Below are positions 1 to 60,933 of a stretch of 60,933 nt of DNA, piece after piece. The DNA is from a virus. A program made the position numbers and the translations under genes. The first letter of the stretch is position 1; each line of letters starts with the position of its first letter. The notes below the pieces were generated by a model, which worked only from the letters and a program-made list of their open reading frames with translations, was not told the origin of the DNA and ran no database searches. The stretch is taken from positions 1 through 60,933 of the IMG/VR virus record IMGVR_UViG_3300037114_000075. The stretch is one strand, 5' to 3'.

Positions 1-113
1 AGGCTGCGGCCCGGCTGTTACACCGGGCCTAGAGTCAGAGGGTTGGTTGGTCGTAAATACCCTTTCTCGGTCACGTGGCATCACCTCACTTTCTTTCTCC
101 GCGACGGCGAACG
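1..113. repeat. Terminal direct repeat, left copy (circular closure)
   Basis: Bases 1-113 are identical to 60821-60933, the last bases of the window. An exact overlap at both ends is what an assembler leaves on a circular or circularly permuted molecule. Removing one copy gives a genome of 60820 bp. A minus-strand gene reads through the joined ends without a stop, which supports true closure. Confidence 0.95.
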
Positions 114-216
114 CGGCTTCGAGAGCAGCGTCGATAAATTCGTCTTCGCCTACGTGCATCGGCAGCGCATGTGCTGCTTGGTATGCAGCGGTACGAACGG
201 CATCCGTCACTCGCAT
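1..216 (-). CDS. Hypothetical protein, N-terminal part (gene continues at 60933-60215)
   Basis: The reading frame opens at an ATG whose first base is 216 on the minus strand, 8 bases after a strong Shine-Dalgarno (AGAGGAGG) that lies inside the preceding gene. It overlaps the stop of that gene (207-536) by 10 bases. It runs without a stop to base 1 and, on the circle, joins the frame ending at 60215, giving about 273 residues. The added N-terminus is acidic and helical (MRVTDAVRTAAYQAAHALPM...). Function unknown. A start at circular position 84 alone would miss 44 residues. Confidence 0.75.
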   Translation of the reverse strand, partial: MRVTDAVRTAAYQAAHALPMHVGEDEFIDAALEAAFAVAEKESEVMPRDRERVFTTNQPSDSRPGVTAGPQP

Positions 217-536
217 GGCGTCGCCTCCTCTTTCGGCAGAAGCGATTCGAGGAATTCACGCTCGGCACGGGCAGCAAGCTTGAATGCCGTGAAAGTGTCA
301 AAGAAGAACGCCTCTTGGACTTCTCTGTATGGCGTCCCGCTGCAATAAATTCTGCCCGTGGAAGTCATGACTGGACATCCTCGGCAGGTTCGCTTCTTAT
401 TGCTCCCGTCAAAGAAGAGTTGGCAGAGAGGACAGCTAGATGAGCCGAAATCGACTTCCATCAAGCGCTCGGCGTTCTCATTCTCCCGCCAATGCTCGAT
501 GCTCGCCTTAAGCGCTTCCAATGTGCGCGCGTCCAT
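207..536 (-). CDS. Hypothetical cysteine-containing protein
   Basis: 109 residues starting at MDARTLEALK. The start ATG overlaps the TAA of the upstream gene (TAATG). The middle carries Cys pairs (SSSCPLCQLFF and TCRGCPV) that look like a small zinc-binding site, followed by an alpha-helical acidic C-terminus. Part of the leftward operon of small genes. I do not recognise a named family; a host-takeover role is only a guess. Confidence 0.7.
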   Translation of the reverse strand: MDARTLEALKASIEHWRENENAERLMEVDFGSSSCPLCQLFFDGSNKKRTCRGCPVMTSTGRIYCSGTPYREVQEAFFFDTFTAFKLAARAEREFLESLLPKEEATPCE

Positions 537-868
537 TATGCGATCTCCCGCAATTGCGCATCGAACCGGCGCCGCCATCTGCCGAGCAAAATGCAAGCCT
601 TCGCATTGAGCGCCGGGATGAAACCGCTCCAGCCGAAATGCCGGCGCGGGTTCTTGCGCTCGCGTTCGAGCAGATGCTCGCCGACAGCGATCAGCTTCGT
701 CGGGGATGCGATGGCGAGTCCCGGATAAAGAACTTCAAGCGATGATGGCCGGGCACGATAGCGGCGCGCCCGGTCCTTGAGCATGTGCAAGGCGCTTCGC
801 GCGGCTTGAGCGTCGAGAGCGTCGATCGCCAGTTGCGTCGGGTCGGATTGCTGGAGAGCGGCCGTCAT
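536..868 (-). CDS. Hypothetical basic protein
   Basis: 110 residues, Arg-rich (pI clearly basic), starting MTAALQQSDP. Its start overlaps the stop of the gene upstream on the minus strand (865-1071), and its TAA overlaps the next ATG, so the pair is translationally coupled. No motif I can name. Confidence 0.65.
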   Translation of the reverse strand: MTAALQQSDPTQLAIDALDAQAARSALHMLKDRARRYRARPSSLEVLYPGLAIASPTKLIAVGEHLLERERKNPRRHFGWSGFIPALNAKACILLGRWRRRFDAQLREIA

Positions 869-1071
869 GATTGCCCCCCCCCGAGAGCTTTGGTGACGCC
901 GACGACATCTGCCGTCTCGTCAGGAATTTCCCACTGGCCGATGGTGTCGGCGGTTTGCCAGAGATCCAACGCGATCAGCTTAGCGTCGGATTCATCATTC
1001 GCCACGACTCTGAGTTCATAATTTGTTGTACGTGCGATCTGCACAACAAACGTCGCCTTCGCTTCGGTCAT
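865..1071 (-). CDS. Hypothetical small protein
   Basis: 68 residues from MTEAKATFVVQIARTTNYEL. The N-terminal half reads as beta strands (TFVVQIARTTNYELRVVA) followed by an acidic stretch, a composition common in small early phage proteins. I chose the inner ATG at 1071 because an upstream extension would run through the neighbouring zinc-ribbon gene. Function unknown. Confidence 0.65.
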   Translation of the reverse strand: MTEAKATFVVQIARTTNYELRVVANDESDAKLIALDLWQTADTIGQWEIPDETADVVGVTKALGGGQS

Positions 1072-1075
1072 CGGC

Positions 1076-1282
1076 TCACCATCCCATATCTTCGTCGAGA
1101 CGCCTGTGGGCATCGTCGCGTTCCTCGCGCACAAGATCGCGGAGAACTTGATCGCACTCCGGGGCGCCGCACGTATCGCGGCGGTCGTAATCTCGACCCA
1201 CAAAGAGACCGAGTTCCGTCCCGCAATTGAAGCAATGGCGCATTCGGAGCGTCGCCTTCGCTTCGGATTGAGGGGCGGTCAT
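1076..1282 (-). CDS. Small zinc-ribbon protein
   Basis: 68 residues. It carries a four-cysteine signature, CFNCG near residues 17-21 and CGAPEC near 38-43, followed by a charged helix (REERDDAHRRLDEDMGW). This is a treble-clef or zinc-ribbon arrangement seen in many alphaproteobacterial phage and prophage small proteins. Its start overlaps the stop of 1279-1527. Internal start MRHCFNCG is possible. Nucleic-acid or protein binding is inferred, not shown. Confidence 0.75.
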   Translation of the reverse strand: MTAPQSEAKATLRMRHCFNCGTELGLFVGRDYDRRDTCGAPECDQVLRDLVREERDDAHRRLDEDMGW

Positions 1283-1527
1283 GGCGCAATCTTTCCACGC
1301 AAGAAATCGAAGGCGAGCTTTTTAATGCGTTCAAGACCGCTCATTTTCCATTTGGAAATGATCGCTTGGTTGATCTTCGGCCAATCAGGCTTATCGGCGC
1401 GTTGCGCTTGCGATTTTATCGCCATGGCATAGGTGAGCGCGATCTGCCGTTGCGTGAAACCGGCTGCGATCTCATCGCAGATAGTGTCGGTGCAACAGGC
1501 TAGGTTGACGCGGAATTTGTCACTCAC
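1279..1527 (-). CDS. Hypothetical protein, HTH-like
   Basis: 82 residues beginning MSDKFRVNLACCTDTICDEI. The stretch AAGFTQRQIALTYAM resembles a helix-turn-helix core, and WPKINQAIISKWKMSG could be a recognition region. It overlaps both neighbours by 4 bases (ATGA-type junctions). A DNA-binding role is plausible but unproven. Confidence 0.65.
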   Translation of the reverse strand: MSDKFRVNLACCTDTICDEIAAGFTQRQIALTYAMAIKSQAQRADKPDWPKINQAIISKWKMSGLERIKKLAFDFLRGKIAP

Positions 1528-1892
1528 AACCGAGCCCTCCGCTTTCGCGCCTTGGGGCGCACGGCGGCGATCGTCTTATCGATGAGGGCGAGGACTTCAG
1601 CTTTGGTCCTCTCGGAGCAATCGTTCCAGATGTTAAGCGTTGCGCAAGGCCCGATCTCCGCTTCGATAAGGCGAATGAGGCGCCAGGCGCCGCCCACTCG
1701 CCAACATGCCCCGCTAGGACAGAACCGCACTGCCCGCTTATCTTGAGGCGGGACTGGCACACCACGGGCGTTTCGTGCAAAAGTTCCCCGCGTCCACCCC
1801 CCGGCGATGAGCTTCCTGACTTTGCGCAGCCCAACAATCGCATCTGCGACTCGCAAGATCCGGTTGACGCGCATTTTGGGGGAGGAGGTCAT
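1524..1892 (-). CDS. DUF6197-like protein
   Basis: About 122 residues. The pattern LIAGGWTRGTFARNARG, then CPSGACWR and a C-terminal IWND/LALIDKTIA segment matches what I remember of the DUF6197 family, small proteins common in actinobacterial and phage genomes with unknown function. A GTG start at 1904 overlapping the previous TAG is an alternative to the ATG at 1892. Confidence 0.65.
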   Translation of the reverse strand: MTSSPKMRVNRILRVADAIVGLRKVRKLIAGGWTRGTFARNARGVPVPPQDKRAVRFCPSGACWRVGGAWRLIRLIEAEIGPCATLNIWNDCSERTKAEVLALIDKTIAAVRPKARKRRARL

Positions 1893-1903
1893 GGCGAAAT
1901 CCA

Positions 1904-2134
1904 CTAGAGAGTGCGAAGAAGATCCTGTTGTTTCGTGGTCGGCTCGCCGACCTCGGCTATGACATGTGCAACACGCCGATAAATTTTGACCTCGTTGCCC
2001 GGCGAAAGAACGGCGAGTGCGGCCGCCCGTTTTTCTGCTTCCTTGAACGTTGGGAATGATTCTTGTTCATCAGCATTTTCGCCGCCTAGCGAAATGTAGC
2101 CTTCGATATCAACCACTATGAAGATCTCATCCAT
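1904..2134 (-). CDS. Hypothetical small acidic protein
   Basis: 76 residues from MDEIFIVVDIEGYISLGG. A compact alpha/beta pattern: a hydrophobic strand, an acidic loop, a helix (FKEAEKRAAALAVL) and a second strand (NEVKIYRRV). It lies 4 bases downstream of 2139-2564. Family not recognised. Confidence 0.65.
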   Translation of the reverse strand: MDEIFIVVDIEGYISLGGENADEQESFPTFKEAEKRAAALAVLSPGNEVKIYRRVAHVIAEVGEPTTKQQDLLRTL

Positions 2135-2138
2135 CGCT

Positions 2139-2564
2139 TCACTCCGACCTCCGAAACTCATCCCGCGCCTCGGCTGCGCCCAAAGCATCTAGGATCATTT
2201 GAAAATAGGACGCGTCCTCGAGCCAACCATCGCGGTCCGCGCCAGCTCTTGCTGCCGCAATGCAATTATCGCGGCGCTCTTTCACCCAATCGATCAGTGG
2301 GAGCGGGAATTTCGATTTCATCTTCGAAGAATAATAGACGCCGATGATATTGTGCTGACAGAACTCGGCAAATACTTCGTCGCCACGCCATACGCGGACA
2401 TAAGGAACATATGACATCGCCCCGCTCTTGATCGCTGCTTCAATCCGGGTAACGCCGCCGACTCCGACCGTATATTGCTCGCCAGAGCAGGCCGTGTGAG
2501 TGATGGTGATGCTATCGATCTCCTGCTGAATCGGGTGTTCCCGCATCACGTTTTTGTCCATCAC
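2139..2564 (-). CDS. Hypothetical protein
   Basis: 141 residues starting MMDKNVMREHPIQQ. Begins with a beta-rich part (TITHTACSGEQYTVGVGGVT) and ends with a helical region. Overlaps 2561-3208 by 4 bases. Its C-terminus (ARDEFRRSE) resembles that of its upstream neighbour (PRDEFRRNG), which hints at a shared tail created by local duplication. Function unknown. Confidence 0.65.
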   Translation of the reverse strand: MMDKNVMREHPIQQEIDSITITHTACSGEQYTVGVGGVTRIEAAIKSGAMSYVPYVRVWRGDEVFAEFCQHNIIGVYYSSKMKSKFPLPLIDWVKERRDNCIAAARAGADRDGWLEDASYFQMILDALGAAEARDEFRRSE

Positions 2565-3208
2565 CCGTTCCTCCGAAACTCATCCCGCGGCGGACTATAA
2601 CAAGCGACGGCATTCTCGTAGCGAGGTGAGCTTTCTGTCGTGAAGCGCGCGTCCATCTCGCGAAGCACGTAAACATCTTCGCGGAGTTCGGCGGCGAGCC
2701 GAAGCAGCTCGTCAGCGTCAAGGGTAAGATCAAGATCGCCGAACCAAATCTTGCCTTTGCTTTTCAGGCAGACATTCGCATTGAAGACGCAAACATGGCC
2801 ATCAGGACAACGTTTCTTGCCCGAGATCATGCGTCCTGGACTGGAAAAATCGAGCACCTGTTTTGATAGCACCCTCCGATAGCGCTGCTCGCGCGGGCTC
2901 AAGTTCTGATCTTCGTAAAGCTCCTCGGCGGCTCGCCGCAGCGCTGGCGCCAGGCCATCGTTGATTTGGTCGATGATCAGCCCGTTGTCGTAATCGCCTG
3001 ACACATCCGCTTCCGACGCGATCGTGGCGAACAGGTTGTCGAAGGCCGGCGCGATCTGGCTTGTCGCCTCGCCGAGCGCTTTGATGGCTTCCGGCTCGCG
3101 CTGGATATAGAGGCCGGTCATGCCAGCAACCGGCGAGTCAGCGAGTGCTTTGATCGAGTCGATTGCAGCCGCGCATGCGGATTGAAGGGGGGTGCGGGCG
3201 GCGGTCAT
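2561..3208 (-). CDS. Hypothetical protein, largest of the leftward block
   Basis: 215 residues. N-terminal half is helical (SACAAAIDSIKALADSP...). The second half has CPDGHVCVFNANVCLKSKGKIWFGDLDLT, then a helix DADELLRLAAELREDVYVLREMDARF. Three cysteines in a short span may bind metal. It overlaps the genes on both sides by 4 bases, so it sits within one transcription unit. No family assigned. Confidence 0.65.
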   Translation of the reverse strand: MTAARTPLQSACAAAIDSIKALADSPVAGMTGLYIQREPEAIKALGEATSQIAPAFDNLFATIASEADVSGDYDNGLIIDQINDGLAPALRRAAEELYEDQNLSPREQRYRRVLSKQVLDFSSPGRMISGKKRCPDGHVCVFNANVCLKSKGKIWFGDLDLTLDADELLRLAAELREDVYVLREMDARFTTESSPRYENAVACYSPPRDEFRRNG

Positions 3209-3312
3209 GACGCTTCCTTGATTGAAAGCGCCTCATCCAGAGCGTCGAGAGATATTTGCCAATTGGCGGCGTAGGCGTCGGCGGCGAAGGCAATGCGGGA
3301 GGTGGTGGTCAT
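3205..3312 (-). CDS. Very small hypothetical protein (35 aa)
   Basis: ATG at 3312 to TGA at 3205 encodes MTTTSRIAFAADAYAANWQI and 15 more residues. It fills the gap exactly between two coupled genes: its start overlaps the stop of 3309-3572 and its TGA overlaps the next ATG. That fit is the main support for it being translated. Confidence 0.6.
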   Translation of the reverse strand: MTTTSRIAFAADAYAANWQISLDALDEALSIKEAS

Positions 3313-3572
3313 TGGGAGATCTTGGCTTTGCGTGAGATCCACGCCATGTCTTCCAACTCATCTTCATGATGACCGTCCGACAAAAGCGCCTGCCTCACGA
3401 GGCTCGTTGCGAACGCGACGGCTTCTTTGACACTGACGGGAGCAGATGTTCGGACCCCTCTGGATTTTGAATAGACGTGAGCCATCAGAAATTGCTCGCC
3501 GGGCTTGTCAGCGTTTTCGCAACGCTCGATGGCCATGTAACCGTTTTTGAAATCAAGCTTTGCAGCCGCCAT
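3309..3572 (-). CDS. Hypothetical protein
   Basis: 87 residues from MAAAKLDFKNGYMAIERCEN, preceded by an AG-rich Shine-Dalgarno (GGGAGAGAAG). Mixed alpha/beta with an acidic end (HHEDELEDMAW). First protein-coding gene after the tRNA in the leftward direction. No recognised family. Confidence 0.65.
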   Translation of the reverse strand: MAAAKLDFKNGYMAIERCENADKPGEQFLMAHVYSKSRGVRTSAPVSVKEAVAFATSLVRQALLSDGHHEDELEDMAWISRKAKISQ

Positions 3573-3628
3573 CTTCTCTCTCCCAGCGCCAGAGCGCCTA
3601 AATCCCCATGATCGTCAGGGCCGCTATT

Positions 3629-3704
3629 TGGTGCCGGGGGCCAGATTCGAACTGGCGACCTCTTGGTTATGAGCCAAGCGAGCTGACCGCTGCTCCACCC
3701 CGGT
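3629..3704 (-). tRNA. tRNA with CAU anticodon (Met or Ile2 type), CCA encoded
   Basis: The minus strand folds as a full cloverleaf of 76 nt. Acceptor ACCGGGG pairs with CCCCGGC, leaving an A1-C72 mismatch. The D stem is GAGC/GCTC, the anticodon stem is CTTGG/CCAAG around CTCATAA, and the T stem is GCCAG/CTGGC around TTCGAAT, followed by discriminator A and CCA. The anticodon stem lacks the three G-C pairs of initiator tRNA, so an elongator Met or a lysidine-modified Ile(AUA) tRNA is more likely. It is the only tRNA I found. Confidence 0.9.
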
Positions 3705-3750
3705 TAACTGTCCCTTGGTTAGCCGGCGCGGAAACGCCGGCCGGCAAAGG

Positions 3751-4032
3751 TCAGGCGAGCGCCCCTTCAATTTCTTCGGCGATCTGCGAATGCACGGCGA
3801 CTTCGCCTTGGAGGAAATAGTCGTATCCGGCTCCGTTCTTGTACGTCTCGACGAGCAAGAGGCGCGCGCGATTGCCGCGCTGGAGAAGGTAGCAAGAGAT
3901 CCACGCGACCCGTGTGTCCTTTGGCCCAGGATGCTCCCACATCAGCCGCGCAGTGACGTGCTGGCGTTCACGGAGAAGATCCACTAGAACCTCGCTCGGA
4001 ACTGTCTTCTCCCTATTCGGATGATTGACCAT
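3751..4032 (-). CDS. Hypothetical protein
   Basis: 93 residues from MVNHPNREKTVPSEVLVDLL, with a good Shine-Dalgarno (GGAGAGAG). Contains Trp and aromatic residues typical of a folded alpha/beta domain (ARLMWEHPGPKDTRVAWISCYL). Ends 46 bases before the tRNA. Family not recognised. Confidence 0.65.
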   Translation of the reverse strand: MVNHPNREKTVPSEVLVDLLRERQHVTARLMWEHPGPKDTRVAWISCYLLQRGNRARLLLVETYKNGAGYDYFLQGEVAVHSQIAEEIEGALA

Positions 4033-4083
4033 TTTCTCTCTCCGCCCCTGCTCGGCGAGGCGCCCGGCGCCGAGGCGCGATTG

Positions 4084-4269
4084 TCAGTGATCTTCGAGAT
4101 AGTCACAGCGCTTGTCGTAGTCGCCCTCGATGTCAGCGGCGAACGCTTCGGCAAGAGCGTGCGTTGATGCACGTTCGACCCATTGCCAAGAAGTGCTTTC
4201 GCTATATCGAGCATAGATCGAGTATCCGCTTCCGTCCGGTTCAATCTTTACGAATTGATAGTCGGCCAT
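4084..4269 (-). CDS. Hypothetical small protein
   Basis: 61 residues from MADYQFVKIEPDGSGYSIYA. Two or three beta strands then a helix (HALAEAFAADIEGDY). Its start lies 2 bases after the stop of 4272-4637, as in an operon. Confidence 0.65.
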   Translation of the reverse strand: MADYQFVKIEPDGSGYSIYARYSESTSWQWVERASTHALAEAFAADIEGDYDKRCDYLEDH

Positions 4270-4271
4270 TT

Positions 4272-4637
4272 TTAACTCCGAACTTCGTTCAACCGCTGGC
4301 GCGCCGCCGCGATCTTCGGCTGCGCCACGCGGAAATTCTCGATCGCTTCGGCACAGGCCAATTCGATCACAGCGTTCTGAATTGCGGTCTGACGATTGGT
4401 CGGGAGCCGGGCAAAGGCCGCTTTGCGCTTGGCCTGTTCCCAAGCCGCACGAAGCCCATGGGCGAAGAATTCGCTGATCTTGCGGGTGAATGGCGCTTCG
4501 GGCTCGAGACCGAGCCTGATACGGGGGCTGCGGGCCTGTTCGGTGTAGTGATGGCTGGTAGAGGCTTGCCGATGACAAGCGCGGGCCTGGTTCCAGGCCG
4601 CTCGCATTATCTCTGCCCGATTGAAGCCGGTATTCAT
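4272..4637 (-). CDS. Hypothetical helical protein, first gene of the leftward operon
   Basis: 121 residues from MNTGFNRAEIMRAAW, almost entirely alpha-helical and rich in Ala, Arg and Gln. It lies directly downstream of a well-formed minus-strand promoter (4706-4678), so it should be among the first products of the leftward unit. I prefer the ATG at 4637 over an upstream start because the longer form would begin inside the promoter. A nucleic-acid-binding role is possible given its charge. Confidence 0.65.
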   Translation of the reverse strand: MNTGFNRAEIMRAAWNQARACHRQASTSHHYTEQARSPRIRLGLEPEAPFTRKISEFFAHGLRAAWEQAKRKAAFARLPTNRQTAIQNAVIELACAEAIENFRVAQPKIAAARQRLNEVRS

Positions 4638-4677
4638 TTTCGCAACGTCCTTAATCAAGGAATCGATCACAATTCGG

Positions 4678-4706
4678 ACATTAGGGAAAATTATCCCCAG
4701 CGTCAA
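4678..4706 (-). promoter_or_regulatory. Leftward sigma70-type promoter
   Basis: On the minus strand: TTGACG (-35, 4706-4701), a 17-base spacer, then TAATGT (-10, 4683-4678). Transcription would start near 4670 and read into 4637 and the whole leftward block. Spacing and -35 match the sigma70 consensus well. Confidence 0.7.
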
Positions 4707-4734
4707 GTCCCAAACCGCACTGAGTCGAAAAATA

Positions 4735-4763
4735 TTGCGGAGATGATCATCCCCTGCTAAAAC
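4735..4763 (+). promoter_or_regulatory. Rightward promoter with palindromic operator candidate
   Basis: TTGCGG (4735-4740), a 17-base spacer, TGC-TAAAAC (-10 at 4758-4763). The spacer contains the perfect palindrome GATGATCATC (4742-4751). The predicted transcription start would fall within a few bases of the ATG at 4773, so this mRNA may be leaderless or nearly so. Divergent from the leftward promoter 30 bases away. Confidence 0.55.
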
Positions 4764-4772
4764 GCCGGGGCC

Positions 4773-5027
4773 ATGTCGATTGTTGCGACCGTCCGAGACA
4801 ATCTTCTAGCTCTTGCCGAAACCTATGCAAAGGGGACCGGAAAGAGTCTCAGCCACGTTTCCAAGGAATTCTACGGGAACAGCGGCTTTTTCGAAGATCT
4901 CCGGGCTGGAACGCGGTCGCTGTCGATCGACAAGTTGCAGGAGATCGTCGAGCATTTCCAGGAGGAATGGCCGGCCGATCTCAAGATCCCGGCACTCCGT
5001 GCCGTTTTCATGACGATCAAGCGCTGA
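4773..5027 (+). CDS. Small HTH DNA-binding protein (Cro-like position)
   Basis: 84 residues. SLSHVSKEFYGNSGFFEDLRAG reads as a helix-turn-helix, followed by RSLSIDKLQEIVEHFQEEWP, a pattern seen in small XRE-type phage and prophage regulators. It sits at the divergence point of the two transcription directions and next to a perfect 10-bp palindrome, the classical place for a switch regulator. I infer that it represses one or both promoters. No C-terminal dimerisation or cleavage domain is visible. Confidence 0.65.
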   Translation: MSIVATVRDNLLALAETYAKGTGKSLSHVSKEFYGNSGFFEDLRAGTRSLSIDKLQEIVEHFQEEWPADLKIPALRAVFMTIKR

Positions 5028-5064
5028 GATTTCCTTGGGGAAAATCGTCCCGCCCTCTATCATT

Positions 5065-5088
5065 CGAATCTCTCCTTGAGTAGATTCG
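5065..5088. promoter_or_regulatory. Interrupted palindrome, operator candidate
   Basis: CGAATCT and AGATTCG are perfect inverted arms of 7 bp separated by 10 bp, directly upstream of the ATG at 5093. Each arm includes a GANTC site, the CcrM methylation target of alphaproteobacteria. It could be an operator, or an RNA hairpin near the ribosome site. Confidence 0.4.
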
Positions 5089-5092
5089 GCCG

Positions 5093-5284
5093 ATGGAAGA
5101 AGAGCCCGCGCCCCGCGAGTCCGAGATCGTCATTCCGATCAAAATGGATTCGCACACCTATATGCGGTTTTCCGCCTTCTGCCGGCAAGTAGGGGCGGAG
5201 CCGGCGGAGTGCGCCTCGAAGCTTTTCCGCGATCTGATCTCGGATGACGAATTCGAGACGGCGCCCAGCCAAGCCTTTCACTAA
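5093..5284 (+). CDS. Hypothetical small protein
   Basis: 63 residues starting MEEEPAPRESEIVIPIKMDS. The core (HTYMRFSAFCRQVGAEPAE) looks like a ribbon-helix-helix fold: a short strand with basic residues followed by two helices. It may therefore be a DNA-binding regulator, but the match is by eye. Confidence 0.6.
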   Translation: MEEEPAPRESEIVIPIKMDSHTYMRFSAFCRQVGAEPAECASKLFRDLISDDEFETAPSQAFH

Positions 5285-5297
5285 CGGAGAACGATTC

Positions 5298-5720
5298 ATG
5301 TCGAGAAAACAGGAAGCTACGTCAATCGGCCCGAAGAAGCTCAAAGACCTCCTCGCGGCCGTCCGCGGCCATCAGGCGGACATGGATTCGGTCCGCGGCG
5401 AGATGGGGCAATTGATCGGAGATGCCGTCGAGAAAAACGGGCTGGACAAGAAAGTCTTCTCGTGGATCCGCAAGCTCGACAAAATGGAGCCTGCAAGGCT
5501 CCACGATTTCATGGAGACATTCGACGATTATTTCGTCAAATCCGGCCTGAAAACCCGCGCCGATTCGGCCCCGAGCTTCCAGATGGACAAGCCTGAGGGC
5601 GAAGCCGACGAGGAAGAGCAGGAAGCCGTCGCCGAAGGGGAGAAGCCCAAGCGCCGCTCCCGCAAGGCCGAGAACGAATCGGATGGCAATGTGACGCGGA
5701 TGCGCCCGGCCGCGGAATGA
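5298..5720 (+). CDS. Hypothetical protein with helical core and charged tail
   Basis: 140 residues from MSRKQEATSIGPKK. The first 85 residues are helical (KLKDLLAAVRGHQADMDSV... FSWIRKLDKMEPARLHDFME). The rest is an acidic then Lys/Arg-rich tail (KPKRRSRKAENES). The arrangement faintly recalls GapR-like (DUF2312) proteins that bind DNA. It overlaps the RuvC gene by 4 bases, which puts it in the recombination and replication block. Confidence 0.6.
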   Translation: MSRKQEATSIGPKKLKDLLAAVRGHQADMDSVRGEMGQLIGDAVEKNGLDKKVFSWIRKLDKMEPARLHDFMETFDDYFVKSGLKTRADSAPSFQMDKPEGEADEEEQEAVAEGEKPKRRSRKAENESDGNVTRMRPAAE

Positions 5721-6229
5721 TCATCGCTGGGATAGACTGCGGCCTCAACGGCGGCATCGCGCTCGTCCAGAACGGGCGCGTTCTCATCGATGCCATCGAT
5801 GTCCCGACGACGGGGGAGAAGGCCAAGCGGCGGGTCGATGTCGGCTATCTCGCCCGCTATCTCCGGGCCAACGCGCCGGATCACGCCTTCATCGAGAGAA
5901 GCCAAGCCATGCCGGAACAAGGGGCCTCGTCGGGCTTCCATTACGGCAGGGCTGTGGGAGCCTTAGAGGCGGTCGTGGAGGCCCTTGGCATCCCGAGCAC
6001 CATCATTGAGCCGACGGCCTGGAAGAAGGCCCACGGGCTGATTCGGGCCTCCAAAGAGGATGATCGCCAGCGGGCGATCAAGCTTTTCCCCGGCACGGCC
6101 TTCTTCGACCGCAAGAAGGACCACAACAAGGCAGACGCGGCCTTGATTGCCCGGTATGGGGCCATGCTTCTCGGCGAAGAGCGCGGGCATCTGAAACTGC
6201 CGCAAGAAAATATTCTTGCTGCGGGATAA
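5717..6229 (+). CDS. RuvC-like Holliday junction resolvase
   Basis: 170 residues with an RNase H-like fold. Visible catalytic positions are Asp7 (GIDCGLNGG), Glu60 (HAFIE), and His136 and Asp140 in DHNKADAALIA. Family members cut branched DNA at the end of recombination and phage packaging. Size is normal for phage RuvC-like enzymes. It follows a possible DNA-binding protein and precedes a methyltransferase, with start overlaps typical of one operon. Debranching concatemers before packaging is the likely role. Confidence 0.85.
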   Translation: MIIAGIDCGLNGGIALVQNGRVLIDAIDVPTTGEKAKRRVDVGYLARYLRANAPDHAFIERSQAMPEQGASSGFHYGRAVGALEAVVEALGIPSTIIEPTAWKKAHGLIRASKEDDRQRAIKLFPGTAFFDRKKDHNKADAALIARYGAMLLGEERGHLKLPQENILAAG

Positions 6230-6242
6230 GGCGAATAGGATC

Positions 6243-6905
6243 ATGGACGCTCGGGTTTCTGGCGCGGCCTTCGCGCGCGACGCCAGGAACAGGGGTGACG
6301 GCCTCAAGCTCCTTCGGTCGATCCACGCTGCCGAGGCCGCGCTTGTGATCTTAGACCCGCAATATCGGTCGGTCCTGGACGCCTTGGCCTTCGGCAACGA
6401 AGGCGCGCGGCAGAAAGAGCGGGCAAAGCTGCCGCCGATGTCAGAGCATCTGATCGCCATCTTCGTCGAGCAGGCCGAGCGCATCTTGCGCCCAAGCGGC
6501 CATCTTTTCCTCTGGGCCGACAAGTTCATGATCGGGGAAGGCCGGCATTTGGCCTATCTTCGCTATACCCGATTGCAGATCGTCGACCTTCTCTGCTGGG
6601 ACAAAGGTCGAATCGGCATGGGGCGCCGCTCGCGTTGCCGCGCCGAATTCCTTGTCGTCGCGCAGAAGGCCCCGATCAAGGCCGCTGGCTGCTGGCGGGA
6701 CCACAGCATCGAGGATGTCTGGCTCGAACTCCAGGAACGCCGCCGGCACGCGCATGCAAAGCCTGTCCGGCTATTGGAGCGTCTGATCTGCGCCGTCACG
6801 AAGCCAGGCGAGCTGGTTGTCGATCCCTGTGCTGGCGGCTGGGGCGTGCTCGAGATCTGCCGCGCGGCTGGGCGCCGGTTCCTCGGCGCTGATCTTTTGG
6901 GCTAA
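6243..6905 (+). CDS. DNA methyltransferase with DPQY catalytic motif
   Basis: 220 residues from MDARVSGAAFARD. DPQY at residues 38-41 replaces the usual DPPY of amino-methyltransferases. Near the C-terminus, DPCAGGWGVLE is the SAM-binding motif, so motif order is beta-class (catalytic first). The stretch GNEGARQKERAKLPPM after DPQY is typical of a phage-borne subfamily I recall with DPQYR/DPQFR. Likely adenine-N6 or cytosine-N4 methylation of phage DNA. No restriction partner nearby. Third motif base change is a family trait, not damage. Confidence 0.8.
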   Translation: MDARVSGAAFARDARNRGDGLKLLRSIHAAEAALVILDPQYRSVLDALAFGNEGARQKERAKLPPMSEHLIAIFVEQAERILRPSGHLFLWADKFMIGEGRHLAYLRYTRLQIVDLLCWDKGRIGMGRRSRCRAEFLVVAQKAPIKAAGCWRDHSIEDVWLELQERRRHAHAKPVRLLERLICAVTKPGELVVDPCAGGWGVLEICRAAGRRFLGADLLG

Positions 6906-7116
6906 GCCGGGAGGCTGAATTCGACCTTTTGCCCGCTATTCCCACAGGCGCCGACAAAAGATTCGAAATGCCCCGCGAATCGTCCTAGCTTCGCGTCCTT
7001 CGCCAAAAAGCGAAATGGCGCCGAGTCACAAGCTCAGGCGCCACCTCTTGACCCTCCCGACGGCACTCGGAAGAAATCCATGCCCTTCCTACCAATTCTA
7101 GAACGATTTTGCAATC

Positions 7117-7135
7117 CGCCTCTGATTGAGAGGCG
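7117..7135 (+). promoter_or_regulatory. Hairpin covering the ribosome site of the replication gene
   Basis: CGCCTCT and AGAGGCG form a perfect 7-bp stem with loop GATTG. The right arm contains the GAGAGG that would act as Shine-Dalgarno for the ATG at 7139, so folding would hide the ribosome site. The 230-base gap before it (6906-7116) otherwise holds only a weak TTCGC/GCGAA hairpin; I saw no clear promoter in it. Confidence 0.5.
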
Positions 7136-7138
7136 TGG

Positions 7139-8002
7139 ATGAGCCATCCGTGGATGCCCTTCTATGTCAAGGATTATCTCGGCGACACAGCGCACCTGAG
7201 CACCCTTGAGCACGGTGCCTATTTGCTTCTGATCATGCACTATTGGCAGCATTCTGGGCTGCCGGACGACGATCGGTCACTCGCTTTGATCGCCAAGCTT
7301 GGAATCCGACAATGGGCGTCGATCAGATCGAAGATCGCGCAGCTTTTCGGCCCCGGTTGGATCCACAAAAGGATCAAGGGCGAGCTGGAGAAGGCGAACA
7401 AAAAAAGCGATGCAAGGGTCTCCGCTGGATCGCTCGGTGGATTAGCTAAGGCTTTGAAAAATAGCAATCCAGATCTAGCAAAAGCTAGCGTTTTGCTAAA
7501 GCAAAATAAGGCGTTTGCTCTGGCATCTTCTACAGAACCAGACTCTATACCCTCTTCGCTTCGCTACGAGGGTAGGAACGGCGCTGACGCGCCTAGCCGA
7601 ACGACGAAGCCAAAAACTCGGATGAAGTCGATCGCGAAGGAACTGCCGGGCGACTGGCGGCCGAGCGACGACGATGTAGCTTACGGGACTTCCCGGTGCG
7701 GATTAAAGGCGCCCGCGATTGAAGCGTTCGCCGAGGACATGCGATTATGGGCAAAGGCGAAGGGCGCCAAAAAGATTGATTGGGGCGCGGCGTTCAAAGG
7801 CTGGATGCGGCGGGAGGCCCAGCTGGCGCGCCCGCTGAACTTCGGGCCGCGCCAGAACGGCGGCAACGGCCGGCCGCTGACGACCTCGGAAGTTTTCGGC
7901 GCCATCGCGGCGCGCGCAAGGGAGATGAAAAATGGGAAGCAAGGAGATTTCATCGAGGGTGAACTTGTCGGCGCAGGTGGCGTCGCCGGGGACGGACATT
8001 GA
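7139..8002 (+). CDS. DUF1376 replication initiator-like protein
   Basis: 287 residues. The N-terminal 90 residues (WMPFYVKDYLGDTAHLSTLE, HGAYLLLIMHYW) are the DUF1376 winged-helix domain found in phage replication proteins of the O/DnaT-like kind. A low-complexity linker follows, then a C-terminal region with WRPSDDDVAYG and FKGWMRREAQ, typical of helicase-loading tails. It should bind the phage origin and recruit the host replisome. Its AT-richer middle (KALKNSNPDLAKAS) might hold the origin, as in lambda O. Translation may be limited by the hairpin at 7117-7135. Confidence 0.8.
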   Translation: MSHPWMPFYVKDYLGDTAHLSTLEHGAYLLLIMHYWQHSGLPDDDRSLALIAKLGIRQWASIRSKIAQLFGPGWIHKRIKGELEKANKKSDARVSAGSLGGLAKALKNSNPDLAKASVLLKQNKAFALASSTEPDSIPSSLRYEGRNGADAPSRTTKPKTRMKSIAKELPGDWRPSDDDVAYGTSRCGLKAPAIEAFAEDMRLWAKAKGAKKIDWGAAFKGWMRREAQLARPLNFGPRQNGGNGRPLTTSEVFGAIAARAREMKNGKQGDFIEGELVGAGGVAGDGH

Positions 8003-8459
8003 GCCGGCGATCAATGTCGCGCTTGGTCGCTTCTGGGTGCGCGGCGAATTCAGGAATGGCGCGCCCGTCGAACTTGGGGCGGATATGGCGGCCAAGGTCG
8101 CAGCTTGGCTCGGTATGGTCGAGATCAGCCAGCAAACGGCGCGGGAAAAATCGGAAGATATCGCTGAGGCCTTGGCCGAGTTGTTCGAGGTTCTCCCGGC
8201 GAAGCACGGCGATCCTGTGCGGCGTGCCGAAGTCTATATCCGTGAACTTGAAGATCTTCCGGCGTGGGCGCTTCTCCACGTCATCCGCGGCGTGATCCGC
8301 GGCGAGATCGGGGGCTACAGCTTCGTGCCGCTGATTTCGCAGCTCCGCGACCACGTCAAGCGCGCGGTTGAGGGGAGCGAGTGCTGGTGCGAGAAGGCGC
8401 GGCGGGCCTTGGAATGCGAGCGCCGGCTGAGACTCGCGGCCTCTAGCGAGCGCGCATGA
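7932..8459 (+). CDS. Putative helicase loader-like protein
   Basis: Up to 175 residues; it overlaps the DUF1376 gene by 71 bases if the ATG at 7932 is used, or 44 if the GTG at 7959 is used. The mid-region LPAWALLHVIRGVIRGEIGG resembles the segment found in proteins encoded directly after DUF1376 genes in other phages. Position next to the initiator suggests replisome assembly. No P-loop is visible, so it is not itself a helicase. Confidence 0.6.
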   Translation: MGSKEISSRVNLSAQVASPGTDIEPAINVALGRFWVRGEFRNGAPVELGADMAAKVAAWLGMVEISQQTAREKSEDIAEALAELFEVLPAKHGDPVRRAEVYIRELEDLPAWALLHVIRGVIRGEIGGYSFVPLISQLRDHVKRAVEGSECWCEKARRALECERRLRLAASSERA

Positions 8460-9136
8460 CCAAGCGGCGCAGGAAGGCGGAGGGGGCGCCAGTTCTGCTC
8501 GGGCCATTCGCGGCAGGCGTGGTGACTAGGACCAGCTTCGTCGGCAATGCTCAGGCTTTCGTCCGATCTGGGCTCGGAGCCTATTCGACGATCCGCAACG
8601 CCGCGGGATCGGCTGCATCCGGGAAACCGGAGACACCGGAGAGATGGGTGGCCTGGATGGCTTTTCTCGGCGTGATCGACGACCAAAAGGCGCTGGCCTT
8701 CGCCTCTGGCTGCGGGGAATACAGCGTCCCGGCGATTTGGCCGTGGGAGTTCTCGCTCGACGCCGGGCCGATCGAGGGACGGCTGCACGGCCTCCTGGCG
8801 GCCTATGAACGCCATATGTCCGAGGAATTCAAGGGGCGCGCGCCGGAGGCGAAACTGCGGACCGCCGCCGTGACAAAGGATTGGAAGAAAATTCGGGCTG
8901 AGCAGGCCGAGCAGGAGCGCGCGGCCGAGGAAGAGCGGCTGAAGGCATTGGGCGAACAGCGGAAGAAACAGGACGAGATTTTTCGAATTCGAACCTTCGA
9001 AGATCAGGGCGTCGAAGCGCCCGAACTCAAGCCGGGCCAGATCGGCATGACGCTAACCCTGATGCTGACGCTGGGCTGGGAGATCATCGGCCTTCCCGAT
9101 GGCCGGAGAGTGATGGCGCGAAAGGTAAGCGCGTGA
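8456..9136 (+). CDS. Hypothetical protein with coiled coil
   Basis: 226 residues. N-terminal globular part rich in Trp (RWVAWMAFLGVIDD, IWPWEFSLD), then a long charged coiled coil (IRAEQAEQERAAEEERLKAL) and a short beta-rich end. Coupled to the upstream gene by a 4-base overlap and to the ParB/methyltransferase gene downstream. Role in DNA replication is inferred only from neighbours. Confidence 0.6.
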   Translation: MTKRRRKAEGAPVLLGPFAAGVVTRTSFVGNAQAFVRSGLGAYSTIRNAAGSAASGKPETPERWVAWMAFLGVIDDQKALAFASGCGEYSVPAIWPWEFSLDAGPIEGRLHGLLAAYERHMSEEFKGRAPEAKLRTAAVTKDWKKIRAEQAEQERAAEEERLKALGEQRKKQDEIFRIRTFEDQGVEAPELKPGQIGMTLTLMLTLGWEIIGLPDGRRVMARKVSA

Positions 9137-10557
9137 TGCCCGTGAAAAGACCGGCGACCAGAGTTCCCGCGGCGATGCGCGATGCGGTCGATCCGTTTTC
9201 CGTCCCCGGCGCGGACCAGAAGATGATCTCGGGCCGCGCTCCGCTGAAGCGCTTCAAGCCATATCCGCTCAACGCTAGAAGTCACCCAGCCGCCGAGATC
9301 GCCCTTCTTGCCGATCTCATCCGCAAGCACGGCTCCGATCAGCCCATCGTCGTCGATGAGAACTGGATCATCATCAAGGGCCACGGGCGCCTTCAGGCTG
9401 CGGCCGCCGCGGGGTTGCTGGACTTTCCCTTCGTTCAAAGGTTCGGACTTTCCGAAGTCGACAAGCGCGCGATGCGGATTCAGGACAACCAAGTTGCTCT
9501 TTTGGCGGGCTGGTCCGACGATCTGATCAAGCAGGAATTATTCAGTCTGAAGGCCGAGGGCTATGACGTTGAACTCCTCGGATTCCCGGAAATCGAGCTT
9601 CGCGGATTCGGGGTTCTCGCTGGGACAGAAGGCACGGTCGATTCGGAAGCTGCACCGGAGCCGCCCGCCGATCCAGTAAGCGTGCTGGGCGATGTTTGGC
9701 TGCTCGGCGAGCATCGGCTGCTCTGCGGTGATGCGACGAAGGCCGATGACGTCCAGCGCTGTCTCGCCGGCGCGAAGCCGCATCTGATGGTGACCGATCC
9801 GCCTTATGGCGTGGAATATGATGCAAACTGGCGCAACGAAGCCGCGAAGAAAGGTTCAATTGGATATGGCGCGAGCGCCATATCGGCCGTGCATAACGAC
9901 GACCGAACAGACTGGACTGAGGCGTGGAAACTGTTTTCAGGAAGCGTCGTCTACTGCTGGCATGCCGACCGGCATGCCAGCGTCGTCCAAGCTTCCTTAG
10001 AGGCCGCTGGGTTTGAAATTGTCTGCCAGATAATCTGGGCAAAGCCGCGCTTCGTCATAAGCCGCGGAGATTATCATTGGCGCCACGAGCCTTGCTGGTA
10101 CGCGGTCCGAAAGGGGCGAAAGCATTTCTGGAGTGGCGACCGTTCGCAGACAACCCTCTGGGAGATTCCCCACGCTAAATCCGAAACCGGCCATTCCACG
10201 CAAAAACCGATCGAGTGCATGAAGCGCCCGATCGAAAACAACTCGAAGCCAGGCGATGCCGTCTATGATCCATTCGTCGGCTCCGGCACGACCATTATTG
10301 CGGCGGAGATGACCCGGCGCGCCTGCCGCGCGATCGAGATCAGCCCAGCCTATGTCGATGTCGCAGTGCAACGGTGGCAGAATTTCGCCAAGCAATCGGC
10401 CATCCTCGAAAAAACCTGCCGTAGCTTCGCAGAAACGGGCGCCGAGCGGCTTCCCGAGGCTGGCCCTAAGGATGGCCCGTGGAACGAGATGTGGAAGCGT
10501 CCGCTTTCCCCAAGCCAGCGAAAGGCACTTCAGAGAGGAAAGGGCAGGACGCCATGA
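9133..10557 (+). CDS. ParB-N domain fused to DNA methyltransferase
   Basis: About 474 residues. Residues 35-160 form a ParB/Srx-type nuclease-like domain (NARSHPAAEIALLADLIRKH, then IIIKGHGRLQAA at 79-90). Residues 185-420 are a beta-class amino-methyltransferase with DPPY at 222-225 and DPFVGSGTTIIAAE near 375. This fusion is a known architecture in phages and mobile elements. The ParB part lacks the HTH and dimerisation domains of a segregation ParB. Expected to methylate adenine or cytosine in phage DNA. GTG at 9133 or ATG at 9136 could start it; both overlap the upstream TGA. Confidence 0.85.
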   Translation: MMPVKRPATRVPAAMRDAVDPFSVPGADQKMISGRAPLKRFKPYPLNARSHPAAEIALLADLIRKHGSDQPIVVDENWIIIKGHGRLQAAAAAGLLDFPFVQRFGLSEVDKRAMRIQDNQVALLAGWSDDLIKQELFSLKAEGYDVELLGFPEIELRGFGVLAGTEGTVDSEAAPEPPADPVSVLGDVWLLGEHRLLCGDATKADDVQRCLAGAKPHLMVTDPPYGVEYDANWRNEAAKKGSIGYGASAISAVHNDDRTDWTEAWKLFSGSVVYCWHADRHASVVQASLEAAGFEIVCQIIWAKPRFVISRGDYHWRHEPCWYAVRKGRKHFWSGDRSQTTLWEIPHAKSETGHSTQKPIECMKRPIENNSKPGDAVYDPFVGSGTTIIAAEMTRRACRAIEISPAYVDVAVQRWQNFAKQSAILEKTCRSFAETGAERLPEAGPKDGPWNEMWKRPLSPSQRKALQRGKGRTP

Positions 10558-10781
10558 CCGCCGCAGAATGGTGCGTTTTAAGGCTGATCTTTGACTACGG
10601 GGCTTTGACCAAGGAAACCCTGAGAAAGCGGTCGATTTTCACCGAATCGCTCGTCGAAGATTTGATCCGAGGATGCGAGCGCGACGGGACCATCGGTGAA
10701 GGCGCCACTGATCTTCTTTACCTCACCGAAAAAGGCCGCATTGCTGCCAAGGACTTCTATTACGGCCCCCCTAGAAAATAG
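10554..10781 (+). CDS. Small winged-helix-like protein
   Basis: 75 residues. MTAAEWCVLRLIFDYGALTK, a second helix region and LLYLTEKGRIAAKD match the general layout of MarR-like winged helices: helix, recognition helix, then a wing ending in LTEKGR. Starts inside the stop of the methyltransferase gene (ATGA). Probably a regulator or replication accessory. Confidence 0.6.
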   Translation: MTAAEWCVLRLIFDYGALTKETLRKRSIFTESLVEDLIRGCERDGTIGEGATDLLYLTEKGRIAAKDFYYGPPRK

Positions 10782-10786
10782 CTTGC

Positions 10787-11416
10787 ATGCGGGGACAAAA
10801 ATCCCTAAAGCTTCGCGGAGCGATCCAGAAACCCAAAATTGAAATCGCCATGGACTTCATAAAACATTGCGGATCTTGCACGGCCTGCTGCCGCCTCCTT
10901 CCCGTCAAAGAGCTGTTGAAGCCCGCTCTGAAAAAATGCCAATATCAGAGCACTTTCAAGGGATGCCGCATTTACGAGACGCGGCCGAACTCATGCCGCG
11001 CTTGGTCTTGCGTCTGGCTTCTTGATTCATCGGCGCCGTTCCGGCGTCCTGATCGTGTTGGCTATGTCGTCGATCCGATTCCTGACATCATTGTCCTCGG
11101 CGAGGACGCTGTTAACGGTCGGCGGCTTTCGGCGGTTCAAGTCTGGGTCGATCCGAATCGTCCCGATGCGCATCGCGATCCAGATCTCCGCGCTTGGTTC
11201 GCTGCGCGGGCGACAAACCCCGAGTCGGCAATCATCGTGCGGTCCGATCAGAGGCATTCGATCGTCGTCGTCCCGCCTTGGCTTTCGGAAAACGGGAAAT
11301 GGATTGAGATCGAGAGCCGGGTGATGCCGGCCGAGGCGATCCGTCGCCTTCGCAGCGAGATGTGGAAGCAAGCGGCGGATGCCGCTCTGGCGAAGAAGGA
11401 ATCGAAAGATGAATGA
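10787..11416 (+). CDS. YkgJ-type cysteine-cluster protein
   Basis: Up to 209 residues; a start at 10850 (MDFIKHCGSC) is equally plausible. The N-terminal signature C-G-S-C-T-A-C-C with later KCQYQ, GCRIYETRP and SCRAW is the YkgJ/UPF0153 cluster, thought to bind zinc or iron. The C-terminal half (IVVVPPWLSENGKWIEIESR) is specific to phage versions. Function in phages is unknown. It overlaps the next gene by 8 bases. Confidence 0.75.
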   Translation: MRGQKSLKLRGAIQKPKIEIAMDFIKHCGSCTACCRLLPVKELLKPALKKCQYQSTFKGCRIYETRPNSCRAWSCVWLLDSSAPFRRPDRVGYVVDPIPDIIVLGEDAVNGRRLSAVQVWVDPNRPDAHRDPDLRAWFAARATNPESAIIVRSDQRHSIVVVPPWLSENGKWIEIESRVMPAEAIRRLRSEMWKQAADAALAKKESKDE

Positions 11417-11627
11417 AATAAAAGTCGGACCTGTTATGGTCGAGGGACGCCCATCCGATGCCGAGTTGGCGAAATTATACCGCGAGCGGCTGAGTGTCGC
11501 GTTGCCAGCGATATGCGATCTCTTGAACGAAGCGCTAGCGCAAGGCCTTCGCATCGACTTCCAGATTGCCCGCGATCAATTCGGGCGCAGCTTCATCCAG
11601 CCGATCTCGATCTACAGGCCGTTGTAG
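11409..11627 (+). CDS. Hypothetical small protein
   Basis: 72 residues from MNEIKVGPVMVEGRP. Helix (ALPAICDLLNEALAQG) flanked by strands, ending with a short amphipathic strand (RSFIQPISIYRPL). Start overlaps the upstream stop region; ends 10 bases before the J-domain gene. Confidence 0.6.
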   Translation: MNEIKVGPVMVEGRPSDAELAKLYRERLSVALPAICDLLNEALAQGLRIDFQIARDQFGRSFIQPISIYRPL

Positions 11628-11636
11628 GGGTGGCAA

Positions 11637-12263
11637 TTGACCTTCAATCCCTATGACATTCTGGAGGTCGAGCGCGATGCCGATACGCCGGCAATCCGCA
11701 AAGCCTATCGGAAAAAGGCGAAGGCGGCGCATCCGGATTGCGGCGGCGATCCGGGCAAATTTCATCAGGTCTCCCGCGCAGTCGCCGTTCTGACCGACCC
11801 GAAGAAGCGTGATCGCTTCGACCGCACTGGGGTGGTCGACGAGGATCCGGTCGACAGCGCGCGGGCGGCCGCCCTCGGCTTGATAGAATCGTTCATCGCC
11901 GCTGAAGTCTCATTATTTGTCCAGACCGGCATGAGCGTGGATCCGCGTCGGCGGCTCATCTTGGTCGAGTTCAAGACCAAGATGCGGAATGACATCAAGC
12001 AGATGCAGGAAACCATAGAAAAGGGTAAAGGCATTCGGAAATATACCGAAGACGTCATGCGCCGCTTTGCTACGTCGTCGCCCGAGAATTTAATCCGCAA
12101 GATGTTCGAGCGCCGCCTTCGCGCCATCGATGCGGAATGCGAGAATCTTCTGGATGCGATTGGTATCAGAGAGAAGGCCATCGAGATCGCGGCGACCTAC
12201 AGCTTCGACCGTTCGGAGCATCTCGACATGTGCCAGCCGATCATGAGAGAGCCGTCCTTATGA
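11637..12263 (+). CDS. J-domain (DnaJ-like) co-chaperone
   Basis: 208 residues, TTG start. Residues 3-65 are a J-domain (NPYDILEVERDADTPAIRKA, then the invariant HPD at 32-34, and AVAVLTDPKKRDRFDRTG). The rest is a long charged helical region with no zinc centre and no substrate-binding domain, so it is a class III J-protein. It should stimulate host DnaK. Phage J-proteins may assist replication-complex remodelling, as lambda uses host DnaJ; here that is inference. Confidence 0.85.
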   Translation: MTFNPYDILEVERDADTPAIRKAYRKKAKAAHPDCGGDPGKFHQVSRAVAVLTDPKKRDRFDRTGVVDEDPVDSARAAALGLIESFIAAEVSLFVQTGMSVDPRRRLILVEFKTKMRNDIKQMQETIEKGKGIRKYTEDVMRRFATSSPENLIRKMFERRLRAIDAECENLLDAIGIREKAIEIAATYSFDRSEHLDMCQPIMREPSL

Positions 12264-12520
12264 TGATTTACCAAGTATTCTTCGGTTTTAAGAATGCGCA
12301 GGGGCGCCCGGTCTATTGGACGATCGAGCATCCAGCGCCGACGATCGAGGCCCTCGGCGCAGAGCTGGGCGAGAGGGGGTTCATCATCGCCGCGCGGTTG
12401 TGGACGGAAAGCGACGGCAGCGGCTCGCGAAAGATCACCGCGCGCGACAGCGTCATCATCGGATTGGCCGATCTCGGGGCAATTCAGGTGGCGGGCGTGA
12501 AGCATTGGGAGCAAGGATGA
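12260..12520 (+). CDS. Hypothetical small protein
   Basis: 86 residues from MMIYQVFFGFKNAQGRPVYW. A beta-alpha-beta start (YQVFFGF, then PTIEALGAELGERG) and a strand-rich end. Coupled to the J-domain gene and to the DUF5131 gene by 4-base overlaps. Family not recognised. Confidence 0.65.
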   Translation: MMIYQVFFGFKNAQGRPVYWTIEHPAPTIEALGAELGERGFIIAARLWTESDGSGSRKITARDSVIIGLADLGAIQVAGVKHWEQG

Positions 12521-13653
12521 TGGGCGCTAAGTCGAAAATCGAATGGACGGATGCGTCATGGAATCCGATCCGCGCCCGCGATAAGGCGACAGGCAGGATC
12601 GGCTGGCATTGCGAGCATGTCAGCGAAGCCTGTCGCAATTGTTATGCCGAGGGCATGAACAAGTGGCTCGGAACTGGCCTCGAATTCAAGCCCGGGCACC
12701 GCGATAATATCGAGATCTTCCTCGACGAGGAGATGCTGCTTGCCCCGCTGCACTGGAAGCGGCCGCGCAAAATCTTCGTCTGCTCGATGACGGATCTCTT
12801 CGCCGACTTCGTGGAGGGCGAATGGATCGACAAGATGTTCGCCGTCATGGCGCTCTGCCCGCAGCACATTTTCCAGGTGCTGACGAAGCGGCCGAATCGG
12901 ATGCGAGAATATTGCAACGGCAAGCCATTACATCGCTGGATGAATGCCGCTACCGCCATCGGGCACGCATCGGCTCTCGTAGGGAGAGAAGGGAACCCCC
13001 TTCGCCACGTCTGGCTCGGCACGTCCTGCGAAGATCAGCCAACCGCCGACGAGCGAATTCCCGATCTTCTCGCTACGCTGGCGGTGGTGCGCTTCATCAG
13101 CGCAGAGCCGCTTCTCGGGCATATCTTCCTGAATTTTGTCGGCGACCTCTACGGCAAAACGATCGATGCCCTCTTTGCCGGCGTAGCCCACATCTCAGGA
13201 GATTACGGAGAACGGCGGCCGCTTCCGTCCGATCATCCCGCGCTTGATTTGGTCATAGCCGGCGGCGAGAGCGGCCTGCACGCGCGGGGCACACTCCGTT
13301 CATCGTTCCTGTCCCTTCGCGATCAATGCGACGCAGCCGGCGTCGCCTATTTCCATAAGCAGAATGGGGAGTGGATCGACGCCGACGAATGGTTCGACAT
13401 GATCCAGAGCCCTGGGAAACCGGCGCGTCCGCTCAATTTCGAAGATGCCGCGCTGCTCGCGAAGTCTTGCGGGCGCCGCTACGAGCATCAATCGGACGGC
13501 TCGACCCTGATCCGCGTCGGCAAGCACGCCGCCGGGCGCCTGCTCGACGGCATCGAGCACAACGCATTCCCGCAGGTCCTCGGCCCGCGCGCCAACCGCC
13601 CGATCTGCGAGGAGGCCGCCTCAATTCAAACCTTGAAACCCCGGAAATCATGA
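12517..13653 (+). CDS. DUF5131 (phage Gp37/Gp68) family protein
   Basis: 378 residues from MMGAKSKIEWTDASWNPIRA. Hallmarks of the Gp37/Gp68 family: WTDASWNP, then a cysteine motif CEHVSEACRNCYAE that resembles a radical-SAM-type cluster, KIFVCSMTDLF, the segment VLTKRPNRM, ISAEPLLG and GGESG. The family is widespread in phages and mobile elements with no settled function; the cysteine pattern suggests an iron-sulfur enzyme. Length is normal and it looks intact. Confidence 0.85.
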   Translation: MMGAKSKIEWTDASWNPIRARDKATGRIGWHCEHVSEACRNCYAEGMNKWLGTGLEFKPGHRDNIEIFLDEEMLLAPLHWKRPRKIFVCSMTDLFADFVEGEWIDKMFAVMALCPQHIFQVLTKRPNRMREYCNGKPLHRWMNAATAIGHASALVGREGNPLRHVWLGTSCEDQPTADERIPDLLATLAVVRFISAEPLLGHIFLNFVGDLYGKTIDALFAGVAHISGDYGERRPLPSDHPALDLVIAGGESGLHARGTLRSSFLSLRDQCDAAGVAYFHKQNGEWIDADEWFDMIQSPGKPARPLNFEDAALLAKSCGRRYEHQSDGSTLIRVGKHAAGRLLDGIEHNAFPQVLGPRANRPICEEAASIQTLKPRKS

Positions 13654-13718
13654 AATCACTCCCTTGCTCGGCGTTCCCTCTTGCCCCTTTTGATTGCGAC
13701 GGGTAGTTTCGTCTCGTC

Positions 13719-14192
13719 ATGACCGAAACTGAAACCGTTAAGGCGTCCACTCGCGGCGGGTTTCGTCCCGGTGCGGGCAGGAAAAAGGGCAGCAAAAACA
13801 GGGTCATCCAAGAGCGGGAAGCCGCTATTGGATCGCAGATCGACCGCATCCGTGCGGGCGCGCGGACCGGCGAGGAGACCTTGGGGAAGCTGATGAAACT
13901 GGCCGAGGGCTGCATGGCCCTGCACCGGCCGACGCCGAAGCGCGAAATCCTAACTGGCGGGCAGAAGAATCCTGACGAAGACTGGGATCGATTCGGTCAG
14001 TGGTTCGATCGATGCGCCTATGTTTCCAAGGAGTTGGCGAAATACCAGAGCCCGACTTTCAAGGCTATAGCAGTTATGGCTCCCGCGCCGACAGAGGAAC
14101 CTCGGCCCTTCGCCGATGGCAATGTGACGCGGATCCCTGATGCCGAGGACGCGGAACGGGTTTATCTCCGGATGATCGGCGCGGCGGCGTGA
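13719..14192 (+). CDS. Putative terminase small subunit
   Basis: 157 residues. The N-terminal GGFRPGAGRKKGSKNR is the glycine/basic signature that starts many phage small terminases and related DNA-binding proteins. A helical middle (EREAAIGSQIDRIRAGARTG) and an acidic C-terminus follow. It lies about 1 kb upstream of the large subunit. Small terminase recognises pac/cos DNA and stimulates the motor; the assignment rests on the N-terminal motif and position, since sequence is poorly conserved. Confidence 0.55.
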   Translation: MTETETVKASTRGGFRPGAGRKKGSKNRVIQEREAAIGSQIDRIRAGARTGEETLGKLMKLAEGCMALHRPTPKREILTGGQKNPDEDWDRFGQWFDRCAYVSKELAKYQSPTFKAIAVMAPAPTEEPRPFADGNVTRIPDAEDAERVYLRMIGAAA

Positions 14193-14228
14193 TACAATTA
14201 AAGCTTGATACAATTAAAAATTGTATCA
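14190..14228. repeat. AT-rich three-half-site element (direct plus inverted repeat)
   Basis: The 10-mer TGATACAATT occurs at 14190-14199, again at 14206-14215, and inverted as AATTGTATCA at 14219-14228. The last two form a perfect 10-bp inverted repeat with spacer AAA. This AT-rich block stands out against the GC-rich surroundings. It overlaps the stop of 13719-14192 and precedes the ATG at 14240. It resembles a protein-binding array more than a terminator, because no T-run follows. Confidence 0.7.
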
Positions 14229-14239
14229 TATCGTTCGGC

Positions 14240-14551
14240 ATGAACTGGAAACCGAAATGCAAGCTCTGCGGCGGCGACTGCGGGCTGATCTGCAAGAAAT
14301 TCGCAGCTGAGGCGCCGAAGCCGAAACTCCGCGAGATCGTCGATGCCGTTCCCGCGCGGAAGATCCCGAAGCCAGGTGCGCGCGGCAACGCCTCGAAGAC
14401 TCGATCCGCAAAGCCCAAACCGGCTGCGGCGCGTGCGGGGCGCCCCAAGAAGGGGGCCGAAGGCGATACGCTCTCCGCTCAAAAGCCGTGGGAGAAGGAA
14501 GGCGTCTCCCGCGTGACGTGGTATCGGCGGCAGAAGGAATCGGCGAAATGA
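14240..14551 (+). CDS. Cys-rich, basic DNA-binding-like protein
   Basis: 103 residues from MNWKPKCKLCGGDCGLICKK: a four-Cys cluster (CKLCGGDCGLIC), then a long Lys/Arg/Ala/Pro linker (KTRSAKPKPAAARAGRPKKG, with an AT-hook-like GRPKKG) and a C-terminal helix SRVTWYRRQKE like a recognition helix. An upstream GTG at 14189 exists but would translate the repeat block; I prefer 14240. It might bind the adjacent AT-rich element. Confidence 0.6.
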   Translation: MNWKPKCKLCGGDCGLICKKFAAEAPKPKLREIVDAVPARKIPKPGARGNASKTRSAKPKPAAARAGRPKKGAEGDTLSAQKPWEKEGVSRVTWYRRQKESAK

Positions 14552-14784
14552 CTCTTTCAGAAGTCAAGGCAATGGGCCTTATTCGGCATCCCTATGAGGG
14601 AACACTATACTGCGGGCTCGGGTATGAGCGGGCGTCGAGATTGGGGCGGCAACTCTGCCGCGCCGCTGCTGAGACGGGCTGCTTCAAGCATCTCCCCGGT
14701 CATCTGGCGCCTTTGATTGTAGAGATGGAGGTCGGGCGGTGGCTGCTTTCGCCGTCTGCCTGTCGTCATGCTTCGCCGAGATAG
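14548..14784 (+). CDS. Hypothetical small protein
   Basis: 78 residues from MTLSEVKAMGLIRHPYEGTL, starting within the previous stop (ATGA). Helical segments around YERASRLGRQLCRAAAETG. Located between the putative terminase subunits. No family recognised. Confidence 0.55.
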   Translation: MTLSEVKAMGLIRHPYEGTLYCGLGYERASRLGRQLCRAAAETGCFKHLPGHLAPLIVEMEVGRWLLSPSACRHASPR

Positions 14785-14801
14785 ACGGGGAGAATTCAGG
14801 G

Positions 14802-15058
14802 ATGATGTCCGATCATGAATATCGGCAGAAACTAATTTGGGAGGGCGGTGCGCGGCCGGAGCTGGTGGGCACTTTGATCGGCCGCGATTTGGATTGCGTC
14901 GGCAATATTTTGAGGGTTTATCGGACTTGGATATCTTTTGCCGCGCTGAGAGGATCGGCCACAGCGAGGCGGAAAAGATTTTTCCGCAGAACGTGGTTAG
15001 GCCTCTTCCGCTGGCGGGTGATTTGGACATCGCGGAACGGGGATGGTCGCGTAGTTGA
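14802..15058 (+). CDS. Hypothetical protein, probably frameshifted
   Basis: The frame from ATG 14802 gives a credible N-terminus (MMSDHEYRQKLIWEGGARPE, then LVGTLIGRDLDCVGN). After about 14910 that frame turns into Arg/Trp-rich low-quality sequence up to 15143. The -1 frame from about 14900 gives a credible acidic end (LSDLDIFCRAERIGHSEAEK...) stopping at 15058. The two look like halves of one protein of about 85 residues. No canonical slippery heptamer is in phase. Alternatively, the 14802-15143 frame is real and overlaps the terminase start. Confidence 0.4.
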
Positions 15059-15139
15059 GCAAGGCGTCACGGGCAGAATGATGGTCCAAATTATAAAGCC
15101 GCCCTCGAAAATCGTACCTTACTTTTCCACGTTCCATCT

Positions 15140-16804
15140 GTGAACCAGATCATCCGGCCTTCCTTCGATTGGCACAATCCGGATTACACCGAAGTCTGGA
15201 AAGCCCGTGCGGCCGCGCTCGCGCGAATCCGGGCCGAGCCGCAAAACCTGCCAATTCTGAAGGCCTATTATCGCGACCACATTCCCACCTTCATCACGGA
15301 TTGGGGCGTTACGGTCGATCCGCGCAATGCGGCCCTTGGGCAGACGACATTTGCGCCCTTCGTCCTCTTTCAGAGGCAGATCGAGTGGGTCGAGTGGGTG
15401 CTTGAGCACTGGCGGGCGCGCGAGCCAGGCCTATGCGAGAAATCCCGTGACATGGGCGTTTCCTGGTGCGCCATGGCGCTGTCCTGTTCGCTGTGCATCT
15501 TCTATCGCGGGATGTCGATCGGCGTCGGATCCCGCAAGGCGGAATATGTCGATAACGTCGGCGACCTGAAGGCGCTGCTACCGCGGGCGCGGATCTTCAT
15601 GCGCTACCTCCCCGAGGAATTCCGGGCCGGCTGGGTCGAATGGCGCGACGCGCCGCAAATGCGGGTCAACTTCCCGGAAACTGGCTCGGCAATCGGCGGA
15701 GAGGGCGGGGAGGACATCGGGCGCGGCGATCGGCGCGGGATCTATTTCGTCGACGAATTCGCGCACTTCAAGAATGGCGAGCTCGTCGAGGCTTCGCTCT
15801 CGCAAACCACGGACTGCCGTATCGATATGTCCTCGGTGCGCGGCATGAACAACCCGTTCGCCCGCAAGCGCTGGGGGACCAAGGTCTCAGTTTTCGTATT
15901 CGATTGGCACGATGATCCACGAAAGGATCAGGCCTGGTATGAAAAGCAATGCGCCGAGCTTGATCCGGTTGTCGTTGCGCAGGAGATTGATCGGGACTAT
16001 TCCGCGTCGGTCGAGGGCATCGTCATTCCTGGCGCTTGGGCGCGGGCATGCGTCAACGCCTGCGAAATCATCGGTCTCGAGCCGACGGGAGCGGATCTCG
16101 CCGCCCTAGACGTCGCCGATGAAGGCAAGGACAAAAACGCTTTTTGCGGGACGCATGGCGTCGAAATAAGGTATCTCGAGGAATGGAGTGGTCGCGGCGC
16201 CGATCTCTATCAAACCGCCCAGCGGACCGTTGATCTCTGCGACGAGCACGGCTATCGCGGCTTCCGTTATGACGAGGATGGCCTTGGCGCCGGGCTGCGC
16301 GGCGATATGCGGGTCATCAACGAGTTCCGGGTCTCGCGGAAGGCCCGCGCGCATCCCGCCGAGGGCTGGCGTGGATCTGAGGCAGTGGTCGATCCGGAGG
16401 GCGTGGTCGAGGGAACGCGCGGGATCGACGGGACCGATACCGGCCGCAAGAACAAGGATTTCTTCGCCAACCGCAAGGCGCAGGGCTGGTGGTCGCTGCG
16501 CCGGCGGGCGCAGAAGACCTATCGGTGGATCGTCGAGGGCGTAAAATGCAATCCAGACGAGATCCTGTCGATTTCATCGAAGGCGCCGAATTGCTGGAAA
16601 GCAGTGGCGGAATTGAGCCAATCGACCTATAAATTCAATGAGGCCGGCAAGATGATCATCAACAAAAAGCCGGATGGCCAGCCGTCGCCGAATCTGGCCG
16701 ACTCAATCATGATGCGGTTTGCGCCAGGGGATTCAGGCTCGCTCGTGGTCGATCAAGACCTGTTGCAACGGGCGAGGATGATGCGGCCGGCGCGGAGGCA
16801 TTGA
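15140..16804 (+). CDS. terL: Terminase large subunit
   Basis: 554 residues, GTG start. ATPase part: Walker-A-like EKSRDMGVSW at 100-109, where the motif takes the KSRDMG form usual for large terminases, and Walker B IYFVDE at 201-206. Nuclease part: ALDVADEGKDKN near 322-333 supplies the first acidic residues, with FRYDEDGLGAG and LADSIMMRF later. It cuts concatemeric DNA and drives it into the prohead through the DUF1073 portal. Length and motif order are normal. Confidence 0.95.
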   Translation: MNQIIRPSFDWHNPDYTEVWKARAAALARIRAEPQNLPILKAYYRDHIPTFITDWGVTVDPRNAALGQTTFAPFVLFQRQIEWVEWVLEHWRAREPGLCEKSRDMGVSWCAMALSCSLCIFYRGMSIGVGSRKAEYVDNVGDLKALLPRARIFMRYLPEEFRAGWVEWRDAPQMRVNFPETGSAIGGEGGEDIGRGDRRGIYFVDEFAHFKNGELVEASLSQTTDCRIDMSSVRGMNNPFARKRWGTKVSVFVFDWHDDPRKDQAWYEKQCAELDPVVVAQEIDRDYSASVEGIVIPGAWARACVNACEIIGLEPTGADLAALDVADEGKDKNAFCGTHGVEIRYLEEWSGRGADLYQTAQRTVDLCDEHGYRGFRYDEDGLGAGLRGDMRVINEFRVSRKARAHPAEGWRGSEAVVDPEGVVEGTRGIDGTDTGRKNKDFFANRKAQGWWSLRRRAQKTYRWIVEGVKCNPDEILSISSKAPNCWKAVAELSQSTYKFNEAGKMIINKKPDGQPSPNLADSIMMRFAPGDSGSLVVDQDLLQRARMMRPARRH

Positions 16805-16840
16805 GATTGACTTCCAAGCAGAGAAGCTGGAAATTCTGAA

Positions 16841-16856
16841 TGTTTCACGTGAAACC
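16841..16856. other. parS: parS-like ParB binding site
   Basis: TGTTTCACGTGAAACC matches 15 of 16 bases of the chromosomal parS consensus (TGTTTCACGTGAAACA), including the full 14-bp palindromic core GTTTCACGTGAAAC at 16842-16855. It lies in the gap between terL and 16877. A specific 14-mer is expected by chance far less than once in 61 kb. Other CACGTG hexamers in the window (near 73 and 54775) lack the flanking bases. It could load host ParB onto the phage genome. Confidence 0.75.
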
Positions 16857-16876
16857 TTGAAAATGGAGACGGAATC

Positions 16877-17173
16877 GTGAACCCCGGCGATTTGGTCGTA
16901 TGCATTAACGTTGGCGAGTTCAATGATGGGCGTGTGTGGGGGGAACCGCGACCGGAGCTGGAACTTGGTCGCCTATACTCGATACGCGACGCGTTTGTTT
17001 GCCCTATGTTCGGTCATTGGGTTGTCCGGCTTCATGAGATACGGCGCGATTGCGTGTATGGAACGGATTGGCCCTTCGCCGCTGAGCGCTTCCGTCCCGT
17101 TCGTCCGACCTCCATCGAATGTTTCCGTGAGCTGCTCGAAACGGCTCCGAAAGAATTGGAGCCGGCGCCATAA
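16877..17173 (+). CDS. Hypothetical protein
   Basis: 98 residues, GTG start after GGAGACGGA. Beta-rich (MNPGDLVVCINVGEFNDG, LYSIRDAFVC, WVVRLHEIRR), an SH3-like or DUF4314-like small-barrel pattern seen in alphaproteobacterial phages, ending in a helix CFRELLETAPKELEP. No enzyme motif. Lies just downstream of the parS-like site. Confidence 0.65.
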   Translation: MNPGDLVVCINVGEFNDGRVWGEPRPELELGRLYSIRDAFVCPMFGHWVVRLHEIRRDCVYGTDWPFAAERFRPVRPTSIECFRELLETAPKELEPAP

Positions 17174-17409
17174 ATATCGGGAAGCGGTTCACAGTCGGGA
17201 TCTGCCGGGACTGCGGCGAGCCGTTCGCCTTTCGCCGAGGCTTGCGCGGGGCGCCCCGAAAGCGGTGCGATCCATGCCTTGCCACTGAGAAGAAGGCCAG
17301 TGAGCACAACTGGTACATCTACAAGCGAAAGCCGCAACGTGCGGCGCTGCGGGCCATGCGGAAGCAGAAAACTTACTGGAAAAGAGAATGGGGGAGCGCG
17401 GAACCTTGA
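17170..17409 (+). CDS. Zinc-finger reading frame without a canonical start
   Basis: The frame ending at TGA 17407-17409 encodes a clear C-X2-C...C-X2-C zinc ribbon (ICRDCGEPFAF and RCDPC) and a basic tail (YIYKRKPQRAALRAMRKQK). The nearest in-frame stop upstream is at 17128-17130. Between it and the ribbon I find no ATG, GTG or TTG, only ATT at 17155 and ATA at 17170. Translation could use a rare start or a frameshift from 16877-17173. Listed start is nominal. Confidence 0.45.
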   Translation: MNIGKRFTVGICRDCGEPFAFRRGLRGAPRKRCDPCLATEKKASEHNWYIYKRKPQRAALRAMRKQKTYWKREWGSAEP

Positions 17410-17466
17410 GCCGATAGTCTCGTCGCCCATAGACGGCTCGTGGTCGATACGCTTTTTATAATGTCT

Positions 17467-17679
17467 CTACGCTTCCCGACAGCTTCTAAATAGCCCAGAC
17501 GCCACGATCATATCGCGGAAAATCGCGTAGACCGTCACGTCGACCATCTGATCGCCGATGTTCCGCCAATACGCGGCTCTTCCCGCCTCCATCATCTCAG
17601 GCGTAATTTCAATTTCTGTCTCTGCGGGCGCGCCCGCCTCACGCGAATCTTTCCGTGAAGCGGCCAACTTGCGGCACAT
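17467..17679 (-). CDS. Hypothetical protein on the opposite strand (moron-like)
   Basis: 70 residues from MCRKLAASRKDSREAGAPAE. The core EITPEMMEAGRAAYWRNIGD is a pattern I associate with small accessory proteins of alphaproteobacterial phages and plasmids. It is the only minus-strand gene I accept inside the long rightward block, so it is probably an independently transcribed insertion. Confidence 0.65.
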   Translation of the reverse strand: MCRKLAASRKDSREAGAPAETEIEITPEMMEAGRAAYWRNIGDQMVDVTVYAIFRDMIVASGLFRSCREA

Positions 17680-17817
17680 AGGAAATCCCTACGTCAAGTA
17701 ATATAATTGCCCCGGCACCGTCATGGTGATCCCCGAGCGCGGGAATGATATGCTGATCTCGGTGCGGGCTCAAGCGCGGATTGACTTTTCAAGGTCAATG
17801 ACCAACTGACAAAAGCT

Positions 17818-18132
17818 ATGAAAACGCTGTGGTTCAAGGGTCGCGACGTCGCGCCGATATTGTCAGGCGGAAAGACCGACACGCTTCGCACGCCATCTCC
17901 GCGATTGCCTAGGGTCCGCGAGACCGTTGTTTTCGCCGTTGGCCAGCGGGGCGCCTTTGCGAAAGTGATCATCCAGAAAAAGGAGCACGGCCAATACATC
18001 TCGCTCGGGCGCCGCCGGCAACTCGCCGAGCACTACGGCTGCGACATGCGCGCTCCGTTCATCCGTCTGGAATTCCGGGTTGTCGAAACTATGGCTGCAT
18101 TTACTGGCTCACAACTCAAGCTGGCGATTTGA
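17818..18132 (+). CDS. ASCH-domain-like protein
   Basis: 104 residues. MKTLWFKGRDVAPILSGGKT followed by DTLRTPSPRLP, then a strand-rich middle (VVFAVGQRGAFAKVIIQKKE) is the usual start of ASCH/PUA-like beta-barrel proteins, where the conserved GxKTxxxR loop would contact RNA. In phages these often sit near head genes; function unknown. A motif TTGACTTTTCAAG lies about 40 bases upstream and has near copies at 16806 and 18130. Confidence 0.6.
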   Translation: MKTLWFKGRDVAPILSGGKTDTLRTPSPRLPRVRETVVFAVGQRGAFAKVIIQKKEHGQYISLGRRRQLAEHYGCDMRAPFIRLEFRVVETMAAFTGSQLKLAI

Positions 18133-18183
18133 CTTTCAAGTTCAAGATGCTTTACCTGCTTCAAGTTCGAGGGAATTTGAAGC

Positions 18184-20049
18184 ATGGCGAACGGATGGGG
18201 CGGCGCTCGACCTAACTCTGGCCCGAAGAAGCGAGCCGATTCCGCGCCTGCGGCGGCGCCCGCCCTGCCAACAGCCAGCAAAGAGCCGCCGAAGACCGCC
18301 GCCCAGCCCCGTCAGCCGATGTTCTCCGAGGATTCGGTTCGCGCCATCCTTGAGGCGTCGAGGGAGCTTGCGAATCGCGCGCGCAACCGCCCCCGCACGG
18401 AGCGATGGAATCCGTTCAAGATGGAGACGGATGAGCGTCTCCTGTTCCCTCCAGCCGCGATGCCGCCGAAAGAACAAAAGATCAGGATGGCGCAGGACTC
18501 CGCCTTGGTCTCGAACAACCAATTCGCCTCTCAGGCATGGCAGGCCGGCGGGATGCTTGGCCAAGCCGTTGCCGAGGGACTGCTTTTCCTCGGCTATCCC
18601 TATCTGTCCGAATTGGCGCAGCGCCCTGAGTTCCGGCTATTCGGCGAGATCAGGGCGGAGGAAATGACGCGGAAGTGGAGGCGCTTCCGCGGCACCGACG
18701 ACAAGAGCACCAAGAATTCGAAGCGGCCGAATCGCCGCAATCAAGACGACGCCGAAGCGGATCTGAGGCGCGGCGCGCTTGGCGAGCGTCCGCGCACCGA
18801 CAAGAAGAACCGCGAGATCGAGGACAAGATCAAGGAGCTCAAGGATCTGGAGGACGATCTCCAGGTCCGCGATTGGTTCAAGACCTGCGCGGCGCAAGAC
18901 GCCTATTTCGGGATCTCGCACCTTTTCATTGATCTAAATGGGGCCGATCTTGAAAACCGGCAAGATCCGGAATTGAAAACCAACATTGGGAACGGGCGCG
19001 ATGTCGTCTCCAAGGATAAGCTCGTCAAGGGTTGCATCCGTGGCCTGCGCGCGATCGAGCCGATCTGGTGCTACCCGACGACATACAACGCCTCCAACCC
19101 GCTGATCCCGTCCTGGTATGATCCGCAGGTCTGGTACGTCATGGGATCCGAAATCCATAAGACGCGGCTGCTCTCCTTCATCGGGCGCCCGGTTCCGGAC
19201 ATCTTGAAACCGGCCTATGCCTTCGGCGGCCTTTCTATGACGCAGATGGCGCAGCCCTATGTCGACATCTGGCTGCGGACCCGCGAATCGGTGGGCGAGA
19301 TCATTCACGCCTTTTCGGTGATGGTCCTGTCGACCAATATGCAGACTACGGTGATGCCCGGGGCAGGCGGCGGGGGCGGTGGGGATGTTCTCGGCCGGCT
19401 GGCGCTATTCAACATTCTCCGCGACAACCAGGGCGTCTTCGCCATCGACAAGACGAACGAGGATTTCAAGAACGTCGCGGCGCCGCTTGGCGGCCTCGAC
19501 GATCTTCAGGCGCAATCTCAAGAGCACATGATGAGCGTGGGGCGGCTACCAGCGGTCAAATTCACCGGCATCCAGCCTAAGGGCCTCAACGCGACATCTG
19601 ACGGCGAGATGCGCGCTTTCAACGACACGATCCACGGCGCGCAGGAGCACCTCTTCCGGCCCAATCTCCAGACCGTCACCGATATCATGCAGATCCACCT
19701 TTGGGGCAAACGCGATCCAGATATCACCTCCGAATTTCTTCCGCTGCAGGAACCGACGCCCAAGGAACTCGAAGAGATCAGGAAGCTCCGCGCCGAGACG
19801 ATTCAGATCTACACCGATGCTGGAATCCTTTGGCAGGAGGAAGCCCGCGAGCATCTCATCAACGATCCAGAATCGGGCTTCGACGGGCTTGATCCGAAGG
19901 ACGTGCCGAACCTGCTCGAAGAGGAGGAAGAAGGGCTGGAGCCCGAAGGCGGTCGCCCGCAGCCGCAGGCCGCAAAGGGCGAACAGGAACAGGGCGGCGC
20001 GGATGATGCCCCCCGACCGAAGAAGAAGCCGCCCGCCAAGCGCGCATAA
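18184..20049 (+). CDS. Portal protein, DUF1073 family
   Basis: 621 residues. After a low-complexity Ala/Pro start come DUF1073 features: SNNQFASQAWQAGGMLGQA and YLSELAQRPEFRL. A phage-specific charged insertion follows (KNSKRPNRRNQDD... KKNREIEDKIKELKDLEDDL). The core then resumes with AAQDAYFGISHLFIDLNG, LRAIEPIWCYPTTYNASNP and MMSVGRLPAVKFTGIQPKGL. The C-terminus is acidic then Lys-rich. The portal forms the dodecameric DNA channel at one capsid vertex. Longer than typical DUF1073 portals because of N- and C-terminal extensions. Confidence 0.9.
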   Translation: MANGWGGARPNSGPKKRADSAPAAAPALPTASKEPPKTAAQPRQPMFSEDSVRAILEASRELANRARNRPRTERWNPFKMETDERLLFPPAAMPPKEQKIRMAQDSALVSNNQFASQAWQAGGMLGQAVAEGLLFLGYPYLSELAQRPEFRLFGEIRAEEMTRKWRRFRGTDDKSTKNSKRPNRRNQDDAEADLRRGALGERPRTDKKNREIEDKIKELKDLEDDLQVRDWFKTCAAQDAYFGISHLFIDLNGADLENRQDPELKTNIGNGRDVVSKDKLVKGCIRGLRAIEPIWCYPTTYNASNPLIPSWYDPQVWYVMGSEIHKTRLLSFIGRPVPDILKPAYAFGGLSMTQMAQPYVDIWLRTRESVGEIIHAFSVMVLSTNMQTTVMPGAGGGGGGDVLGRLALFNILRDNQGVFAIDKTNEDFKNVAAPLGGLDDLQAQSQEHMMSVGRLPAVKFTGIQPKGLNATSDGEMRAFNDTIHGAQEHLFRPNLQTVTDIMQIHLWGKRDPDITSEFLPLQEPTPKELEEIRKLRAETIQIYTDAGILWQEEAREHLINDPESGFDGLDPKDVPNLLEEEEEGLEPEGGRPQPQAAKGEQEQGGADDAPRPKKKPPAKRA

Positions 20050-20073
20050 TCGCCGGGGGGGAGTAGACATTCG

Positions 20074-20100
20074 GCGTGGGTGGGATTATTTTCCCCACGC
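20074..20100 (+). terminator. Hairpin after the portal gene
   Basis: GCGTGGG (20074-20080) pairs perfectly with CCCACGC (20094-20100) over a 13-base loop. It lies 24 bases after the portal stop in a 150-base gap. There is no T-run after it, so an intrinsic terminator is uncertain; it may instead stabilise mRNA ends. Confidence 0.35.
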
Positions 20101-20172
20101 GGTAGCAGCCCTGGACCGTCCTCGCTTGCGGTCAAAGGCGTGCACTAGGCTGTTCGTCAAGTCGCCGAGGCG

Positions 20173-20213
20173 AGCCGCATTTGAACTTTAGGGAAACCGA
20201 TGAGCGAAATGAT
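20173..20213 (+). repeat. 41-bp dispersed direct repeat, copy A
   Basis: Matches 50979-51019 at 39 of 41 positions. It covers the leader and first codons of a MSEMI-type gene (TTGAACTTTAGGGAAACCG, then ATGAGCGAAATGAT). The leader is as conserved as the coding bases, so the shared piece probably includes a translation or transcription signal. Confidence 0.85.
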
Positions 20214-20646
20214 CGAGCGCGTAACGAAGGCGATCGAGGCGGCGAAAATGGAATGGTCATCGGAGGACGCCAGCGCCGACCAATGGACCGCCCCGGCCGA
20301 CTATCTGGCCTCTGCTGCGGTCAAAGCCATGCGCGAGCCGACCACGGCGATGACCGAAGCCGAGATTTTCAGACTGAGACAACTCTCCACGTTCCTGATC
20401 TTGGAGCGATGGCACGAACATCGCGAGCGAGCGTTGCTATGGTTCTCGCCCATAGATCAGATCTATCGATGCGTAGCCTGTGGCCCGCTATTCGGATATC
20501 CTCCTGATGAGATTTTCAGGCCTGAATATCTCGATTTTTATATTACAGAATTTGCCGGCCGGTGGTCGGTGAGCTGTGAAAATGTAATGGTCGAAATGTT
20601 TGATGAGAATCCTGCGCTGGCGCAGCGGAGGAAGGGGAACGAGTAG
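20200..20646 (+). CDS. MSEMI-family small protein, long paralogue
   Basis: 148 residues starting MSEMIERVTKAIEAAKMEWS; contains ASAAVKAMREPTTAM. This N-terminal block with the AMREPT motif is shared with 51006-51251 in the same genome and is very common in alphaproteobacterial phages. The C-terminal 80 residues (RHWHE-like aromatic region, CVACGPLFGYPPDEIF) are unique to this copy. Function unknown. Confidence 0.7.
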   Translation: MSEMIERVTKAIEAAKMEWSSEDASADQWTAPADYLASAAVKAMREPTTAMTEAEIFRLRQLSTFLILERWHEHRERALLWFSPIDQIYRCVACGPLFGYPPDEIFRPEYLDFYITEFAGRWSVSCENVMVEMFDENPALAQRRKGNE

Positions 20647-20694
20647 ACATCCGCCCCGGACCATAATGTCCGCAACAAATAACGGGAATTAACC

Positions 20695-20937
20695 ATGGTG
20701 GAATTTGGTCCGACGACTCACTACCGATGCGCGGCTTGCGGTTCTGTTTATGAACTCAAATGCGACGCCGACTGGGATGATGGCGACGCCAAGAGCGAGC
20801 TGGAACGAACCTTCCCCAGCGCGACCGTAGAGAACTGCGCTGTGGTTTGTGATCTTTGTTACAGGAATATAATTCTTGCCGAGACATCCTTCTGGTCCGT
20901 CGGCCGGGTCGATCTGGCGCAAAAGGAGCCGAAATGA
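20695..20937 (+). CDS. Small zinc-ribbon protein
   Basis: 80 residues. YRCAACGSVYEL and VVCDLCYRNII give two CxxC knuckles about 40 residues apart, a rubredoxin-like or zinc-ribbon layout. It lies after a small hairpin (CGGAC/GTCCG at about 20658) and overlaps the next gene by 4 bases. Confidence 0.65.
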   Translation: MVEFGPTTHYRCAACGSVYELKCDADWDDGDAKSELERTFPSATVENCAVVCDLCYRNIILAETSFWSVGRVDLAQKEPK

Positions 20938-21140
20938 CAAACGGACAAAAACTATGGCTCGACTCTCACAAGCCGTACCGCGCGATCAGCAACACGCCGA
21001 GCGGCTTCCGCTGGACCAAAATGGGGATGCTGCACGCCGACGGAACTTTCGAGGCGACAATCCCCGGCAAGCGGCCGGCCGTTCGTCAAGGCTCTTTCGA
21101 GGTCGGCATCCTTGAAGAAATCTTCACGCCTGGCCGTTAG
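20934..21140 (+). CDS. Small head-region protein, WLxxHK paralogue 1
   Basis: 68 residues from MTNGQKLWLDSHKPYRAISN. The pattern QxxWLxxHK...GxLHxDGxF...PGxRP...GxFxVGI is shared with 22541-22834, so these are paralogues flanking the MuF-type head gene. Ends inside the start of that gene. Possibly a minor head component; no known family. Confidence 0.6.
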   Translation: MTNGQKLWLDSHKPYRAISNTPSGFRWTKMGMLHADGTFEATIPGKRPAVRQGSFEVGILEEIFTPGR

Positions 21141-21945
21141 GCTTCACAACGCCGACGGCAAGGAAATCGCGCTCAAGGCGATTCGCCCAAATATCGGGAT
21201 CGCAGCGGCCTATCGGCGAAAACTGTTGCTCCTCGTCAACGAGATGGCGACGTCCTATGCGCACTGGATCCGCGCGCAATATCGCCGGCAGCCGCCGGAG
21301 ATGGCGCAGGACGCCTCGCCAGCGCGGGAGCTTGGCCAGGAGATCAAGAAGCTCGGCAAGCGTTGGGACCGGAGGATTAACGATCTCGCGCCTCAGCTTG
21401 CCAGCTGGTTCGCCAAGAGCGCCGGAAGCCGATCCGAGGCCGTGCTCAAGAAGATGCTGCGCGACGCCGGCTTTGCCGTGAAATTCCAGATGACGGCGGC
21501 GATGCGCGATGTCATTGATGCGACGATTGCGGAGAACGTTGCGCTGATCAAATCGATCGGGAGCGAGTATCACAGCCAAGTCGAAGGACTCGTGATGCGG
21601 TCTGTCACCGCTGGCGGCGATCTCGAACAGCTCTCGAAGGATTTGAGGCATCGGTACGGCGTGACGCGGCGCCGGGCGGAACTGATCGCCCGAGATCAGA
21701 ATCGGAAGGCTACGGCGTCTCTCCGGCGCGCGCGAGAGACAGAACTTGGAATCGAAGATGGAATCTGGCTTCATTCCCACGGCGGGAACGAGCCTCGGCC
21801 GACGCACGTCAAGCAAGACGGGAAAAGGTTCAACTTGAAAACAGGATGGTTTGACACAGACCCAAAGGTGAGAAAGCACATCTTGCCCGGTGAGTTGATC
21901 AATTGCAGGTGTACGTGGAAGCCTGTGATCAAAGGGTTTTCGTGA
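21112..21945 (+). CDS. Head morphogenesis protein, SPP1 gp7/MuF family
   Basis: 277 residues, TTG start overlapping the previous gene by 29 bases. The C-terminal third has the MuF signature: VTRRRAELIARDQNRKATAS, HSHGGNEPRPTHVKQDGKRF, and the closing LINCRCTWKPVI. Such proteins enter the prohead in a few copies, bound to the portal, and are needed for DNA release or head shape. Length is normal. It directly follows the portal block, as usual. Confidence 0.85.
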   Translation: MKKSSRLAVRLHNADGKEIALKAIRPNIGIAAAYRRKLLLLVNEMATSYAHWIRAQYRRQPPEMAQDASPARELGQEIKKLGKRWDRRINDLAPQLASWFAKSAGSRSEAVLKKMLRDAGFAVKFQMTAAMRDVIDATIAENVALIKSIGSEYHSQVEGLVMRSVTAGGDLEQLSKDLRHRYGVTRRRAELIARDQNRKATASLRRARETELGIEDGIWLHSHGGNEPRPTHVKQDGKRFNLKTGWFDTDPKVRKHILPGELINCRCTWKPVIKGFS

Positions 21946-22505
21946 TTGTGCCGCCTCCGCTTTCTCTGACAAACGCTCGCCTTCTCGCCGCCGTCGGCTC
22001 GCCATGTCCCTATTGCGGGGCAGAGATGGCGCACACCCGCCTCGGCAACACGCCGACCTTCGACCACCTGATCCCGCGGAAGCATCGGAAAGAGCGCGGT
22101 GTCACGGTTCCGAAAATCATTTGCTGCTTCGGTTGCAATACTGACAAAGGCCAGCTTTTGCTCGAAGAATGGCTTGTGATCGTGCGCGCCCGTGGCAACG
22201 GCGACGCCAAGCGGCTTGCTACGCTCGAGGCCTTTGTTTCGGGGCATCCGGAATTCGCAACTCCGGGGGCGGCAGAGGCGTTCATCCAATCCAGGATCAA
22301 AGCGCCGCAGATCGGCCTTCCCCGGCGCGGGATGCTTCACGCGCGTGGTTTCAACCCCACGAAGGAATTCCGTTGTGCGGTGTGCCAGAGGAAATTCAAG
22401 ACCATCCAAGGATTTGAGGTTCATCTCCTCGCCTTCAGACGGGAGGATTCGCACATCCTTATCGATGTTGTTGAAGTTCTGGCGGCGGGATGCGATACGG
22501 GTTAA
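21942..22505 (+). CDS. HNH endonuclease with C-terminal zinc finger
   Basis: About 187 residues from GTG 21942 (overlapping the MuF stop as GTGA); a TTG at 21903 is an alternative. HNH core: CPYCGAEM, FDHLIPRKHRKERG and IICCFGCNTDKGQ, with two CxxC-type zinc ligands around the DH. A separate C2H2-like finger lies near the end (FRCAVCQRKFKTIQGFEVHL). In a head operon this may be a homing endonuclease, or an HNH nuclease assisting terminase as in HK97; position after portal rather than beside terL favours homing. Confidence 0.8.
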   Translation: MIVPPPLSLTNARLLAAVGSPCPYCGAEMAHTRLGNTPTFDHLIPRKHRKERGVTVPKIICCFGCNTDKGQLLLEEWLVIVRARGNGDAKRLATLEAFVSGHPEFATPGAAEAFIQSRIKAPQIGLPRRGMLHARGFNPTKEFRCAVCQRKFKTIQGFEVHLLAFRREDSHILIDVVEVLAAGCDTG

Positions 22506-22540
22506 ATTGGCGATTCAGGGCCACGAATAGGAGACACCCG

Positions 22541-22834
22541 ATGGGTATTGCCTCAGATCTACAGCGCAAGCGCCGCGCGCAGAAGGTCTTCCAGCAGAAA
22601 GCATTCCCCCCTCCCCGTGGGACTCCGCCGACGCAGGAGCAAACACGCTGGCTGCGCGACCACAAGAATTTCGTCCGGACGAGCCATCTCGGCCACCTCG
22701 CGAAATTCAGAGAGCAAGGCACGCTTCATATCGACGGGAGCTTCGTCCCTGTGTCGCCCGGCAGGCCTATCATGGACGGCGGCGGCGCCTTTGGCGTCGG
22801 GATCCCGTTCTCTCCCCGCAGGCGTCAAAGGTGA
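22541..22834 (+). CDS. Small head-region protein, WLxxHK paralogue 2
   Basis: 97 residues from MGIASDLQRKRRAQKVFQQK. After a basic N-terminal helix, TRWLRDHKNFVRTSHL and GTLHIDGSFVPVSPGRPIMD match the layout of 20934-21140. The basic extension is unique to this copy. The MuF and HNH genes separate the two paralogues. Confidence 0.6.
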   Translation: MGIASDLQRKRRAQKVFQQKAFPPPRGTPPTQEQTRWLRDHKNFVRTSHLGHLAKFREQGTLHIDGSFVPVSPGRPIMDGGGAFGVGIPFSPRRRQR

Positions 22835-22867
22835 CGATCTTGGCGCTTCGTGGTAAATCCTCGAAGC

Positions 22868-23089
22868 ATGATCGGCGAGACCGTCTATAAAGAATTCCCC
22901 GGCATCCGGGGCATGCCCGTCGGCTGGACGTGGTTGAGGCCGGATAGCCTCGGCGTTTCCGAGGAAGAAGGCGAGGCCCTTCAGGCTGGCTCACTTCCTA
23001 TTGACCGAGCCGTCGAGATCGGGGATTTGGTCAAGGCGGCCTCGCGGAATCTTCTCGAACTCTTTTCCCCCAGCCGAGGACTGCACTGA
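22868..23089 (+). CDS. Hypothetical protein
   Basis: 73 residues from MIGETVYKEFPGIRGMPVGW. Aromatic N-terminus, then an acidic helix (SEEEGEALQAG) and LASRNLLELFSP-like end. Its TGA overlaps the ATG of the protease gene (TGATG). Unknown. Confidence 0.6.
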   Translation: MIGETVYKEFPGIRGMPVGWTWLRPDSLGVSEEEGEALQAGSLPIDRAVEIGDLVKAASRNLLELFSPSRGLH

Positions 23090-24240
23090 TGCCCGGCGCG
23101 GCTCTCGCCCCGAACGCGGGCATCCCATTCGGCGCGGGGAAGCGTCCCCCGCGCGCGGCGCGCGCCGCTGATCGGTTGGCGGCGGGCGTGCTCTTCGTTA
23201 CCCCGGACGGCGACGGTCTCTTCATCAAGCGCAAGGGGGCTGATCACGCCGGCAAATGGAGCATCCCGGCGGGCCATGTCGAAGATGGAGAAGATTTCGC
23301 TACTGCCGCGCGGCGCGAATCAGCCGAGGAAGTCGGCCGCGTCCCGAACGACATCAGGCCACTTCACCGCGGCAAGAGCGACCGAATCGATTTCGCGACA
23401 TTCCAGCACGATGTCAGGGATCGCTTCGACCCGAAGCTCAACGACGAAAGCGAAGAATATGTCTGGGCGCCGATCAAAGACCCGCCGCAGCCGCTGCATC
23501 CCGGTCTCGCCAAGGTACTCGCCGAGTTCTTTAAGGAAGAAGCGGAAGAGCCCGAACACGAGCACGCTGGCGCGGCGCGGGAACTAGAGGGCGAATTCGA
23601 GCGCGAGGCCGAGGCAAGCGATTCGCTCCCTGAGTGCTTGGCTGGCGATTCGCTCCTCGCCTTCGACAAGGAGTCCGTTCGCAGCTTTGACCAGGACGGT
23701 CGGATGAAGGTTGATGTCTCCAATATCTCGAAGGCGCAGATCCGGCCGTACAAGGGTTCAGAGATTCCAGGCTGGGAAGATCTGGGGCTAGACAAAGACA
23801 AAATCTACAAGATGCTCTGCCCGCCCGAGGAACTTGAAAAAGCGGCCGAGACCTTCAACGGCGTCCAGATCCTTCAGCAGCATGTTCCCGTCGACGCCGA
23901 CGATCATAGGGCGTGGGACATTGTTGGCACGACCGGCAGCGAGGCGCGCTTCGAGGCGCCCTACCTCAAGAACAGCCTGTTCATTTGGGCTCAGAAGGGG
24001 ATCGACTTTATCGAATCGGAGAAGCAACGCGAGCTCTCGTGCGGATATCATTACGATCCAGAAATCGTCAGCGGAAGTTTTGAAGGCGAAAAATATGACG
24101 GGATCATGAGAAATATCCGGGGCAATCATCTGGCATTGGTAGCGGAAGGGAGGGCCGGCTCTGATGTAATGGTCGCTGATAGCGTCGAGGAATTGCAGTG
24201 GCAGGCGATCGAAGAAGCGCTTCTGGACCTCGTTCAATGA
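23089..24240 (+). CDS. Nudix hydrolase fused to DUF2213 prohead protease
   Basis: 383 residues. Residues 25-145: Nudix domain with box G-HVEDG-E-DFATAAR-RESAEEVG near 62-82, close to the GX5EX7REUXEEXGU consensus. An acidic linker follows. Residues 205-370: DUF2213, with IRPYKGSEIPGWEDLGLDKD, RELSCGY (probable catalytic Ser) and GNHLALVAEGR (probable catalytic His), the pattern of phage prohead proteases. It should cleave scaffold and capsid precursors during maturation. What the Nudix half does in a maturation protein is unknown; fusions of this kind are known from other phages. Confidence 0.85.
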   Translation: MPGAALAPNAGIPFGAGKRPPRAARAADRLAAGVLFVTPDGDGLFIKRKGADHAGKWSIPAGHVEDGEDFATAARRESAEEVGRVPNDIRPLHRGKSDRIDFATFQHDVRDRFDPKLNDESEEYVWAPIKDPPQPLHPGLAKVLAEFFKEEAEEPEHEHAGAARELEGEFEREAEASDSLPECLAGDSLLAFDKESVRSFDQDGRMKVDVSNISKAQIRPYKGSEIPGWEDLGLDKDKIYKMLCPPEELEKAAETFNGVQILQQHVPVDADDHRAWDIVGTTGSEARFEAPYLKNSLFIWAQKGIDFIESEKQRELSCGYHYDPEIVSGSFEGEKYDGIMRNIRGNHLALVAEGRAGSDVMVADSVEELQWQAIEEALLDLVQ

Positions 24241-24449
24241 ACGAAGTAATAGACGTCCGCGAGATACGCAAATCGTTCGGATTGACTCAGGCGCAGTTCG
24301 CAGATCGATTTGGGTTCAATTTGGGAACACTTCGGCACTGGGAACAAGGAAGCCGAACCCCCGACAGGGCCGCCTCTGTTTTGCTCGCGGTCGTTGCCAA
24401 ACATCCCGATATCGTCCTTGCGATGCGCGCTGAAATGATGCCCGCTTGA
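24237..24449 (+). CDS. XRE-type HTH protein
   Basis: 70 residues: IRKSFGLTQAQFADRFGFNL then TLRHWEQGSRTPD is a textbook HTH_3, close to HigA/MqsA-type antitoxins in its C-terminal layout (SVLLAVVAKHPDIV). It starts within the stop of the protease gene and ends on the promoter at 24446. No toxin gene is adjacent. It may regulate the downstream capsid promoter. Confidence 0.8.
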   Translation: MNEVIDVREIRKSFGLTQAQFADRFGFNLGTLRHWEQGSRTPDRAASVLLAVVAKHPDIVLAMRAEMMPA

Positions 24450-24473
24450 GATGAGCCATCGCTAGACTATAAT
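24446..24473 (+). promoter_or_regulatory. Strong sigma70-type promoter before scaffold/capsid genes
   Basis: TTGAGA (24446-24451), 16-base spacer, perfect TATAAT (24468-24473). Transcription would begin near 24480, about 27 bases before the scaffold ATG, and could boost capsid gene expression independently of upstream packaging genes. The adjacent HTH gene may control it. Confidence 0.65.
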
Positions 24474-24506
24474 TTTGCGCGGAAATGGTGCATTTATCAT
24501 TGCCTT

Positions 24507-25706
24507 ATGACGACACGTCGAAAAAATGGGCGAAGCCTCGGTGCGGAACTCCGCAAAAAGTTTTCAAGCCCTCGCGAAGCGCTCGCCGCTCTCGGCCTCG
24601 ACCAGTCGTTGCTCGACATTCCCCGGAAGCTGGCATTCGACGGAGCCAACGCCATGAAGCCGACCATCCTCGAATATTTGGCTGTGACGCGCGCCGCGCG
24701 AGCCTTGAATCCGACGCTGGCGACGGACGTCAAGATCGAATACGGCCCGATCTTCAAGGGTCTGACGAGTCAGAATTTCAAGGCACGCAAGCCCACCATC
24801 GTCTCCGACGTGAAGCGCGCGCTCGATGGCAAGATCCGCAAGACGCTCGCCATGGACGCTCCGATGGAGCACCTCGCCCATCTCCTTACCGAGATGGAGA
24901 ACGTCAAAGAGCCGAAATCGCTCGATGCCTCGGTTTCCGAAGAGCAGCACAAGGCGATGGAAGCGGCTGCGCACGGCAAGTCGAACCTCGGCATCCCGAA
25001 GGAAGTCGGCAAGGAATTCGTGGAGAAGGACGCGGCCGGGAGCTTCGACCGCAAAACATTCGATGCCTGGATGAAGGGCAAAGGGGCGAGCGAAGATTCA
25101 ATCACGCGCGTCCATGACATGATTCGTGACGAACTCCCCGAAAATGCTCTCGACGAGTGGGAAGACGACGAAGACGAGACGCCCGCAGAGCGTGCCGAAG
25201 ATACGAGCGCCGAAGCCGAGGGCGAGACCGAGGAAGAAAAAGAAAAGCGCGAGCGCGAGAAGGCCGCCAAAGATCGCCGCACTGCCAAAGATCGCGAACG
25301 GGAAGCCGAAGATCGCCGGCGCGCCGCGAAAGACCGGAAGGGCGCCATGGACAAATTCATCACCGTTGACGCGGCCGAGACGATTGCGCGCAGCGCCGTC
25401 AACGCCGAGCGCAAGCGGCAAGTCGAAAATACCGAGGCGCGGAACTTCTGCCGTCGCTACGCCGGCGAACTTTCGATGGCCCTCGACAGCGCGGAAGACA
25501 TCTATCGCGCCACGGCTAGGATCTGCGGCATCGAAGAGGCCGATCAGATCAAGGAGCCGATCGCTCTGCGCGCGCTCATCAAGGCATGCGCGCCAGCGGG
25601 CGCGCGCCCCGGCAATGGCGGCGGCTTGACGCACGACGAGGCCATTGCGGGCGTCGGCGACACACTCTCCCGCTTCCCCGGCATGGGCCGGATCGGCAAC
25701 GCCTGA
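24507..25706 (+). CDS. Putative scaffolding protein
   Basis: 399 residues, starting MTTRRKNGRSLGAELRKKFS. Central residues 210-290 are a long, extremely charged coiled coil (EETEEEKEKREREKAAKDRR... RRAAKDRKG), typical of phage scaffolds. The gene lies between the DUF2213 protease and the decoration/capsid genes, where scaffold is expected. The C-terminal part (RICGIEEADQIKEPIALRAL) resembles the tails of DUF2213-associated scaffold proteins. It should fill the prohead and be removed by the protease. Confidence 0.7.
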   Translation: MTTRRKNGRSLGAELRKKFSSPREALAALGLDQSLLDIPRKLAFDGANAMKPTILEYLAVTRAARALNPTLATDVKIEYGPIFKGLTSQNFKARKPTIVSDVKRALDGKIRKTLAMDAPMEHLAHLLTEMENVKEPKSLDASVSEEQHKAMEAAAHGKSNLGIPKEVGKEFVEKDAAGSFDRKTFDAWMKGKGASEDSITRVHDMIRDELPENALDEWEDDEDETPAERAEDTSAEAEGETEEEKEKREREKAAKDRRTAKDREREAEDRRRAAKDRKGAMDKFITVDAAETIARSAVNAERKRQVENTEARNFCRRYAGELSMALDSAEDIYRATARICGIEEADQIKEPIALRALIKACAPAGARPGNGGGLTHDEAIAGVGDTLSRFPGMGRIGNA

Positions 25707-25734
25707 ACGGCGAATTTGAGGTAAGATATCGGCG

Positions 25735-26454
25735 ATGAGCCAAAGCGACTTCTACGTCTACCTTTACTTCCGTCTCGACGGCACGCCTTGCTATGTCGGG
25801 AAGGGAAAAGGTGCGCGTTGGCTTCATCGGGGGAAATGGGGCCGCAACAAGCATTTTCTGAATTTGTGCGCCCAAGCCAAGGCCATAGGCAAGGACTTGC
25901 CAGTCGTCAAGATCGCAGAAAACATCACCGATTCCGATGCTTTGGAATTGGAGAAGATTCTCATTTCTGCCATCGGGCGCGTGGCGAATGGCGGCCCATT
26001 GGTAAATCTGACTGACGGTGGAGACGGCGCCAGCGGTTATCGTTATACGGCCGCGCAGCGCGAGGCTCACGGAGCTAGGCGGCGCTGTCGAAAACACCCT
26101 CCTGAGTGGCGCGCCGCGATCAGCGCGGCCATGAAAGGCCGCAAACTGAGCTCCGAACATCGGGCGGCTCTCTCGGCCTCTAAGCGCGGTCTGAAGATAG
26201 AATTCGGCTGGTGGTCTACGGAAGAAGGCCGCGCGAAGCAGCGCGCCAACAATCACGGTCGCGGGCATAAGATCCACTCGGAAGAGACCAAAGCAAAAAT
26301 CAGGCTCGCCCGCTCAGGGCAGACAAATTTTGGCGGTCAATTCCAAAAAGGCAATCAGCCGAACCCTGAGATCCGCGCCAAATTGAGTGCCGCAGTTACG
26401 GCTTCATGGTCACGGCGCGATGCCGCTCGCCTTTCCCAAGAAGGAGCACTCTGA
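25735..26454 (+). CDS. GIY-YIG homing endonuclease
   Basis: 239 residues. The N-terminus YVYLYFRLDGTPCYVGKGKG is the GIY-YIG motif (degenerate as VYL...YVG), with LETEKILI-like ALELEKILISAIGR carrying the catalytic Glu region and LVNLTDGGDG closing the domain. Repeated NUMOD3-type DNA-binding segments follow (RAAISAAMKGRKLSSEHRAA; KIRLARSGQTNFGGQF). This is a free-standing selfish nuclease inserted between scaffold and decoration genes; its stop overlaps the next start (TGATG). Confidence 0.9.
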   Translation: MSQSDFYVYLYFRLDGTPCYVGKGKGARWLHRGKWGRNKHFLNLCAQAKAIGKDLPVVKIAENITDSDALELEKILISAIGRVANGGPLVNLTDGGDGASGYRYTAAQREAHGARRRCRKHPPEWRAAISAAMKGRKLSSEHRAALSASKRGLKIEFGWWSTEEGRAKQRANNHGRGHKIHSEETKAKIRLARSGQTNFGGQFQKGNQPNPEIRAKLSAAVTASWSRRDAARLSQEGAL

Positions 26455-27419
26455 TGCCATCCGGCTACCAGACACAAATTTTTAATCAGCCTGCACAGGG
26501 CGTTGCTGGCGACCGCGCTTCGCAGAACCCGATGGCGACATTCGATGCCGGTCCAGGCGGTCTCGTCGCCGATGTCGGCGGTGTCACGGTTGGTAATTTC
26601 GCGTGGGTGATCCCCCCGACCGATCCGAACGGCACCGGCCAGATCGCGACGCAGGCCAACGGCGGCGGCAATGTGGCCGGCCTCCTCTACAACGACACTG
26701 AGGCGCTCAACACCTTCTTCCTGTCGGATGGCTCCATGGTCATCCCACAAGGCCTGCCGGTTTCGCTCGCAACGTGGGGCGATTTCTGGGTCCTAAACGG
26801 GGGGACGACCTTCGCCGAAGTCGGCATGAAGGCCTATGCGGGCTTTGGCACCGGCGTGCCGAGCTTCGCCGCAACTGGCTCCCCGACGACCGCAGCTGTC
26901 GCCACCGGATCGACCATCGCGGCGGAGACGTTCTCTGTCACCGGGTCGATCAATGGCGTCATTCTTACGGTCAGCGCAGTCGGCTCCGGTACGGTCTATC
27001 CCGGCGCGACGATCTCGGGCACGGGGATCGCGACGGGAACCAAAATCGCCTCCCAGCTTTCCGGCACGGCCGGCGGGGCCGGGACATATCTCCTCAACAT
27101 CGATCAGGGAACTGTGGCTTCGACGACCGTCTCCGGCACCTACGGGTTGCTGACGGTCGGCACGCTGACCAGCACGCCGGTCTTTGCCGTCGGCCAGACG
27201 CTTGTCGTCAGCGGCGCGGTCGTTGCCGGCACCCAAGTCACGCATCTGATCAGCGGCAGCGGCGGGACTGGCTCGACGTTTGTCGTCAACAACAACACGG
27301 TGGTCTCGTCGCAATCGATTTCGTCCGTCGGCAACGTCGAAACGAAGTGGGTGGCGGCTTCCTCGGGCGCGCCCGGCGCGCTGATCAAGATCACGAGCTG
27401 GGTCGGCACCCAGGGCTAA
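26454..27419 (+). CDS. Capsid decoration/cement protein with two accessory modules
   Basis: 321 residues. The first 145 residues (MPSGYQTQIFNQPAQGVAGD... DAGPGGLVADVGGVTVGNFA) match the structural cement/decoration proteins that precede DUF2184 capsid genes. Residues 158-295 hold two copies of the module found across this virion (SVTGSINGVILTVSAVGSGT, then GTAGGAGTYLLNIDQGTVAS and a second round). The original C-terminal strand resumes at VETKWVAASSGAPGALIKIT. The modules therefore look inserted before the last strands. Binds the outside of the capsid lattice. Confidence 0.8.
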   Translation: MPSGYQTQIFNQPAQGVAGDRASQNPMATFDAGPGGLVADVGGVTVGNFAWVIPPTDPNGTGQIATQANGGGNVAGLLYNDTEALNTFFLSDGSMVIPQGLPVSLATWGDFWVLNGGTTFAEVGMKAYAGFGTGVPSFAATGSPTTAAVATGSTIAAETFSVTGSINGVILTVSAVGSGTVYPGATISGTGIATGTKIASQLSGTAGGAGTYLLNIDQGTVASTTVSGTYGLLTVGTLTSTPVFAVGQTLVVSGAVVAGTQVTHLISGSGGTGSTFVVNNNTVVSSQSISSVGNVETKWVAASSGAPGALIKITSWVGTQG

Positions 27420-27467
27420 GATTGACAGGCGGCTTTATGGCCGCCGCGTCACACGAAGGAGAGAGAG

Positions 27468-28634
27468 ATGCCAGAGGGACTCAGCTTCAGGTCGGTCGAT
27501 GAAGCTCGCGCTGCCTTCCGTCAGGATCGCGAGATGCTCGCCGCCAAAGGCGTCATCCTTCCGGGGACAATGCAGCGCTATCTCACCGAGCATGAGAAGC
27601 AAAGCGGCGTCCTCGCCTTCGACGGCGCGCTCGGCTTCGATGCCGTCACCGGCTATCAGAGCGGCATGAGCGGGCTTCCCGGCCCCCTCTCGACCGATCC
27701 GAACGCCGCCCTACCGTGGATGCTGACCTCGGCGATCGATCCGGAGATCATCCGCGTCATCTTCTCGCCGCTGGAATTCGCTGAAATCCTTGGCGAACGC
27801 AAAGCCGGCGTGTGGACGGAGCAGACGCGCTTCTTCCCGATTGTTGAGGGCACCGGCGAAGTCTCGTCCTATGACGACTACAACAACAACGGCCGCGCCG
27901 GGGCGAACTTCAACTATCCGCAGCTCCAGAGCTATCTTTACCAGACCATCATCCAATACGGCGAACTTCAGATCGACCGCGCCGGCTTGGCGAAGATCAA
28001 TTGGGTTTCGGAGCTTGGCCTCGCTGCGGCGGATCTGCTCAACCGCTTCCAGAACCTTTCCTATGCCTTCGGCGTCCAAGGCCTGCAGAATTACGGGCTG
28101 CTCAACAGCCCCTACATCTCGGCGGCGCTGACGCCGGCGCAGAAAGCTTGGGGCGGGACATCGTGGTTTGACAACGGCTCCCCGGCCGCGACGGCGAATG
28201 AGGTCTACAACGACATCATTGCGATGGTGAATCAGCTCGTCGCGCAGACCAACGGCGCGCTCGATATCAACTCTCCGATGACGCTCGTCATGTCGCCGCA
28301 GAGCCAGATCGCGATGACCTTCGCCAACAGCTTCGGCGCTTTCGTCAAGGCATTCTTGAAGGAAGGCTACCCGAACCTGAAGGTCAAGACGGCGCCGCAG
28401 TACGGCGCCCAGACGACCAATAACCCGCAGGGCTACTCGACGGCGGGCAACTACGTTCAGCTCATCGCCGACCAGATCCAGCGCCAGACCGTCGCCTATT
28501 GCGCCTATAATGAGAAGCTCCGCATGCACAAGATCGTGCCGGAACTCTCGTCCTGGAAGCAGAAGCAGACGAGCGGAACGTGGGGCGCTGTTATTCGCAG
28601 CCCCGTCGCGATCGCGAGCATGCTCGGCGTCTGA
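27468..28634 (+). CDS. Major capsid protein, DUF2184 family
   Basis: 388 residues after a strong GAAGGAGAGAGAG ribosome site. DUF2184 features: ALPWMLTSAIDPEIIRVIFS, EQTRFFPIVEGTGEVSSYDD, AGANFNYPQLQSYLYQTIIQ, YAFGVQGLQNYGLLNSP, and a closing TSGTWGAVIRSPVAIASMLG. HK97 fold expected. No accessory module is inserted here, in contrast to the decoration protein next door. The N-terminal segment up to about residue 60 may be trimmed by the DUF2213 protease. Confidence 0.95.
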   Translation: MPEGLSFRSVDEARAAFRQDREMLAAKGVILPGTMQRYLTEHEKQSGVLAFDGALGFDAVTGYQSGMSGLPGPLSTDPNAALPWMLTSAIDPEIIRVIFSPLEFAEILGERKAGVWTEQTRFFPIVEGTGEVSSYDDYNNNGRAGANFNYPQLQSYLYQTIIQYGELQIDRAGLAKINWVSELGLAAADLLNRFQNLSYAFGVQGLQNYGLLNSPYISAALTPAQKAWGGTSWFDNGSPAATANEVYNDIIAMVNQLVAQTNGALDINSPMTLVMSPQSQIAMTFANSFGAFVKAFLKEGYPNLKVKTAPQYGAQTTNNPQGYSTAGNYVQLIADQIQRQTVAYCAYNEKLRMHKIVPELSSWKQKQTSGTWGAVIRSPVAIASMLGV

Positions 28635-28722
28635 TCTAGGGCGTTGCGCCGTCGCACGCTTAAATGACGCTGGGTGCGGTGGTCGCCGCCGATTGATTTA
28701 CTTTAACCCTTGGAGAAAAACG

Positions 28723-29349
28723 ATGCTGCCTCGCAAGCCTTCCAGATCGACTTCGGCCGATGAGCTTGAGACCGACGCCGCCGCTGCGGAAGAAAAGGCG
28801 GCGCCTGTCGTTCAGCGCCGACCTGTCTCGCAGAAGAGCGGGCGCACCGTGACTGTGGCCTGCAAGATCCCCCCTGGCTTGGTCCTCCAGCTTCAGCGGC
28901 CGTTGGAGAAATACGAGGACACCCGCGAAGGCCCGCAACCGCGGACGTATTGGGTGAAATATGGCCCGATCCACGTCGTCAAGGGGCCGGCTTATCCATG
29001 CGGCACCGTCCCGAAGGGCTTTCCCAAGCCGCCGATCATCGAAGGCGGCTATGCGCTGACGCCCGGCATCCCGGCTGACTTTTGGGAGCAATGGGCGGAG
29101 CAGAACAAGAATGCCGACTTCTTCCATCCGGCCAACGGCGCCGATCACGGAGCGATCTTCGCCTATCCCGATATGGAAGACGTTGTTGCGGCAGCCGCCG
29201 AGCAGGAAGGATGCCTTACCGGTCTCGAGCCCCTTTCGACCGACGAGGACTCGCAAGGGCGTTTGACGGATCGTCGGCTCCCGCGGCCGGCGAACATGGC
29301 GCTCACCAAGATCAGCCCCGATACTGATCGGATGAATCAGCGCGGGTGA
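28723..29349 (+). CDS. Head protein of unknown function
   Basis: 208 residues from MLPRKPSRSTSADELE, after TGGAGAAAAACG. Low-complexity N-terminus, then a conserved-looking core (VKYGPIHVVKGPAYPCGTVP, PADFWEQWAEQNKNADFFHP). I recall similar proteins between the DUF2184 capsid and DUF4054 connector genes in related phages, with no assigned role. I chose the ATG at 28723; upstream codons overlap non-coding sequence. Confidence 0.65.
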   Translation: MLPRKPSRSTSADELETDAAAAEEKAAPVVQRRPVSQKSGRTVTVACKIPPGLVLQLQRPLEKYEDTREGPQPRTYWVKYGPIHVVKGPAYPCGTVPKGFPKPPIIEGGYALTPGIPADFWEQWAEQNKNADFFHPANGADHGAIFAYPDMEDVVAAAAEQEGCLTGLEPLSTDEDSQGRLTDRRLPRPANMALTKISPDTDRMNQRG

Positions 29350-29362
29350 AGGCAACGCATCG

Positions 29363-29860
29363 GTGACCGAGAGCAACCCACCAGTCGTTTTCAGCGATGA
29401 GACCTGGGTGGGGACATACCCGGAGTTTTCTCCGCTGACGCCTCAGCAGGGGCAGGCTTATTTCAATCGGTCGTGCCTTCAATTCGCCAACTCCCGCGAC
29501 AACCCGGCATTTTCTCCATGCGGCAACGAGTTGATGGAGAACCTTTTCTATCTGCTGACATCGCATATCGCGTGGCTCTATTGCCCGAAGGACGCCAACG
29601 GCAACCCCTCGGCGACCGGCACGCTCAACCGCCTCGTCGGCCGTGTGTCCGGCGCGACCGAAGGTTCGGTCAATGTGCAGCTCGCCTATGAGAACAGCGG
29701 TTCGCCGAACGAAGCCTATTATGCGCAGACGCCGTATGGGCTAGAGTTCTGGAATGCGACGGCCAATTTCCGCACCGCGCGCTATCTCGCCCGGCCTACG
29801 GTCGTCATCAATGGCGTGTTCCCAGGCGTGTGGAATCGCGGTGGGTTCTATCGCCGGTAA
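29363..29860 (+). CDS. Head-tail connector, DUF4054 family
   Basis: 165 residues, GTG start. FSDETWVGTYPEFSPLTPQQ begins the DUF4054 helical fold, followed by FYLLTSHIAWLYCPKDANG and GRVSGATEGSVNVQLAYEN. The last residues (RYLARPTVVINGVFPGVWNR) fit the usual end. It should form the ring under the portal. The size is normal. Confidence 0.85.
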   Translation: MTESNPPVVFSDETWVGTYPEFSPLTPQQGQAYFNRSCLQFANSRDNPAFSPCGNELMENLFYLLTSHIAWLYCPKDANGNPSATGTLNRLVGRVSGATEGSVNVQLAYENSGSPNEAYYAQTPYGLEFWNATANFRTARYLARPTVVINGVFPGVWNRGGFYRR

Positions 29861-29865
29861 GAAAT

Positions 29866-29892
29866 CTGTGGAAAACTTTTGCCAATCCACAG
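29866..29892 (+). promoter_or_regulatory. Small inverted repeat in connector intergenic gap
   Basis: CTGTGG and CCACAG arms separated by 15 bases, with partly complementary AT flanks, in the 56-base gap after the DUF4054 gene. Could be a weak attenuator or RNA-processing hairpin; no T-run follows. Confidence 0.3.
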
Positions 29893-29916
29893 GAATTTTG
29901 ATGAGGAGAAAAGGTC

Positions 29917-30432
29917 ATGGACATCGATGAAATCGGGCGCCGTCTGACGGCGTTGGAAGAGAGGGTGGTTCGCTTGGAGGGGTGGCAAACGGTCGGACCC
30001 GTAGCCCTTGTCGGCACTCATCCAGCGATCGATCGCAGGAACGCAGCGCACCAGCAAATCTACGACAAGGATTTCGACGGCGCGGCTTCGACCCTCAATC
30101 TACCGATCGCCAAAGGCGAAAGCGCGGAGAGCCATCAGCGTCGGCTGCACGCCGAAGTCTACGGCGCCAAGGCTGCCGATGCCGAGCGTCCGCGGGCAAA
30201 GGGTGACGACAAGACGAAGCCAGGGGCAGATCGAGGCGATCCCGATACCAGACGCGAACCCTCACCGCGCGAAGGTCTCGGTCCAGGAAGTGCCGACCCC
30301 ATGATGGAGAGACCGCAAGCCATCGGCTCCGAAACCGTCCATGAGGAACGCGTGCGGACGAGCGTCATTGATCCGCTGCCGGCAGCGCAGCCGCTCTATC
30401 CAGCAGCCCCGGTCGTCGAAGCCAAAGTATGA
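29917..30432 (+). CDS. Hypothetical protein with N-terminal coiled coil
   Basis: 171 residues. MDIDEIGRRLTALEERVVRL is a short leucine-type coiled coil; the rest is charged, Pro-rich and probably disordered (RPRAKGDDKTKPGADRGDPD). Located among connector genes. It may be a minor or assembly protein; no family recognised. Confidence 0.6.
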   Translation: MDIDEIGRRLTALEERVVRLEGWQTVGPVALVGTHPAIDRRNAAHQQIYDKDFDGAASTLNLPIAKGESAESHQRRLHAEVYGAKAADAERPRAKGDDKTKPGADRGDPDTRREPSPREGLGPGSADPMMERPQAIGSETVHEERVRTSVIDPLPAAQPLYPAAPVVEAKV

Positions 30433-30491
30433 CGGCTTGATGATTCTGATCGGCGGTTCTTTGGAGCCGCCGATTTTGCTTGAGGCGAGAG

Positions 30492-31034
30492 ATGGCGACC
30501 ATCAGCGGCGGCGAGCGCCTGGAAGCGGCTCTGCGGAAATTGTCCGATAAGGTCTCCACTCCAGGAACGTTGCGAGTCGGATTTCTGGAAGGGGCTCGTT
30601 ATCCAAACGGAACTCCGGTTGCCATGGTCGCTGCGATTCAGGAATACGGCGCGCCGAGCAGGAAAATTCCGCCGCGGCCGTTCTTCCGCAACATGATCGC
30701 GGACAAGAGCCCGGAATGGCCTAGCGCCATCGGAGCGAATCTGGTCGCGACCAATTATGACACCGGCCGAACGCTCGACCTCGCCGGCGCGGCGATAGCG
30801 GGGCAGTTGCGCGAGTCGATCATAAAGATGAACTCGCCGCCATTAAGCCCCGTCACCCTGATGCTGCGGATGATGAAGAAGAACGATCCCGATCTGGTCG
30901 TCACCGGGAGGACGGTCGGCGAGGCCGCGCGCCGCGTCGCGGCGGGCGAAACCGCCTCTGGCGTCTCGACGAAGGTTTTGGTCGATACCGGTTTCATGTT
31001 AGACAGGATCGATTTCGAAGTTAAGAGTTCTTGA
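30492..31034 (+). CDS. Neck/tail-completion protein (HK97 gp10-like)
   Basis: 180 residues from MATISGGERLEAALRKLSDK. The pattern LRVGFLEGARYPNGTPVAMV, then AAIQEYGAPSRKIPPRPFFR, is the hallmark of HK97-gp10-like/tail-completion proteins. It ends with a strand VLVDTGFMLDRIDFEVKS. It should sit at the head-proximal end of the tail. Normal length. Confidence 0.8.
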   Translation: MATISGGERLEAALRKLSDKVSTPGTLRVGFLEGARYPNGTPVAMVAAIQEYGAPSRKIPPRPFFRNMIADKSPEWPSAIGANLVATNYDTGRTLDLAGAAIAGQLRESIIKMNSPPLSPVTLMLRMMKKNDPDLVVTGRTVGEAARRVAAGETASGVSTKVLVDTGFMLDRIDFEVKSS

Positions 31035-31045
31035 AGGAGGACGAG

Positions 31046-31834
31046 ATGAAAAAGCTACATAGCAGGTTCGGGTTGATCTCGGGTTTGGGGTTGCTGATCT
31101 CCGCGCTACCGGCTTTTGCGGCGCCATCGACCGTCAACGATCAGATTCCTGCACCGGTCCCTTCCGCCTCGAACACCACCTTGGGTTCGGAGGTCCTTCT
31201 CCAGAGCTATTCGGTGGGCGGCGGCACTCTCTATCAGAGTTGTTTCCGGGGTTCTGGCGGTCAGGGCGCGGGCGGCAACGGCGGCATTCCTCTGGATTGT
31301 TCTGGCCTCGCCTTCGTCCCGACGAACCTTTCCGGTTCCTTCACCCGTTACATTTCGTTGGCCGATGCTCGGGAAGACAGCGGGCTTCCGCCGACATCGG
31401 CAACCGGATCTGCGACGGCTTTCGGCGTTGCTAGGACGGCTGGCGCATCTTACTCTCTCGTCGGTGCCGCTACCTCGGCCAGTGCGGTCACGACCAAGGC
31501 GATGTGGGAAACCAATGTCGCCTCGACTTACCAAAGCGGAACGGCGATCCCGATTGTGGTCAACGGAAATTATACCGGAAGCGGCACCGTTACGGCGGCG
31601 TCGACCACTTTTTCTGTCGCAGCTTATACAGAGGTGGGCGGCGTCGAGACGGCGATCTCGGGGGTAACCGCAGCGCAGCAATTCACCGGCACGCCGGCCA
31701 ATTACACCTTCAACATTCCGTCGACCGCAGGACTCGTCCCCGGCCAGCATATCGCCATCGAAGTCACAATGCTGGTCACGACCTCGGCCAATGCAGCGAC
31801 CGGGCAGATCAACGCCATCGGCGTCACAGACTAA
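31046..31834 (+). CDS. Exported or signal-peptide-bearing virion-region protein
   Basis: 262 residues, with a strong AAGGAGG site before ATG 31046. The N-terminus is a classic Sec signal: MKKLHSR, a hydrophobic core (LISGLGLLISALP), then AFA as a likely signal peptidase I site before APST. The mature part is Gly/Ser/Thr-rich and beta-like (YTGSGTVTAASTTFSVAAYT), resembling virion surface proteins. Its position between neck genes suggests a virion role, which makes a signal peptide unusual. No lipobox. Confidence 0.7.
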   Translation: MKKLHSRFGLISGLGLLISALPAFAAPSTVNDQIPAPVPSASNTTLGSEVLLQSYSVGGGTLYQSCFRGSGGQGAGGNGGIPLDCSGLAFVPTNLSGSFTRYISLADAREDSGLPPTSATGSATAFGVARTAGASYSLVGAATSASAVTTKAMWETNVASTYQSGTAIPIVVNGNYTGSGTVTAASTTFSVAAYTEVGGVETAISGVTAAQQFTGTPANYTFNIPSTAGLVPGQHIAIEVTMLVTTSANAATGQINAIGVTD

Positions 31835-31878
31835 GCCTTTGATGGCTCCAGCGGCGCGGCGCGCGCGGGAGGCGGCGA

Positions 31879-32715
31879 TTGAATCTTCATCAAGTCGCCT
31901 CCCAGATTGTCGGGGCAATAAATCCGAATCAGGTCGTCGCAGTTCGCAGCAGCATCGGGCCGCTGATCTTGGCAGATGGAAAAGAGGTTCCGAAATACGC
32001 GACGCCTGGGGCGATCACGGCGAGCATCGGCGGGGCTTTCACCGCCTCGGTTCCAGATCCGACCAATCCGACCACTCTCGTCGTTTCCGCCGTTCTGACC
32101 GGCTCTCTTCGGCCCGGCGATGCCGTCTCGGGAACCGACGGCACGAACGCGCTCCCGGTGGGCGCGACGATCATCAAGCAGCTTTCCGGGACGCCCGGCG
32201 CGGCCGGTAGCTATCAGCTCAGCGCCGGGCCGACGACTGGCGCCCTTGAGGCTTGCGAGGTCACCTCAGCCAGTACGGTGCTCAATGTCTCGGTCGTGGC
32301 CAGCGGTGTCCTTCAGCCGGCTCAGACGCTCTCCGATATGACTTCGGCTTTGACCTCCGGCACGATGATCACGTCGCAAATCTCCGGGCTACCCGGCGGC
32401 GCTGGGCTCTATCAATTGAGCGATCAACAAACCGTCGCCAGCGAATCGATGCAGACGTCGATGTCTATCGTCGCGCAGGTCCAAGCGCTGACCGGCGGCG
32501 ATCTCCGCCACATGGATGCCCTTAACCTTCAAGGCTCGCACCGGTCGCTCTATTTCAGCGCCAATGTCCGCGGCGCGGTGCGTGTCTCATTGCGCGGCGG
32601 CGATCTCGTCACGATGCCGGATGGTTCAACTTGGTTGGTGACGCAAGTCGCAGAGCCGTTCTACCACACGGCCGGTTGGCAAAAGGTGATCGTTACTTTG
32701 CAGGCAGGGAGCTGA
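31879..32715 (+). CDS. Head-tail completion protein split by two accessory modules
   Basis: 278 residues, TTG start. The ends, MNLHQVASQIVGAINPNQVV and VQALTGGDLRHMDALNLQGS to VTLQAGS, form a family of about 125 residues that I recall from many Burkholderia- and rhizobial-type myophages, there as one continuous domain. Here residues about 50-195 insert two copies of the accessory module (TLVVSAVLTGSLRPGDAVSG; LNVSVVASGVLQPAQTLSD). The insertion lies in the loop before VQALTGG. Confidence 0.7.
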   Translation: MNLHQVASQIVGAINPNQVVAVRSSIGPLILADGKEVPKYATPGAITASIGGAFTASVPDPTNPTTLVVSAVLTGSLRPGDAVSGTDGTNALPVGATIIKQLSGTPGAAGSYQLSAGPTTGALEACEVTSASTVLNVSVVASGVLQPAQTLSDMTSALTSGTMITSQISGLPGGAGLYQLSDQQTVASESMQTSMSIVAQVQALTGGDLRHMDALNLQGSHRSLYFSANVRGAVRVSLRGGDLVTMPDGSTWLVTQVAEPFYHTAGWQKVIVTLQAGS

Positions 32716-32718
32716 GAT

Positions 32719-33096
32719 ATGTTCAAGACCAAGTTCAAATTTGCGGTCGCGCTGATCGCGGCGCTTGCGCCAACCATTGCGCTCGCTCAAGGGACGGTTC
32801 CAGGGCAATACATGGTCCCGCTCGGCTATTGCCGGCTTACGGCTACAACGCTCGAATCGGCGACGCCGCTTTCCTCGTGCAGCGGAGGAATCCCCGCGGG
32901 CGCCAGCATGGCGGCTATTCAAGCCGAGACGGCCGCTGTCCGCTATCGGGACGACGGCACGGCGCCGACGGCCTCGGTCGGGATGGAGATCGTCAGCGGC
33001 GCGAATCCTATGCTCTACACCGGGACGCTATCCGAGCTTCAATTCATCGCCGCGAGCGGATCGCCTCTCCTCGATGTAGTTTTCTACCGGCAGTGA
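32719..33096 (+). CDS. Small virion protein preceded by a signal peptide
   Basis: 125 residues. MFKTKFKFAVALIAALAPTI then ALA is a typical Sec signal with cleavage before QGT. The mature part (AAIQAETAAVRYRDDGTAPT, ASVGMEIVSGANPMLYTGTL) belongs to a small conserved phage structural family that elsewhere, as I recall, lacks a signal peptide. So the export signal appears to have been added. Confidence 0.7.
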   Translation: MFKTKFKFAVALIAALAPTIALAQGTVPGQYMVPLGYCRLTATTLESATPLSSCSGGIPAGASMAAIQAETAAVRYRDDGTAPTASVGMEIVSGANPMLYTGTLSELQFIAASGSPLLDVVFYRQ

Positions 33097-33097
33097 A

Positions 33098-34069
33098 ATG
33101 GCCTCGATCTCGCCGACTCAATCGAACGCGCAAGCCGCTCTCCGGGCATTCATCCTCGGTATCCTGCCGGCTTTGCCCGGCGGCGGAGGCCCAGCCGTTT
33201 TCTCCGGCTCGATCGAGGGCTCAGCCCTCACGGTGACCGAGGTAATGCTCGGGGCGATCCTAGCGGGCGCGCCGGTGCTCGGCGCCGCGCCGGGAACGCT
33301 CATTGTCGAGCAGACCGAGGGACCCGCAGGCGGGATCGGCACCTACACGGTATCCATTTCTCAGATCATCGGCTCGCCCCCGAGCGGGGCAAATATGGCG
33401 ACGGGCGTCACCGTGATCGCCGGCCAGCAGAACCGCGCCGCAGAGCCGGTCAATCCATGGTTCGTCGTCATGACGCCGATCTCATTCAGGCGGCTCTCGA
33501 CCAACGTCGACGAGGCTCAGGACTGCAAGTTCGTCGCCTCGATCGCCGATACCGAGATGACGGTGACCGAACTCGATGATGGCGCTCTCGCCGTTGGAAA
33601 CCAAATCTTTGGGCCTGGCGTCGCGGCGGGCACCCGCGTGGCGGCCTTCGACAGCGGAAGCGGCGGAATCGGAACCTATGATGTCGCCCCGCCTCAGACC
33701 GTCGCCAGCGAGATCATGTCGGCCGGCACGAAGACGATGACGCAGAATGTCCAGGTCACCATTCAGTGCGATTTCCACTCCCCCGACTTCATCGCTGGCG
33801 ATTTCGCGCAGACTGTAAGCACGGCACTTCGAGACGAGTTCGGTGTCAATTTCTTCGCTGGCCTTGCCGCGCCCCTCAACGGCGTCGTTCCGCTTTATGG
33901 CGATGATCCGAAGCAGACGCCATTTGTGAACGCGGAAAATGCTTATGAATGGCGGTGGGTCTTGGACGTCGAGCTTGAGGTCGAGCAGGTGGTCACGGTC
34001 CCGCAGCTTTATGCCGATTCCGTCATCCCGACTCTCTTTTCCGTCGAAGCAGAGTTCCCGCCTTCCTGA
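33098..34069 (+). CDS. Neck terminator-like (LIC_12616) protein with two inserted modules
   Basis: 323 residues. The framework SPTQSNAQAALRAFILGILP, VIAGQQNRAAEPVNPWFVVM, TPISFRRLSTNVDE, TIQCDFHSPDFIAGDFAQTV and FVNAENAYEWRWVLDVELEV fits the phage neck terminator gp12-like family. Two accessory modules interrupt it: residues about 34-105 (FSGSIEGSALTVTEVMLGAI) and about 145-212 (FVASIADTEMTVTELDDGAL). The family normally has no such inserts, as I recall. Confidence 0.75.
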   Translation: MASISPTQSNAQAALRAFILGILPALPGGGGPAVFSGSIEGSALTVTEVMLGAILAGAPVLGAAPGTLIVEQTEGPAGGIGTYTVSISQIIGSPPSGANMATGVTVIAGQQNRAAEPVNPWFVVMTPISFRRLSTNVDEAQDCKFVASIADTEMTVTELDDGALAVGNQIFGPGVAAGTRVAAFDSGSGGIGTYDVAPPQTVASEIMSAGTKTMTQNVQVTIQCDFHSPDFIAGDFAQTVSTALRDEFGVNFFAGLAAPLNGVVPLYGDDPKQTPFVNAENAYEWRWVLDVELEVEQVVTVPQLYADSVIPTLFSVEAEFPPS

Positions 34070-34154
34070 AGGGGACAGCGCGACAGGCATAATTGTGGAA
34101 TCCGGCGCGCCGTGTTAATCCTTAGCGGCGCAGAAGCGCGAGGAGGGCCTGACG

Positions 34155-36107
34155 TTGACGACAATTCCGGCCAGCACAATCGTAAACGTCGTTCCGAGCG
34201 TCATCGGAGCTGGCGGGACCGGCCTCAACGGCACCGGCCTGATGTTGTCCTACAACTCGCGCATCCCCAGCGGGACCATACTCAGCTTTCAAGATGATCT
34301 AGCCGTCGAAGATTATTTCGGCGTCGGTTCCTTCGAAGCTGCGGAAGCCGCCGACTATTTCGCTGGGTTCAACGGTGCAACGATATCGCCCAGCACATTG
34401 ATGATGGCGCGGTTCAATCAGATCAGTATTCCCGCTTTCCTCCGCGGCGGTGATATCGCAGGGCTCACCCTCGCGCAGCTTCAATCGATCTCCGGCTCTC
34501 TCGACATTCTCATCGATGGGGTTGCGCACAATGCGGCCTCGGTGAATCTCAGCGCCGTGACGAGCTTCTCGAATGCAGCGGCGACCATCGCAACCGCGCT
34601 CAACGGTTCGCTCGCCAATCTCTTCACTGGAACCGGCGCCATCGCGGCGGAAACCGCAGATTTCACTGCATCGATCGCCGGCCTCACCATGACGGTTACG
34701 ACTGTTGCCTCCGGTAAGATTGTCGAGGGCGGCGCCCTCGCTGGAAGCGGCGTGACTTCGGGAACGCTCGTCGGCGCACAGCTCAGCGGGACGCCTGGCG
34801 GAATCGGAATCTATGCGGTCTCGATCTCTCAGATCGTGGCTTCCGAGGCCCTCACGGAGACCTATGGCGAGCTTACCGTCACAGCGGTCTCTAGCGGCGC
34901 CCTCGCCGTTGGCCAGACGCTCGGCGGGGCAACCGTCGAGGCGGGAACCATCATCACAGCCCTCGGGACAGGAACGGGTGGGGATGGCACATATTTCGTC
35001 AATCTGACGCAGACCATCGCCAGCGAAGCGATCACGTCGACGGGCACGGCGGCAACGGTCGCCTTCGATTCTGTCAGCGGCGCCTTCGTCACCACGTCGG
35101 GCATCGTCGGCGCGGCTTCGACGATGGCTTATGCCACCGGCACTGCGGCCGCAGCTTTGATGCTGACCTCGGCGACGGGCGCTGTCATTTCGCAGGGCGC
35201 GGAGGCTCAGTCGCCCTCGACCTTCATGTCCGCGTTGATCATCCAGAATTCGTCCTGGGTCAATTTCATGACCCTTATGGATCCGGACCACGGAAGCGGG
35301 AACGCCATCAAGCAGGAATTCGCAGCTTGGAAAGATACCGCGCTCGGCGGGAATCGGTTCGGTTATTTCTGCTGGGATCCGGACGATTCGCCGGCGACGC
35401 AATCCGATGCAGCGGCGAGCCTTGGCCAAATTCTCAAAGCGAACGGCGATTCCGGCACGCTTCTCATCTGGGAAGGGGGCCAAACGGAGGATAGCGGCCT
35501 TTGTGCTTTCGCTCTCGGCTGGGCGGCGTCGGTCAATTACGCTCAGACCAATGGCCGCGCGACGCTCGACTTCCGCGCGCAGGCCGGGATCGTCGCCAAC
35601 GTCACCGATCCGCTGACCTCGGGAAATCTCGATTCCAACGGCTACAATTATTACGCCGCCATAGGTGCCGGGAACGCAAATTTCATCTGGTTTCAAACCG
35701 GCCAGATCACCGGCGAATATGCGTGGGCCGACAGTTACCAGACACAGATCTGGCTCAACAGTTTTTTCACCGTCCAGCTTCTGACGCTATTCCAGAACGT
35801 GCTCCGAGTGCCGTTCTCCTCTGCGGGCATCACGCTCATCGAAGAGACCTGCCAGACAGTCATTCAGCAAGGGCTCGCCTTCGGCGCCTTCGGTCCCGAC
35901 ACGCTGACGCCCGGCCAAATCGCCGAGATCAACAATCAAGCCGGCGCGAACGTCGCCTCAGTGCTTCAAAGCCAGGGCTATTACCTTCAGGTCCTATTGC
36001 CGGAGCAGGAAATCCAGGCCGCGCGCGGCCCATGGCCGATAACATTTTGGTACATCGACCAAGGGGCAGTCCAGAAGATCGACATGTCGTCGATCGCGGT
36101 GCAATGA
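34155..36107 (+). CDS. Tail sheath protein, DUF3383 family, with two inserted modules
   Basis: 650 residues, TTG start 7 bases after AGGAGGG. N-terminal DUF3383 features (LSYNSRIPSGTILSFQDDLA, DYFAGFNGATISPSTLMMAR, SLDILIDGVAHNAASVNLSA) and C-terminal ones (ASVNYAQTNGRATLDFRAQA, ITGEYAWADSYQTQIWLNSF, FWYIDQGAVQKIDMSSIAVQ) identify a contractile sheath. Residues about 170-297 are two tandem accessory modules (ADFTASIAGLTMTVTTVASG; GELTVTAVSSGALAVGQTLG). With six-fold rings this would put hundreds of modules on the tail surface. Confidence 0.88.
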   Translation: MTTIPASTIVNVVPSVIGAGGTGLNGTGLMLSYNSRIPSGTILSFQDDLAVEDYFGVGSFEAAEAADYFAGFNGATISPSTLMMARFNQISIPAFLRGGDIAGLTLAQLQSISGSLDILIDGVAHNAASVNLSAVTSFSNAAATIATALNGSLANLFTGTGAIAAETADFTASIAGLTMTVTTVASGKIVEGGALAGSGVTSGTLVGAQLSGTPGGIGIYAVSISQIVASEALTETYGELTVTAVSSGALAVGQTLGGATVEAGTIITALGTGTGGDGTYFVNLTQTIASEAITSTGTAATVAFDSVSGAFVTTSGIVGAASTMAYATGTAAAALMLTSATGAVISQGAEAQSPSTFMSALIIQNSSWVNFMTLMDPDHGSGNAIKQEFAAWKDTALGGNRFGYFCWDPDDSPATQSDAAASLGQILKANGDSGTLLIWEGGQTEDSGLCAFALGWAASVNYAQTNGRATLDFRAQAGIVANVTDPLTSGNLDSNGYNYYAAIGAGNANFIWFQTGQITGEYAWADSYQTQIWLNSFFTVQLLTLFQNVLRVPFSSAGITLIEETCQTVIQQGLAFGAFGPDTLTPGQIAEINNQAGANVASVLQSQGYYLQVLLPEQEIQAARGPWPITFWYIDQGAVQKIDMSSIAVQ

Positions 36108-36120
36108 CGGAATCCGAACG

Positions 36121-36552
36121 ATGTCTCTGACCGGCGCCAACTCAGCCATTGCGATCACGCAAGCCGTTCTGTTCCCGACCGCTCAGAGCCTTCAAGGTTT
36201 CGCGGCGGATGACGTCACCGACATGGATCCTGTCGAGATCGTCGAATATCTGATGGGCGTAGATGGCGTTCTCTCGGCTGGCTTCACTTGGAAGCCGCGC
36301 CTGCAGAAGATCAGGCTGCAGGCAGATTCGGCATCGAATCTCGTCTTCGACACGATCAACAATCAGTCGCAGGCCGTCCAGGACGTCTATGCGCTCTCCG
36401 CGACGATCCTGCTCCCCGCGATCGGCTTGAAGTTCACCTGCTCGAACGGATTTCTAAGGAACTACAAGCCGATGCCGGCGGTCAAGCGCCTTATCCAGCC
36501 GCGCGATTACGAGATCGTCTGGAACTCGGTCATCCCGGCGCTGACCGGCTGA
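36121..36552 (+). CDS. Tail tube protein
   Basis: 143 residues. MSLTGANSAIAITQAVLFPT, GVLSAGFTWKPRLQKIRLQA, SQAVQDVYALSATILLPAIG and YEIVWNSVIPALTG are typical of the tube proteins that follow DUF3383 sheaths. It should stack as hexameric rings inside the sheath. Its stop overlaps the next start (TGATG). Confidence 0.85.
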   Translation: MSLTGANSAIAITQAVLFPTAQSLQGFAADDVTDMDPVEIVEYLMGVDGVLSAGFTWKPRLQKIRLQADSASNLVFDTINNQSQAVQDVYALSATILLPAIGLKFTCSNGFLRNYKPMPAVKRLIQPRDYEIVWNSVIPALTG

Positions 36553-36770
36553 TGGTCGGATCGTCCCAAGGATCGCCGTGCCGCTGGTGCGGGGAAGAGC
36601 ACGGACCTCTTTGTCCGTGGATCAAGGCCTTGGAGTTCGATGCCGGCGGCAATGTCATCCGGGCTGAATTCGTCACAGCGGCCGATTTTCCCCGCGCGGC
36701 GCCAGATGGTGAGAAATCTTCCGACGTGCCGAATTACGAAACCTTCAAACCGACGGGAGTTCGCAGGTGA
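36552..36770 (+). CDS. Small Cys-containing tail-region protein
   Basis: 72 residues from MVGSSQGSPCRWCGEEHGPL. The CRWCGEEHGPLC motif has three cysteines and a His that may bind zinc; the rest, WIKALEFDAGGNVIRAEFVT, is a short beta hairpin. Fits exactly between tube and chaperone genes with overlaps on both sides. Similar small proteins occur at this place in related phages. Confidence 0.7.
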   Translation: MVGSSQGSPCRWCGEEHGPLCPWIKALEFDAGGNVIRAEFVTAADFPRAAPDGEKSSDVPNYETFKPTGVRR

Positions 36771-37267
36771 GAAGCAGCGAGATCGTCGTCGTGCCGCCTT
36801 GGGGCAAGCGCGATGCCGGGAAGCATTTTCTGATCACGGAATGGCCGGCGGCGCGGGCGGAGAAATGGGCTGTGGCGGCGCTGTTGGCTTTCAACCGCGG
36901 CGGTGGTCGGTTCCCGATCGAGATGACCGCGGGGATGGGAATGCGCGGCATCGCGGTCCTCGGCCTCGAGACCTTCCTCCGTGGCCAGATGAAGCCCGAG
37001 GAAGTTCAGCCGATCCTCGACGATTTGCTGGACTGCGTTAAGATCGTTCGTGACAAGACGGCGCGAGACAAGGTCACGGGGAAGCCTGTGGCGACCGATA
37101 TCGTCAGCGACGACGACATCCAAGAGGTCCAGACCAGAATGTGGTTGCGCTCGGAGGTCTTGCGCGTTCATACGGGTTTTTCGGTCGGCGACGCTCTCTC
37201 CAGCTTGATCAATTTGATTTTGACGGAGCAGCGGGCCTCGCCGGATACGAAAACGTCTCCGATCTGA
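36767..37267 (+). CDS. Tail assembly chaperone (G-like)
   Basis: 166 residues, GTG start within the previous stop. Alpha-helical protein with KHFLITEWPAARAEKWAVAA and ILDDLLDCVKIVRDKTARDK. It lies between the tube and tape-measure genes, where the chaperone pair is always found. The 3' part overlaps another frame that can be reached by -1 slippage at 37174-37180. It should bind and protect the tape-measure protein during tail assembly. Confidence 0.8.
   Translation: MRSSEIVVVPPWGKRDAGKHFLITEWPAARAEKWAVAALLAFNRGGGRFPIEMTAGMGMRGIAVLGLETFLRGQMKPEEVQPILDDLLDCVKIVRDKTARDKVTGKPVATDIVSDDDIQEVQTRMWLRSEVLRVHTGFSVGDALSSLINLILTEQRASPDTKTSPI
37174..37180 (+). other. Programmed -1 frameshift slippery site
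   Basis: GGGTTTT is in phase as G_GGT_TTT in the chaperone frame, exactly the X_XXY_YYZ form. Slippage by -1 gives GGG TTT then TTC GGT CGG, entering the frame that stays open to 37434. It matches the lambda G/GT strategy. Confidence 0.8.
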
Positions 37268-37434
37268 TCGCGATCCTGTTGTCGGCTGATCGGCCCTCGG
37301 TAACGCTGCGCGAGCTCCAGACAGTTTATGGGCTGGAGGATGCCTATGACCTCCTTGAGATAAGGCTCGTCAACGCGCACAATGAGCGCATCATCGCCGA
37401 GCGCGAACGCCGCGATCGGGAAAGGAATCGCTGA
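37180..37434 (+). CDS. Tail assembly chaperone T-part, made by -1 frameshift
   Basis: 84 residues beyond the slip point, ending TGATG with the tape-measure start. Sequence YENVSDLIAILLSADRPSVT, then LRELQTVYGLEDAYDLLEIR is helical and protein-like. The frame has no good start codon with a ribosome site of its own, so it is best read as the T extension of a fused product of about 222 residues. Confidence 0.75.
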   Translation, partial: FGRRRSLQLDQFDFDGAAGLAGYENVSDLIAILLSADRPSVTLRELQTVYGLEDAYDLLEIRLVNAHNERIIAERERRDRERNR

Positions 37435-38960
37435 TGGCTGGTGCGGTCATAGACAGTATGGTGCTCGAACTCGGCTTGGATGCTTCAAAGTTTTCCGAAG
37501 GCCAGCAAGAAGCGATCACGAAGCTCCACGACTTCGAGACACAATCGCGTCGTTCCGGCGGTGTGATCGAAGATCAGGGCAGGCGCGTTCTTGACGTATT
37601 CCAGGCCTTCCGTCGCGAGGCGATCGTCGGACTTGGCGTATTCTTCGGCGGCAAGGAAACGCTCGACGCGATCAATCATATTATGACGATGGATGCTGCG
37701 ACAGGACGTCTGGCGCGGACGATGGACGTGAGCATCAAGGATCTTTCCGCTTGGCAGGGCGGAATTCAGGCGGTCGGAGGATCAGCGGAATCGGCGAATG
37801 CTGCCATCTCAGGATTGAGCGATGCGCTCGGGCAATTTGCTCTGACCAAGCAACCCCAGGAATGGATGCTATGGGCTAGGCGCGCTGGCGTGAACGTGTT
37901 CGATCAAAGTGGTCATGTCAAAGACAGCATAGAGCTTTTGAAAGAACTGGGGGACGCCGTTCAAGGCATGAATGCGCGCGAGCAAACGGCGTTGCTGGAG
38001 AAAATCCCCGGCATGAATCGGGACATGATCAACTTCTTGATAACGAACCGCCAGCGCCGCGACGAACTTCTTGCTGATTTCGCAGCTACGGCTCCAACGC
38101 CTGCCGAGGAAGCGGCCGCCGAAGCATACGCAGCAAAGCTAACGGAACTCGACCGGTCTGCTACGAACCTTAGTCGGTCGCTGGTTTATGCTCTTGGCCC
38201 CGCGCTGACGACGATTATGGACGCGATGACTAATTTCTTGGGGATTGCCGCAACCCCTCTTCCGAAAGGCGGCTTCTGGTACGATTTAGTCTACGCGCTC
38301 GATCCAGGTATCGCCGACCGGATCTTCGGAGTCCCGAAAGATTCAGATATGGCGACAGGGGCAGGGAGCACCGCTGCCGCGCCAGCACCGGCCGCTGGCG
38401 GAAGCGGCGCCGGGGCGACGCGTGGAGACCGCAACAACAACCCGGGGAACATCGTCTACGGACCATGGGCGGCCGCGCACGGGGCAAGCGGTAGCGACGG
38501 GCACTTCGCCATCTTCCCTACGCTGGAAGTCGGCCAAAGCGCAATGGATGCCCTTCTGGCTTCTGGGTCGTATTCCGGGTTGACGCTCTCTCAGTTGCAA
38601 CAGAAATGGGTAGGTAACGCCGATCCTAATTATCTCGGTGGCCTAGAATCAGCGACAGGCCTCGCCGGCGGCGACGTTCCTAATCTTTCCGATCCATCGG
38701 TTCGGTCCGCAATAGAGCGCGGAATATCGCGAGGCGAAGGAACGCATATCGTGAGCGCTGCTGCTTTGGCTTCCGGGGTATCCCGGTCTATGCCAGCGGC
38801 GGCCGCCCACGGGAGCACGGGTAATCCAGTCACCGTCACCGTTGGGAATGTCTACATCAACGCGCCGCAGGCGAAGGATTCGCCGAGCGCTGCGGCAGAG
38901 GTCGGCCCGGCCCTTCAGAGAAGCATCAAAGCCTCTGCCGCCAATTACAGCCAGCAATAG
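37434..38960 (+). CDS. Tape-measure protein with lysozyme-like segment
   Basis: 508 residues. N-terminal 250 residues are helical and coiled (MVLELGLDASKFSEGQQEAI... LHDFETQSRRSGGVIEDQGR), as in tape measures. Residues about 330-460 contain RNNNPGNIVYGPWAAAHGAS, HFAIFPTLEVGQSAMDALL and LSQLQQKWVG, the signature of a peptidoglycan-degrading domain found in virion proteins. At 508 residues the tail would be short, about 75 nm by the usual 0.15 nm per residue. No membrane segment is obvious. Confidence 0.8.
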   Translation: MAGAVIDSMVLELGLDASKFSEGQQEAITKLHDFETQSRRSGGVIEDQGRRVLDVFQAFRREAIVGLGVFFGGKETLDAINHIMTMDAATGRLARTMDVSIKDLSAWQGGIQAVGGSAESANAAISGLSDALGQFALTKQPQEWMLWARRAGVNVFDQSGHVKDSIELLKELGDAVQGMNAREQTALLEKIPGMNRDMINFLITNRQRRDELLADFAATAPTPAEEAAAEAYAAKLTELDRSATNLSRSLVYALGPALTTIMDAMTNFLGIAATPLPKGGFWYDLVYALDPGIADRIFGVPKDSDMATGAGSTAAAPAPAAGGSGAGATRGDRNNNPGNIVYGPWAAAHGASGSDGHFAIFPTLEVGQSAMDALLASGSYSGLTLSQLQQKWVGNADPNYLGGLESATGLAGGDVPNLSDPSVRSAIERGISRGEGTHIVSAAALASGVSRSMPAAAAHGSTGNPVTVTVGNVYINAPQAKDSPSAAAEVGPALQRSIKASAANYSQQ

Positions 38961-38969
38961 GGGAGAGGC

Positions 38970-39653
38970 ATGTCTTTCGTCGATCTGCTGACCTCCGACG
39001 CCGAAGACCTCGGGCTTGATTCCCTCTCACCCGGATCGGGATGGGGGATTTATCTCAACGGCTCGCCGGTGCTTCAGCCCGCATCGCCTTTTTCGAGCCC
39101 TATGTCTCCGCTGCTCTCGATTGCTTCGTCATTGGCGGCTTTGGTCGGGGTTCCAAATATTGTCCCCGCAACAGCCTCGACCATCGATTTCGAATACGGC
39201 CAGGACTGGCCGATTTCGAACTATCCGCAGGAACAGGGTGCCTTTCAATCATACAACAAGGTGACGCTACCTTTCGACGTCAAGGTTCATGTGGCATCAG
39301 GTGGCAGCCCTTCGGCTCGACAGGCCTTCCTCTCGACATGTCTTGCGATCGCAAATTCGCTTTCGCTGTTTGATGTCGTCACCCCGGAGATGACATTCAC
39401 CAGCGTGTGTTGCTCACACATCGATTGGCGACGCTCTGCGGATCGAGGCCAGACGCTCATCGTCGTCGATCTCTGGTTTCAGCTCATCAGCGTTTCGTCC
39501 TCGACAGGCTTCTCCAACACTCAGCAGCCCGGCGAATCCAGTCAGCAGGCTCTCGGAAGTGTTCAAGCCCAGCAGCCGAGCACGAGCGTCACAAATTCAA
39601 TTTCTGTCGGCGGAGTCGGCGGAAGTTCAATCTCCACGATTCCGGGAAGTTGA
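38970..39653 (+). CDS. Baseplate/distal tail protein (Dit-like)
   Basis: 227 residues. GWGIYLNGSPVLQPASPFSS, ASTIDFEYGQDWPISNYPQE and AFQSYNKVTLPFDVKVHVAS match the N-terminal domain of Dit-like proteins encoded right after tape measures in such myophages. The C-terminal 45 residues are Ser/Gln/Gly-rich and probably flexible. It should join tube and baseplate. Confidence 0.7.
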   Translation: MSFVDLLTSDAEDLGLDSLSPGSGWGIYLNGSPVLQPASPFSSPMSPLLSIASSLAALVGVPNIVPATASTIDFEYGQDWPISNYPQEQGAFQSYNKVTLPFDVKVHVASGGSPSARQAFLSTCLAIANSLSLFDVVTPEMTFTSVCCSHIDWRRSADRGQTLIVVDLWFQLISVSSSTGFSNTQQPGESSQQALGSVQAQQPSTSVTNSISVGGVGGSSISTIPGS

Positions 39654-39656
39654 AAA

Positions 39657-39986
39657 ATGCTGACCATCCCGCTCCAAGCAATTCCGAATCAAACTCTGCA
39701 ATGCCAGGTTAATGGGCAGAATTGCACGATCACGATCCAGCAATATGCCTATGGTCTTTTCTTCTCGCTTCAGGTCGGAACGGAATTGATCGTCAGCAGC
39801 GTCCCGTGCCTTAACCTCGTCTTCCTAGTGAGATTCGCCTATCTCGGCTTCATAGGAGATTTCGTCTTCGTCGACACGCAGGGAACCAGCAATCCGATCT
39901 ATACTGCCCTGGGATCCCGCTGTCAGCTTGTCTATCTGACGCCTGCCGAGGTCGCGGAATATGCCGCCGTCGCAGCGGCGGCCTGA
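39657..39986 (+). CDS. Baseplate plug protein
   Basis: 109 residues: MLTIPLQAIPNQTLQCQVNG, CTITIQQYAYGLFFSLQVGT and LVFLVRFAYLGFIGDFVFVD. Small beta protein recognised as the plug that follows the Dit-like gene in this type of tail cluster. It ends with an Ala-rich helix. Confidence 0.75.
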   Translation: MLTIPLQAIPNQTLQCQVNGQNCTITIQQYAYGLFFSLQVGTELIVSSVPCLNLVFLVRFAYLGFIGDFVFVDTQGTSNPIYTALGSRCQLVYLTPAEVAEYAAVAAAA

Positions 39987-39997
39987 ATGGGGCGCAC

Positions 39998-40948
39998 ATG
40001 ACTTTCAGCTCAAAGCTCATCTCCATCCAGGTCCAACTGGCGCAAGGTTCCAACACGAGCCAGCCGAACACATTTGCCGAGAGCGGAACCGATACGACGA
40101 TGCTTTCCGGATCGCGGACACAAGTCAGGATTGAGAACGCCAGCGCGCCGGGAATAAGCATCGCGCATGTCAAGATTTGGGGCTTGACCCCGAGCTTGAT
40201 GAACCAACTTTCCGCGCTCGGAATCGCCTTCAATCAAGTGCCTGGGAATTTCATTACTATCACGGCCGGAGATGCGGTTTCTGGAATGTCCACGGTCTTT
40301 TCAGGGGTGATCCTGAACGCATACGGCGATTATCAGAACCAGCCCGACGTCCCGTTCTTGATCGAAGCGAATTCCACTCTAAGCCAAGCCGTCGGCGTCG
40401 CACAGGCTCCTTCGAGCTTTCCGGGGACGCAAAGCGCCGCAAACATCATGGCCGGGATCGCTGGCCAGATGGGGCTGACGTTCGAGAACAACGGCGTCAC
40501 CGCTCAACTCAGCAATGTTTATTTGAGCGGCTCTTTGGCGACGCAAGCCGACAGGCTCGCAGATATGGCAAATTTCAAATGGGGGGTTTTCGGGAAAACG
40601 CTCGCCATCTGGCCACTCAACGGAAGCCGGAATAGTTCGAGCATTCCAACAATTTCCCCTGAGAACGGCATGATCGGCTACCCGGCTTTCGCCGCCTTCG
40701 GCGTCGTCGTCAAAACGCTGTTCAATCCGCAGCTCTCCTACGGGAGCAAGGTTCAGGTCAATAGCAGCGTCATCGCCGGCATTGCCTCTGCTTCCGCGGG
40801 TAATCCGACGAGGCCGACGATCCCTTCGCAATTTACAATTCTCAAGGTCGACCACTCCCTCGATTCGCTTCTCCCAGGAGGAGATTGGATGACCACGATC
40901 CAAGGATGGACTCTCGGAAGTTCGACTTCGCCGCCTTCGCCTTCATAG
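39998..40948 (+). CDS. Baseplate hub protein
   Basis: 316 residues. FSSKLISIQVQLAQGSNTSQ, VRIENASAPGISIAHVKIWG and ITITAGDAVSGMSTVFSGVI form the first hub domain; QADRLADMANFKWGVFGKTL and ILKVDHSLDSLLPGGDWMTT close it, the last being the typical hub ending. It is a gpD/gp27-like hub that docks the spike next to it. Confidence 0.8.
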   Translation: MTFSSKLISIQVQLAQGSNTSQPNTFAESGTDTTMLSGSRTQVRIENASAPGISIAHVKIWGLTPSLMNQLSALGIAFNQVPGNFITITAGDAVSGMSTVFSGVILNAYGDYQNQPDVPFLIEANSTLSQAVGVAQAPSSFPGTQSAANIMAGIAGQMGLTFENNGVTAQLSNVYLSGSLATQADRLADMANFKWGVFGKTLAIWPLNGSRNSSSIPTISPENGMIGYPAFAAFGVVVKTLFNPQLSYGSKVQVNSSVIAGIASASAGNPTRPTIPSQFTILKVDHSLDSLLPGGDWMTTIQGWTLGSSTSPPSPS

Positions 40949-40957
40949 GATTCCTTG

Positions 40958-41668
40958 ATGACGACCACCACGGGCTACGGCCAGCAGTCACCTTATGACT
41001 CGACTTCCGAATTCTCGGTGGACTCGTTCATTGTGCGTCAGATGATGGCGCAACTCGACACGATGAAACCTTGCAAGGTGACTGCGGTTCATCCCGGAGC
41101 AGGTTCGCCGCCGATCGCCGGAACGGTCGATGTTCAGCTTCTCATCAGCCAAGTTGATGGCGCCGGCAACGTCGTCAAGCAGGGTGTCGTCTACGGCATC
41201 CCGTACACCCGGATTCAGGGCGGTCCGTGGTCGATCGTGTGCGATCCGGGTGTTGGCGATTTCGGCTGGCTCAGTTCGGCTGATCGGGACATTTCGGCGC
41301 TGAAAAGCGCCGTCGCGCAGGGGCAATCTCCGACCAACGTCAACCCAGGCTCGAATCGAAAATATCACGTCTCCGATGCGGTCTATGTCGGCGGCGCTTT
41401 CAACCCGACAGTCACGAAGGCTTGGATCTGGCTGAAGGCCGACGGCACCCTTCAGATTCAGGATGAACTAGGAAATGTGGTACAAAGCTCATCCGCAGGG
41501 TTCGTTTTCACGCCGGTCAGCGGGGGTGTATTCAAGGTGAACGGGGCAATCGAAGCAACGGGCGATGTAATCGCGGGTCTCGGTTCTGCTCAGGTCAGCC
41601 TTCTGACCCACTTGCAGATGGACGGCGGCGGCGTCGGCCTTTCCGGGCCTCCAGAACCTGGGACATGA
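40958..41668 (+). CDS. Baseplate spike, Gp138/gpV-like
   Basis: 236 residues (ATG 40958; a TTG just before is possible). An OB-fold-like N-domain (CKVTAVHPGAGSPPIAGTVD, GIPYTRIQGGPWSIVCDPGV, GDFGWLSSADRDISALKSAV) identifies the Gp138-type membrane-puncturing spike. The C-terminus TSLLTHLQMDGGGVGLSGPP-like motif (LLTHLQMDGGG, PPEPGT) resembles the metal-binding tip of gpV, although one usual His is replaced by Gln. Confidence 0.8.
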   Translation: MTTTTGYGQQSPYDSTSEFSVDSFIVRQMMAQLDTMKPCKVTAVHPGAGSPPIAGTVDVQLLISQVDGAGNVVKQGVVYGIPYTRIQGGPWSIVCDPGVGDFGWLSSADRDISALKSAVAQGQSPTNVNPGSNRKYHVSDAVYVGGAFNPTVTKAWIWLKADGTLQIQDELGNVVQSSSAGFVFTPVSGGVFKVNGAIEATGDVIAGLGSAQVSLLTHLQMDGGGVGLSGPPEPGT

Positions 41669-41671
41669 TGC

Positions 41672-42073
41672 ATGGACACGCTCATGCTCGACACCGCGCT
41701 GGACGAGAACGGTTTGCCGGTGTGGGATTTAATGGTGGACGCGAATGGCAACATCGCCGTCGCGACTGGCGCGCTCGCGCTCGCGCAAGATGCCGCCTCG
41801 GCGATCAAGACTTTCCTCGGGGAATGTTATTGGGATACGACGATCGGCGTTCCTTGGCTTCAGCAGATTCTCGGCCGGCCTGTCAGTCTCGCGCTTCTCA
41901 AGCAGCAACTTGTCGACGCCGCGCTGACCGTTCCTGGCGTCGCCTCGGCCGTCGTCTATATCTCGGGCTTCTCCAATCGATCCATTGCTGGGCAGGTGCA
42001 GGTCGTCTCGGCGACGACAGGACAGATCGGCGCCGCGAATTTCTCGGTGATTAATCCGCAGGGGACCGGCTGA
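41672..42073 (+). CDS. Baseplate wedge protein, gp25/gpW-like
   Basis: 133 residues. GNIAVATGALALAQDAASAI, KTFLGECYWDTTIGVPWLQQ and LGRPVSLALLKQQLVDAALT follow the gp25-like pattern (DxxGN...LAQ...F.GE..YD...G.P). Acts with gpJ in the wedge. Start of gpJ lies in its stop codon. Confidence 0.85.
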   Translation: MDTLMLDTALDENGLPVWDLMVDANGNIAVATGALALAQDAASAIKTFLGECYWDTTIGVPWLQQILGRPVSLALLKQQLVDAALTVPGVASAVVYISGFSNRSIAGQVQVVSATTGQIGAANFSVINPQGTG

Positions 42074-43947
42074 TGCCCGCAACGAATGTTCCGCCGATCA
42101 TTTGGGGCTTGAATGGTCCGCAGGTTCCGTCCGGCCCTGCGATCCTCTCCGGCGTGCAGGCCGACATCACTGCGTCGTTCGGTACGGCGCTCAATTTCAA
42201 CCTCAATACGCCGCAGGGGCAGCTTTCCTCGAGCTGGGCGGCCGACATCAGCAATGCCTACCAGCTCGTTTCGTATTACGCATTCCAAACCGATCCGGCT
42301 TATGCGCAAGGCCGCATGCAGGACGGCATCGCCGCCATTTACCAGATCACGCGCATCGCTGCGATCCCGACAACGATTCAGGTATCATGCCTCGGCTCTG
42401 CCGCTCCACTGCCGGCGGGGCCGACAAACTTCGCGACCGTTGTCGATCAAACCGGCAACATCTATCAAGCCACTTCGGCGGGCACTCTCCCGGTCGGCGG
42501 GGGCACAATCACGCTGTCCTTCGCCTGCCTGACACCGGGGCCTATTCCGATTCCGAGCGCTCTGACGATCTCGCCGGCGATCCCAGGATGGGATACCGCG
42601 ACGGTCGTCGGCGGCAGCGTCGGCCAAAACACGGAAACATCTCAGCAGTTAGAGCTTCGACGCTCCAATTCCGTTTCGGGCAACGCCCAAAATCTCAACG
42701 ACGCCATTCTCGGACTGATCCTCGGCGTCCCCGGCGTTCTGGATGCCTATGTCGTCGACAATCCGACATCCGGGCCGGTGACGATCGGCGGCGTGGTGAT
42801 CCCGGCCAACACGATCTTTATCGCTGTCACCGGCGGCGCGGCGGCCGCCGTCGCTCAAGCGATTTGGTCGAAGAAGCCACCGGGCATTCCTCTTTACGCC
42901 GGGAACAACAGCCAGACCGTTGTAGATCCAAATCCGCGCTACGTTTCGAATCCGCCTCAATATACGATCACATGGCAAACACCGGCCACGATCCAGGCTT
43001 ATTTCGCGGTGGTCATCGCCAACAGTTCGCTCGTTCCGACAAACGCGACGACGCTCATTCAGCAGGCGATCATCACCGCCTTTCAAGGCGGCGTAGCGAT
43101 CTTTACCGGTTCGATATCCGGCACAACGCTGAATGTCAGCGCAGTTGAGCAAGGCGCGCTGGCCGTCGGGCTTCTTCTCAACGGGCCACGCGTCTCTCAA
43201 AGCACCGTCATCACGGCGCTTGGAACAGGCCAAGGCGGCATCGGCACTTATATCGTGTCCCAATCCCAGATCGTAGCTTCGACGGCGATCTCGGCCTCTC
43301 CGCAAACCAACACGCCGGTTCCCCCGCCGGCGCGCATCGGCTCGACGATATATGCAAACCAATATGGTGCTCTGATCGGCGCTCTCGGATCATGGGCGGC
43401 GGTGAAAAGCCTGCTGGTCGGGTTGAGTTCATTACCGACGGCCTATTTCGTCGGATACATCTCCGGCAACACGCTGACGGTTTTGGTCGCTTCGTCCGGA
43501 ACTATTGCGGTCAATCAGTTCTTGAACGGTCTCGATTCTGCCGCGTCGATTCCAGTTGGCACGATCATCGCGGCGTTGGGGAGCGGGTCTGGCGGGACCG
43601 GAACTTACACGCTCAACAATAGCCTTACACTCGCCGGGGCGACATTCACCGGAACTCGGAACACCGCTGATCAGATCACGGCCAGCGCGGTGACCGGAAT
43701 CATCAATATCGGCGATGTCATAGTCGGCACTGGAATTTCGGCCGGCGTCACCATCACGGGGCAGATCAGCGGCACAACCGGCGGCGCGGGAGTTTATTCG
43801 ACCAGCGCGGATACGTCCGCTTCGAGCGCGTCAGTTACCTGCGGAGCGGCCATAACTGCGGCGGCGGCCAATCAGAATTATGTGGCGCTGGGCATCAACC
43901 AGGAACCGAACATTACAGCGGCGAGCATTTTGGTGAGCTTCGCATGA
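42073..43947 (+). CDS. Baseplate J-like protein with three inserted modules
   Basis: 624 residues. gpJ core: AYQLVSYYAFQTDPAYAQGR, TNFATVVDQTGNIYQATSAG, ETSQQLELRRSNSVSGNAQN and LGVPGVLDAYVVDNPTSG. After residue 340 three accessory modules appear (FTGSISGTTLNVSAVEQGAL; FVGYISGNTLTVLVASSGTI; QITASAVTGIINIGDVIVGT). They are separated by the native segment RIGSTIYANQYGALIGALGS and followed by the native end VALGINQEPNITAASILVSF. Baseplate-J genes of other phages carry such modules too. Confidence 0.88.
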   Translation: MPATNVPPIIWGLNGPQVPSGPAILSGVQADITASFGTALNFNLNTPQGQLSSSWAADISNAYQLVSYYAFQTDPAYAQGRMQDGIAAIYQITRIAAIPTTIQVSCLGSAAPLPAGPTNFATVVDQTGNIYQATSAGTLPVGGGTITLSFACLTPGPIPIPSALTISPAIPGWDTATVVGGSVGQNTETSQQLELRRSNSVSGNAQNLNDAILGLILGVPGVLDAYVVDNPTSGPVTIGGVVIPANTIFIAVTGGAAAAVAQAIWSKKPPGIPLYAGNNSQTVVDPNPRYVSNPPQYTITWQTPATIQAYFAVVIANSSLVPTNATTLIQQAIITAFQGGVAIFTGSISGTTLNVSAVEQGALAVGLLLNGPRVSQSTVITALGTGQGGIGTYIVSQSQIVASTAISASPQTNTPVPPPARIGSTIYANQYGALIGALGSWAAVKSLLVGLSSLPTAYFVGYISGNTLTVLVASSGTIAVNQFLNGLDSAASIPVGTIIAALGSGSGGTGTYTLNNSLTLAGATFTGTRNTADQITASAVTGIINIGDVIVGTGISAGVTITGQISGTTGGAGVYSTSADTSASSASVTCGAAITAAAANQNYVALGINQEPNITAASILVSFA

Positions 43948-44612
43948 GCTTGTCCGGCCCTCCATATCCATTCGCTCCCATTGCCGGCAGCAATGCGATC
44001 GGGTCTTTCCAGATCGGCGTCAGCCCGATCGGGACGATCTCGGCCTTTGACCCATGGCAGACCGTCATTAGCCAATATGCAAATTCACCAATCCTCGACA
44101 TGCTGATCACCTGCTTCAACGCGGCGATCGACCTCACAGAGAATATGGACAATTTCTATGATTATATTTGGAACGTGGCTACGGCGGTCGGCTACGGACT
44201 CGATGTCTGGGGGCGGATCGTCGGCATGTCGAGGACGATCGAGGTTCCGGCGGGCTCTTATCTTGGTTTTGAGGAAGCTGATTCGTGGGTCGGCTTCGGG
44301 CAAGGCACTCTTTATTCCGGTCAAGGTCAATCCGGGACCGCGGTTTCTCTCTCCGATCCGGCTTATCGTCTCCTGATCCTCGCGAAGGCGGCGACGAATA
44401 TCTGGGACGGTTCTATCCCTCAGCTCAACCAGATTCTCCTCAGTCTTTTCCAAGGTCTCGGAAACTGCTATGTTAGGGACAACGGCAACTTGACGATGAC
44501 CTATGTTTTCGACTTCGCGCTGACGCCGGTTCAGTTGGCGATCGTTGAAGCCGGAATTCTTCCTCGGCCAGCGGGCGTCGCGACCTCTATCGTTCAAGGA
44601 GTGATCCCATGA
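43944..44612 (+). CDS. Tail protein, DUF2612 family
   Basis: 222 residues. ISQYANSPILDMLITCFNAA, FYDYIWNVATAVGYGLDVWG, RIVGMSRTIEV and LYSGQGQSGTAVSLSDPAYR fit DUF2612, the counterpart of gpI that links baseplate to fibres. Starts and ends in 4-base overlaps with its neighbours. Confidence 0.88.
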   Translation: MSLSGPPYPFAPIAGSNAIGSFQIGVSPIGTISAFDPWQTVISQYANSPILDMLITCFNAAIDLTENMDNFYDYIWNVATAVGYGLDVWGRIVGMSRTIEVPAGSYLGFEEADSWVGFGQGTLYSGQGQSGTAVSLSDPAYRLLILAKAATNIWDGSIPQLNQILLSLFQGLGNCYVRDNGNLTMTYVFDFALTPVQLAIVEAGILPRPAGVATSIVQGVIP

Positions 44613-46021
44613 TCAGCGTCATTCGTCGGATTGTAACGCTGGCCGCTTTCTTCTTGGCGACGGCCGCGCACGCAATGACGGCATCGTCGATCCCGACGAA
44701 AGTTCCGACATATTGGGGAACAGGCGCTCAGGTCGGATACATCACATGCCCGATACCGATTCCGTCGCAGATAAGCATCGCTGCTGGCCGCGCGTCTTGG
44801 ACCGACGGATTTCCACCGCTGGTTTTTACGCCGGTCGGTGCCGGGGGGGTGCCGTTTTTCGGTCAAGATCTAAATGGTGTCCTCTGCCAGCTCTCGCAAT
44901 GGACGCGCTGGTATGATGCTGGCGCGCCGATCCCCTATGATTCCGCGTTCCAGTCGGCAGTCGGCGGATATCCTGTGGACGCGATCATCGCCAGTGCGGC
45001 GACGCCCGGTAATTTCTGGATCAACATCGTCGACAACAACACGACCGATCCGGACACGGGCGGTGCTGGATGGAAGCCATGGCCGGCAAGCGGCACGGGC
45101 GTCGGGAATGTTGTCGGGGCCAGCGCATCGGCGGTTGGAAATATCCCCAGCTTCAGCAACACGTCGACGACGGGGATTGTCGATAGCGGCGTTGCGGCTG
45201 CAAGTCTGCAAGCGCTGCTCACCGTCCATGATGAGTTCTACGTCAGTCCTACAGGAACCGACGCGGGGAACTGTACCAACTCGGGCGCGCCATGCCTTAC
45301 CCTCACCTACGCCGCGCAACAGGCGCTGAATTCGAATGCCGGAAATAATGTCCAGATCATCAACATGGCTGCAGGGGATTGGAACGAGACGGTCGATATA
45401 CAGGGCACATCTCCATTCAGCGCCAACACGAATCATAACGATCAACTTCTTTTCGATGGAGATGGATCGGGGAACACGACCTGGAACGGCAGCGGCTCGA
45501 ACTGCGGCACTCTCATTGCCAATGCCGGGGCCAATGTCGGGATTGAAAATCTTACGATTGAAGCAGAGCAGAATGCCTGCTCCAGTTCGCTCTATGCCCA
45601 ACTCACGGGGATCATCCAGGTCTATGGAGGCGTGGTTTTTGGGGCGGCCAATGTGTCCCATATCCACGTCGAAGGCGAAGGTTCGCAGGTTCAGATCTGG
45701 AACAGCTACACCGTCGCAAGCGGCTCTTACACTCTCCAATCTCACATGGCGGCGGTCAGCGGCGGATTGATCGAGATCAATCCGACTTCTGTGGCCGTTG
45801 CGTTCGGGTCCCCATCCCCGACGTATAGCATCGGGGTCTTCTTCGCGCAGGTCAACGGAGTTATTTATCTAGGACAACCGGGGAGTTTCGCGGGCGCTAC
45901 TCCAACTGGACCAAAATACTCCGCCTCGACGAATGCAACGGTTTTCACCGACGGCTATGGATGCTCGAATCTTCCTGGAACCGTCGCCGGGGCAACGGCG
46001 ACCAACGGGATCTGTCAATGA
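44609..46021 (+). CDS. Receptor-binding tail spike/fibre 1 with signal peptide
   Basis: 470 residues. Residues 1-22 are a Sec signal: MISVIRRIVTLAAFFLATAA then HA, with cleavage before MTASS. A known fibre N-domain follows (AGRASWTDGFPPLVFTPVGA, GGVPFFGQDLNGVLCQLSQW, DNNTTDPDTGGAGWKPW). Residues 215-400 look like a right-handed beta-helix of the pectin-lyase kind (EFYVSPTGTDAGNCTNSGAP, QLLFDGDGSGNTTWNGSGSN, GTLIANAGANVGIENLTIEA). Probably binds or degrades a surface polysaccharide. Confidence 0.8.
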   Translation: MISVIRRIVTLAAFFLATAAHAMTASSIPTKVPTYWGTGAQVGYITCPIPIPSQISIAAGRASWTDGFPPLVFTPVGAGGVPFFGQDLNGVLCQLSQWTRWYDAGAPIPYDSAFQSAVGGYPVDAIIASAATPGNFWINIVDNNTTDPDTGGAGWKPWPASGTGVGNVVGASASAVGNIPSFSNTSTTGIVDSGVAAASLQALLTVHDEFYVSPTGTDAGNCTNSGAPCLTLTYAAQQALNSNAGNNVQIINMAAGDWNETVDIQGTSPFSANTNHNDQLLFDGDGSGNTTWNGSGSNCGTLIANAGANVGIENLTIEAEQNACSSSLYAQLTGIIQVYGGVVFGAANVSHIHVEGEGSQVQIWNSYTVASGSYTLQSHMAAVSGGLIEINPTSVAVAFGSPSPTYSIGVFFAQVNGVIYLGQPGSFAGATPTGPKYSASTNATVFTDGYGCSNLPGTVAGATATNGICQ

Positions 46022-49000
46022 CCAAGGCATTCCTCAGAGCTTTTCGCACGATATGTGTCGGGGCAATGTTGCTTCTGCCGGCTTTGGCTCACGCTCAATC
46101 GGCTTGCTCGTATATCGCCTATGGCGCGGTGCTGACGGCGGCGCAGTGGAATTCCTGCTTTACGGCGAAGCAGGATTATCTCGGCTTCACTCCGCTCAAT
46201 CCGGCCAATTTGATTGGCGTCGCGCCGATCACTGCGACGTCATCTGGCGGAGATCTTTACATCGGGCTGAATTACGGCGGCGGCCTCGGCCTAGTCGGCA
46301 GCGCGCTCAACCTGCTGCCGGCACAGGCCGGCACGCTTGGCGGCATCTTATCGGTCACCAATCCGCCATCGCAATTCTCGACCGGGCCGAACATCGAGGC
46401 GGCGTCCGGTATTCCCATCGGCTGGCCTACCGGCGGGAATTATGCGCCGTACACGAGCTTTAATGTTCAACCCGGGTTCAATCAATTCCTCACCGGGGTC
46501 AACACTTCCGGCCGGCCAATCTCGCGCGGGATTACAACCCTCGCGCCGTCGGTGCTCGGGACGATCACCCCTGGGATGCCCTACGGCGATATGCCGTGCT
46601 GCATGTGGTTTCCCCATTACATCGGCGTCGTGGGTGATGATCTGAACGGCGGCGATCCGACACTTTCGCTCACCAGTCAGCTCATTTCGCAATCTAAAAA
46701 CACGCGCAATTGGTTCATATATAACAATCAAGGTACGCTTCTATTTGCCACTAACGCCGATGCGTTCGAGAGCCCATACGGGAACGATACTGTTGCTGGC
46801 TATACAGCACTTTCTTTTCCCCGAACGAGCCTGTTCCCGCTTTATGCGTCTTTCGGCGAGCCTCTGATTGTATCTTCGGTCCCGGCAAATGGCTGGTTTC
46901 TTTTTGACGCGCTGCCAAATAACGGCGATGTCGCCGGTGTGAACGGGACCAATGTCACCTTCACAAGCGGAACCCCGACCGGCAACGAAGTCGCGATCTC
47001 CCAAGGAACGGCTCAATTCACCGGCAGCATTTCCTTGGCTTCCACTACGTTTCAGGCGACGATCTCCAGAAGCTTGATGATCTTGACTGGGCCTTGCGTC
47101 GGAGGCCCGATAATCAATCGTGCCGTCATAGCTGGCACGGGCATCGTGGCTGGGCCGCACACGCCCGCGCCGAACATGGGGCTCACCGCGAGCCCGGTGG
47201 TCAACGGCCTCGTTTCGGGCACGGCATGCGAGCCCGGCGCCACCTATGCGATTTCCGAGAACGAGACCGTAGCGACGCCGGAAACGGTCACGCAAACCTA
47301 CGGCGTGCTGAACGTCCCGACAAATCCGGGGACGATCAATGTCGGGGATATTCTAACCGATCAATCCGCCGACATTCCGCTGCTCACCACGATCATGGCG
47401 CAGGAGGATGCGAACGATTACTACGTCAACAATTCGACGCCGGTTTCCAGCGAGGCGATGTACTCCAACGCCGTGCAACTGACGCTCGCGAACCTCGACA
47501 TATTTCTGCAAGGCTCGGCCGACACGAACATCGACAAGGGCGTCTACAACAAGGACGGCGCCGATGAAGAAATTATAAAGTATTACAAAACCGGCACGCT
47601 TGGAAATGCTTTTACGCTTTCCACCACCAGTTCCAATATCACTCCATCTGGCGCGACGCTCGCCGGGGGAGGCGCCCAAGGGAACATATTCCAAGGAGAC
47701 ATGAGCCTCCAGACCTACCAAGACGGGACGGGGGGTGTGTTCAGCGCACCCCAAGTGGACGCAACAGCTGGCTCAACCCTTTACGGGGCAACAATCGGCG
47801 CGGCTGGTTTGGTGGCGACTACAGCTATTTCATACTTCGGCGATACCAGGATTCAGAACATCGGCACGGACTACCCGCATATAAACTTTCTTAATCTCAA
47901 CGCGACGGCTGGCGACCAATACGGAAACGAGCAACTTGATTTAAGCGGCACCCTTCACATAGCAGCCGGGGCCTATGGAAGCTCATCGGACTGGCTGACC
48001 ATGACGCAGACGACGGGCGTAGCGACGCAGATCAACGCGCTCGTGCCGACGATCATAAATCTGACCGGCGCGGCTCTGTCGGCTAAGCAAACCGGAACGG
48101 CGCTTCAGATCGCTGGGGCAAACGGCGTCACGACGCGCGTCGAGTTGGATGGATTCGGGACCGGGGCCACGGCTGGCGCGCCACGCTATACCTGCGTTCG
48201 GGGTGATGGCACAGGCGCGTCACCTACGGCAGTGCAGTCTGGCGACGAGATCTGTTCGCTCAATACATTTGCATATTACGGTGCCGGAACCTCCGCCGGA
48301 CCTGCGGCTGCGTTTCGCACATATGCTGCGCAGAACTGGGGCACTGGGGCTTACGGAACCTACTCAGATATTGCCACGACGCCGATTGGCAGCACCACAC
48401 TCACGTCGGTAATCCGGTTTGAGAATGACGGCGGAATCGATTGCACGGGCGTCACCGGCGGCGACAAAGGGCCGGGCTCGATCAATTGCGACGCGATTTA
48501 TGTCAACGGCGTCCCGGTCATCACGTCCGCGCCATACCTGCCGCTTGCCGGCGGCACGATGGCCGGCCCGATCGCCATGGCCGGCTACAACATCACGGGC
48601 ATAGGGGCGCTGTCGCTCTCGGGACAAATCACCTCCACCGAAACAACCGGCACGGCCCCGTTCGTCGTCGCCTCGACCACGCAAGTCGCCAATCTCAATG
48701 CGTCGCAATTGATCGGCGCGAATTGGGCATCGCCCGGCGCAATCGGGGGCACCACACCGGCTGCTGGTGCGTTTACCACGCTCGCGGCCAACGAGCTGAA
48801 TTTGCCGACCACATCATCCTCGACGGTGGGTGTGCTCAATATCAACGGGGCACCCTTCATTCAAGCCTACGGAACGAACAATGCGTTCTTCGGCGGATCT
48901 GGCAATTTCACGCTAACGGGAGTCGCGAATACCGGGATCGGTAATGGCGCCTCGCCCGGGCTCACGAGCGGTAGCAACAATGTTGCAGTTGGAAAGAATG

Positions 49001-50082
49001 CGCTGCTCTCGGACACAATCGGCGGCGACAACATGGCGCTGGGCTACGGCGCTTTGGATAACAATGTCTCAGGAAACTACAATGTAGCGGAAGGCTACAG
49101 CGCGGAAGTCTCTGCAACCGGCAGCGAAGACACTGGCATAGGTGGTCAGATTTTCCCGAATCTCACTGGGGGTTCGTTCAATACCGCCATCGGCTACGAT
49201 GCCGGCCAAGGCATCACGAGCGGCAACGATGACACGATCATCGGCGCGGCGATCAATCTCGGCGGCAACTATTCCAGCATAATCGCGATCGGCACCGGTG
49301 ACGGAACGGTACGAGCCGATTTCGGCTTTACCAATTCCGGCAAATGGACGCTGACCGGCGGCCTTGTCGTCCCGGCTCTGACGACGGCGGGCCTCGCCAC
49401 GGTGACCTCGGCCGGCCTGTTCGGCAGCGAGGCCAGCGCGACCGTTCCGCAAGGCGGTACCGGCCTCGCAACGCTCACCGCAAACACGATCTACAAGGGC
49501 AACGGCACCAGCGCGCTGGCGGTTTCGTCGATCACCGATAACGGGACGGTTGTGGCCACGGCGGAGAACGTCACCTTCTCCGGGTTGGCGACAAGCGGGA
49601 CAATAGCCGGGGCGCTCTGCGCCACCTCAGGAGGATCGGTCCTTTACGAAACTGGCGGCTGCGGGCTTGGCACTGGATTCACAACAGCTGGGACAGGGTT
49701 GGCGGCGGCCGGGGCCACGATCAATTCCAACGGGGTTGCGTTCGTTTCGTTCCAGCCGGGCTTGATGACCGCCGTCTCGGGGAATATCGCCGGGTTCCAT
49801 AAGTTCTCGAAAGCCTCCACCGTCGATAATATCGAAGGCTCTGCGCAGCAATTCAGTTGCACCGTCAATCCGACGATCACTATGTATGAGTGCGGCACCA
49901 GCGCTACGTGCACAAGTCCTACGACCATCGGCTCAGCCACCTTGACGGCGACTTCGACAAGGACTGACGGAACGATATCAAGCGCTTCCATCGCGGCAGG
50001 CGATTCGATCGCCTTCGCAATCACCGCTGGAACTTGCGTCACGCTCGATGCGAGCTTAACCGCGCAAGTCCATTCGAACTAG
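46018..50082 (+). CDS. Long tail fibre 2 with signal peptide
   Basis: 1354 residues from ATG 46018 (overlaps the previous TGA). Sec-like signal: MTKAFLRAFRTICVGAMLLL then PALAHA before QSACSY. Fibre N-domain next (YGAVLTAAQWNSCFTAKQDY). Two degenerate accessory modules lie near residues 333-480. A beta-structured shaft follows. Head repeats in the YadA style (SGSNNVAVGKNALLSD; GSFNTAIGYDAGQGIT) are near residues 980-1080. The C-terminal domain ends IAAGDSIAFAITAGTCVTLD. Main receptor-binding fibre. Confidence 0.85.
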   Translation: MTKAFLRAFRTICVGAMLLLPALAHAQSACSYIAYGAVLTAAQWNSCFTAKQDYLGFTPLNPANLIGVAPITATSSGGDLYIGLNYGGGLGLVGSALNLLPAQAGTLGGILSVTNPPSQFSTGPNIEAASGIPIGWPTGGNYAPYTSFNVQPGFNQFLTGVNTSGRPISRGITTLAPSVLGTITPGMPYGDMPCCMWFPHYIGVVGDDLNGGDPTLSLTSQLISQSKNTRNWFIYNNQGTLLFATNADAFESPYGNDTVAGYTALSFPRTSLFPLYASFGEPLIVSSVPANGWFLFDALPNNGDVAGVNGTNVTFTSGTPTGNEVAISQGTAQFTGSISLASTTFQATISRSLMILTGPCVGGPIINRAVIAGTGIVAGPHTPAPNMGLTASPVVNGLVSGTACEPGATYAISENETVATPETVTQTYGVLNVPTNPGTINVGDILTDQSADIPLLTTIMAQEDANDYYVNNSTPVSSEAMYSNAVQLTLANLDIFLQGSADTNIDKGVYNKDGADEEIIKYYKTGTLGNAFTLSTTSSNITPSGATLAGGGAQGNIFQGDMSLQTYQDGTGGVFSAPQVDATAGSTLYGATIGAAGLVATTAISYFGDTRIQNIGTDYPHINFLNLNATAGDQYGNEQLDLSGTLHIAAGAYGSSSDWLTMTQTTGVATQINALVPTIINLTGAALSAKQTGTALQIAGANGVTTRVELDGFGTGATAGAPRYTCVRGDGTGASPTAVQSGDEICSLNTFAYYGAGTSAGPAAAFRTYAAQNWGTGAYGTYSDIATTPIGSTTLTSVIRFENDGGIDCTGVTGGDKGPGSINCDAIYVNGVPVITSAPYLPLAGGTMAGPIAMAGYNITGIGALSLSGQITSTETTGTAPFVVASTTQVANLNASQLIGANWASPGAIGGTTPAAGAFTTLAANELNLPTTSSSTVGVLNINGAPFIQAYGTNNAFFGGSGNFTLTGVANTGIGNGASPGLTSGSNNVAVGKNALLSDTIGGDNMALGYGALDNNVSGNYNVAEGYSAEVSATGSEDTGIGGQIFPNLTGGSFNTAIGYDAGQGITSGNDDTIIGAAINLGGNYSSIIAIGTGDGTVRADFGFTNSGKWTLTGGLVVPALTTAGLATVTSAGLFGSEASATVPQGGTGLATLTANTIYKGNGTSALAVSSITDNGTVVATAENVTFSGLATSGTIAGALCATSGGSVLYETGGCGLGTGFTTAGTGLAAAGATINSNGVAFVSFQPGLMTAVSGNIAGFHKFSKASTVDNIEGSAQQFSCTVNPTITMYECGTSATCTSPTTIGSATLTATSTRTDGTISSASIAAGDSIAFAITAGTCVTLDASLTAQVHSN

Positions 50083-50102
50083 CCGGCACAGGGGGCTTTA
50101 CA

Positions 50103-50147
50103 ATTGCGGTTAGAACGCATATAGACGCATTGCGTTTCAACCGCAAT
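50103..50147 (+). terminator. Large hairpin after the fibre gene
   Basis: Arms of 17 bases (50103-50119 and 50131-50147) match at 15 positions around an 11-base loop. The outer ATTGCGGTT/AACCGCAAT and inner AACGCA/TGCGTT pair perfectly. It lies 21 bases after the fibre stop and directly before the GAAGGAAA ribosome site of 50164. No T-run follows, so it may end transcription with Rho, protect the mRNA, or regulate the next gene. Confidence 0.5.
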
Positions 50148-50163
50148 GAAGGAAATCGTCCAT

Positions 50164-50709
50164 ATGAAAATCGCACCCTTGCTCGGCGCATGCGTCGTCG
50201 CCGGCGTCGGCCTTGCGCCCGTTCCGAGTTTCGCTCAAACCGACGATAAGGCAGCTGGACCGCCGCCGACTGCGGTCGCGGATTCTTCCGCCGCCAGCGG
50301 CACCGTGACCGTGAAAATGTCCATCAACCAGGTCATCGGGCTTCAAAAGGCGATCTCCGGGCTCGACTCCTATACGGATACCGATGCGACCGGAAAGCCG
50401 GTGACCAAACGCTACATGTTCAGCGTTCCGACACGCATCATCCTTGCGCAAGATTCTGCGGCCCTGAATCTCATATCGAGCGCCGTGCAGGCTCAACAGA
50501 CCACGTTGCTGAGCGACATTTCCGGCGGCGCCGGTTACCTGAAGCCTGGATCGCCGGAGACCGCGAAATTCAATCTTGAGTCCCTCAAGCTCGGCGAACA
50601 GCAGGAACCCGTCGAACTCGACACGCTGACGGAGGCGGATCTCGGTCTCGAACGCAATCCAATCCCGACAGGCGTGCTCGCCGCGCTGACGCCGATCATC
50701 GCAAAATGA
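50164..50709 (+). CDS. Secreted or periplasmic protein of unknown function
   Basis: 181 residues from MKIAPLLGACVVAGVGLAPV, then PSFA with likely cleavage before QTDD. The mature part has SGTVTVKMSINQVIGLQKAI and DATGKPVTKRYMFSVPTRII, a compact alpha/beta domain that I do not recognise. It directly follows the tail fibre. A fibre chaperone or a periplasmic factor are both possible. Confidence 0.65.
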   Translation: MKIAPLLGACVVAGVGLAPVPSFAQTDDKAAGPPPTAVADSSAASGTVTVKMSINQVIGLQKAISGLDSYTDTDATGKPVTKRYMFSVPTRIILAQDSAALNLISSAVQAQQTTLLSDISGGAGYLKPGSPETAKFNLESLKLGEQQEPVELDTLTEADLGLERNPIPTGVLAALTPIIAK

Positions 50710-50990
50710 AAAAGCCTCGCCGTGCCAGACCGATGACACACAGGGAATTTACGCTTTGGAGAAAGCGCGAATTCCCGTCTCGGTTGGCCTGCGCCACGGC
50801 GATGGGGTGGGGCCGCGACAAGGTTGATGCGCTCGAGACCGGGAAGACGCGCGGCGGCACGCGGTGTTCAATCCGCACCGCAGATGCGCTGGCCTGCGCG
50901 GCATGGACCGTCGGCATCCGCGAATTTCATGGCGAGACGGATGAATCTATGTGGTTTCCAAAACCTTCCGCCGATGCTAGCCGCGTTTGA
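50706..50990 (+). CDS. XRE-like HTH protein
   Basis: 94 residues. MTHREFTLWRKREFPSRLAC, ATAMGWGRDKVDALETGKTR, and ADALACAAWTVGIREF follow the small helix-turn-helix proteins common in alphaproteobacterial phages (GWGRxxVxxLExGKT). Starts within the previous stop. Target unknown; the late position suggests control of lysis or accessory genes. Confidence 0.7.
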   Translation: MKKPRRARPMTHREFTLWRKREFPSRLACATAMGWGRDKVDALETGKTRGGTRCSIRTADALACAAWTVGIREFHGETDESMWFPKPSADASRV

Positions 50991-51019
50991 ACTTTGGGGA
51001 AACCGATGAGCGAAATGAT
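50979..51019 (+). repeat. 41-bp dispersed direct repeat, copy B
   Basis: Matches 20173-20213 at 39 of 41 positions and again covers the leader and first codons of a MSEMI-family gene. Here the leader overlaps the end of the HTH gene at 50706-50990. Confidence 0.85.
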
Positions 51020-51251
51020 TCAACGTGCAGCTCGGGCGATAGAGGCAGAGGATGTTGATAATGGACCATTCTTTGCGATCGACGAAGAAGAGGCTGAGAG
51101 ATTTGCATATGTGGTCATCTCCGCTATGCGGGAGCCGACCGAGGCAATGAAAAAAGCCTTTTACTCCTCTTGCGACGATCATGGGCAAGTGCTGTGGAAA
51201 TATGGCTGGCGCGCTCTGATTGATGCTGCCTTGGGCGTCGATACCAAATGA
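51006..51251 (+). CDS. MSEMI-family small protein, short paralogue
   Basis: 81 residues: MSEMIQRAARAIEAEDVDNG then AYVVISAMREPTEAMKKAFY. Shares the N-terminal block and AMREPT motif with 20200-20646 but has a short end (YGWRALIDAALGVDTK) that is the usual ending of this family. Function unknown. Confidence 0.75.
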   Translation: MSEMIQRAARAIEAEDVDNGPFFAIDEEEAERFAYVVISAMREPTEAMKKAFYSSCDDHGQVLWKYGWRALIDAALGVDTK

Positions 51252-51478
51252 CGGCCCCTTGGGAGCGTCCATGCTCTGCCCCGCAGAAGGTGCTTATCGT
51301 CTTCGGCTACGTCGCCCTGCTGACGCTATGGGGCGTGCCAAAGATTCCCGCTGTGATTTTTCTCTTGGTGGCCAAGATGTTATATCTGGCCGCCGAGTCC
51401 GTGAATTCGTTCGTCGACGGGATCGGGCTCAAGGTTCTGGACTGGCTCGTCGACGAGAAACCGATCGAGGAGGAATAA
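51248..51478 (+). CDS. Small membrane protein, holin candidate
   Basis: 76 residues. One long hydrophobic stretch, VLIVFGYVALLTLWGVPKIP then AVIFLLVAKMLYLAAESV, could form two short membrane helices with an acidic C-terminus (DEKPIEEE). It lies directly before a secreted endolysin, with TAATG coupling, the usual place for a holin. Confidence 0.6.
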   Translation: MTAPWERPCSAPQKVLIVFGYVALLTLWGVPKIPAVIFLLVAKMLYLAAESVNSFVDGIGLKVLDWLVDEKPIEEE

Positions 51479-52314
51479 TGCTTTTCACCAACCGCGCTCT
51501 GGCGCGCTCAATCATCGCTGCCGCTGTGTTTCTGGCGTTCTTCGTCATGCTGTTTCCGCAGGCGCATGCGGAGGGCCGGCATCATCACGCAAGGCATACG
51601 CACTTTACGTATCCCTTTGGCCGACACTCCCGCCGCCAGGCCGAAGCGAGCCAGTCAGCCGGAATCACGGTCTTCGGCGATAGGACAATCGACGCGCCTG
51701 GAAATATCGATCCTGTGGCCCCAGCGCGGCCTCAGGGGCGGCGCGAGGCTTGGCAGCGTCCTATTGGCCACCAGCGGTTGGCGAGCCGCCTAGCGGCCTT
51801 TCCGCGCCATTACGCTCGATCTGTGGTCCAACGTGAGTCTGCCACAGCAGGTATCGCGCCGTTCGGCCGAGAGATCGATTGCTTGGCCTCCGCAGCGCCG
51901 CAGAGCGCCCGCGGCCGCGGCCGCGGCATGGGTAGCGCCCCTGGCGCTTGGAATGGTGTGGCGAGCGCCGGAAGCGATACCAGCCGAGTCCTGGCGGAAG
52001 CGGCAAAATATGCTGGCGCCGGTAATCCAACGGGGTTTCGCGGCCCGTGGTGCAAGGCGTTCGAGGTCATGATCCTTCGGCGCCTCGGCTATCATCCGTC
52101 GTCCTCGTTTCTGGCGATCGATGCGCTTCGCGACGGCGTGCGCGTTTCGACGCCCCGGCCGGGAGATATCGCCGTTATGCCCCGGCATGTGACGTTCTTT
52201 GCCGGTTGGGGCGGCCGCGGCTTCATCGGCATCGGCGGCAATCAGGCCGGCCATCGTGTGACCGAATCGACCTTCCCTGTCGGCGAAGTGATCGCGTGGA
52301 TAGAGCCGCGATGA
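51478..52314 (+). CDS. Secreted NlpC/CHAP-like endolysin (TIGR02594 type)
   Basis: 278 residues. N-terminal signal or signal-anchor (SIIAAAVFLAFFVMLFPQAH then A). A basic, low-complexity linker follows to about 165. The catalytic domain, 170-278, has Cys192 in WCKAF, His237 in RHVTFF and Asn255 in GGNQ, with TPRPGDIAVM between, as in the TIGR02594 cysteine peptidases that cut peptide stems of peptidoglycan. With a signal it could reach the periplasm without a holin. Confidence 0.8.
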   Translation: MLFTNRALARSIIAAAVFLAFFVMLFPQAHAEGRHHHARHTHFTYPFGRHSRRQAEASQSAGITVFGDRTIDAPGNIDPVAPARPQGRREAWQRPIGHQRLASRLAAFPRHYARSVVQRESATAGIAPFGREIDCLASAAPQSARGRGRGMGSAPGAWNGVASAGSDTSRVLAEAAKYAGAGNPTGFRGPWCKAFEVMILRRLGYHPSSSFLAIDALRDGVRVSTPRPGDIAVMPRHVTFFAGWGGRGFIGIGGNQAGHRVTESTFPVGEVIAWIEPR

Positions 52315-53390
52315 CGGTCAGGGTTCTCAGAGGGGATTGTCGGGAAGTGCTCCGCGCGCTGCCGGATGAGTCTGTGCATTGCGCTGTGACATCCCCGCCC
52401 TATTGGGGCTTGCGGGATTATGGTTCTGCGGGGCAGATCGGGCTTGAGCAATCACCTTTCGACTATGTGGATGAGCTGGTCGGCGTCTTCCGCGAAGTCT
52501 GGCGTGTGTTGCGGCCCGACGGGACGCTTTGGCTCAATCTTGGTGATAGCTATGCCGGTAGCGGCCGCGGCGGTAATCCGACCGCCGACAGTTCGACGCT
52601 GCAAGGATCTCTGGCCTCGCAGGAAGCCTCCATGGTGCGCCGAACGCGCGGCCGCGGGGAAATAGGCGCCAGTGCTCGAGCCGCGGCCGTAACGAACGTA
52701 GGGCGCCGAGCGACCCGCGGTAGTCAGTTGGCCGCCGGCTTCCATGAGACGGCGCGGATCGCAGGCGCCGTTGGTCGCTCATGGGTTCCACCGGCGGCGG
52801 GCTTCAAGCAAAAGGACTTGATGATGATGCCCGCGCGCGTCGCCATCGCGCTTCAGGAGGACGGATGGTGGCTGCGGCAGGACATCATCTGGTCAAAGCC
52901 GAATCCTATGCCGGAAAGTGTCACTGACCGCTGCACGAAGGCGCATGAATATATGTTCCTTTTGAGCAAAAGCGAGCGGTATTATTTCGACGCTGACGCG
53001 ATTGCCGAGCCGGCGGTCAAAGCCGCAAAAGACCGACAAGACGTTTCCGAAACCAATGACCGGCGCACCCGGATCGGCTTGGCGAATTGGAACAAAGCGC
53101 AGCCTGAGACGCGGAACAAGCGTAGCGTTTGGGAATGCTCGACGCAGCCTTTCGCCGAAGCCCATTTTGCTACATTTCCACCGGCGCTAATCAGTCCTTG
53201 CATTCTCGCAGGATCTCCAGAAGGCGGCACCGTTCTTGACCCCTTCGGCGGGGCTGGCACGACCGGCCTTGTCGCTGATCGCCTTGGCCGTGACGCCATC
53301 CTGATTGAATTGAATCCAGAATACGCCGCCATGGCAGAACGGCGGATCAACTCAGATGCGGGAATGTTTGCCAAGGTGCAGGGAGTGTGA
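52311..53390 (+). CDS. DNA methyltransferase, SPPY type
   Basis: 359 residues from MTVRVLRGDCREVLRALPDE. TSPPYWGLRDYG at 27-38 is the catalytic motif; SPPY is most often seen in cytosine-N4 enzymes but also some adenine enzymes. FGGAGTTGLVADRLGRDAIL near 315-335 binds SAM, giving beta-class order. Residues 85-155 (GRGGNPTADSSTLQG...) are a variable, low-complexity target region. Starts inside the endolysin stop. No nuclease partner, so probably protects phage DNA. Confidence 0.85.
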   Translation: MTVRVLRGDCREVLRALPDESVHCAVTSPPYWGLRDYGSAGQIGLEQSPFDYVDELVGVFREVWRVLRPDGTLWLNLGDSYAGSGRGGNPTADSSTLQGSLASQEASMVRRTRGRGEIGASARAAAVTNVGRRATRGSQLAAGFHETARIAGAVGRSWVPPAAGFKQKDLMMMPARVAIALQEDGWWLRQDIIWSKPNPMPESVTDRCTKAHEYMFLLSKSERYYFDADAIAEPAVKAAKDRQDVSETNDRRTRIGLANWNKAQPETRNKRSVWECSTQPFAEAHFATFPPALISPCILAGSPEGGTVLDPFGGAGTTGLVADRLGRDAILIELNPEYAAMAERRINSDAGMFAKVQGV

Positions 53391-53394
53391 CCCG

Positions 53395-53487
53395 ATGCGT
53401 CCCGACGATCTATTAACCTTGGGGATTCTCATTTTCGTGATTCTCGGCGCTGGCGTGCTGATGGTCTTTGCTGCGGTTTCGCTGTGA
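53395..53487 (+). CDS. Tiny single-span membrane protein (30 aa)
   Basis: MRPDDLLTLGILIFVILGAG followed by VLMVFAAVSL: one transmembrane helix after a short acidic N-terminus. Its TGA overlaps the GTG of the next tiny gene. Size and position among lysis genes are compatible with a lysis accessory, but nothing proves it. Confidence 0.5.
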   Translation: MRPDDLLTLGILIFVILGAGVLMVFAAVSL

Positions 53488-53597
53488 CGACCTTCCTCGC
53501 GATCATTGGCGCGCTGTGGATCGCCTCCTGGCTCTTTCGAATTGTGCTCTCCGGTGGTAATGTGATCACCTTCGTGCTGACAGGGAAGTGGTCGTGA
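53484..53597 (+). CDS. Tiny membrane protein with repeated C-terminus (37 aa)
   Basis: GTG start. A hydrophobic helix (FLAIIGALWIASWLFRIVL) is followed by NVITFVLTGKWS. The last 12 residues recur almost unchanged at the end of 54424-54492, on the other side of the cytosine methyltransferase gene. Confidence 0.55.
   Translation: MTTFLAIIGALWIASWLFRIVLSGGNVITFVLTGKWS
53559..53597 (+). repeat. 39-bp direct repeat flanking the cytosine methyltransferase, copy 1
   Basis: Begins AATGTGATCACCTTCGTGCT and ends at a TGA overlapping the next start. It matches 54454-54492 at about 31 of 39 positions, with most differences at codon third positions. Both copies encode NVITF-x-LTGKW. Confidence 0.8.
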
Positions 53598-54427
53598 CTG
53601 GTCAGAGGCTTGCAATTGATCTCTTTTGCGGCCTTGGCGGCTGGACCGAAGGGCTGCTTGCCGAAGGTTACGACGTGATCGGTTTCGATATTGAGCGGCA
53701 CGAATACGGCGATCACCGCTACCCCGGACAGCTTGTCATTCAGGACGTTCGGACGATCCACGGCTCGCAATTCAAAGCCGCCGCGCTCATCGTCGCATCG
53801 CCGCCATGTCAGGCGTACAGCTACCGCGCAATGCCGTGGAAGCGCGCCAAGGCTCTCCCGCCCCCAGACAACACACTTTTCGAGACGTGCTTCCGCATCC
53901 AGCGCGAGGCATGCGAGGCCGCTGGCAGGCATATCCCGCTGATCGTCGAGAATGTGCGCGGCGCTCAGAAATGGGTAGGACGAGCTCGTTGGAACTTCGG
54001 ATCGTTTTATCTGTGGGGCGACGTGCCAGCCCTGATGCCGCCAGTATTCAAAGCTCAGAAGTTTAACCCGGATGGCACAACTCATGGGCCAGGAAGCTGG
54101 TTTGCGATAGCAGATTCGAAAAACAGAGGCTGCAAGAACGAAGGCGGTTCGTGGTTCCAAGTCGCGCACAACACGACCAGCGGCAAAGGACAAAATCCTG
54201 ATGGACGCAAGAGCGACGGCGCTACTTGGTTTGGCGATTACGCGGCGATGAAAGAAGGCATCAAGCAACGCGGCAGCGGGCGCGATTGGTTTGCTGGAGA
54301 TGGCAAGATCAGCCGAATGACATCCTCCAAATCGCCCGCCAGAAAGATGGCCAGCGCCATGATAGCCAAAATCCCGTTGCCTCTCAGCCGTCATATCGCC
54401 GCTACCTTTGCGGGTGATCGGACATGA
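53594..54427 (+). CDS. Cytosine-5 DNA methyltransferase (Dcm-like)
   Basis: 277 residues (GTG 53594; GTG 53588 also possible). LAIDLFCGLGGWTEGLLAEG is SAM motif I, VASPPCQAYSYR the catalytic PCQ loop and LIVENVRG the ENV motif. A variable region with GSWFAIADSKNRG and GGSWFQVAHNTTSG repeats (also GATWFGDYAAM) fills the target-recognition part. The end PLPLSRHIAATFAG fits motif X. It lies between two copies of a 39-bp repeat, which suggests insertion as a unit. Confidence 0.85.
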   Translation: MTGQRLAIDLFCGLGGWTEGLLAEGYDVIGFDIERHEYGDHRYPGQLVIQDVRTIHGSQFKAAALIVASPPCQAYSYRAMPWKRAKALPPPDNTLFETCFRIQREACEAAGRHIPLIVENVRGAQKWVGRARWNFGSFYLWGDVPALMPPVFKAQKFNPDGTTHGPGSWFAIADSKNRGCKNEGGSWFQVAHNTTSGKGQNPDGRKSDGATWFGDYAAMKEGIKQRGSGRDWFAGDGKISRMTSSKSPARKMASAMIAKIPLPLSRHIAATFAGDRT

Positions 54428-54492
54428 CGCCGACCTTCCTGCACCCGCCCAAGAACGTGATCACATTCGCGCTGACGGGTAAATGGACATGA
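54424..54492 (+). CDS. Micro-ORF repeating the LTGKW peptide (22 aa)
   Basis: MTPTFLHPPKNVITFALTGK then WT. It overlaps the stops and starts of both neighbours (ATGA), and its second half repeats the end of 53484-53597. It lacks the hydrophobic helix, so it looks like the remnant of a duplicated membrane gene. Conserved third-position differences suggest that the peptide was under selection. Confidence 0.5.
   Translation: MTPTFLHPPKNVITFALTGKWT
54454..54492 (+). repeat. 39-bp direct repeat flanking the cytosine methyltransferase, copy 2
   Basis: AACGTGATCACATTCGCGCT onward, ending at a TGA that overlaps the ATG of the GH19 gene. Partner of 53559-53597. Confidence 0.8.
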
Positions 54493-55064
54493 ACGCGACG
54501 ATCTTCTTCGACAAGATCCGTGCTAAGCCGTTCAATGACGAGCTATCGCAAACGCAAGTGGATGGCATCAATGCCATTCTTGCCGCCTTCGACAAATTCG
54601 CCGCGCTCGTCGCTGATCCGCGCTTCCAGGCCTACATGCTGGCGACCGCGTGGTGGGAAACAGGGCGCACCATGCAGCCCGTCGCCGAGGTCGGCCAGGG
54701 TTCCGGCAAGAGCTACGGTGCGCCCGCCGGTCCCTACGGTCAGCGCTACTACGGGCGTGGATACGTACAGCTCACGTGGCTCGCCAACTACACGAAGGCG
54801 CAAAACGGGTTGGCCGAACTCGGCGTCATCTGCGATCTGGTGCGCGATCCAGACCAAGCGCTCCAGCCGGCCATGGCGGCACAAATCATGATCCTCGGGA
54901 TGGTGCAGGGCTGGTTCACGGGGCTGCGGCTCGCCGAATACTTCAATGAGACTGCCGGTTTATGGGTGCCGGCTCGACGGATCATCAATGCGCAAGACCA
55001 TGCCATCGAGATCGCACAAGCTGGACTGGATTTCGATGCGGCTCTGATCGCCGCAGCGGCATGA
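54489..55064 (+). CDS. GH19 chitinase-like endolysin
   Basis: 191 residues from MNATIFFDKIRAKPFNDELS. Catalytic Glu57 in ATAWWETGRTMQPVAEVG; SGKSYG and YYGRGYVQLTWLANY (87-101) are the glycoside hydrolase 19 signature used by phage endolysins. The last 50 residues carry a helical end (VPARRIINAQDHAIEIAQAG). It cleaves the glycan strand. There is no signal peptide, so it should need the holin. It complements the peptide-cutting enzyme at 51478. Confidence 0.9.
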   Translation: MNATIFFDKIRAKPFNDELSQTQVDGINAILAAFDKFAALVADPRFQAYMLATAWWETGRTMQPVAEVGQGSGKSYGAPAGPYGQRYYGRGYVQLTWLANYTKAQNGLAELGVICDLVRDPDQALQPAMAAQIMILGMVQGWFTGLRLAEYFNETAGLWVPARRIINAQDHAIEIAQAGLDFDAALIAAAA

Positions 55065-55318
55065 GCGCGCCGCCGGTCTTCGAGCCGCCGCCGCCTGTGG
55101 GGCCGGTGAACACAGATTGGCGCTACGCCGTTAAGGCTTGGCACGTAGGGCCTTTCTTTGGAGAGTGGGCCATCTCCGCCGATGACAGCATTGTGCTTTG
55201 TTTCAAGAGCCCAGACCGCGACACGGCATGGGCAGAGGCGAAAAGGCTCGCCGATCAATACGGCGGTCTCGCGATCTTCATGGAAACATACGGGCACGCG
55301 CGCGGCTATGTCGAATAA
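55061..55318 (+). CDS. Hypothetical protein with Pro-rich start
   Basis: 85 residues: MSAPPVFEPPPPVGPVNTDW then a beta/alpha part (YAVKAWHVGPFFGEWAISAD, AWAEAKRLADQYGGLAIFME). Start overlaps the GH19 stop (ATGA). The poly-Pro start recalls the N-terminus at 58476. Unknown function. Confidence 0.65.
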   Translation: MSAPPVFEPPPPVGPVNTDWRYAVKAWHVGPFFGEWAISADDSIVLCFKSPDRDTAWAEAKRLADQYGGLAIFMETYGHARGYVE

Positions 55319-55375
55319 TAAATAATCGGGCGGAAACCTCAAGCGGCATCGCATCTCAAGTTGAAGGGGGCTGAA

Positions 55376-55654
55376 ATGCGCAAGCTCTTGCTCGCCACAA
55401 CAATGCTCTTGGGGACGATCGCCCATTCTCAGCCGCTTCCTACTGAAGTGTGCTTCCCGGCTACCGACCCGCATTCCGGCTTGGGGACCAACTTCTACAA
55501 GGACCCGTCTCGCGGGGCGCCGCAGATGACATGCATGCGCCTTACCGATATGGATCATCCGAACTTCAAGACCGTCCCGCCGGCTGAAGCGCCGATGCTG
55601 CGCCGGTATCCAGCGGGCGGTCGCCCTTCCTCTTGCGAGGATGGCGGCTGTTGA
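55376..55654 (+). CDS. Small secreted protein
   Basis: 92 residues from MRKLLLATTMLLGTIAHSQP: a Sec signal with likely cleavage after AHS. The mature part has cysteines (VCFPATDP, MTCMRLTD, SSCEDGGC) that could form disulfides in the periplasm. No lipobox. Located between two lysis genes; possibly part of the lysis set. The 95-base gap after it shows no clear signal. Confidence 0.55.
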   Translation: MRKLLLATTMLLGTIAHSQPLPTEVCFPATDPHSGLGTNFYKDPSRGAPQMTCMRLTDMDHPNFKTVPPAEAPMLRRYPAGGRPSSCEDGGC

Positions 55655-55749
55655 GGGGTCCGTGCCGCGGCAATCCCGGGCTATTCCCCATAACTGATTC
55701 GTGTGATATCTCTGCGCCTGGGGCACGCGGCAATCTTGGGACAACTCAA

Positions 55750-56115
55750 ATGAATTTACCAAACCAAAATCAGGTGGCGGCGGTCGGCCGTCACGTTCTC
55801 ACCGCCGTTGGGGCGATCACAGCCTTTGCATCGGCAATGGCGCTCCTAACGCCGGGCGAAGCCGCGAACGTCGTTTCTGGCTTCCAACATCTAAGCAATG
55901 CGGCCTCCGAATTTATGCTGGGCATCGGAACATTGATCCCGGTGGGTTCGGCTTTGTGGGCGGCATGGACGGCCTCGCGCAAGTCGGTCGTTCAATCGGC
56001 GGCCTCAATTCCCGGCACGACTGTCGTCACAACGGCGGCGCTCGCGGCGGCAACTCCAAACCAAGCCAACATCGTCAGCAACACACAAAATGTCGTCGTT
56101 GCGAAGGCGACGTGA
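55750..56115 (+). CDS. Holin-like protein
   Basis: 121 residues from MNLPNQNQVAAVGRHVLTAV. Two hydrophobic segments (GAITAFASAMALL and FMLGIGTLIPVGSALWAAWT) with a helix between them. I recall very similar small proteins (N-terminal NQNQVxAxGRHxxT) next to endolysins in rhizobial and Burkholderia phages. It is the best holin candidate for the GH19 enzyme. Confidence 0.7.
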   Translation: MNLPNQNQVAAVGRHVLTAVGAITAFASAMALLTPGEAANVVSGFQHLSNAASEFMLGIGTLIPVGSALWAAWTASRKSVVQSAASIPGTTVVTTAALAAATPNQANIVSNTQNVVVAKAT

Positions 56116-56138
56116 CTCACTCGAAAGGACGTAAAAAA

Positions 56139-56522
56139 ATGTTACGCAAACTTCTCATCTCTAGCGCGCTCGCAGCTTCTCTTGCGGGCTGCGCGTCGGT
56201 AGTCGGCGACTACGACGTACTCACCGGGACATCGGTTCCGGCTCAGACCGTTATCGTGGCCGCGACCGCTTTCGATGGCGTCGAGGGCGGAGCGACAGCC
56301 TACATGAAAGGGTGCCAGGCTTCGCCGGCTTCAACGTATTGCGCTCCTGCGACCGTCAAGATCGTTGCGAATGCCGTCTGGACCGGCCGCCATGCACGCA
56401 ATCAGCTTGAGGCCTTCATGGCCGCCAACCCTGACACTCCAGCTCCGGTCAGCCTCTACAACGTGCTTACGACTGCGCTGGCGACGCTCCAGACCCTCAG
56501 CACGCAATACGGCTGGCAGTAA
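56139..56522 (+). CDS. Small lipoprotein
   Basis: 127 residues. MLRKLLISSALAASLAGCAS contains the lipobox LAGC, so it should be lipidated at Cys18 and placed in the inner or outer membrane. The mature domain is helical (AFDGVEGGATAYMKGCQASP, LYNVLTTALATLQTLSTQYG). In a lysis block it might be an outer-membrane spanin subunit, but it is longer than most o-spanins and lacks the proline-rich look. Confidence 0.7.
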   Translation: MLRKLLISSALAASLAGCASVVGDYDVLTGTSVPAQTVIVAATAFDGVEGGATAYMKGCQASPASTYCAPATVKIVANAVWTGRHARNQLEAFMAANPDTPAPVSLYNVLTTALATLQTLSTQYGWQ

Positions 56523-56555
56523 ACCCAGCCAATCCCAACGAAAGGAATTCCTACC

Positions 56556-56837
56556 ATGTTAGCTGCTCTCATCCCCCTGCTCATCTCGTTGGTCCCTCTC
56601 GTCGGAGAAGCAATTCCAGATATCCAGCCAATCGTGAACGTGCTCGTCGCGATCGTGCCGACACTCACCTCAGATGTCATCCCGGCGGTGCAGGATATCA
56701 TCGCCGATCTCAGCGCCAATCCGGCGACGACAGCCGCGCAGCTCACCACATTGCAGGCGCTCGATGCGCAGTGCGATGCGGCGTTTGATGCCGCGGCCGC
56801 TGCGGCGGGAGCCGGCGCCCCGCCTGCCGGAACCTGA
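56556..56837 (+). CDS. Small hydrophobic protein
   Basis: 93 residues, after AAAGGAATT. N-terminal hydrophobic helix (MLAALIPLLISLVPLVGEAI), a second apolar region (VNVLVAIVPTL) and an Ala-rich end. Probably membrane-associated. No family recognised. Confidence 0.55.
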   Translation: MLAALIPLLISLVPLVGEAIPDIQPIVNVLVAIVPTLTSDVIPAVQDIIADLSANPATTAAQLTTLQALDAQCDAAFDAAAAAAGAGAPPAGT

Positions 56838-56839
56838 GC

Positions 56840-57034
56840 ATGAGCACCGCCTATGTTGCCGCGCTGTTTCTCGGCTGCCTTGTCTCCGATCCGAGCAAGT
56901 GCAGCATGACGAGCGTGCAGGTCGAGCCTCGGGCTTGTCATCTGCCGGCGATCCGAGGCCGCGTTGTCATGAACGGCGAGTGGCAAGACGCCGTGTTCCG
57001 GGTGAAGTGCGATGCCTCGAAACGACTGGATTAA
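56840..57034 (+). CDS. Small exported Cys-containing protein
   Basis: 64 residues: MSTAYVAALFLGCLVSDPSK then CSMTSVQVEPRACHLPAIRG. It has a short hydrophobic start and four cysteines. Overlaps the next gene by 23 bases. Proteins with this Cys-spaced look are common near lysis genes of rhizobial phages; function unknown. Confidence 0.55.
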   Translation: MSTAYVAALFLGCLVSDPSKCSMTSVQVEPRACHLPAIRGRVVMNGEWQDAVFRVKCDASKRLD

Positions 57035-57260
57035 GACGGTGTTTCCATTTGGCGGTGATCTTCGGATCGGCGACGCGGTGCGGCACAAAGGCGGCGGTCC
57101 CGTGCTGACGGTCGCCGAGATCGGGCCGGCAAAAGGAGTCTTCGTGCGGACTGTAAAATGCGAGCGTCGAAACGATGAGGGCCGCGTAGGAAGCGTTTGG
57201 TTCTTGTTCGACGAACTCGATAAGCTGGATACGCCGTGGCGAACGCGCCCGCAAACATAG
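57012..57260 (+). CDS. DUF2158-like (YodC) small protein
   Basis: 82 residues. LRIGDAVRHKGGGPVLTVAE is the GDxVxxxxGGPxxTV motif of DUF2158, followed by a VWFLFDELDKLD segment in place of the usual CxWF. An SH3-like small barrel is expected. Role unknown. Confidence 0.65.
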   Translation: MPRNDWIKTVFPFGGDLRIGDAVRHKGGGPVLTVAEIGPAKGVFVRTVKCERRNDEGRVGSVWFLFDELDKLDTPWRTRPQT

Positions 57261-57270
57261 GAGAACGAAA

Positions 57271-57534
57271 ATGGGCTGCTTCTCACTGACGTGGCTGGAA
57301 CAGATTCTGATCGATGTAGTCCTGATCATCGGCTTCGTCATGATCATTCAACTGTTCCTGCCGCGCCTCACCGCGATGCTCGGGCCGTTTGTTTGGATCA
57401 TCGCGATTCTGCGGATCGTTCTGTGGGTCGCAATCGCGATCTTCGTGATCATCATCTGCTTCTCATTGTTCGAGTGTCTGATCGGGTCTGGCGGCATAAG
57501 CCTTGTCCCTCACGCGCATAGCGACCGATACTGA
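57271..57534 (+). CDS. Small integral membrane protein
   Basis: 87 residues with two strong transmembrane segments (ILIDVVLIIGFVMIIQLFLP and FVWIIAILRIVLWVAIAIFV then IIICFSLF). Starts after AGGAGAACGAAA. The second segment is very long and may kink. Possible extra holin or an exclusion-type membrane protein. Confidence 0.65.
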   Translation: MGCFSLTWLEQILIDVVLIIGFVMIIQLFLPRLTAMLGPFVWIIAILRIVLWVAIAIFVIIICFSLFECLIGSGGISLVPHAHSDRY

Positions 57535-57580
57535 GAGGTAACCGGCGCGCATGTGATGGCTGAATTTCGAGCGCCGCGCG

Positions 57581-57742
57581 GTGAAATGGTTTTTCTATGA
57601 GGTCGCGAAGCTTTGGTATGGAGACTGGTCGGATTGGTGGGCCAATTGGCGGGAGTTATCGATCATGTTCTTCCTTGGGCTGATGATAGGCGTCGTCGCA
57701 GGGTTTGCTGGTGGCTTAATCCTTGGTATGATTGCGAGATGA
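57581..57742 (+). CDS. Small Trp-rich membrane protein (53 aa)
   Basis: GTG start. MKWFFYEVAKLWYGDWSDWW then ANWRELSIM carry seven Trp, followed by one glycine-zipper membrane helix (FFLGLMIGVVAGFAGGLILG). The ribosome site is weak, but the composition is clearly protein-like. An internal ATG at 57665 could give just the helix. Confidence 0.5.
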   Translation: MKWFFYEVAKLWYGDWSDWWANWRELSIMFFLGLMIGVVAGFAGGLILGMIAR

Positions 57743-57775
57743 TCATGATCGGCTATGCGGCGGGGCACAGAAAAC

Positions 57776-58297
57776 ATGGCGTCCAAGACAGATACACCGA
57801 GAAGCGGGTGGCCGCCGTCTGGTTTAACGAACAGCCTCTTTCTCGCCATCGCCGTCGTCGGTGGGTTCTGGGCGCTTGCCGATCCGCGCGGGGACATCGC
57901 CGGCATCAAGAGCAACTATCTTACAATTCGCGAGCATGACGAATTTAAGGGTTCGATGGCTGTCGAAATTAGCCGACTCGACACCGAGATTACGCGAGTT
58001 GAAGATGAAGATGTTACCAAAACCGACGCCTCTCTCGCCAAGAGTGCAGTAGACAATCGGACGGCCGACATCCAGCGGCAGATCGATGAGATCGTAAACG
58101 CCGACGACAAGGTTTCCGAGGCACGCTCTGCGGCCCTTGACAGGTCTGCCAGCGACCGAAGCTCCGCGCTCGAAAAGGAATTCAACAGTTCCGTTGGGGC
58201 GCTGCAGGGGCAAATCGGCGAGCTGAGAAGCAGAATGAACGATCTGCAGGAACAGCTAAATAATTTGCGAGCGGCGCCAGCCAGAGCCCCTCACTAA
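57776..58297 (+). CDS. Membrane-anchored coiled-coil protein (i-spanin candidate)
   Basis: 173 residues from MASKTDTPRSGWPPSGLTNS. One N-terminal membrane helix (LFLAIAVVGGFWALA), then a long predicted coiled coil (MAVEISRLDTEITRVEDEDV... ELRSRMNDLQEQLNNL). This is the Rz-like topology: anchored in the inner membrane with a periplasmic rod. A partner o-spanin could be the lipoprotein at 56139. It is a topology-based guess. Confidence 0.6.
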   Translation: MASKTDTPRSGWPPSGLTNSLFLAIAVVGGFWALADPRGDIAGIKSNYLTIREHDEFKGSMAVEISRLDTEITRVEDEDVTKTDASLAKSAVDNRTADIQRQIDEIVNADDKVSEARSAALDRSASDRSSALEKEFNSSVGALQGQIGELRSRMNDLQEQLNNLRAAPARAPH

Positions 58298-58314
58298 CTG
58301 GAAAGGATTCGCCC

Positions 58315-58476
58315 ATGCTGTTCACCATCCTGATCATCATCCTGATTCTCGCGCTGATCGGCGGCTTGCCTAGGTGGGGCTATTCCTCGGGCTGGGGTTA
58401 CGGGCCTTCGGGCGGAATCGGGTTGATCCTTGTCATCATCATCCTTGTTGTCCTGTTCGGGAACGGGCGGTTGTGA
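58315..58476 (+). CDS. DUF3309 membrane protein (53 aa)
   Basis: MLFTILIIILILALIGGLPR, WGYSSGWGYGPSGGIGLI then LVIIILVVLF matches the DUF3309 family: two short membrane helices around a W-GYSxGWGYxPSGG loop. It is widespread in proteobacterial chromosomes, so this copy was probably picked up from a host. Function unknown. Confidence 0.85.
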   Translation: MLFTILIIILILALIGGLPRWGYSSGWGYGPSGGIGLILVIIILVVLFGNGRL

Positions 58477-58627
58477 TGACGGGCGCGCCCGACAAGCCAG
58501 GACCGCCTATTTTCGTCCCTCCGCCGCCTCCGGCTATGCTGCTTCGACCATCCTCGTTCTCTATCTCGCGGTGCAGACGCATTACGCCGATGCCGGAGGG
58601 TTTAAGCCGCGCGTCGATCCGTATTGA
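58476..58627 (+). pseudogene. Small Pro-rich membrane protein, apparently frameshifted
   Basis: The frame from ATG 58476 (overlapping the DUF3309 stop) gives MTGAPDKPGPPIFVPPPPPA, a plausible start. The -1 frame gives a plausible end with a membrane helix (SGYAASTILVLYLAVQTHYA) stopping at 58625-58627. A one-base change in the CCTCCGCCGCCTCC tract (about 58520-58533) would join them into a protein of about 50 residues. Either real decay or an assembly error. Confidence 0.5.
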
Positions 58628-58644
58628 TCGGAGGGAATCGCGCC

Positions 58645-58914
58645 ATGCCGCTTTCACAGAAACAGCGCTTCGAGATCGTTCTCGCGCGCGGCAGGGTGTC
58701 CGGGCCAGAGCTTGCGAAGCGATACGGCGTCGAGCCGTATGCCATCCACGCTGTTTGGGAGAACGCGCGGCGCAAGATGCATATGACGCCGGTCATGCAA
58801 GGCAAAATAAAAGTTCCCGCCTGCTTCTCGCGCGCACGCTCGGCGCTGGCAATGGCGCGGCTCGACAGTATGATGGCCGAGTTCAGCGCGCCGCGCGCGG
58901 GACGGAAAAGATAA
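58645..58914 (+). CDS. Small HTH protein
   Basis: 89 residues after GGAGGGA. PLSQKQRFEIVLARGRVSGP then ELAKRYGVEPYAIHAVWENA is a helix-turn-helix of homeodomain-like type. The rest is basic. Last gene of the rightward block; it overlaps the convergent HEXXH gene tail-to-tail by 32 bases with no terminator between. Confidence 0.65.
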   Translation: MPLSQKQRFEIVLARGRVSGPELAKRYGVEPYAIHAVWENARRKMHMTPVMQGKIKVPACFSRARSALAMARLDSMMAEFSAPRAGRKR

Positions 58915-59359
58915 TCCTCGGCGGCGTCGCGCAGATCTTGCCCCAGGCCGGATGCCAATATCCGCGGATGCAGTGCAAGATCTCGTGCGCCAGGATCATG
59001 CCGTCGTCAGGATCGTCCCAATTCGCGTAGCCAAATCGCGGCGTGGCGTGGATGCCCCATCCCGCCGGAGCGACGATCTCGCACGGGATCTGCCCGATCT
59101 GGGTATAGGCTTCGTCGCCCGGTGGGCGGCCTGAATAGAACTGCGCTTGCGGCTCGAATGTCAGCCGGATCGACATCGGCGGAACTGAGGTGTTGAGCAT
59201 ATCGGCCGCGCGTTCTGCGGGGGTCAGCTCGACTGGCGCGACATAGCTGGCGTGCGCCTCAAATTCCTGCCAAGCACCAAATGAATCGAAACCACAGATG
59301 GCCCCGATCATCCACATTGCGAGCCCTGGAAGGACTATCCGCAAGATTTTACTTTCCAT
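58883..59359 (-). CDS. Exported HEXXH metalloprotease-like protein
   Basis: 158 residues from MESKILRIVLPGLAMWMIGA: an N-terminal membrane or signal segment to about residue 24. GMILAHEILHCIRGYWHPAW contains HEILH at 125-129, the zinc-binding HEXXH motif, with a following Trp-His that could supply the third ligand. The upstream region (GQIPCEIVAPAGWGIHATPR) is beta-rich. It should act outside the cytoplasm. It is the last gene of the leftward operon. Confidence 0.7.
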   Translation of the reverse strand: MESKILRIVLPGLAMWMIGAICGFDSFGAWQEFEAHASYVAPVELTPAERAADMLNTSVPPMSIRLTFEPQAQFYSGRPPGDEAYTQIGQIPCEIVAPAGWGIHATPRFGYANWDDPDDGMILAHEILHCIRGYWHPAWGKICATPPRIIFSVPRAAR

Positions 59360-60185
59360 CGGCCGCCCCACCGTACCCTCTCTGCATCTCGTGCAGGATC
59401 GCATCGCGCACGCCCGCACCTAGGCCGGCCGGCGCGTACAGCGTGAAGTTGATGCCCTCAAAGACAACGGCGTCGTCCTGCGCTGCGCGGGGGAAATTAC
59501 GGGTGGGGTTATCGATGGTCACCTGATCCCCGCCAAGCGTGATGGACATCCCATATCCGCCCGCGACGTCATATGTCGCCGATACGGGAGGCGAGGGACC
59601 GTAGACGAAGACATGGTCCCCAGGCATCGGCGGAAGGTGTGGGATGACGGTGAAGTGGTATCCGGCGGGAGGCATCGCCAATCCGTCGAAGCAGGCGCGT
59701 TGGTACAAATCCATCTGCTCCTGGTTCATGCTCCCCGTGTCGGTGACTCCGCTGACTCCCGGGTTCAACTCGCAATCGAAGGTATAGCTTACCTCGCCGC
59801 CGAGATCAGGTGCGCGTCCCGGCACAAGATCCATGCGCGTCGTCGCCGCGAGATTGATCGTGGTGGAGAAGTATCTATTGGCCGCCGCGTTCCCGCCGCG
59901 GCGAATGTCGAGCGTCAGGAAGTCGCCCCACCTGTGCGCCGCGAAGCTCCATCCCGCAATCTGCCGCGCCTGCTCGTCGCGGAAGGCATCATGGAATTCC
60001 TGCCAACGGGGCATCACATGCGCGACGGCGGCTTCATCGGCAAGGCCGGTGAGCACGTTAGTGACATACTTGGCCGCCATATCGCTTGGCGAGGGCGGCG
60101 CGGTCTGCGGAGCGGCGCTGCCGGTCTGTTGCTGGCAGCATCCGAGCAGAACGAGAGAGGCTAGGGCAAGCATAGAGTGTCTCAT
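59349..60185 (-). CDS. Lipoprotein of unknown function
   Basis: 278 residues from MRHSMLALASLVLLGCCQQQ, with lipobox LLGC. The mature part includes ARQIAGWSFAAHRWGDFLTL, EVSYTFDCELNPGVSGVTDT and PAGYHFTVIPHLPPMPGDHV, mostly beta structure. It overlaps the HEXXH gene by 11 bases, so the two are co-translated and may work together at the cell envelope. Exclusion of other phages is one possible role, not shown. Confidence 0.7.
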   Translation of the reverse strand: MRHSMLALASLVLLGCCQQQTGSAAPQTAPPSPSDMAAKYVTNVLTGLADEAAVAHVMPRWQEFHDAFRDEQARQIAGWSFAAHRWGDFLTLDIRRGGNAAANRYFSTTINLAATTRMDLVPGRAPDLGGEVSYTFDCELNPGVSGVTDTGSMNQEQMDLYQRACFDGLAMPPAGYHFTVIPHLPPMPGDHVFVYGPSPPVSATYDVAGGYGMSITLGGDQVTIDNPTRNFPRAAQDDAVVFEGINFTLYAPAGLGAGVRDAILHEMQRGYGGAADGK

Positions 60186-60214
60186 GGCGAAAGATCCTCT
60201 TTTGGGGTTGGCGC

Positions 60215-60933
60215 TCACTTCGGCGGCTCCTGTTGAGATGGCGGGGCGGGGAGCAGTGTGAAACGGGCTAACCAACGCGACGGCGCCGTAGCAAACATTT
60301 GGCGCGCTTCGTTCTCATAGAAGATCGCCGCGACCCATCCTCCGGTAGTTCGAGGCGTATCGTGCTCACGCATCAAGCCATCCTTCACAAAACGATATAG
60401 GCCGCCTTCAGCATTTTGATGCGTCGGCTGCCACTCATCCTTCGGCGCGGCCTCGGCGGCAGCAATCGCGGCTTCTTGGGCGCGAGCAAATTTCAGCAGA
60501 GCTACGCCTTCGGCGCTCGTTGAATCGACCCTCGCGATCCCGGCATGACCAGAAAAGAGAAGTAGAATATGCTCCTCGCCTTCGATAACGCGAACGCTCA
60601 ACATTCCCAAGGCCGCAAGCATCCGCGCGTTGACAGGCTCCTGCGGGGCGCGGCGGTTCATCGCGGCGATGCTGGCACAGGAAGCATCATTTGCGGCTTC
60701 AAACGCCTCATTCGCGCGTAGCAACTCTTCCTCAGAAAGCTGATCGCGGCGTAAACCAGTGATCAACAGAAGCGCTCTGGAAAGTTTTTCACGCGCCACG
60801 CGCTCGACTTCATCCGTCGAAGGCTGCGGCCCGGCTGTTACACCGGGCCTAGAGTCAGAGGGTTGGTTGGTCGTAAATACCCTTTCTCGGTCACGTGGCA
60901 TCACCTCACTTTCTTTCTCCGCGACGGCGAACG
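60215..60933 (-). CDS. Hypothetical protein, C-terminal part (begins at 216 across the junction)
   Basis: On the circle this frame continues from base 1 into 60933 and ends at 60215, for about 273 residues in total. The visible part has an acidic helical region (EEELLRANEAFEAANDASCA), a beta segment (LSVRVIEGEEHILLLFSGHA) and a C-terminal region (GLYRFVKDGLMREHDTPRTT, GWVAAIFYENEARQMFATAP). No family recognised. The gene starts a coupled set with the lipoprotein and HEXXH genes. Confidence 0.7.
   Translation of the reverse strand, partial: FAVAEKESEVMPRDRERVFTTNQPSDSRPGVTAGPQPSTDEVERVAREKLSRALLLITGLRRDQLSEEELLRANEAFEAANDASCASIAAMNRRAPQEPVNARMLAALGMLSVRVIEGEEHILLLFSGHAGIARVDSTSAEGVALLKFARAQEAAIAAAEAAPKDEWQPTHQNAEGGLYRFVKDGLMREHDTPRTTGGWVAAIFYENEARQMFATAPSRWLARFTLLPAPPSQQEPPK
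60821..60933. repeat. Terminal direct repeat, right copy
   Basis: Exact second copy of bases 1-113. At 113 bp it looks like an assembly overlap rather than a biological terminal repeat, but a short physical terminal redundancy cannot be excluded from sequence alone. Confidence 0.95.

Follow-up and report, generated by a model that had tools for sequence, protein, structure and literature searches.

A contractile-tailed soil phage, recorded as IMGVR_UViG_3300037114_000075, was found to carry Sec signal peptides on both of its tail fibres and on two proteins of its head/neck region, and some components of the particle are probably produced in another compartment of the cell than the remainder. 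The record, a virus of bacteria, was analysed over its whole length of 60,933 bases (the window). In the reading we favour, to which sequence comparisons lead us to give a probability of roughly 0.6, the virion would be built in two compartments, with a core assembled in the cytoplasm and with add-on parts that, after export, cleavage and oxidation, are kept in the periplasm until they dock as the cell lyses.

The virion genes lie in the order portal, head maturation protease, major head protein, Neck1, DUF3383 sheath, E217-type baseplate hub, baseplate wedge, DUF2612 and two fibre genes (Table 1). The DUF2612 gene stands directly before fibre 1, in an order matching that of Klebsiella phage ST15-VIM1phi2.1, and the succession of baseplate wedge, DUF2612-type gene and fibre is common to Bcep781 and ST15-VIM1phi2.1, phages with the fibre-1 domain. 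A close relative, G001, has a sheath 99% identical to that of the window. A short repeat domain (GTGGxGTYxVSxSQxVAS) is inserted in a head protein at 31879-32715, the neck terminator at 33098-34069, the sheath and the baseplate wedge at 42073-43947; the copies in the neck terminator, sheath and wedge also match PHROG families 38233 (tail fiber) and 21413. A tRNA-Met gene lies at 3629-3704 on the minus strand.

Table 1 Features of the window and of two Bcep phages. A slash marks the predicted cleavage site; positions are those of the window unless a locus is named.
Feature	Position	Strand	Signal peptide	Cleavage site	Signal score	Mature Cys	Evidence
Head/neck-region protein, 262 aa	31046..31834	+	31046-31120	AFA/APST	5.7	2	
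Small beta-rich head/neck-region protein, 125 aa	32719..33096	+	32719-32787	ALA/QGTV	6.0	2	
Contractile tail sheath (DUF3383)	34155..36107	+	none		2.7		PF11863 E=2.4e-96
DUF2612 baseplate/structural protein	43944..44612	+	none				PF11041 E=1.4e-53; synteny
Tail fibre/tailspike 1, 470 aa	44609..46021	+	44609-44674	AHA/MTAS	5.3	8	
N-terminal domain of fibre 1	44675..45085	+					alignment; common to signal-less fibres of Bcep1, XapPhi1, Orisa01 and others
Tail fibre 2, 1354 aa	46018..50082	+	46018-46095	AHA/QSAC	6.0	16	
Protein directly after fibre 2, 181 aa	50164..50709	+	50164-50235	SFA/QTDD	4.2	0	
Bcep781 gp49	L324 33608-35686		present		5.8	14	
Bcep1 gp51	L325 659-2224		present		5.7	4	

The initial annotation had described Sec signal peptides on the proteins at 31046, 32719, 44609 and 46018 and a fifth signal protein at 50164 directly after the fibre, and the N-termini bear out this description. 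At the sequence level the signal peptides are genuine. They read MKKLHSRFGLISGLGLLISALPAFA/APST (31046), MFKTKFKFAVALIAALAPTIALA/QGTV (32719), MISVIRRIVTLAAFFLATAAHA/MTAS (44609), MTKAFLRAFRTICVGAMLLLPALAHA/QSAC (46018) and MKIAPLLGACVVAGVGLAPVPSFA/QTDD (50164). In all five a basic n-region precedes an uncharged hydrophobic core and an AXA-type site, within 20-26 residues, as is usual for Sec and signal peptidase I. Neither a full Tat motif nor a lipobox Cys at +1 was seen on reading the five N-termini by eye, and no lytic family of the kind found in SAR endolysins was detected in the five proteins.

Signal scores were obtained with a home-made heuristic that combines n-region charge, h-region hydrophobicity and the residues at -3 and -1. 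In calibration, nine E. coli-type signal peptides scored 3.5-6.3 and four cytosolic proteins at most 1.6, while head and tail proteins of lambda, P2 and Bcep781 stayed below 4.0 except for membrane proteins, lipoproteins and Bcep781 gp49. Within the cassette only the five proteins reach 4 (4.2-6.0); all other genes score at most 3.5. When residues 2-35 were shuffled with composition preserved, the observed score was reached in 6 (31046), 9 (32719), 96 (44609), 15 (46018) and 37 (50164) of 3000 shuffles, so that by the shuffle test alone 44609 has the weakest signal. High scores are rare in the background, which covered 957 genes of at least 100 aa located upstream of the fibre in 125 homologous loci: 14 of them reach 4, and these include at least four fibres of the same type. 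Separately, an endolysin-like protein at 51478-52314 has a strong N-terminal signal (score 6.6), and its C-terminal stretch weakly resembles TIGR02594, below the cut-off.

Fibre 1 keeps, behind its signal peptide, the N-terminal domain of ordinary cytoplasmic fibres. The domain matches the homologous PHROG tail-fibre families 12796 and 1396 and, weakly, the solved tailspike depolymerase 24qi. Fibres of the isolates Bcep1, Bcep781, XapPhi1, Orisa01, phiAO1, Amjad_SA, KP12, Acjo_20 and ST15-VIM1phi2.1 start with this domain; the isolate members examined are signal-less, unlike fibre 1 of the window. Across viral and genomic loci, a signal peptide lies ahead of the domain in 25 of 125. The structure model of fibre 1 is poor (pLDDT 53). 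In the fibre-2 family, signal scores are bimodal, with 94 of 111 homologues above 3.75 and the remainder below 1. Among isolates, blast with the family domain matched Rhizobium phage Paso only, and that in part, and blast with the window's own fibre-2 start gave no match; a survey of 397 host genomes of one order with fibre 2 returned only the two already known ones. Both proteins had been called receptor-binding proteins. Their signal peptides stand, and the receptor-binding role is one suggested by domain, position and homologues.

The other two signal-bearing proteins, which had been placed with the fibres in the same cassette, lie in the head/neck region and not among the fibres; their signal peptides are likewise confirmed. 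The 31046 start is preceded by AGGAGG at 5 nt, and the two Cys of the mature part are residues 66 and 85. This family is small: its close relative in G001 has a signal peptide, and none is present in G004 or L321. The G004 relative (52% identity over 164 aa) is also without the stretch that holds both Cys. For the beta-rich 32719 protein, the AlphaFold model is good (pLDDT 93); its matches to solved folds are weak (E=0.013 at best) and have cupin-like folds among the top ones, and it otherwise matches mostly unnamed viral proteins. A single Cys pair (GYC...SSCSGG) lies in the mature part of the protein.

Whether homologues share the signals, as the initial annotation had asked, has a divided answer: signal-bearing and signal-less members coexist in the 44609, 46018 and 32719 families, the last with 17 of 65 members signal-bearing. 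In all three families the predicted cleavage point coincides with the N-terminus of the signal-less homologues or lies only a few residues from it. The signal sequences themselves vary widely and the domain behind them is conserved; between G001 and the window, for example, the fibre-2 signal peptide is altered and the next 46 residues are almost unchanged, with the sequences of both fibres diverging past the N-terminal domains. On the best trees the signal state changes at least nine times in fibre 1, at least seven times in fibre 2 and at least nine times in the 32719 family. L035 and L061 have a signal-less fibre 1 alongside a signal-bearing fibre 2, and in G004 the fibres bear signals and the neck proteins do not. 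These comparisons indicate that the signal peptides are an added module whose presence is set gene by gene.

According to a passage in PMC7678975 that cites Dutton 2008, even numbers of Cys are favoured in exported proteins when the bacterium has a Dsb system. We counted Cys in clusters at 60% identity, from about the conserved domain onward and only in proteins with Cys. An even number was found in 84 of 101 signal-bearing fibres vs 31 of 90 signal-less homologues (Fisher p=3.5e-12). Signal-less virion genes, as a negative control, had even numbers in 221 of 602, and other signal-bearing genes of the same loci, as a positive control, in 85 of 109. At stricter clustering the excess was present in fibre 2 alone (30/36 at 50%, 14/16 at 40% and 9/10 at 35% identity), and fibre 1 clusters collapse at 50% identity or less. 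C-terminal modules grouped by single linkage fell into few groups and were uninformative. In the 32719 family a Cys pair (even number, at least 2) occurs in 14 of 15 signal-bearing clusters vs 2 of 34 signal-less ones (p=2.5e-9). In a full-length alignment, two signal-less homologues of the window's fibre 1 lack all eight of its Cys.

We also counted tree-independent pairs, which rest on short-domain trees with weak branch support. Signal peptide and Cys pair agree in 8 of 9 such pairs in the 32719 family, with none opposed, and over all families about 15 pairs agree and 2 oppose (p ~0.001). For fibre 1 alone, correcting for the tree leaves a weak association (3.5 vs 1.4 pairs), and with well-supported branches only, each family retains 1 to 3 pairs, an underpowered set in which none is significant. 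DsbB is encoded in each of six host genomes that carry homologous loci. Since an even Cys number is characteristic of proteins that undergo oxidation in the periplasm, the signal peptides of the window very probably work. Taken with the signal-bearing and signal-less homologues, the cysteine-pair signature makes the export of virion-type proteins well supported at the level of sequence.

Tailed phages are taken to assemble entirely in the cytoplasm. In the two-compartment reading, the capsid, neck, tube, sheath and baseplate would still be made and assembled there without signal peptides. The peripheral parts that can be added last, namely the two fibres, the decoration-like proteins at 31046 and 32719 and probably an accessory protein at 50164, would be exported by Sec; the signal peptides are found on such parts, and capsid, sheath, tube and baseplate have none. 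Signal peptidase I would then cleave the exported parts and the host Dsb system would oxidise them; the evolutionary pattern points indirectly to export and oxidation. The folded parts would be held in the periplasm, where fibre trimers may form. Once the cell has been opened by holin, endolysin and spanins, particles from the cytoplasm would mix with the periplasmic fibres, which may dock through their conserved N-terminal domains. Fibres and tailspikes of T4 and P22 are able to attach to finished particles in vitro. Of the possibilities first raised for these proteins, addition of the fibres at the envelope comes nearest to this route, with periplasmic storage and docking at lysis as a conjectural form of it. 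No description of assembly after lysis in tailed phages was found in the readable literature. That a widespread group of tailed phages joins a cytoplasmic particle to Sec-exported, disulfide-bonded fibres and decorations only at lysis is a broader proposition, for which we would give even odds.

The exported proteins could instead be no part of the virion, filling the periplasm or coating the surface so as to mask receptors, exclude other phages or stop progeny from binding debris. Exported superinfection proteins are indeed known, among them Cor-type lipoproteins (PMC4936722) and the lambda outer-membrane protein Lom (PMC12309495), and several signal-bearing loci have further exported genes after the fibres. 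Neither a signal-free fibre gene nor a second fibre set was found in the window, however, so the signal-bearing fibres presumably serve the virion. Because of this, and because two head/neck-region proteins carry signal peptides as well, secretion for masking only, as the initial annotation had proposed, is rather unlikely. The retention of the N-terminal domain of cytoplasmic fibres and the gene-by-gene mixture of signal-bearing and signal-less fibres in L035 and L061 also speak against it.

The N-terminal segments might alternatively stay uncleaved, as the initial annotation had also suggested, tethering the fibres at the inner membrane so that virions pick the fibres up there or take the segment into the particle. 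SAR endolysins are an example of phage proteins whose signals stay uncleaved or are released slowly (PMC6116005). We consider anchoring of this kind very unlikely here, because the AXA sites are of the usual kind, signal-less homologues start at or close to the predicted site and the mature parts are of a disulfide type.

Fibre 1 has an ATG exactly at its mature N-terminus (44675), and an ATG near that point occurs in 10 of 26 signal-bearing fibre-1 homologues; in principle, each gene could yield a full-length exported form and an internally initiated cytoplasmic form for the virion, much as Ms6 LysA uses two starts (PMC6116005). The ATG at 44675 is without a Shine-Dalgarno sequence, though, and a Shine-Dalgarno of at least 4 nt precedes an internal start in none of 26 fibre-1 genes and 1 of 87 fibre-2 genes. 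A start codon near the mature N-terminus is absent altogether from 11 of 26 signal-bearing fibre-1 homologues and 63 of 87 signal-bearing fibre-2 homologues. This largely rejects dual products, which we hold to be very improbable indeed. The suggestion that better starts might lie downstream of the hydrophobic segments finds no support in the same data, and the N-termini together with the start-codon analysis reject a misannotated start as the source of the signal peptides. Finally, that the signals are functionless relics of recombination with exported host proteins would suit their patchy, gene-by-gene presence, but it is extremely unlikely given that they are intact over wide sequence divergence and that the mature parts obey the cysteine rule of exported proteins.

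The closest known counterparts of fibre 2 are in the cultured Burkholderia phages Bcep781 (gp49) and Bcep1 (gp51), and also Bcep43 (gp48). The records of gp49 and gp51 read 'possible tail fiber; possible signal peptide domain'. Behind their signal peptides these proteins start QFAPGQ(V/I)LTAAQLN, resembling fibre 2, and their phages have the same gene order with a fibre-1-type gene. A start motif GxVxTAxQxN behind the signal peptide was seen by eye in the sequences of fibre 2 and the gp49 type, although blast from either start gave no link; gp49 was recognised by reading the control genome. The Bcep phages have one signal-bearing fibre, and their fibre-1 homologues (Bcep781 gp31, Bcep1 gp33) are signal-less, unlike that of the window. 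There is a fair chance that, with the Bcep annotation already known, the assembly route itself is new.

Virion proteins with Sec signal peptides are known in filamentous phages, whose coat proteins include M13 pIII and pVIII, the former with disulfides. Unlike the window phage, M13-type phages are extruded through the membrane without lysis and have no cytoplasmic capsid assembly. Exported endolysins (fOg44 Lys44 and SAR endolysins) are late phage proteins that pass through host Sec (PMC6116005), but they are lysis enzymes and not virion parts. Lambda Lom and Cor-type lipoproteins are exported in infection or lysogeny and are neither fibres nor in the virion. No description of signal-bearing tailed-phage fibres was found in the literature covered; a paper on gp38 adsorption explicitly reports the absence of a signal peptide, and such absence has been used as support for phage origin (PMC6199706). 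If the two-compartment reading is true, lack of a signal peptide can no longer be relied on in this way to recognise structural genes of phages. Were fibres to mature in the periplasm, disulfides would be usable for hard-wearing receptor-binding proteins, host Sec and Dsb would be needed and attachment would have to be coordinated with lysis. The signal-bearing and signal-less homologues are ready-made controls, and the Bcep781-type phages, being cultured, are a ready laboratory system.

Relatives of the 50164 protein mostly score as signal-bearing, and the one in G004 (L018 1699-2202) sits between that genome's two fibre genes. A small exported protein of this type may assist the exported fibres, either as an accessory or as their chaperone. 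Downstream of the fibres in L034, L060, L071, L073, L085, L057 and L107, we observed other signal-bearing proteins, which start AD(M/L/V)xxKAPxxxxY. They presumably resemble rhizobial outer-membrane beta-barrels and, by analogy, are possible counterparts of lambda Lom.
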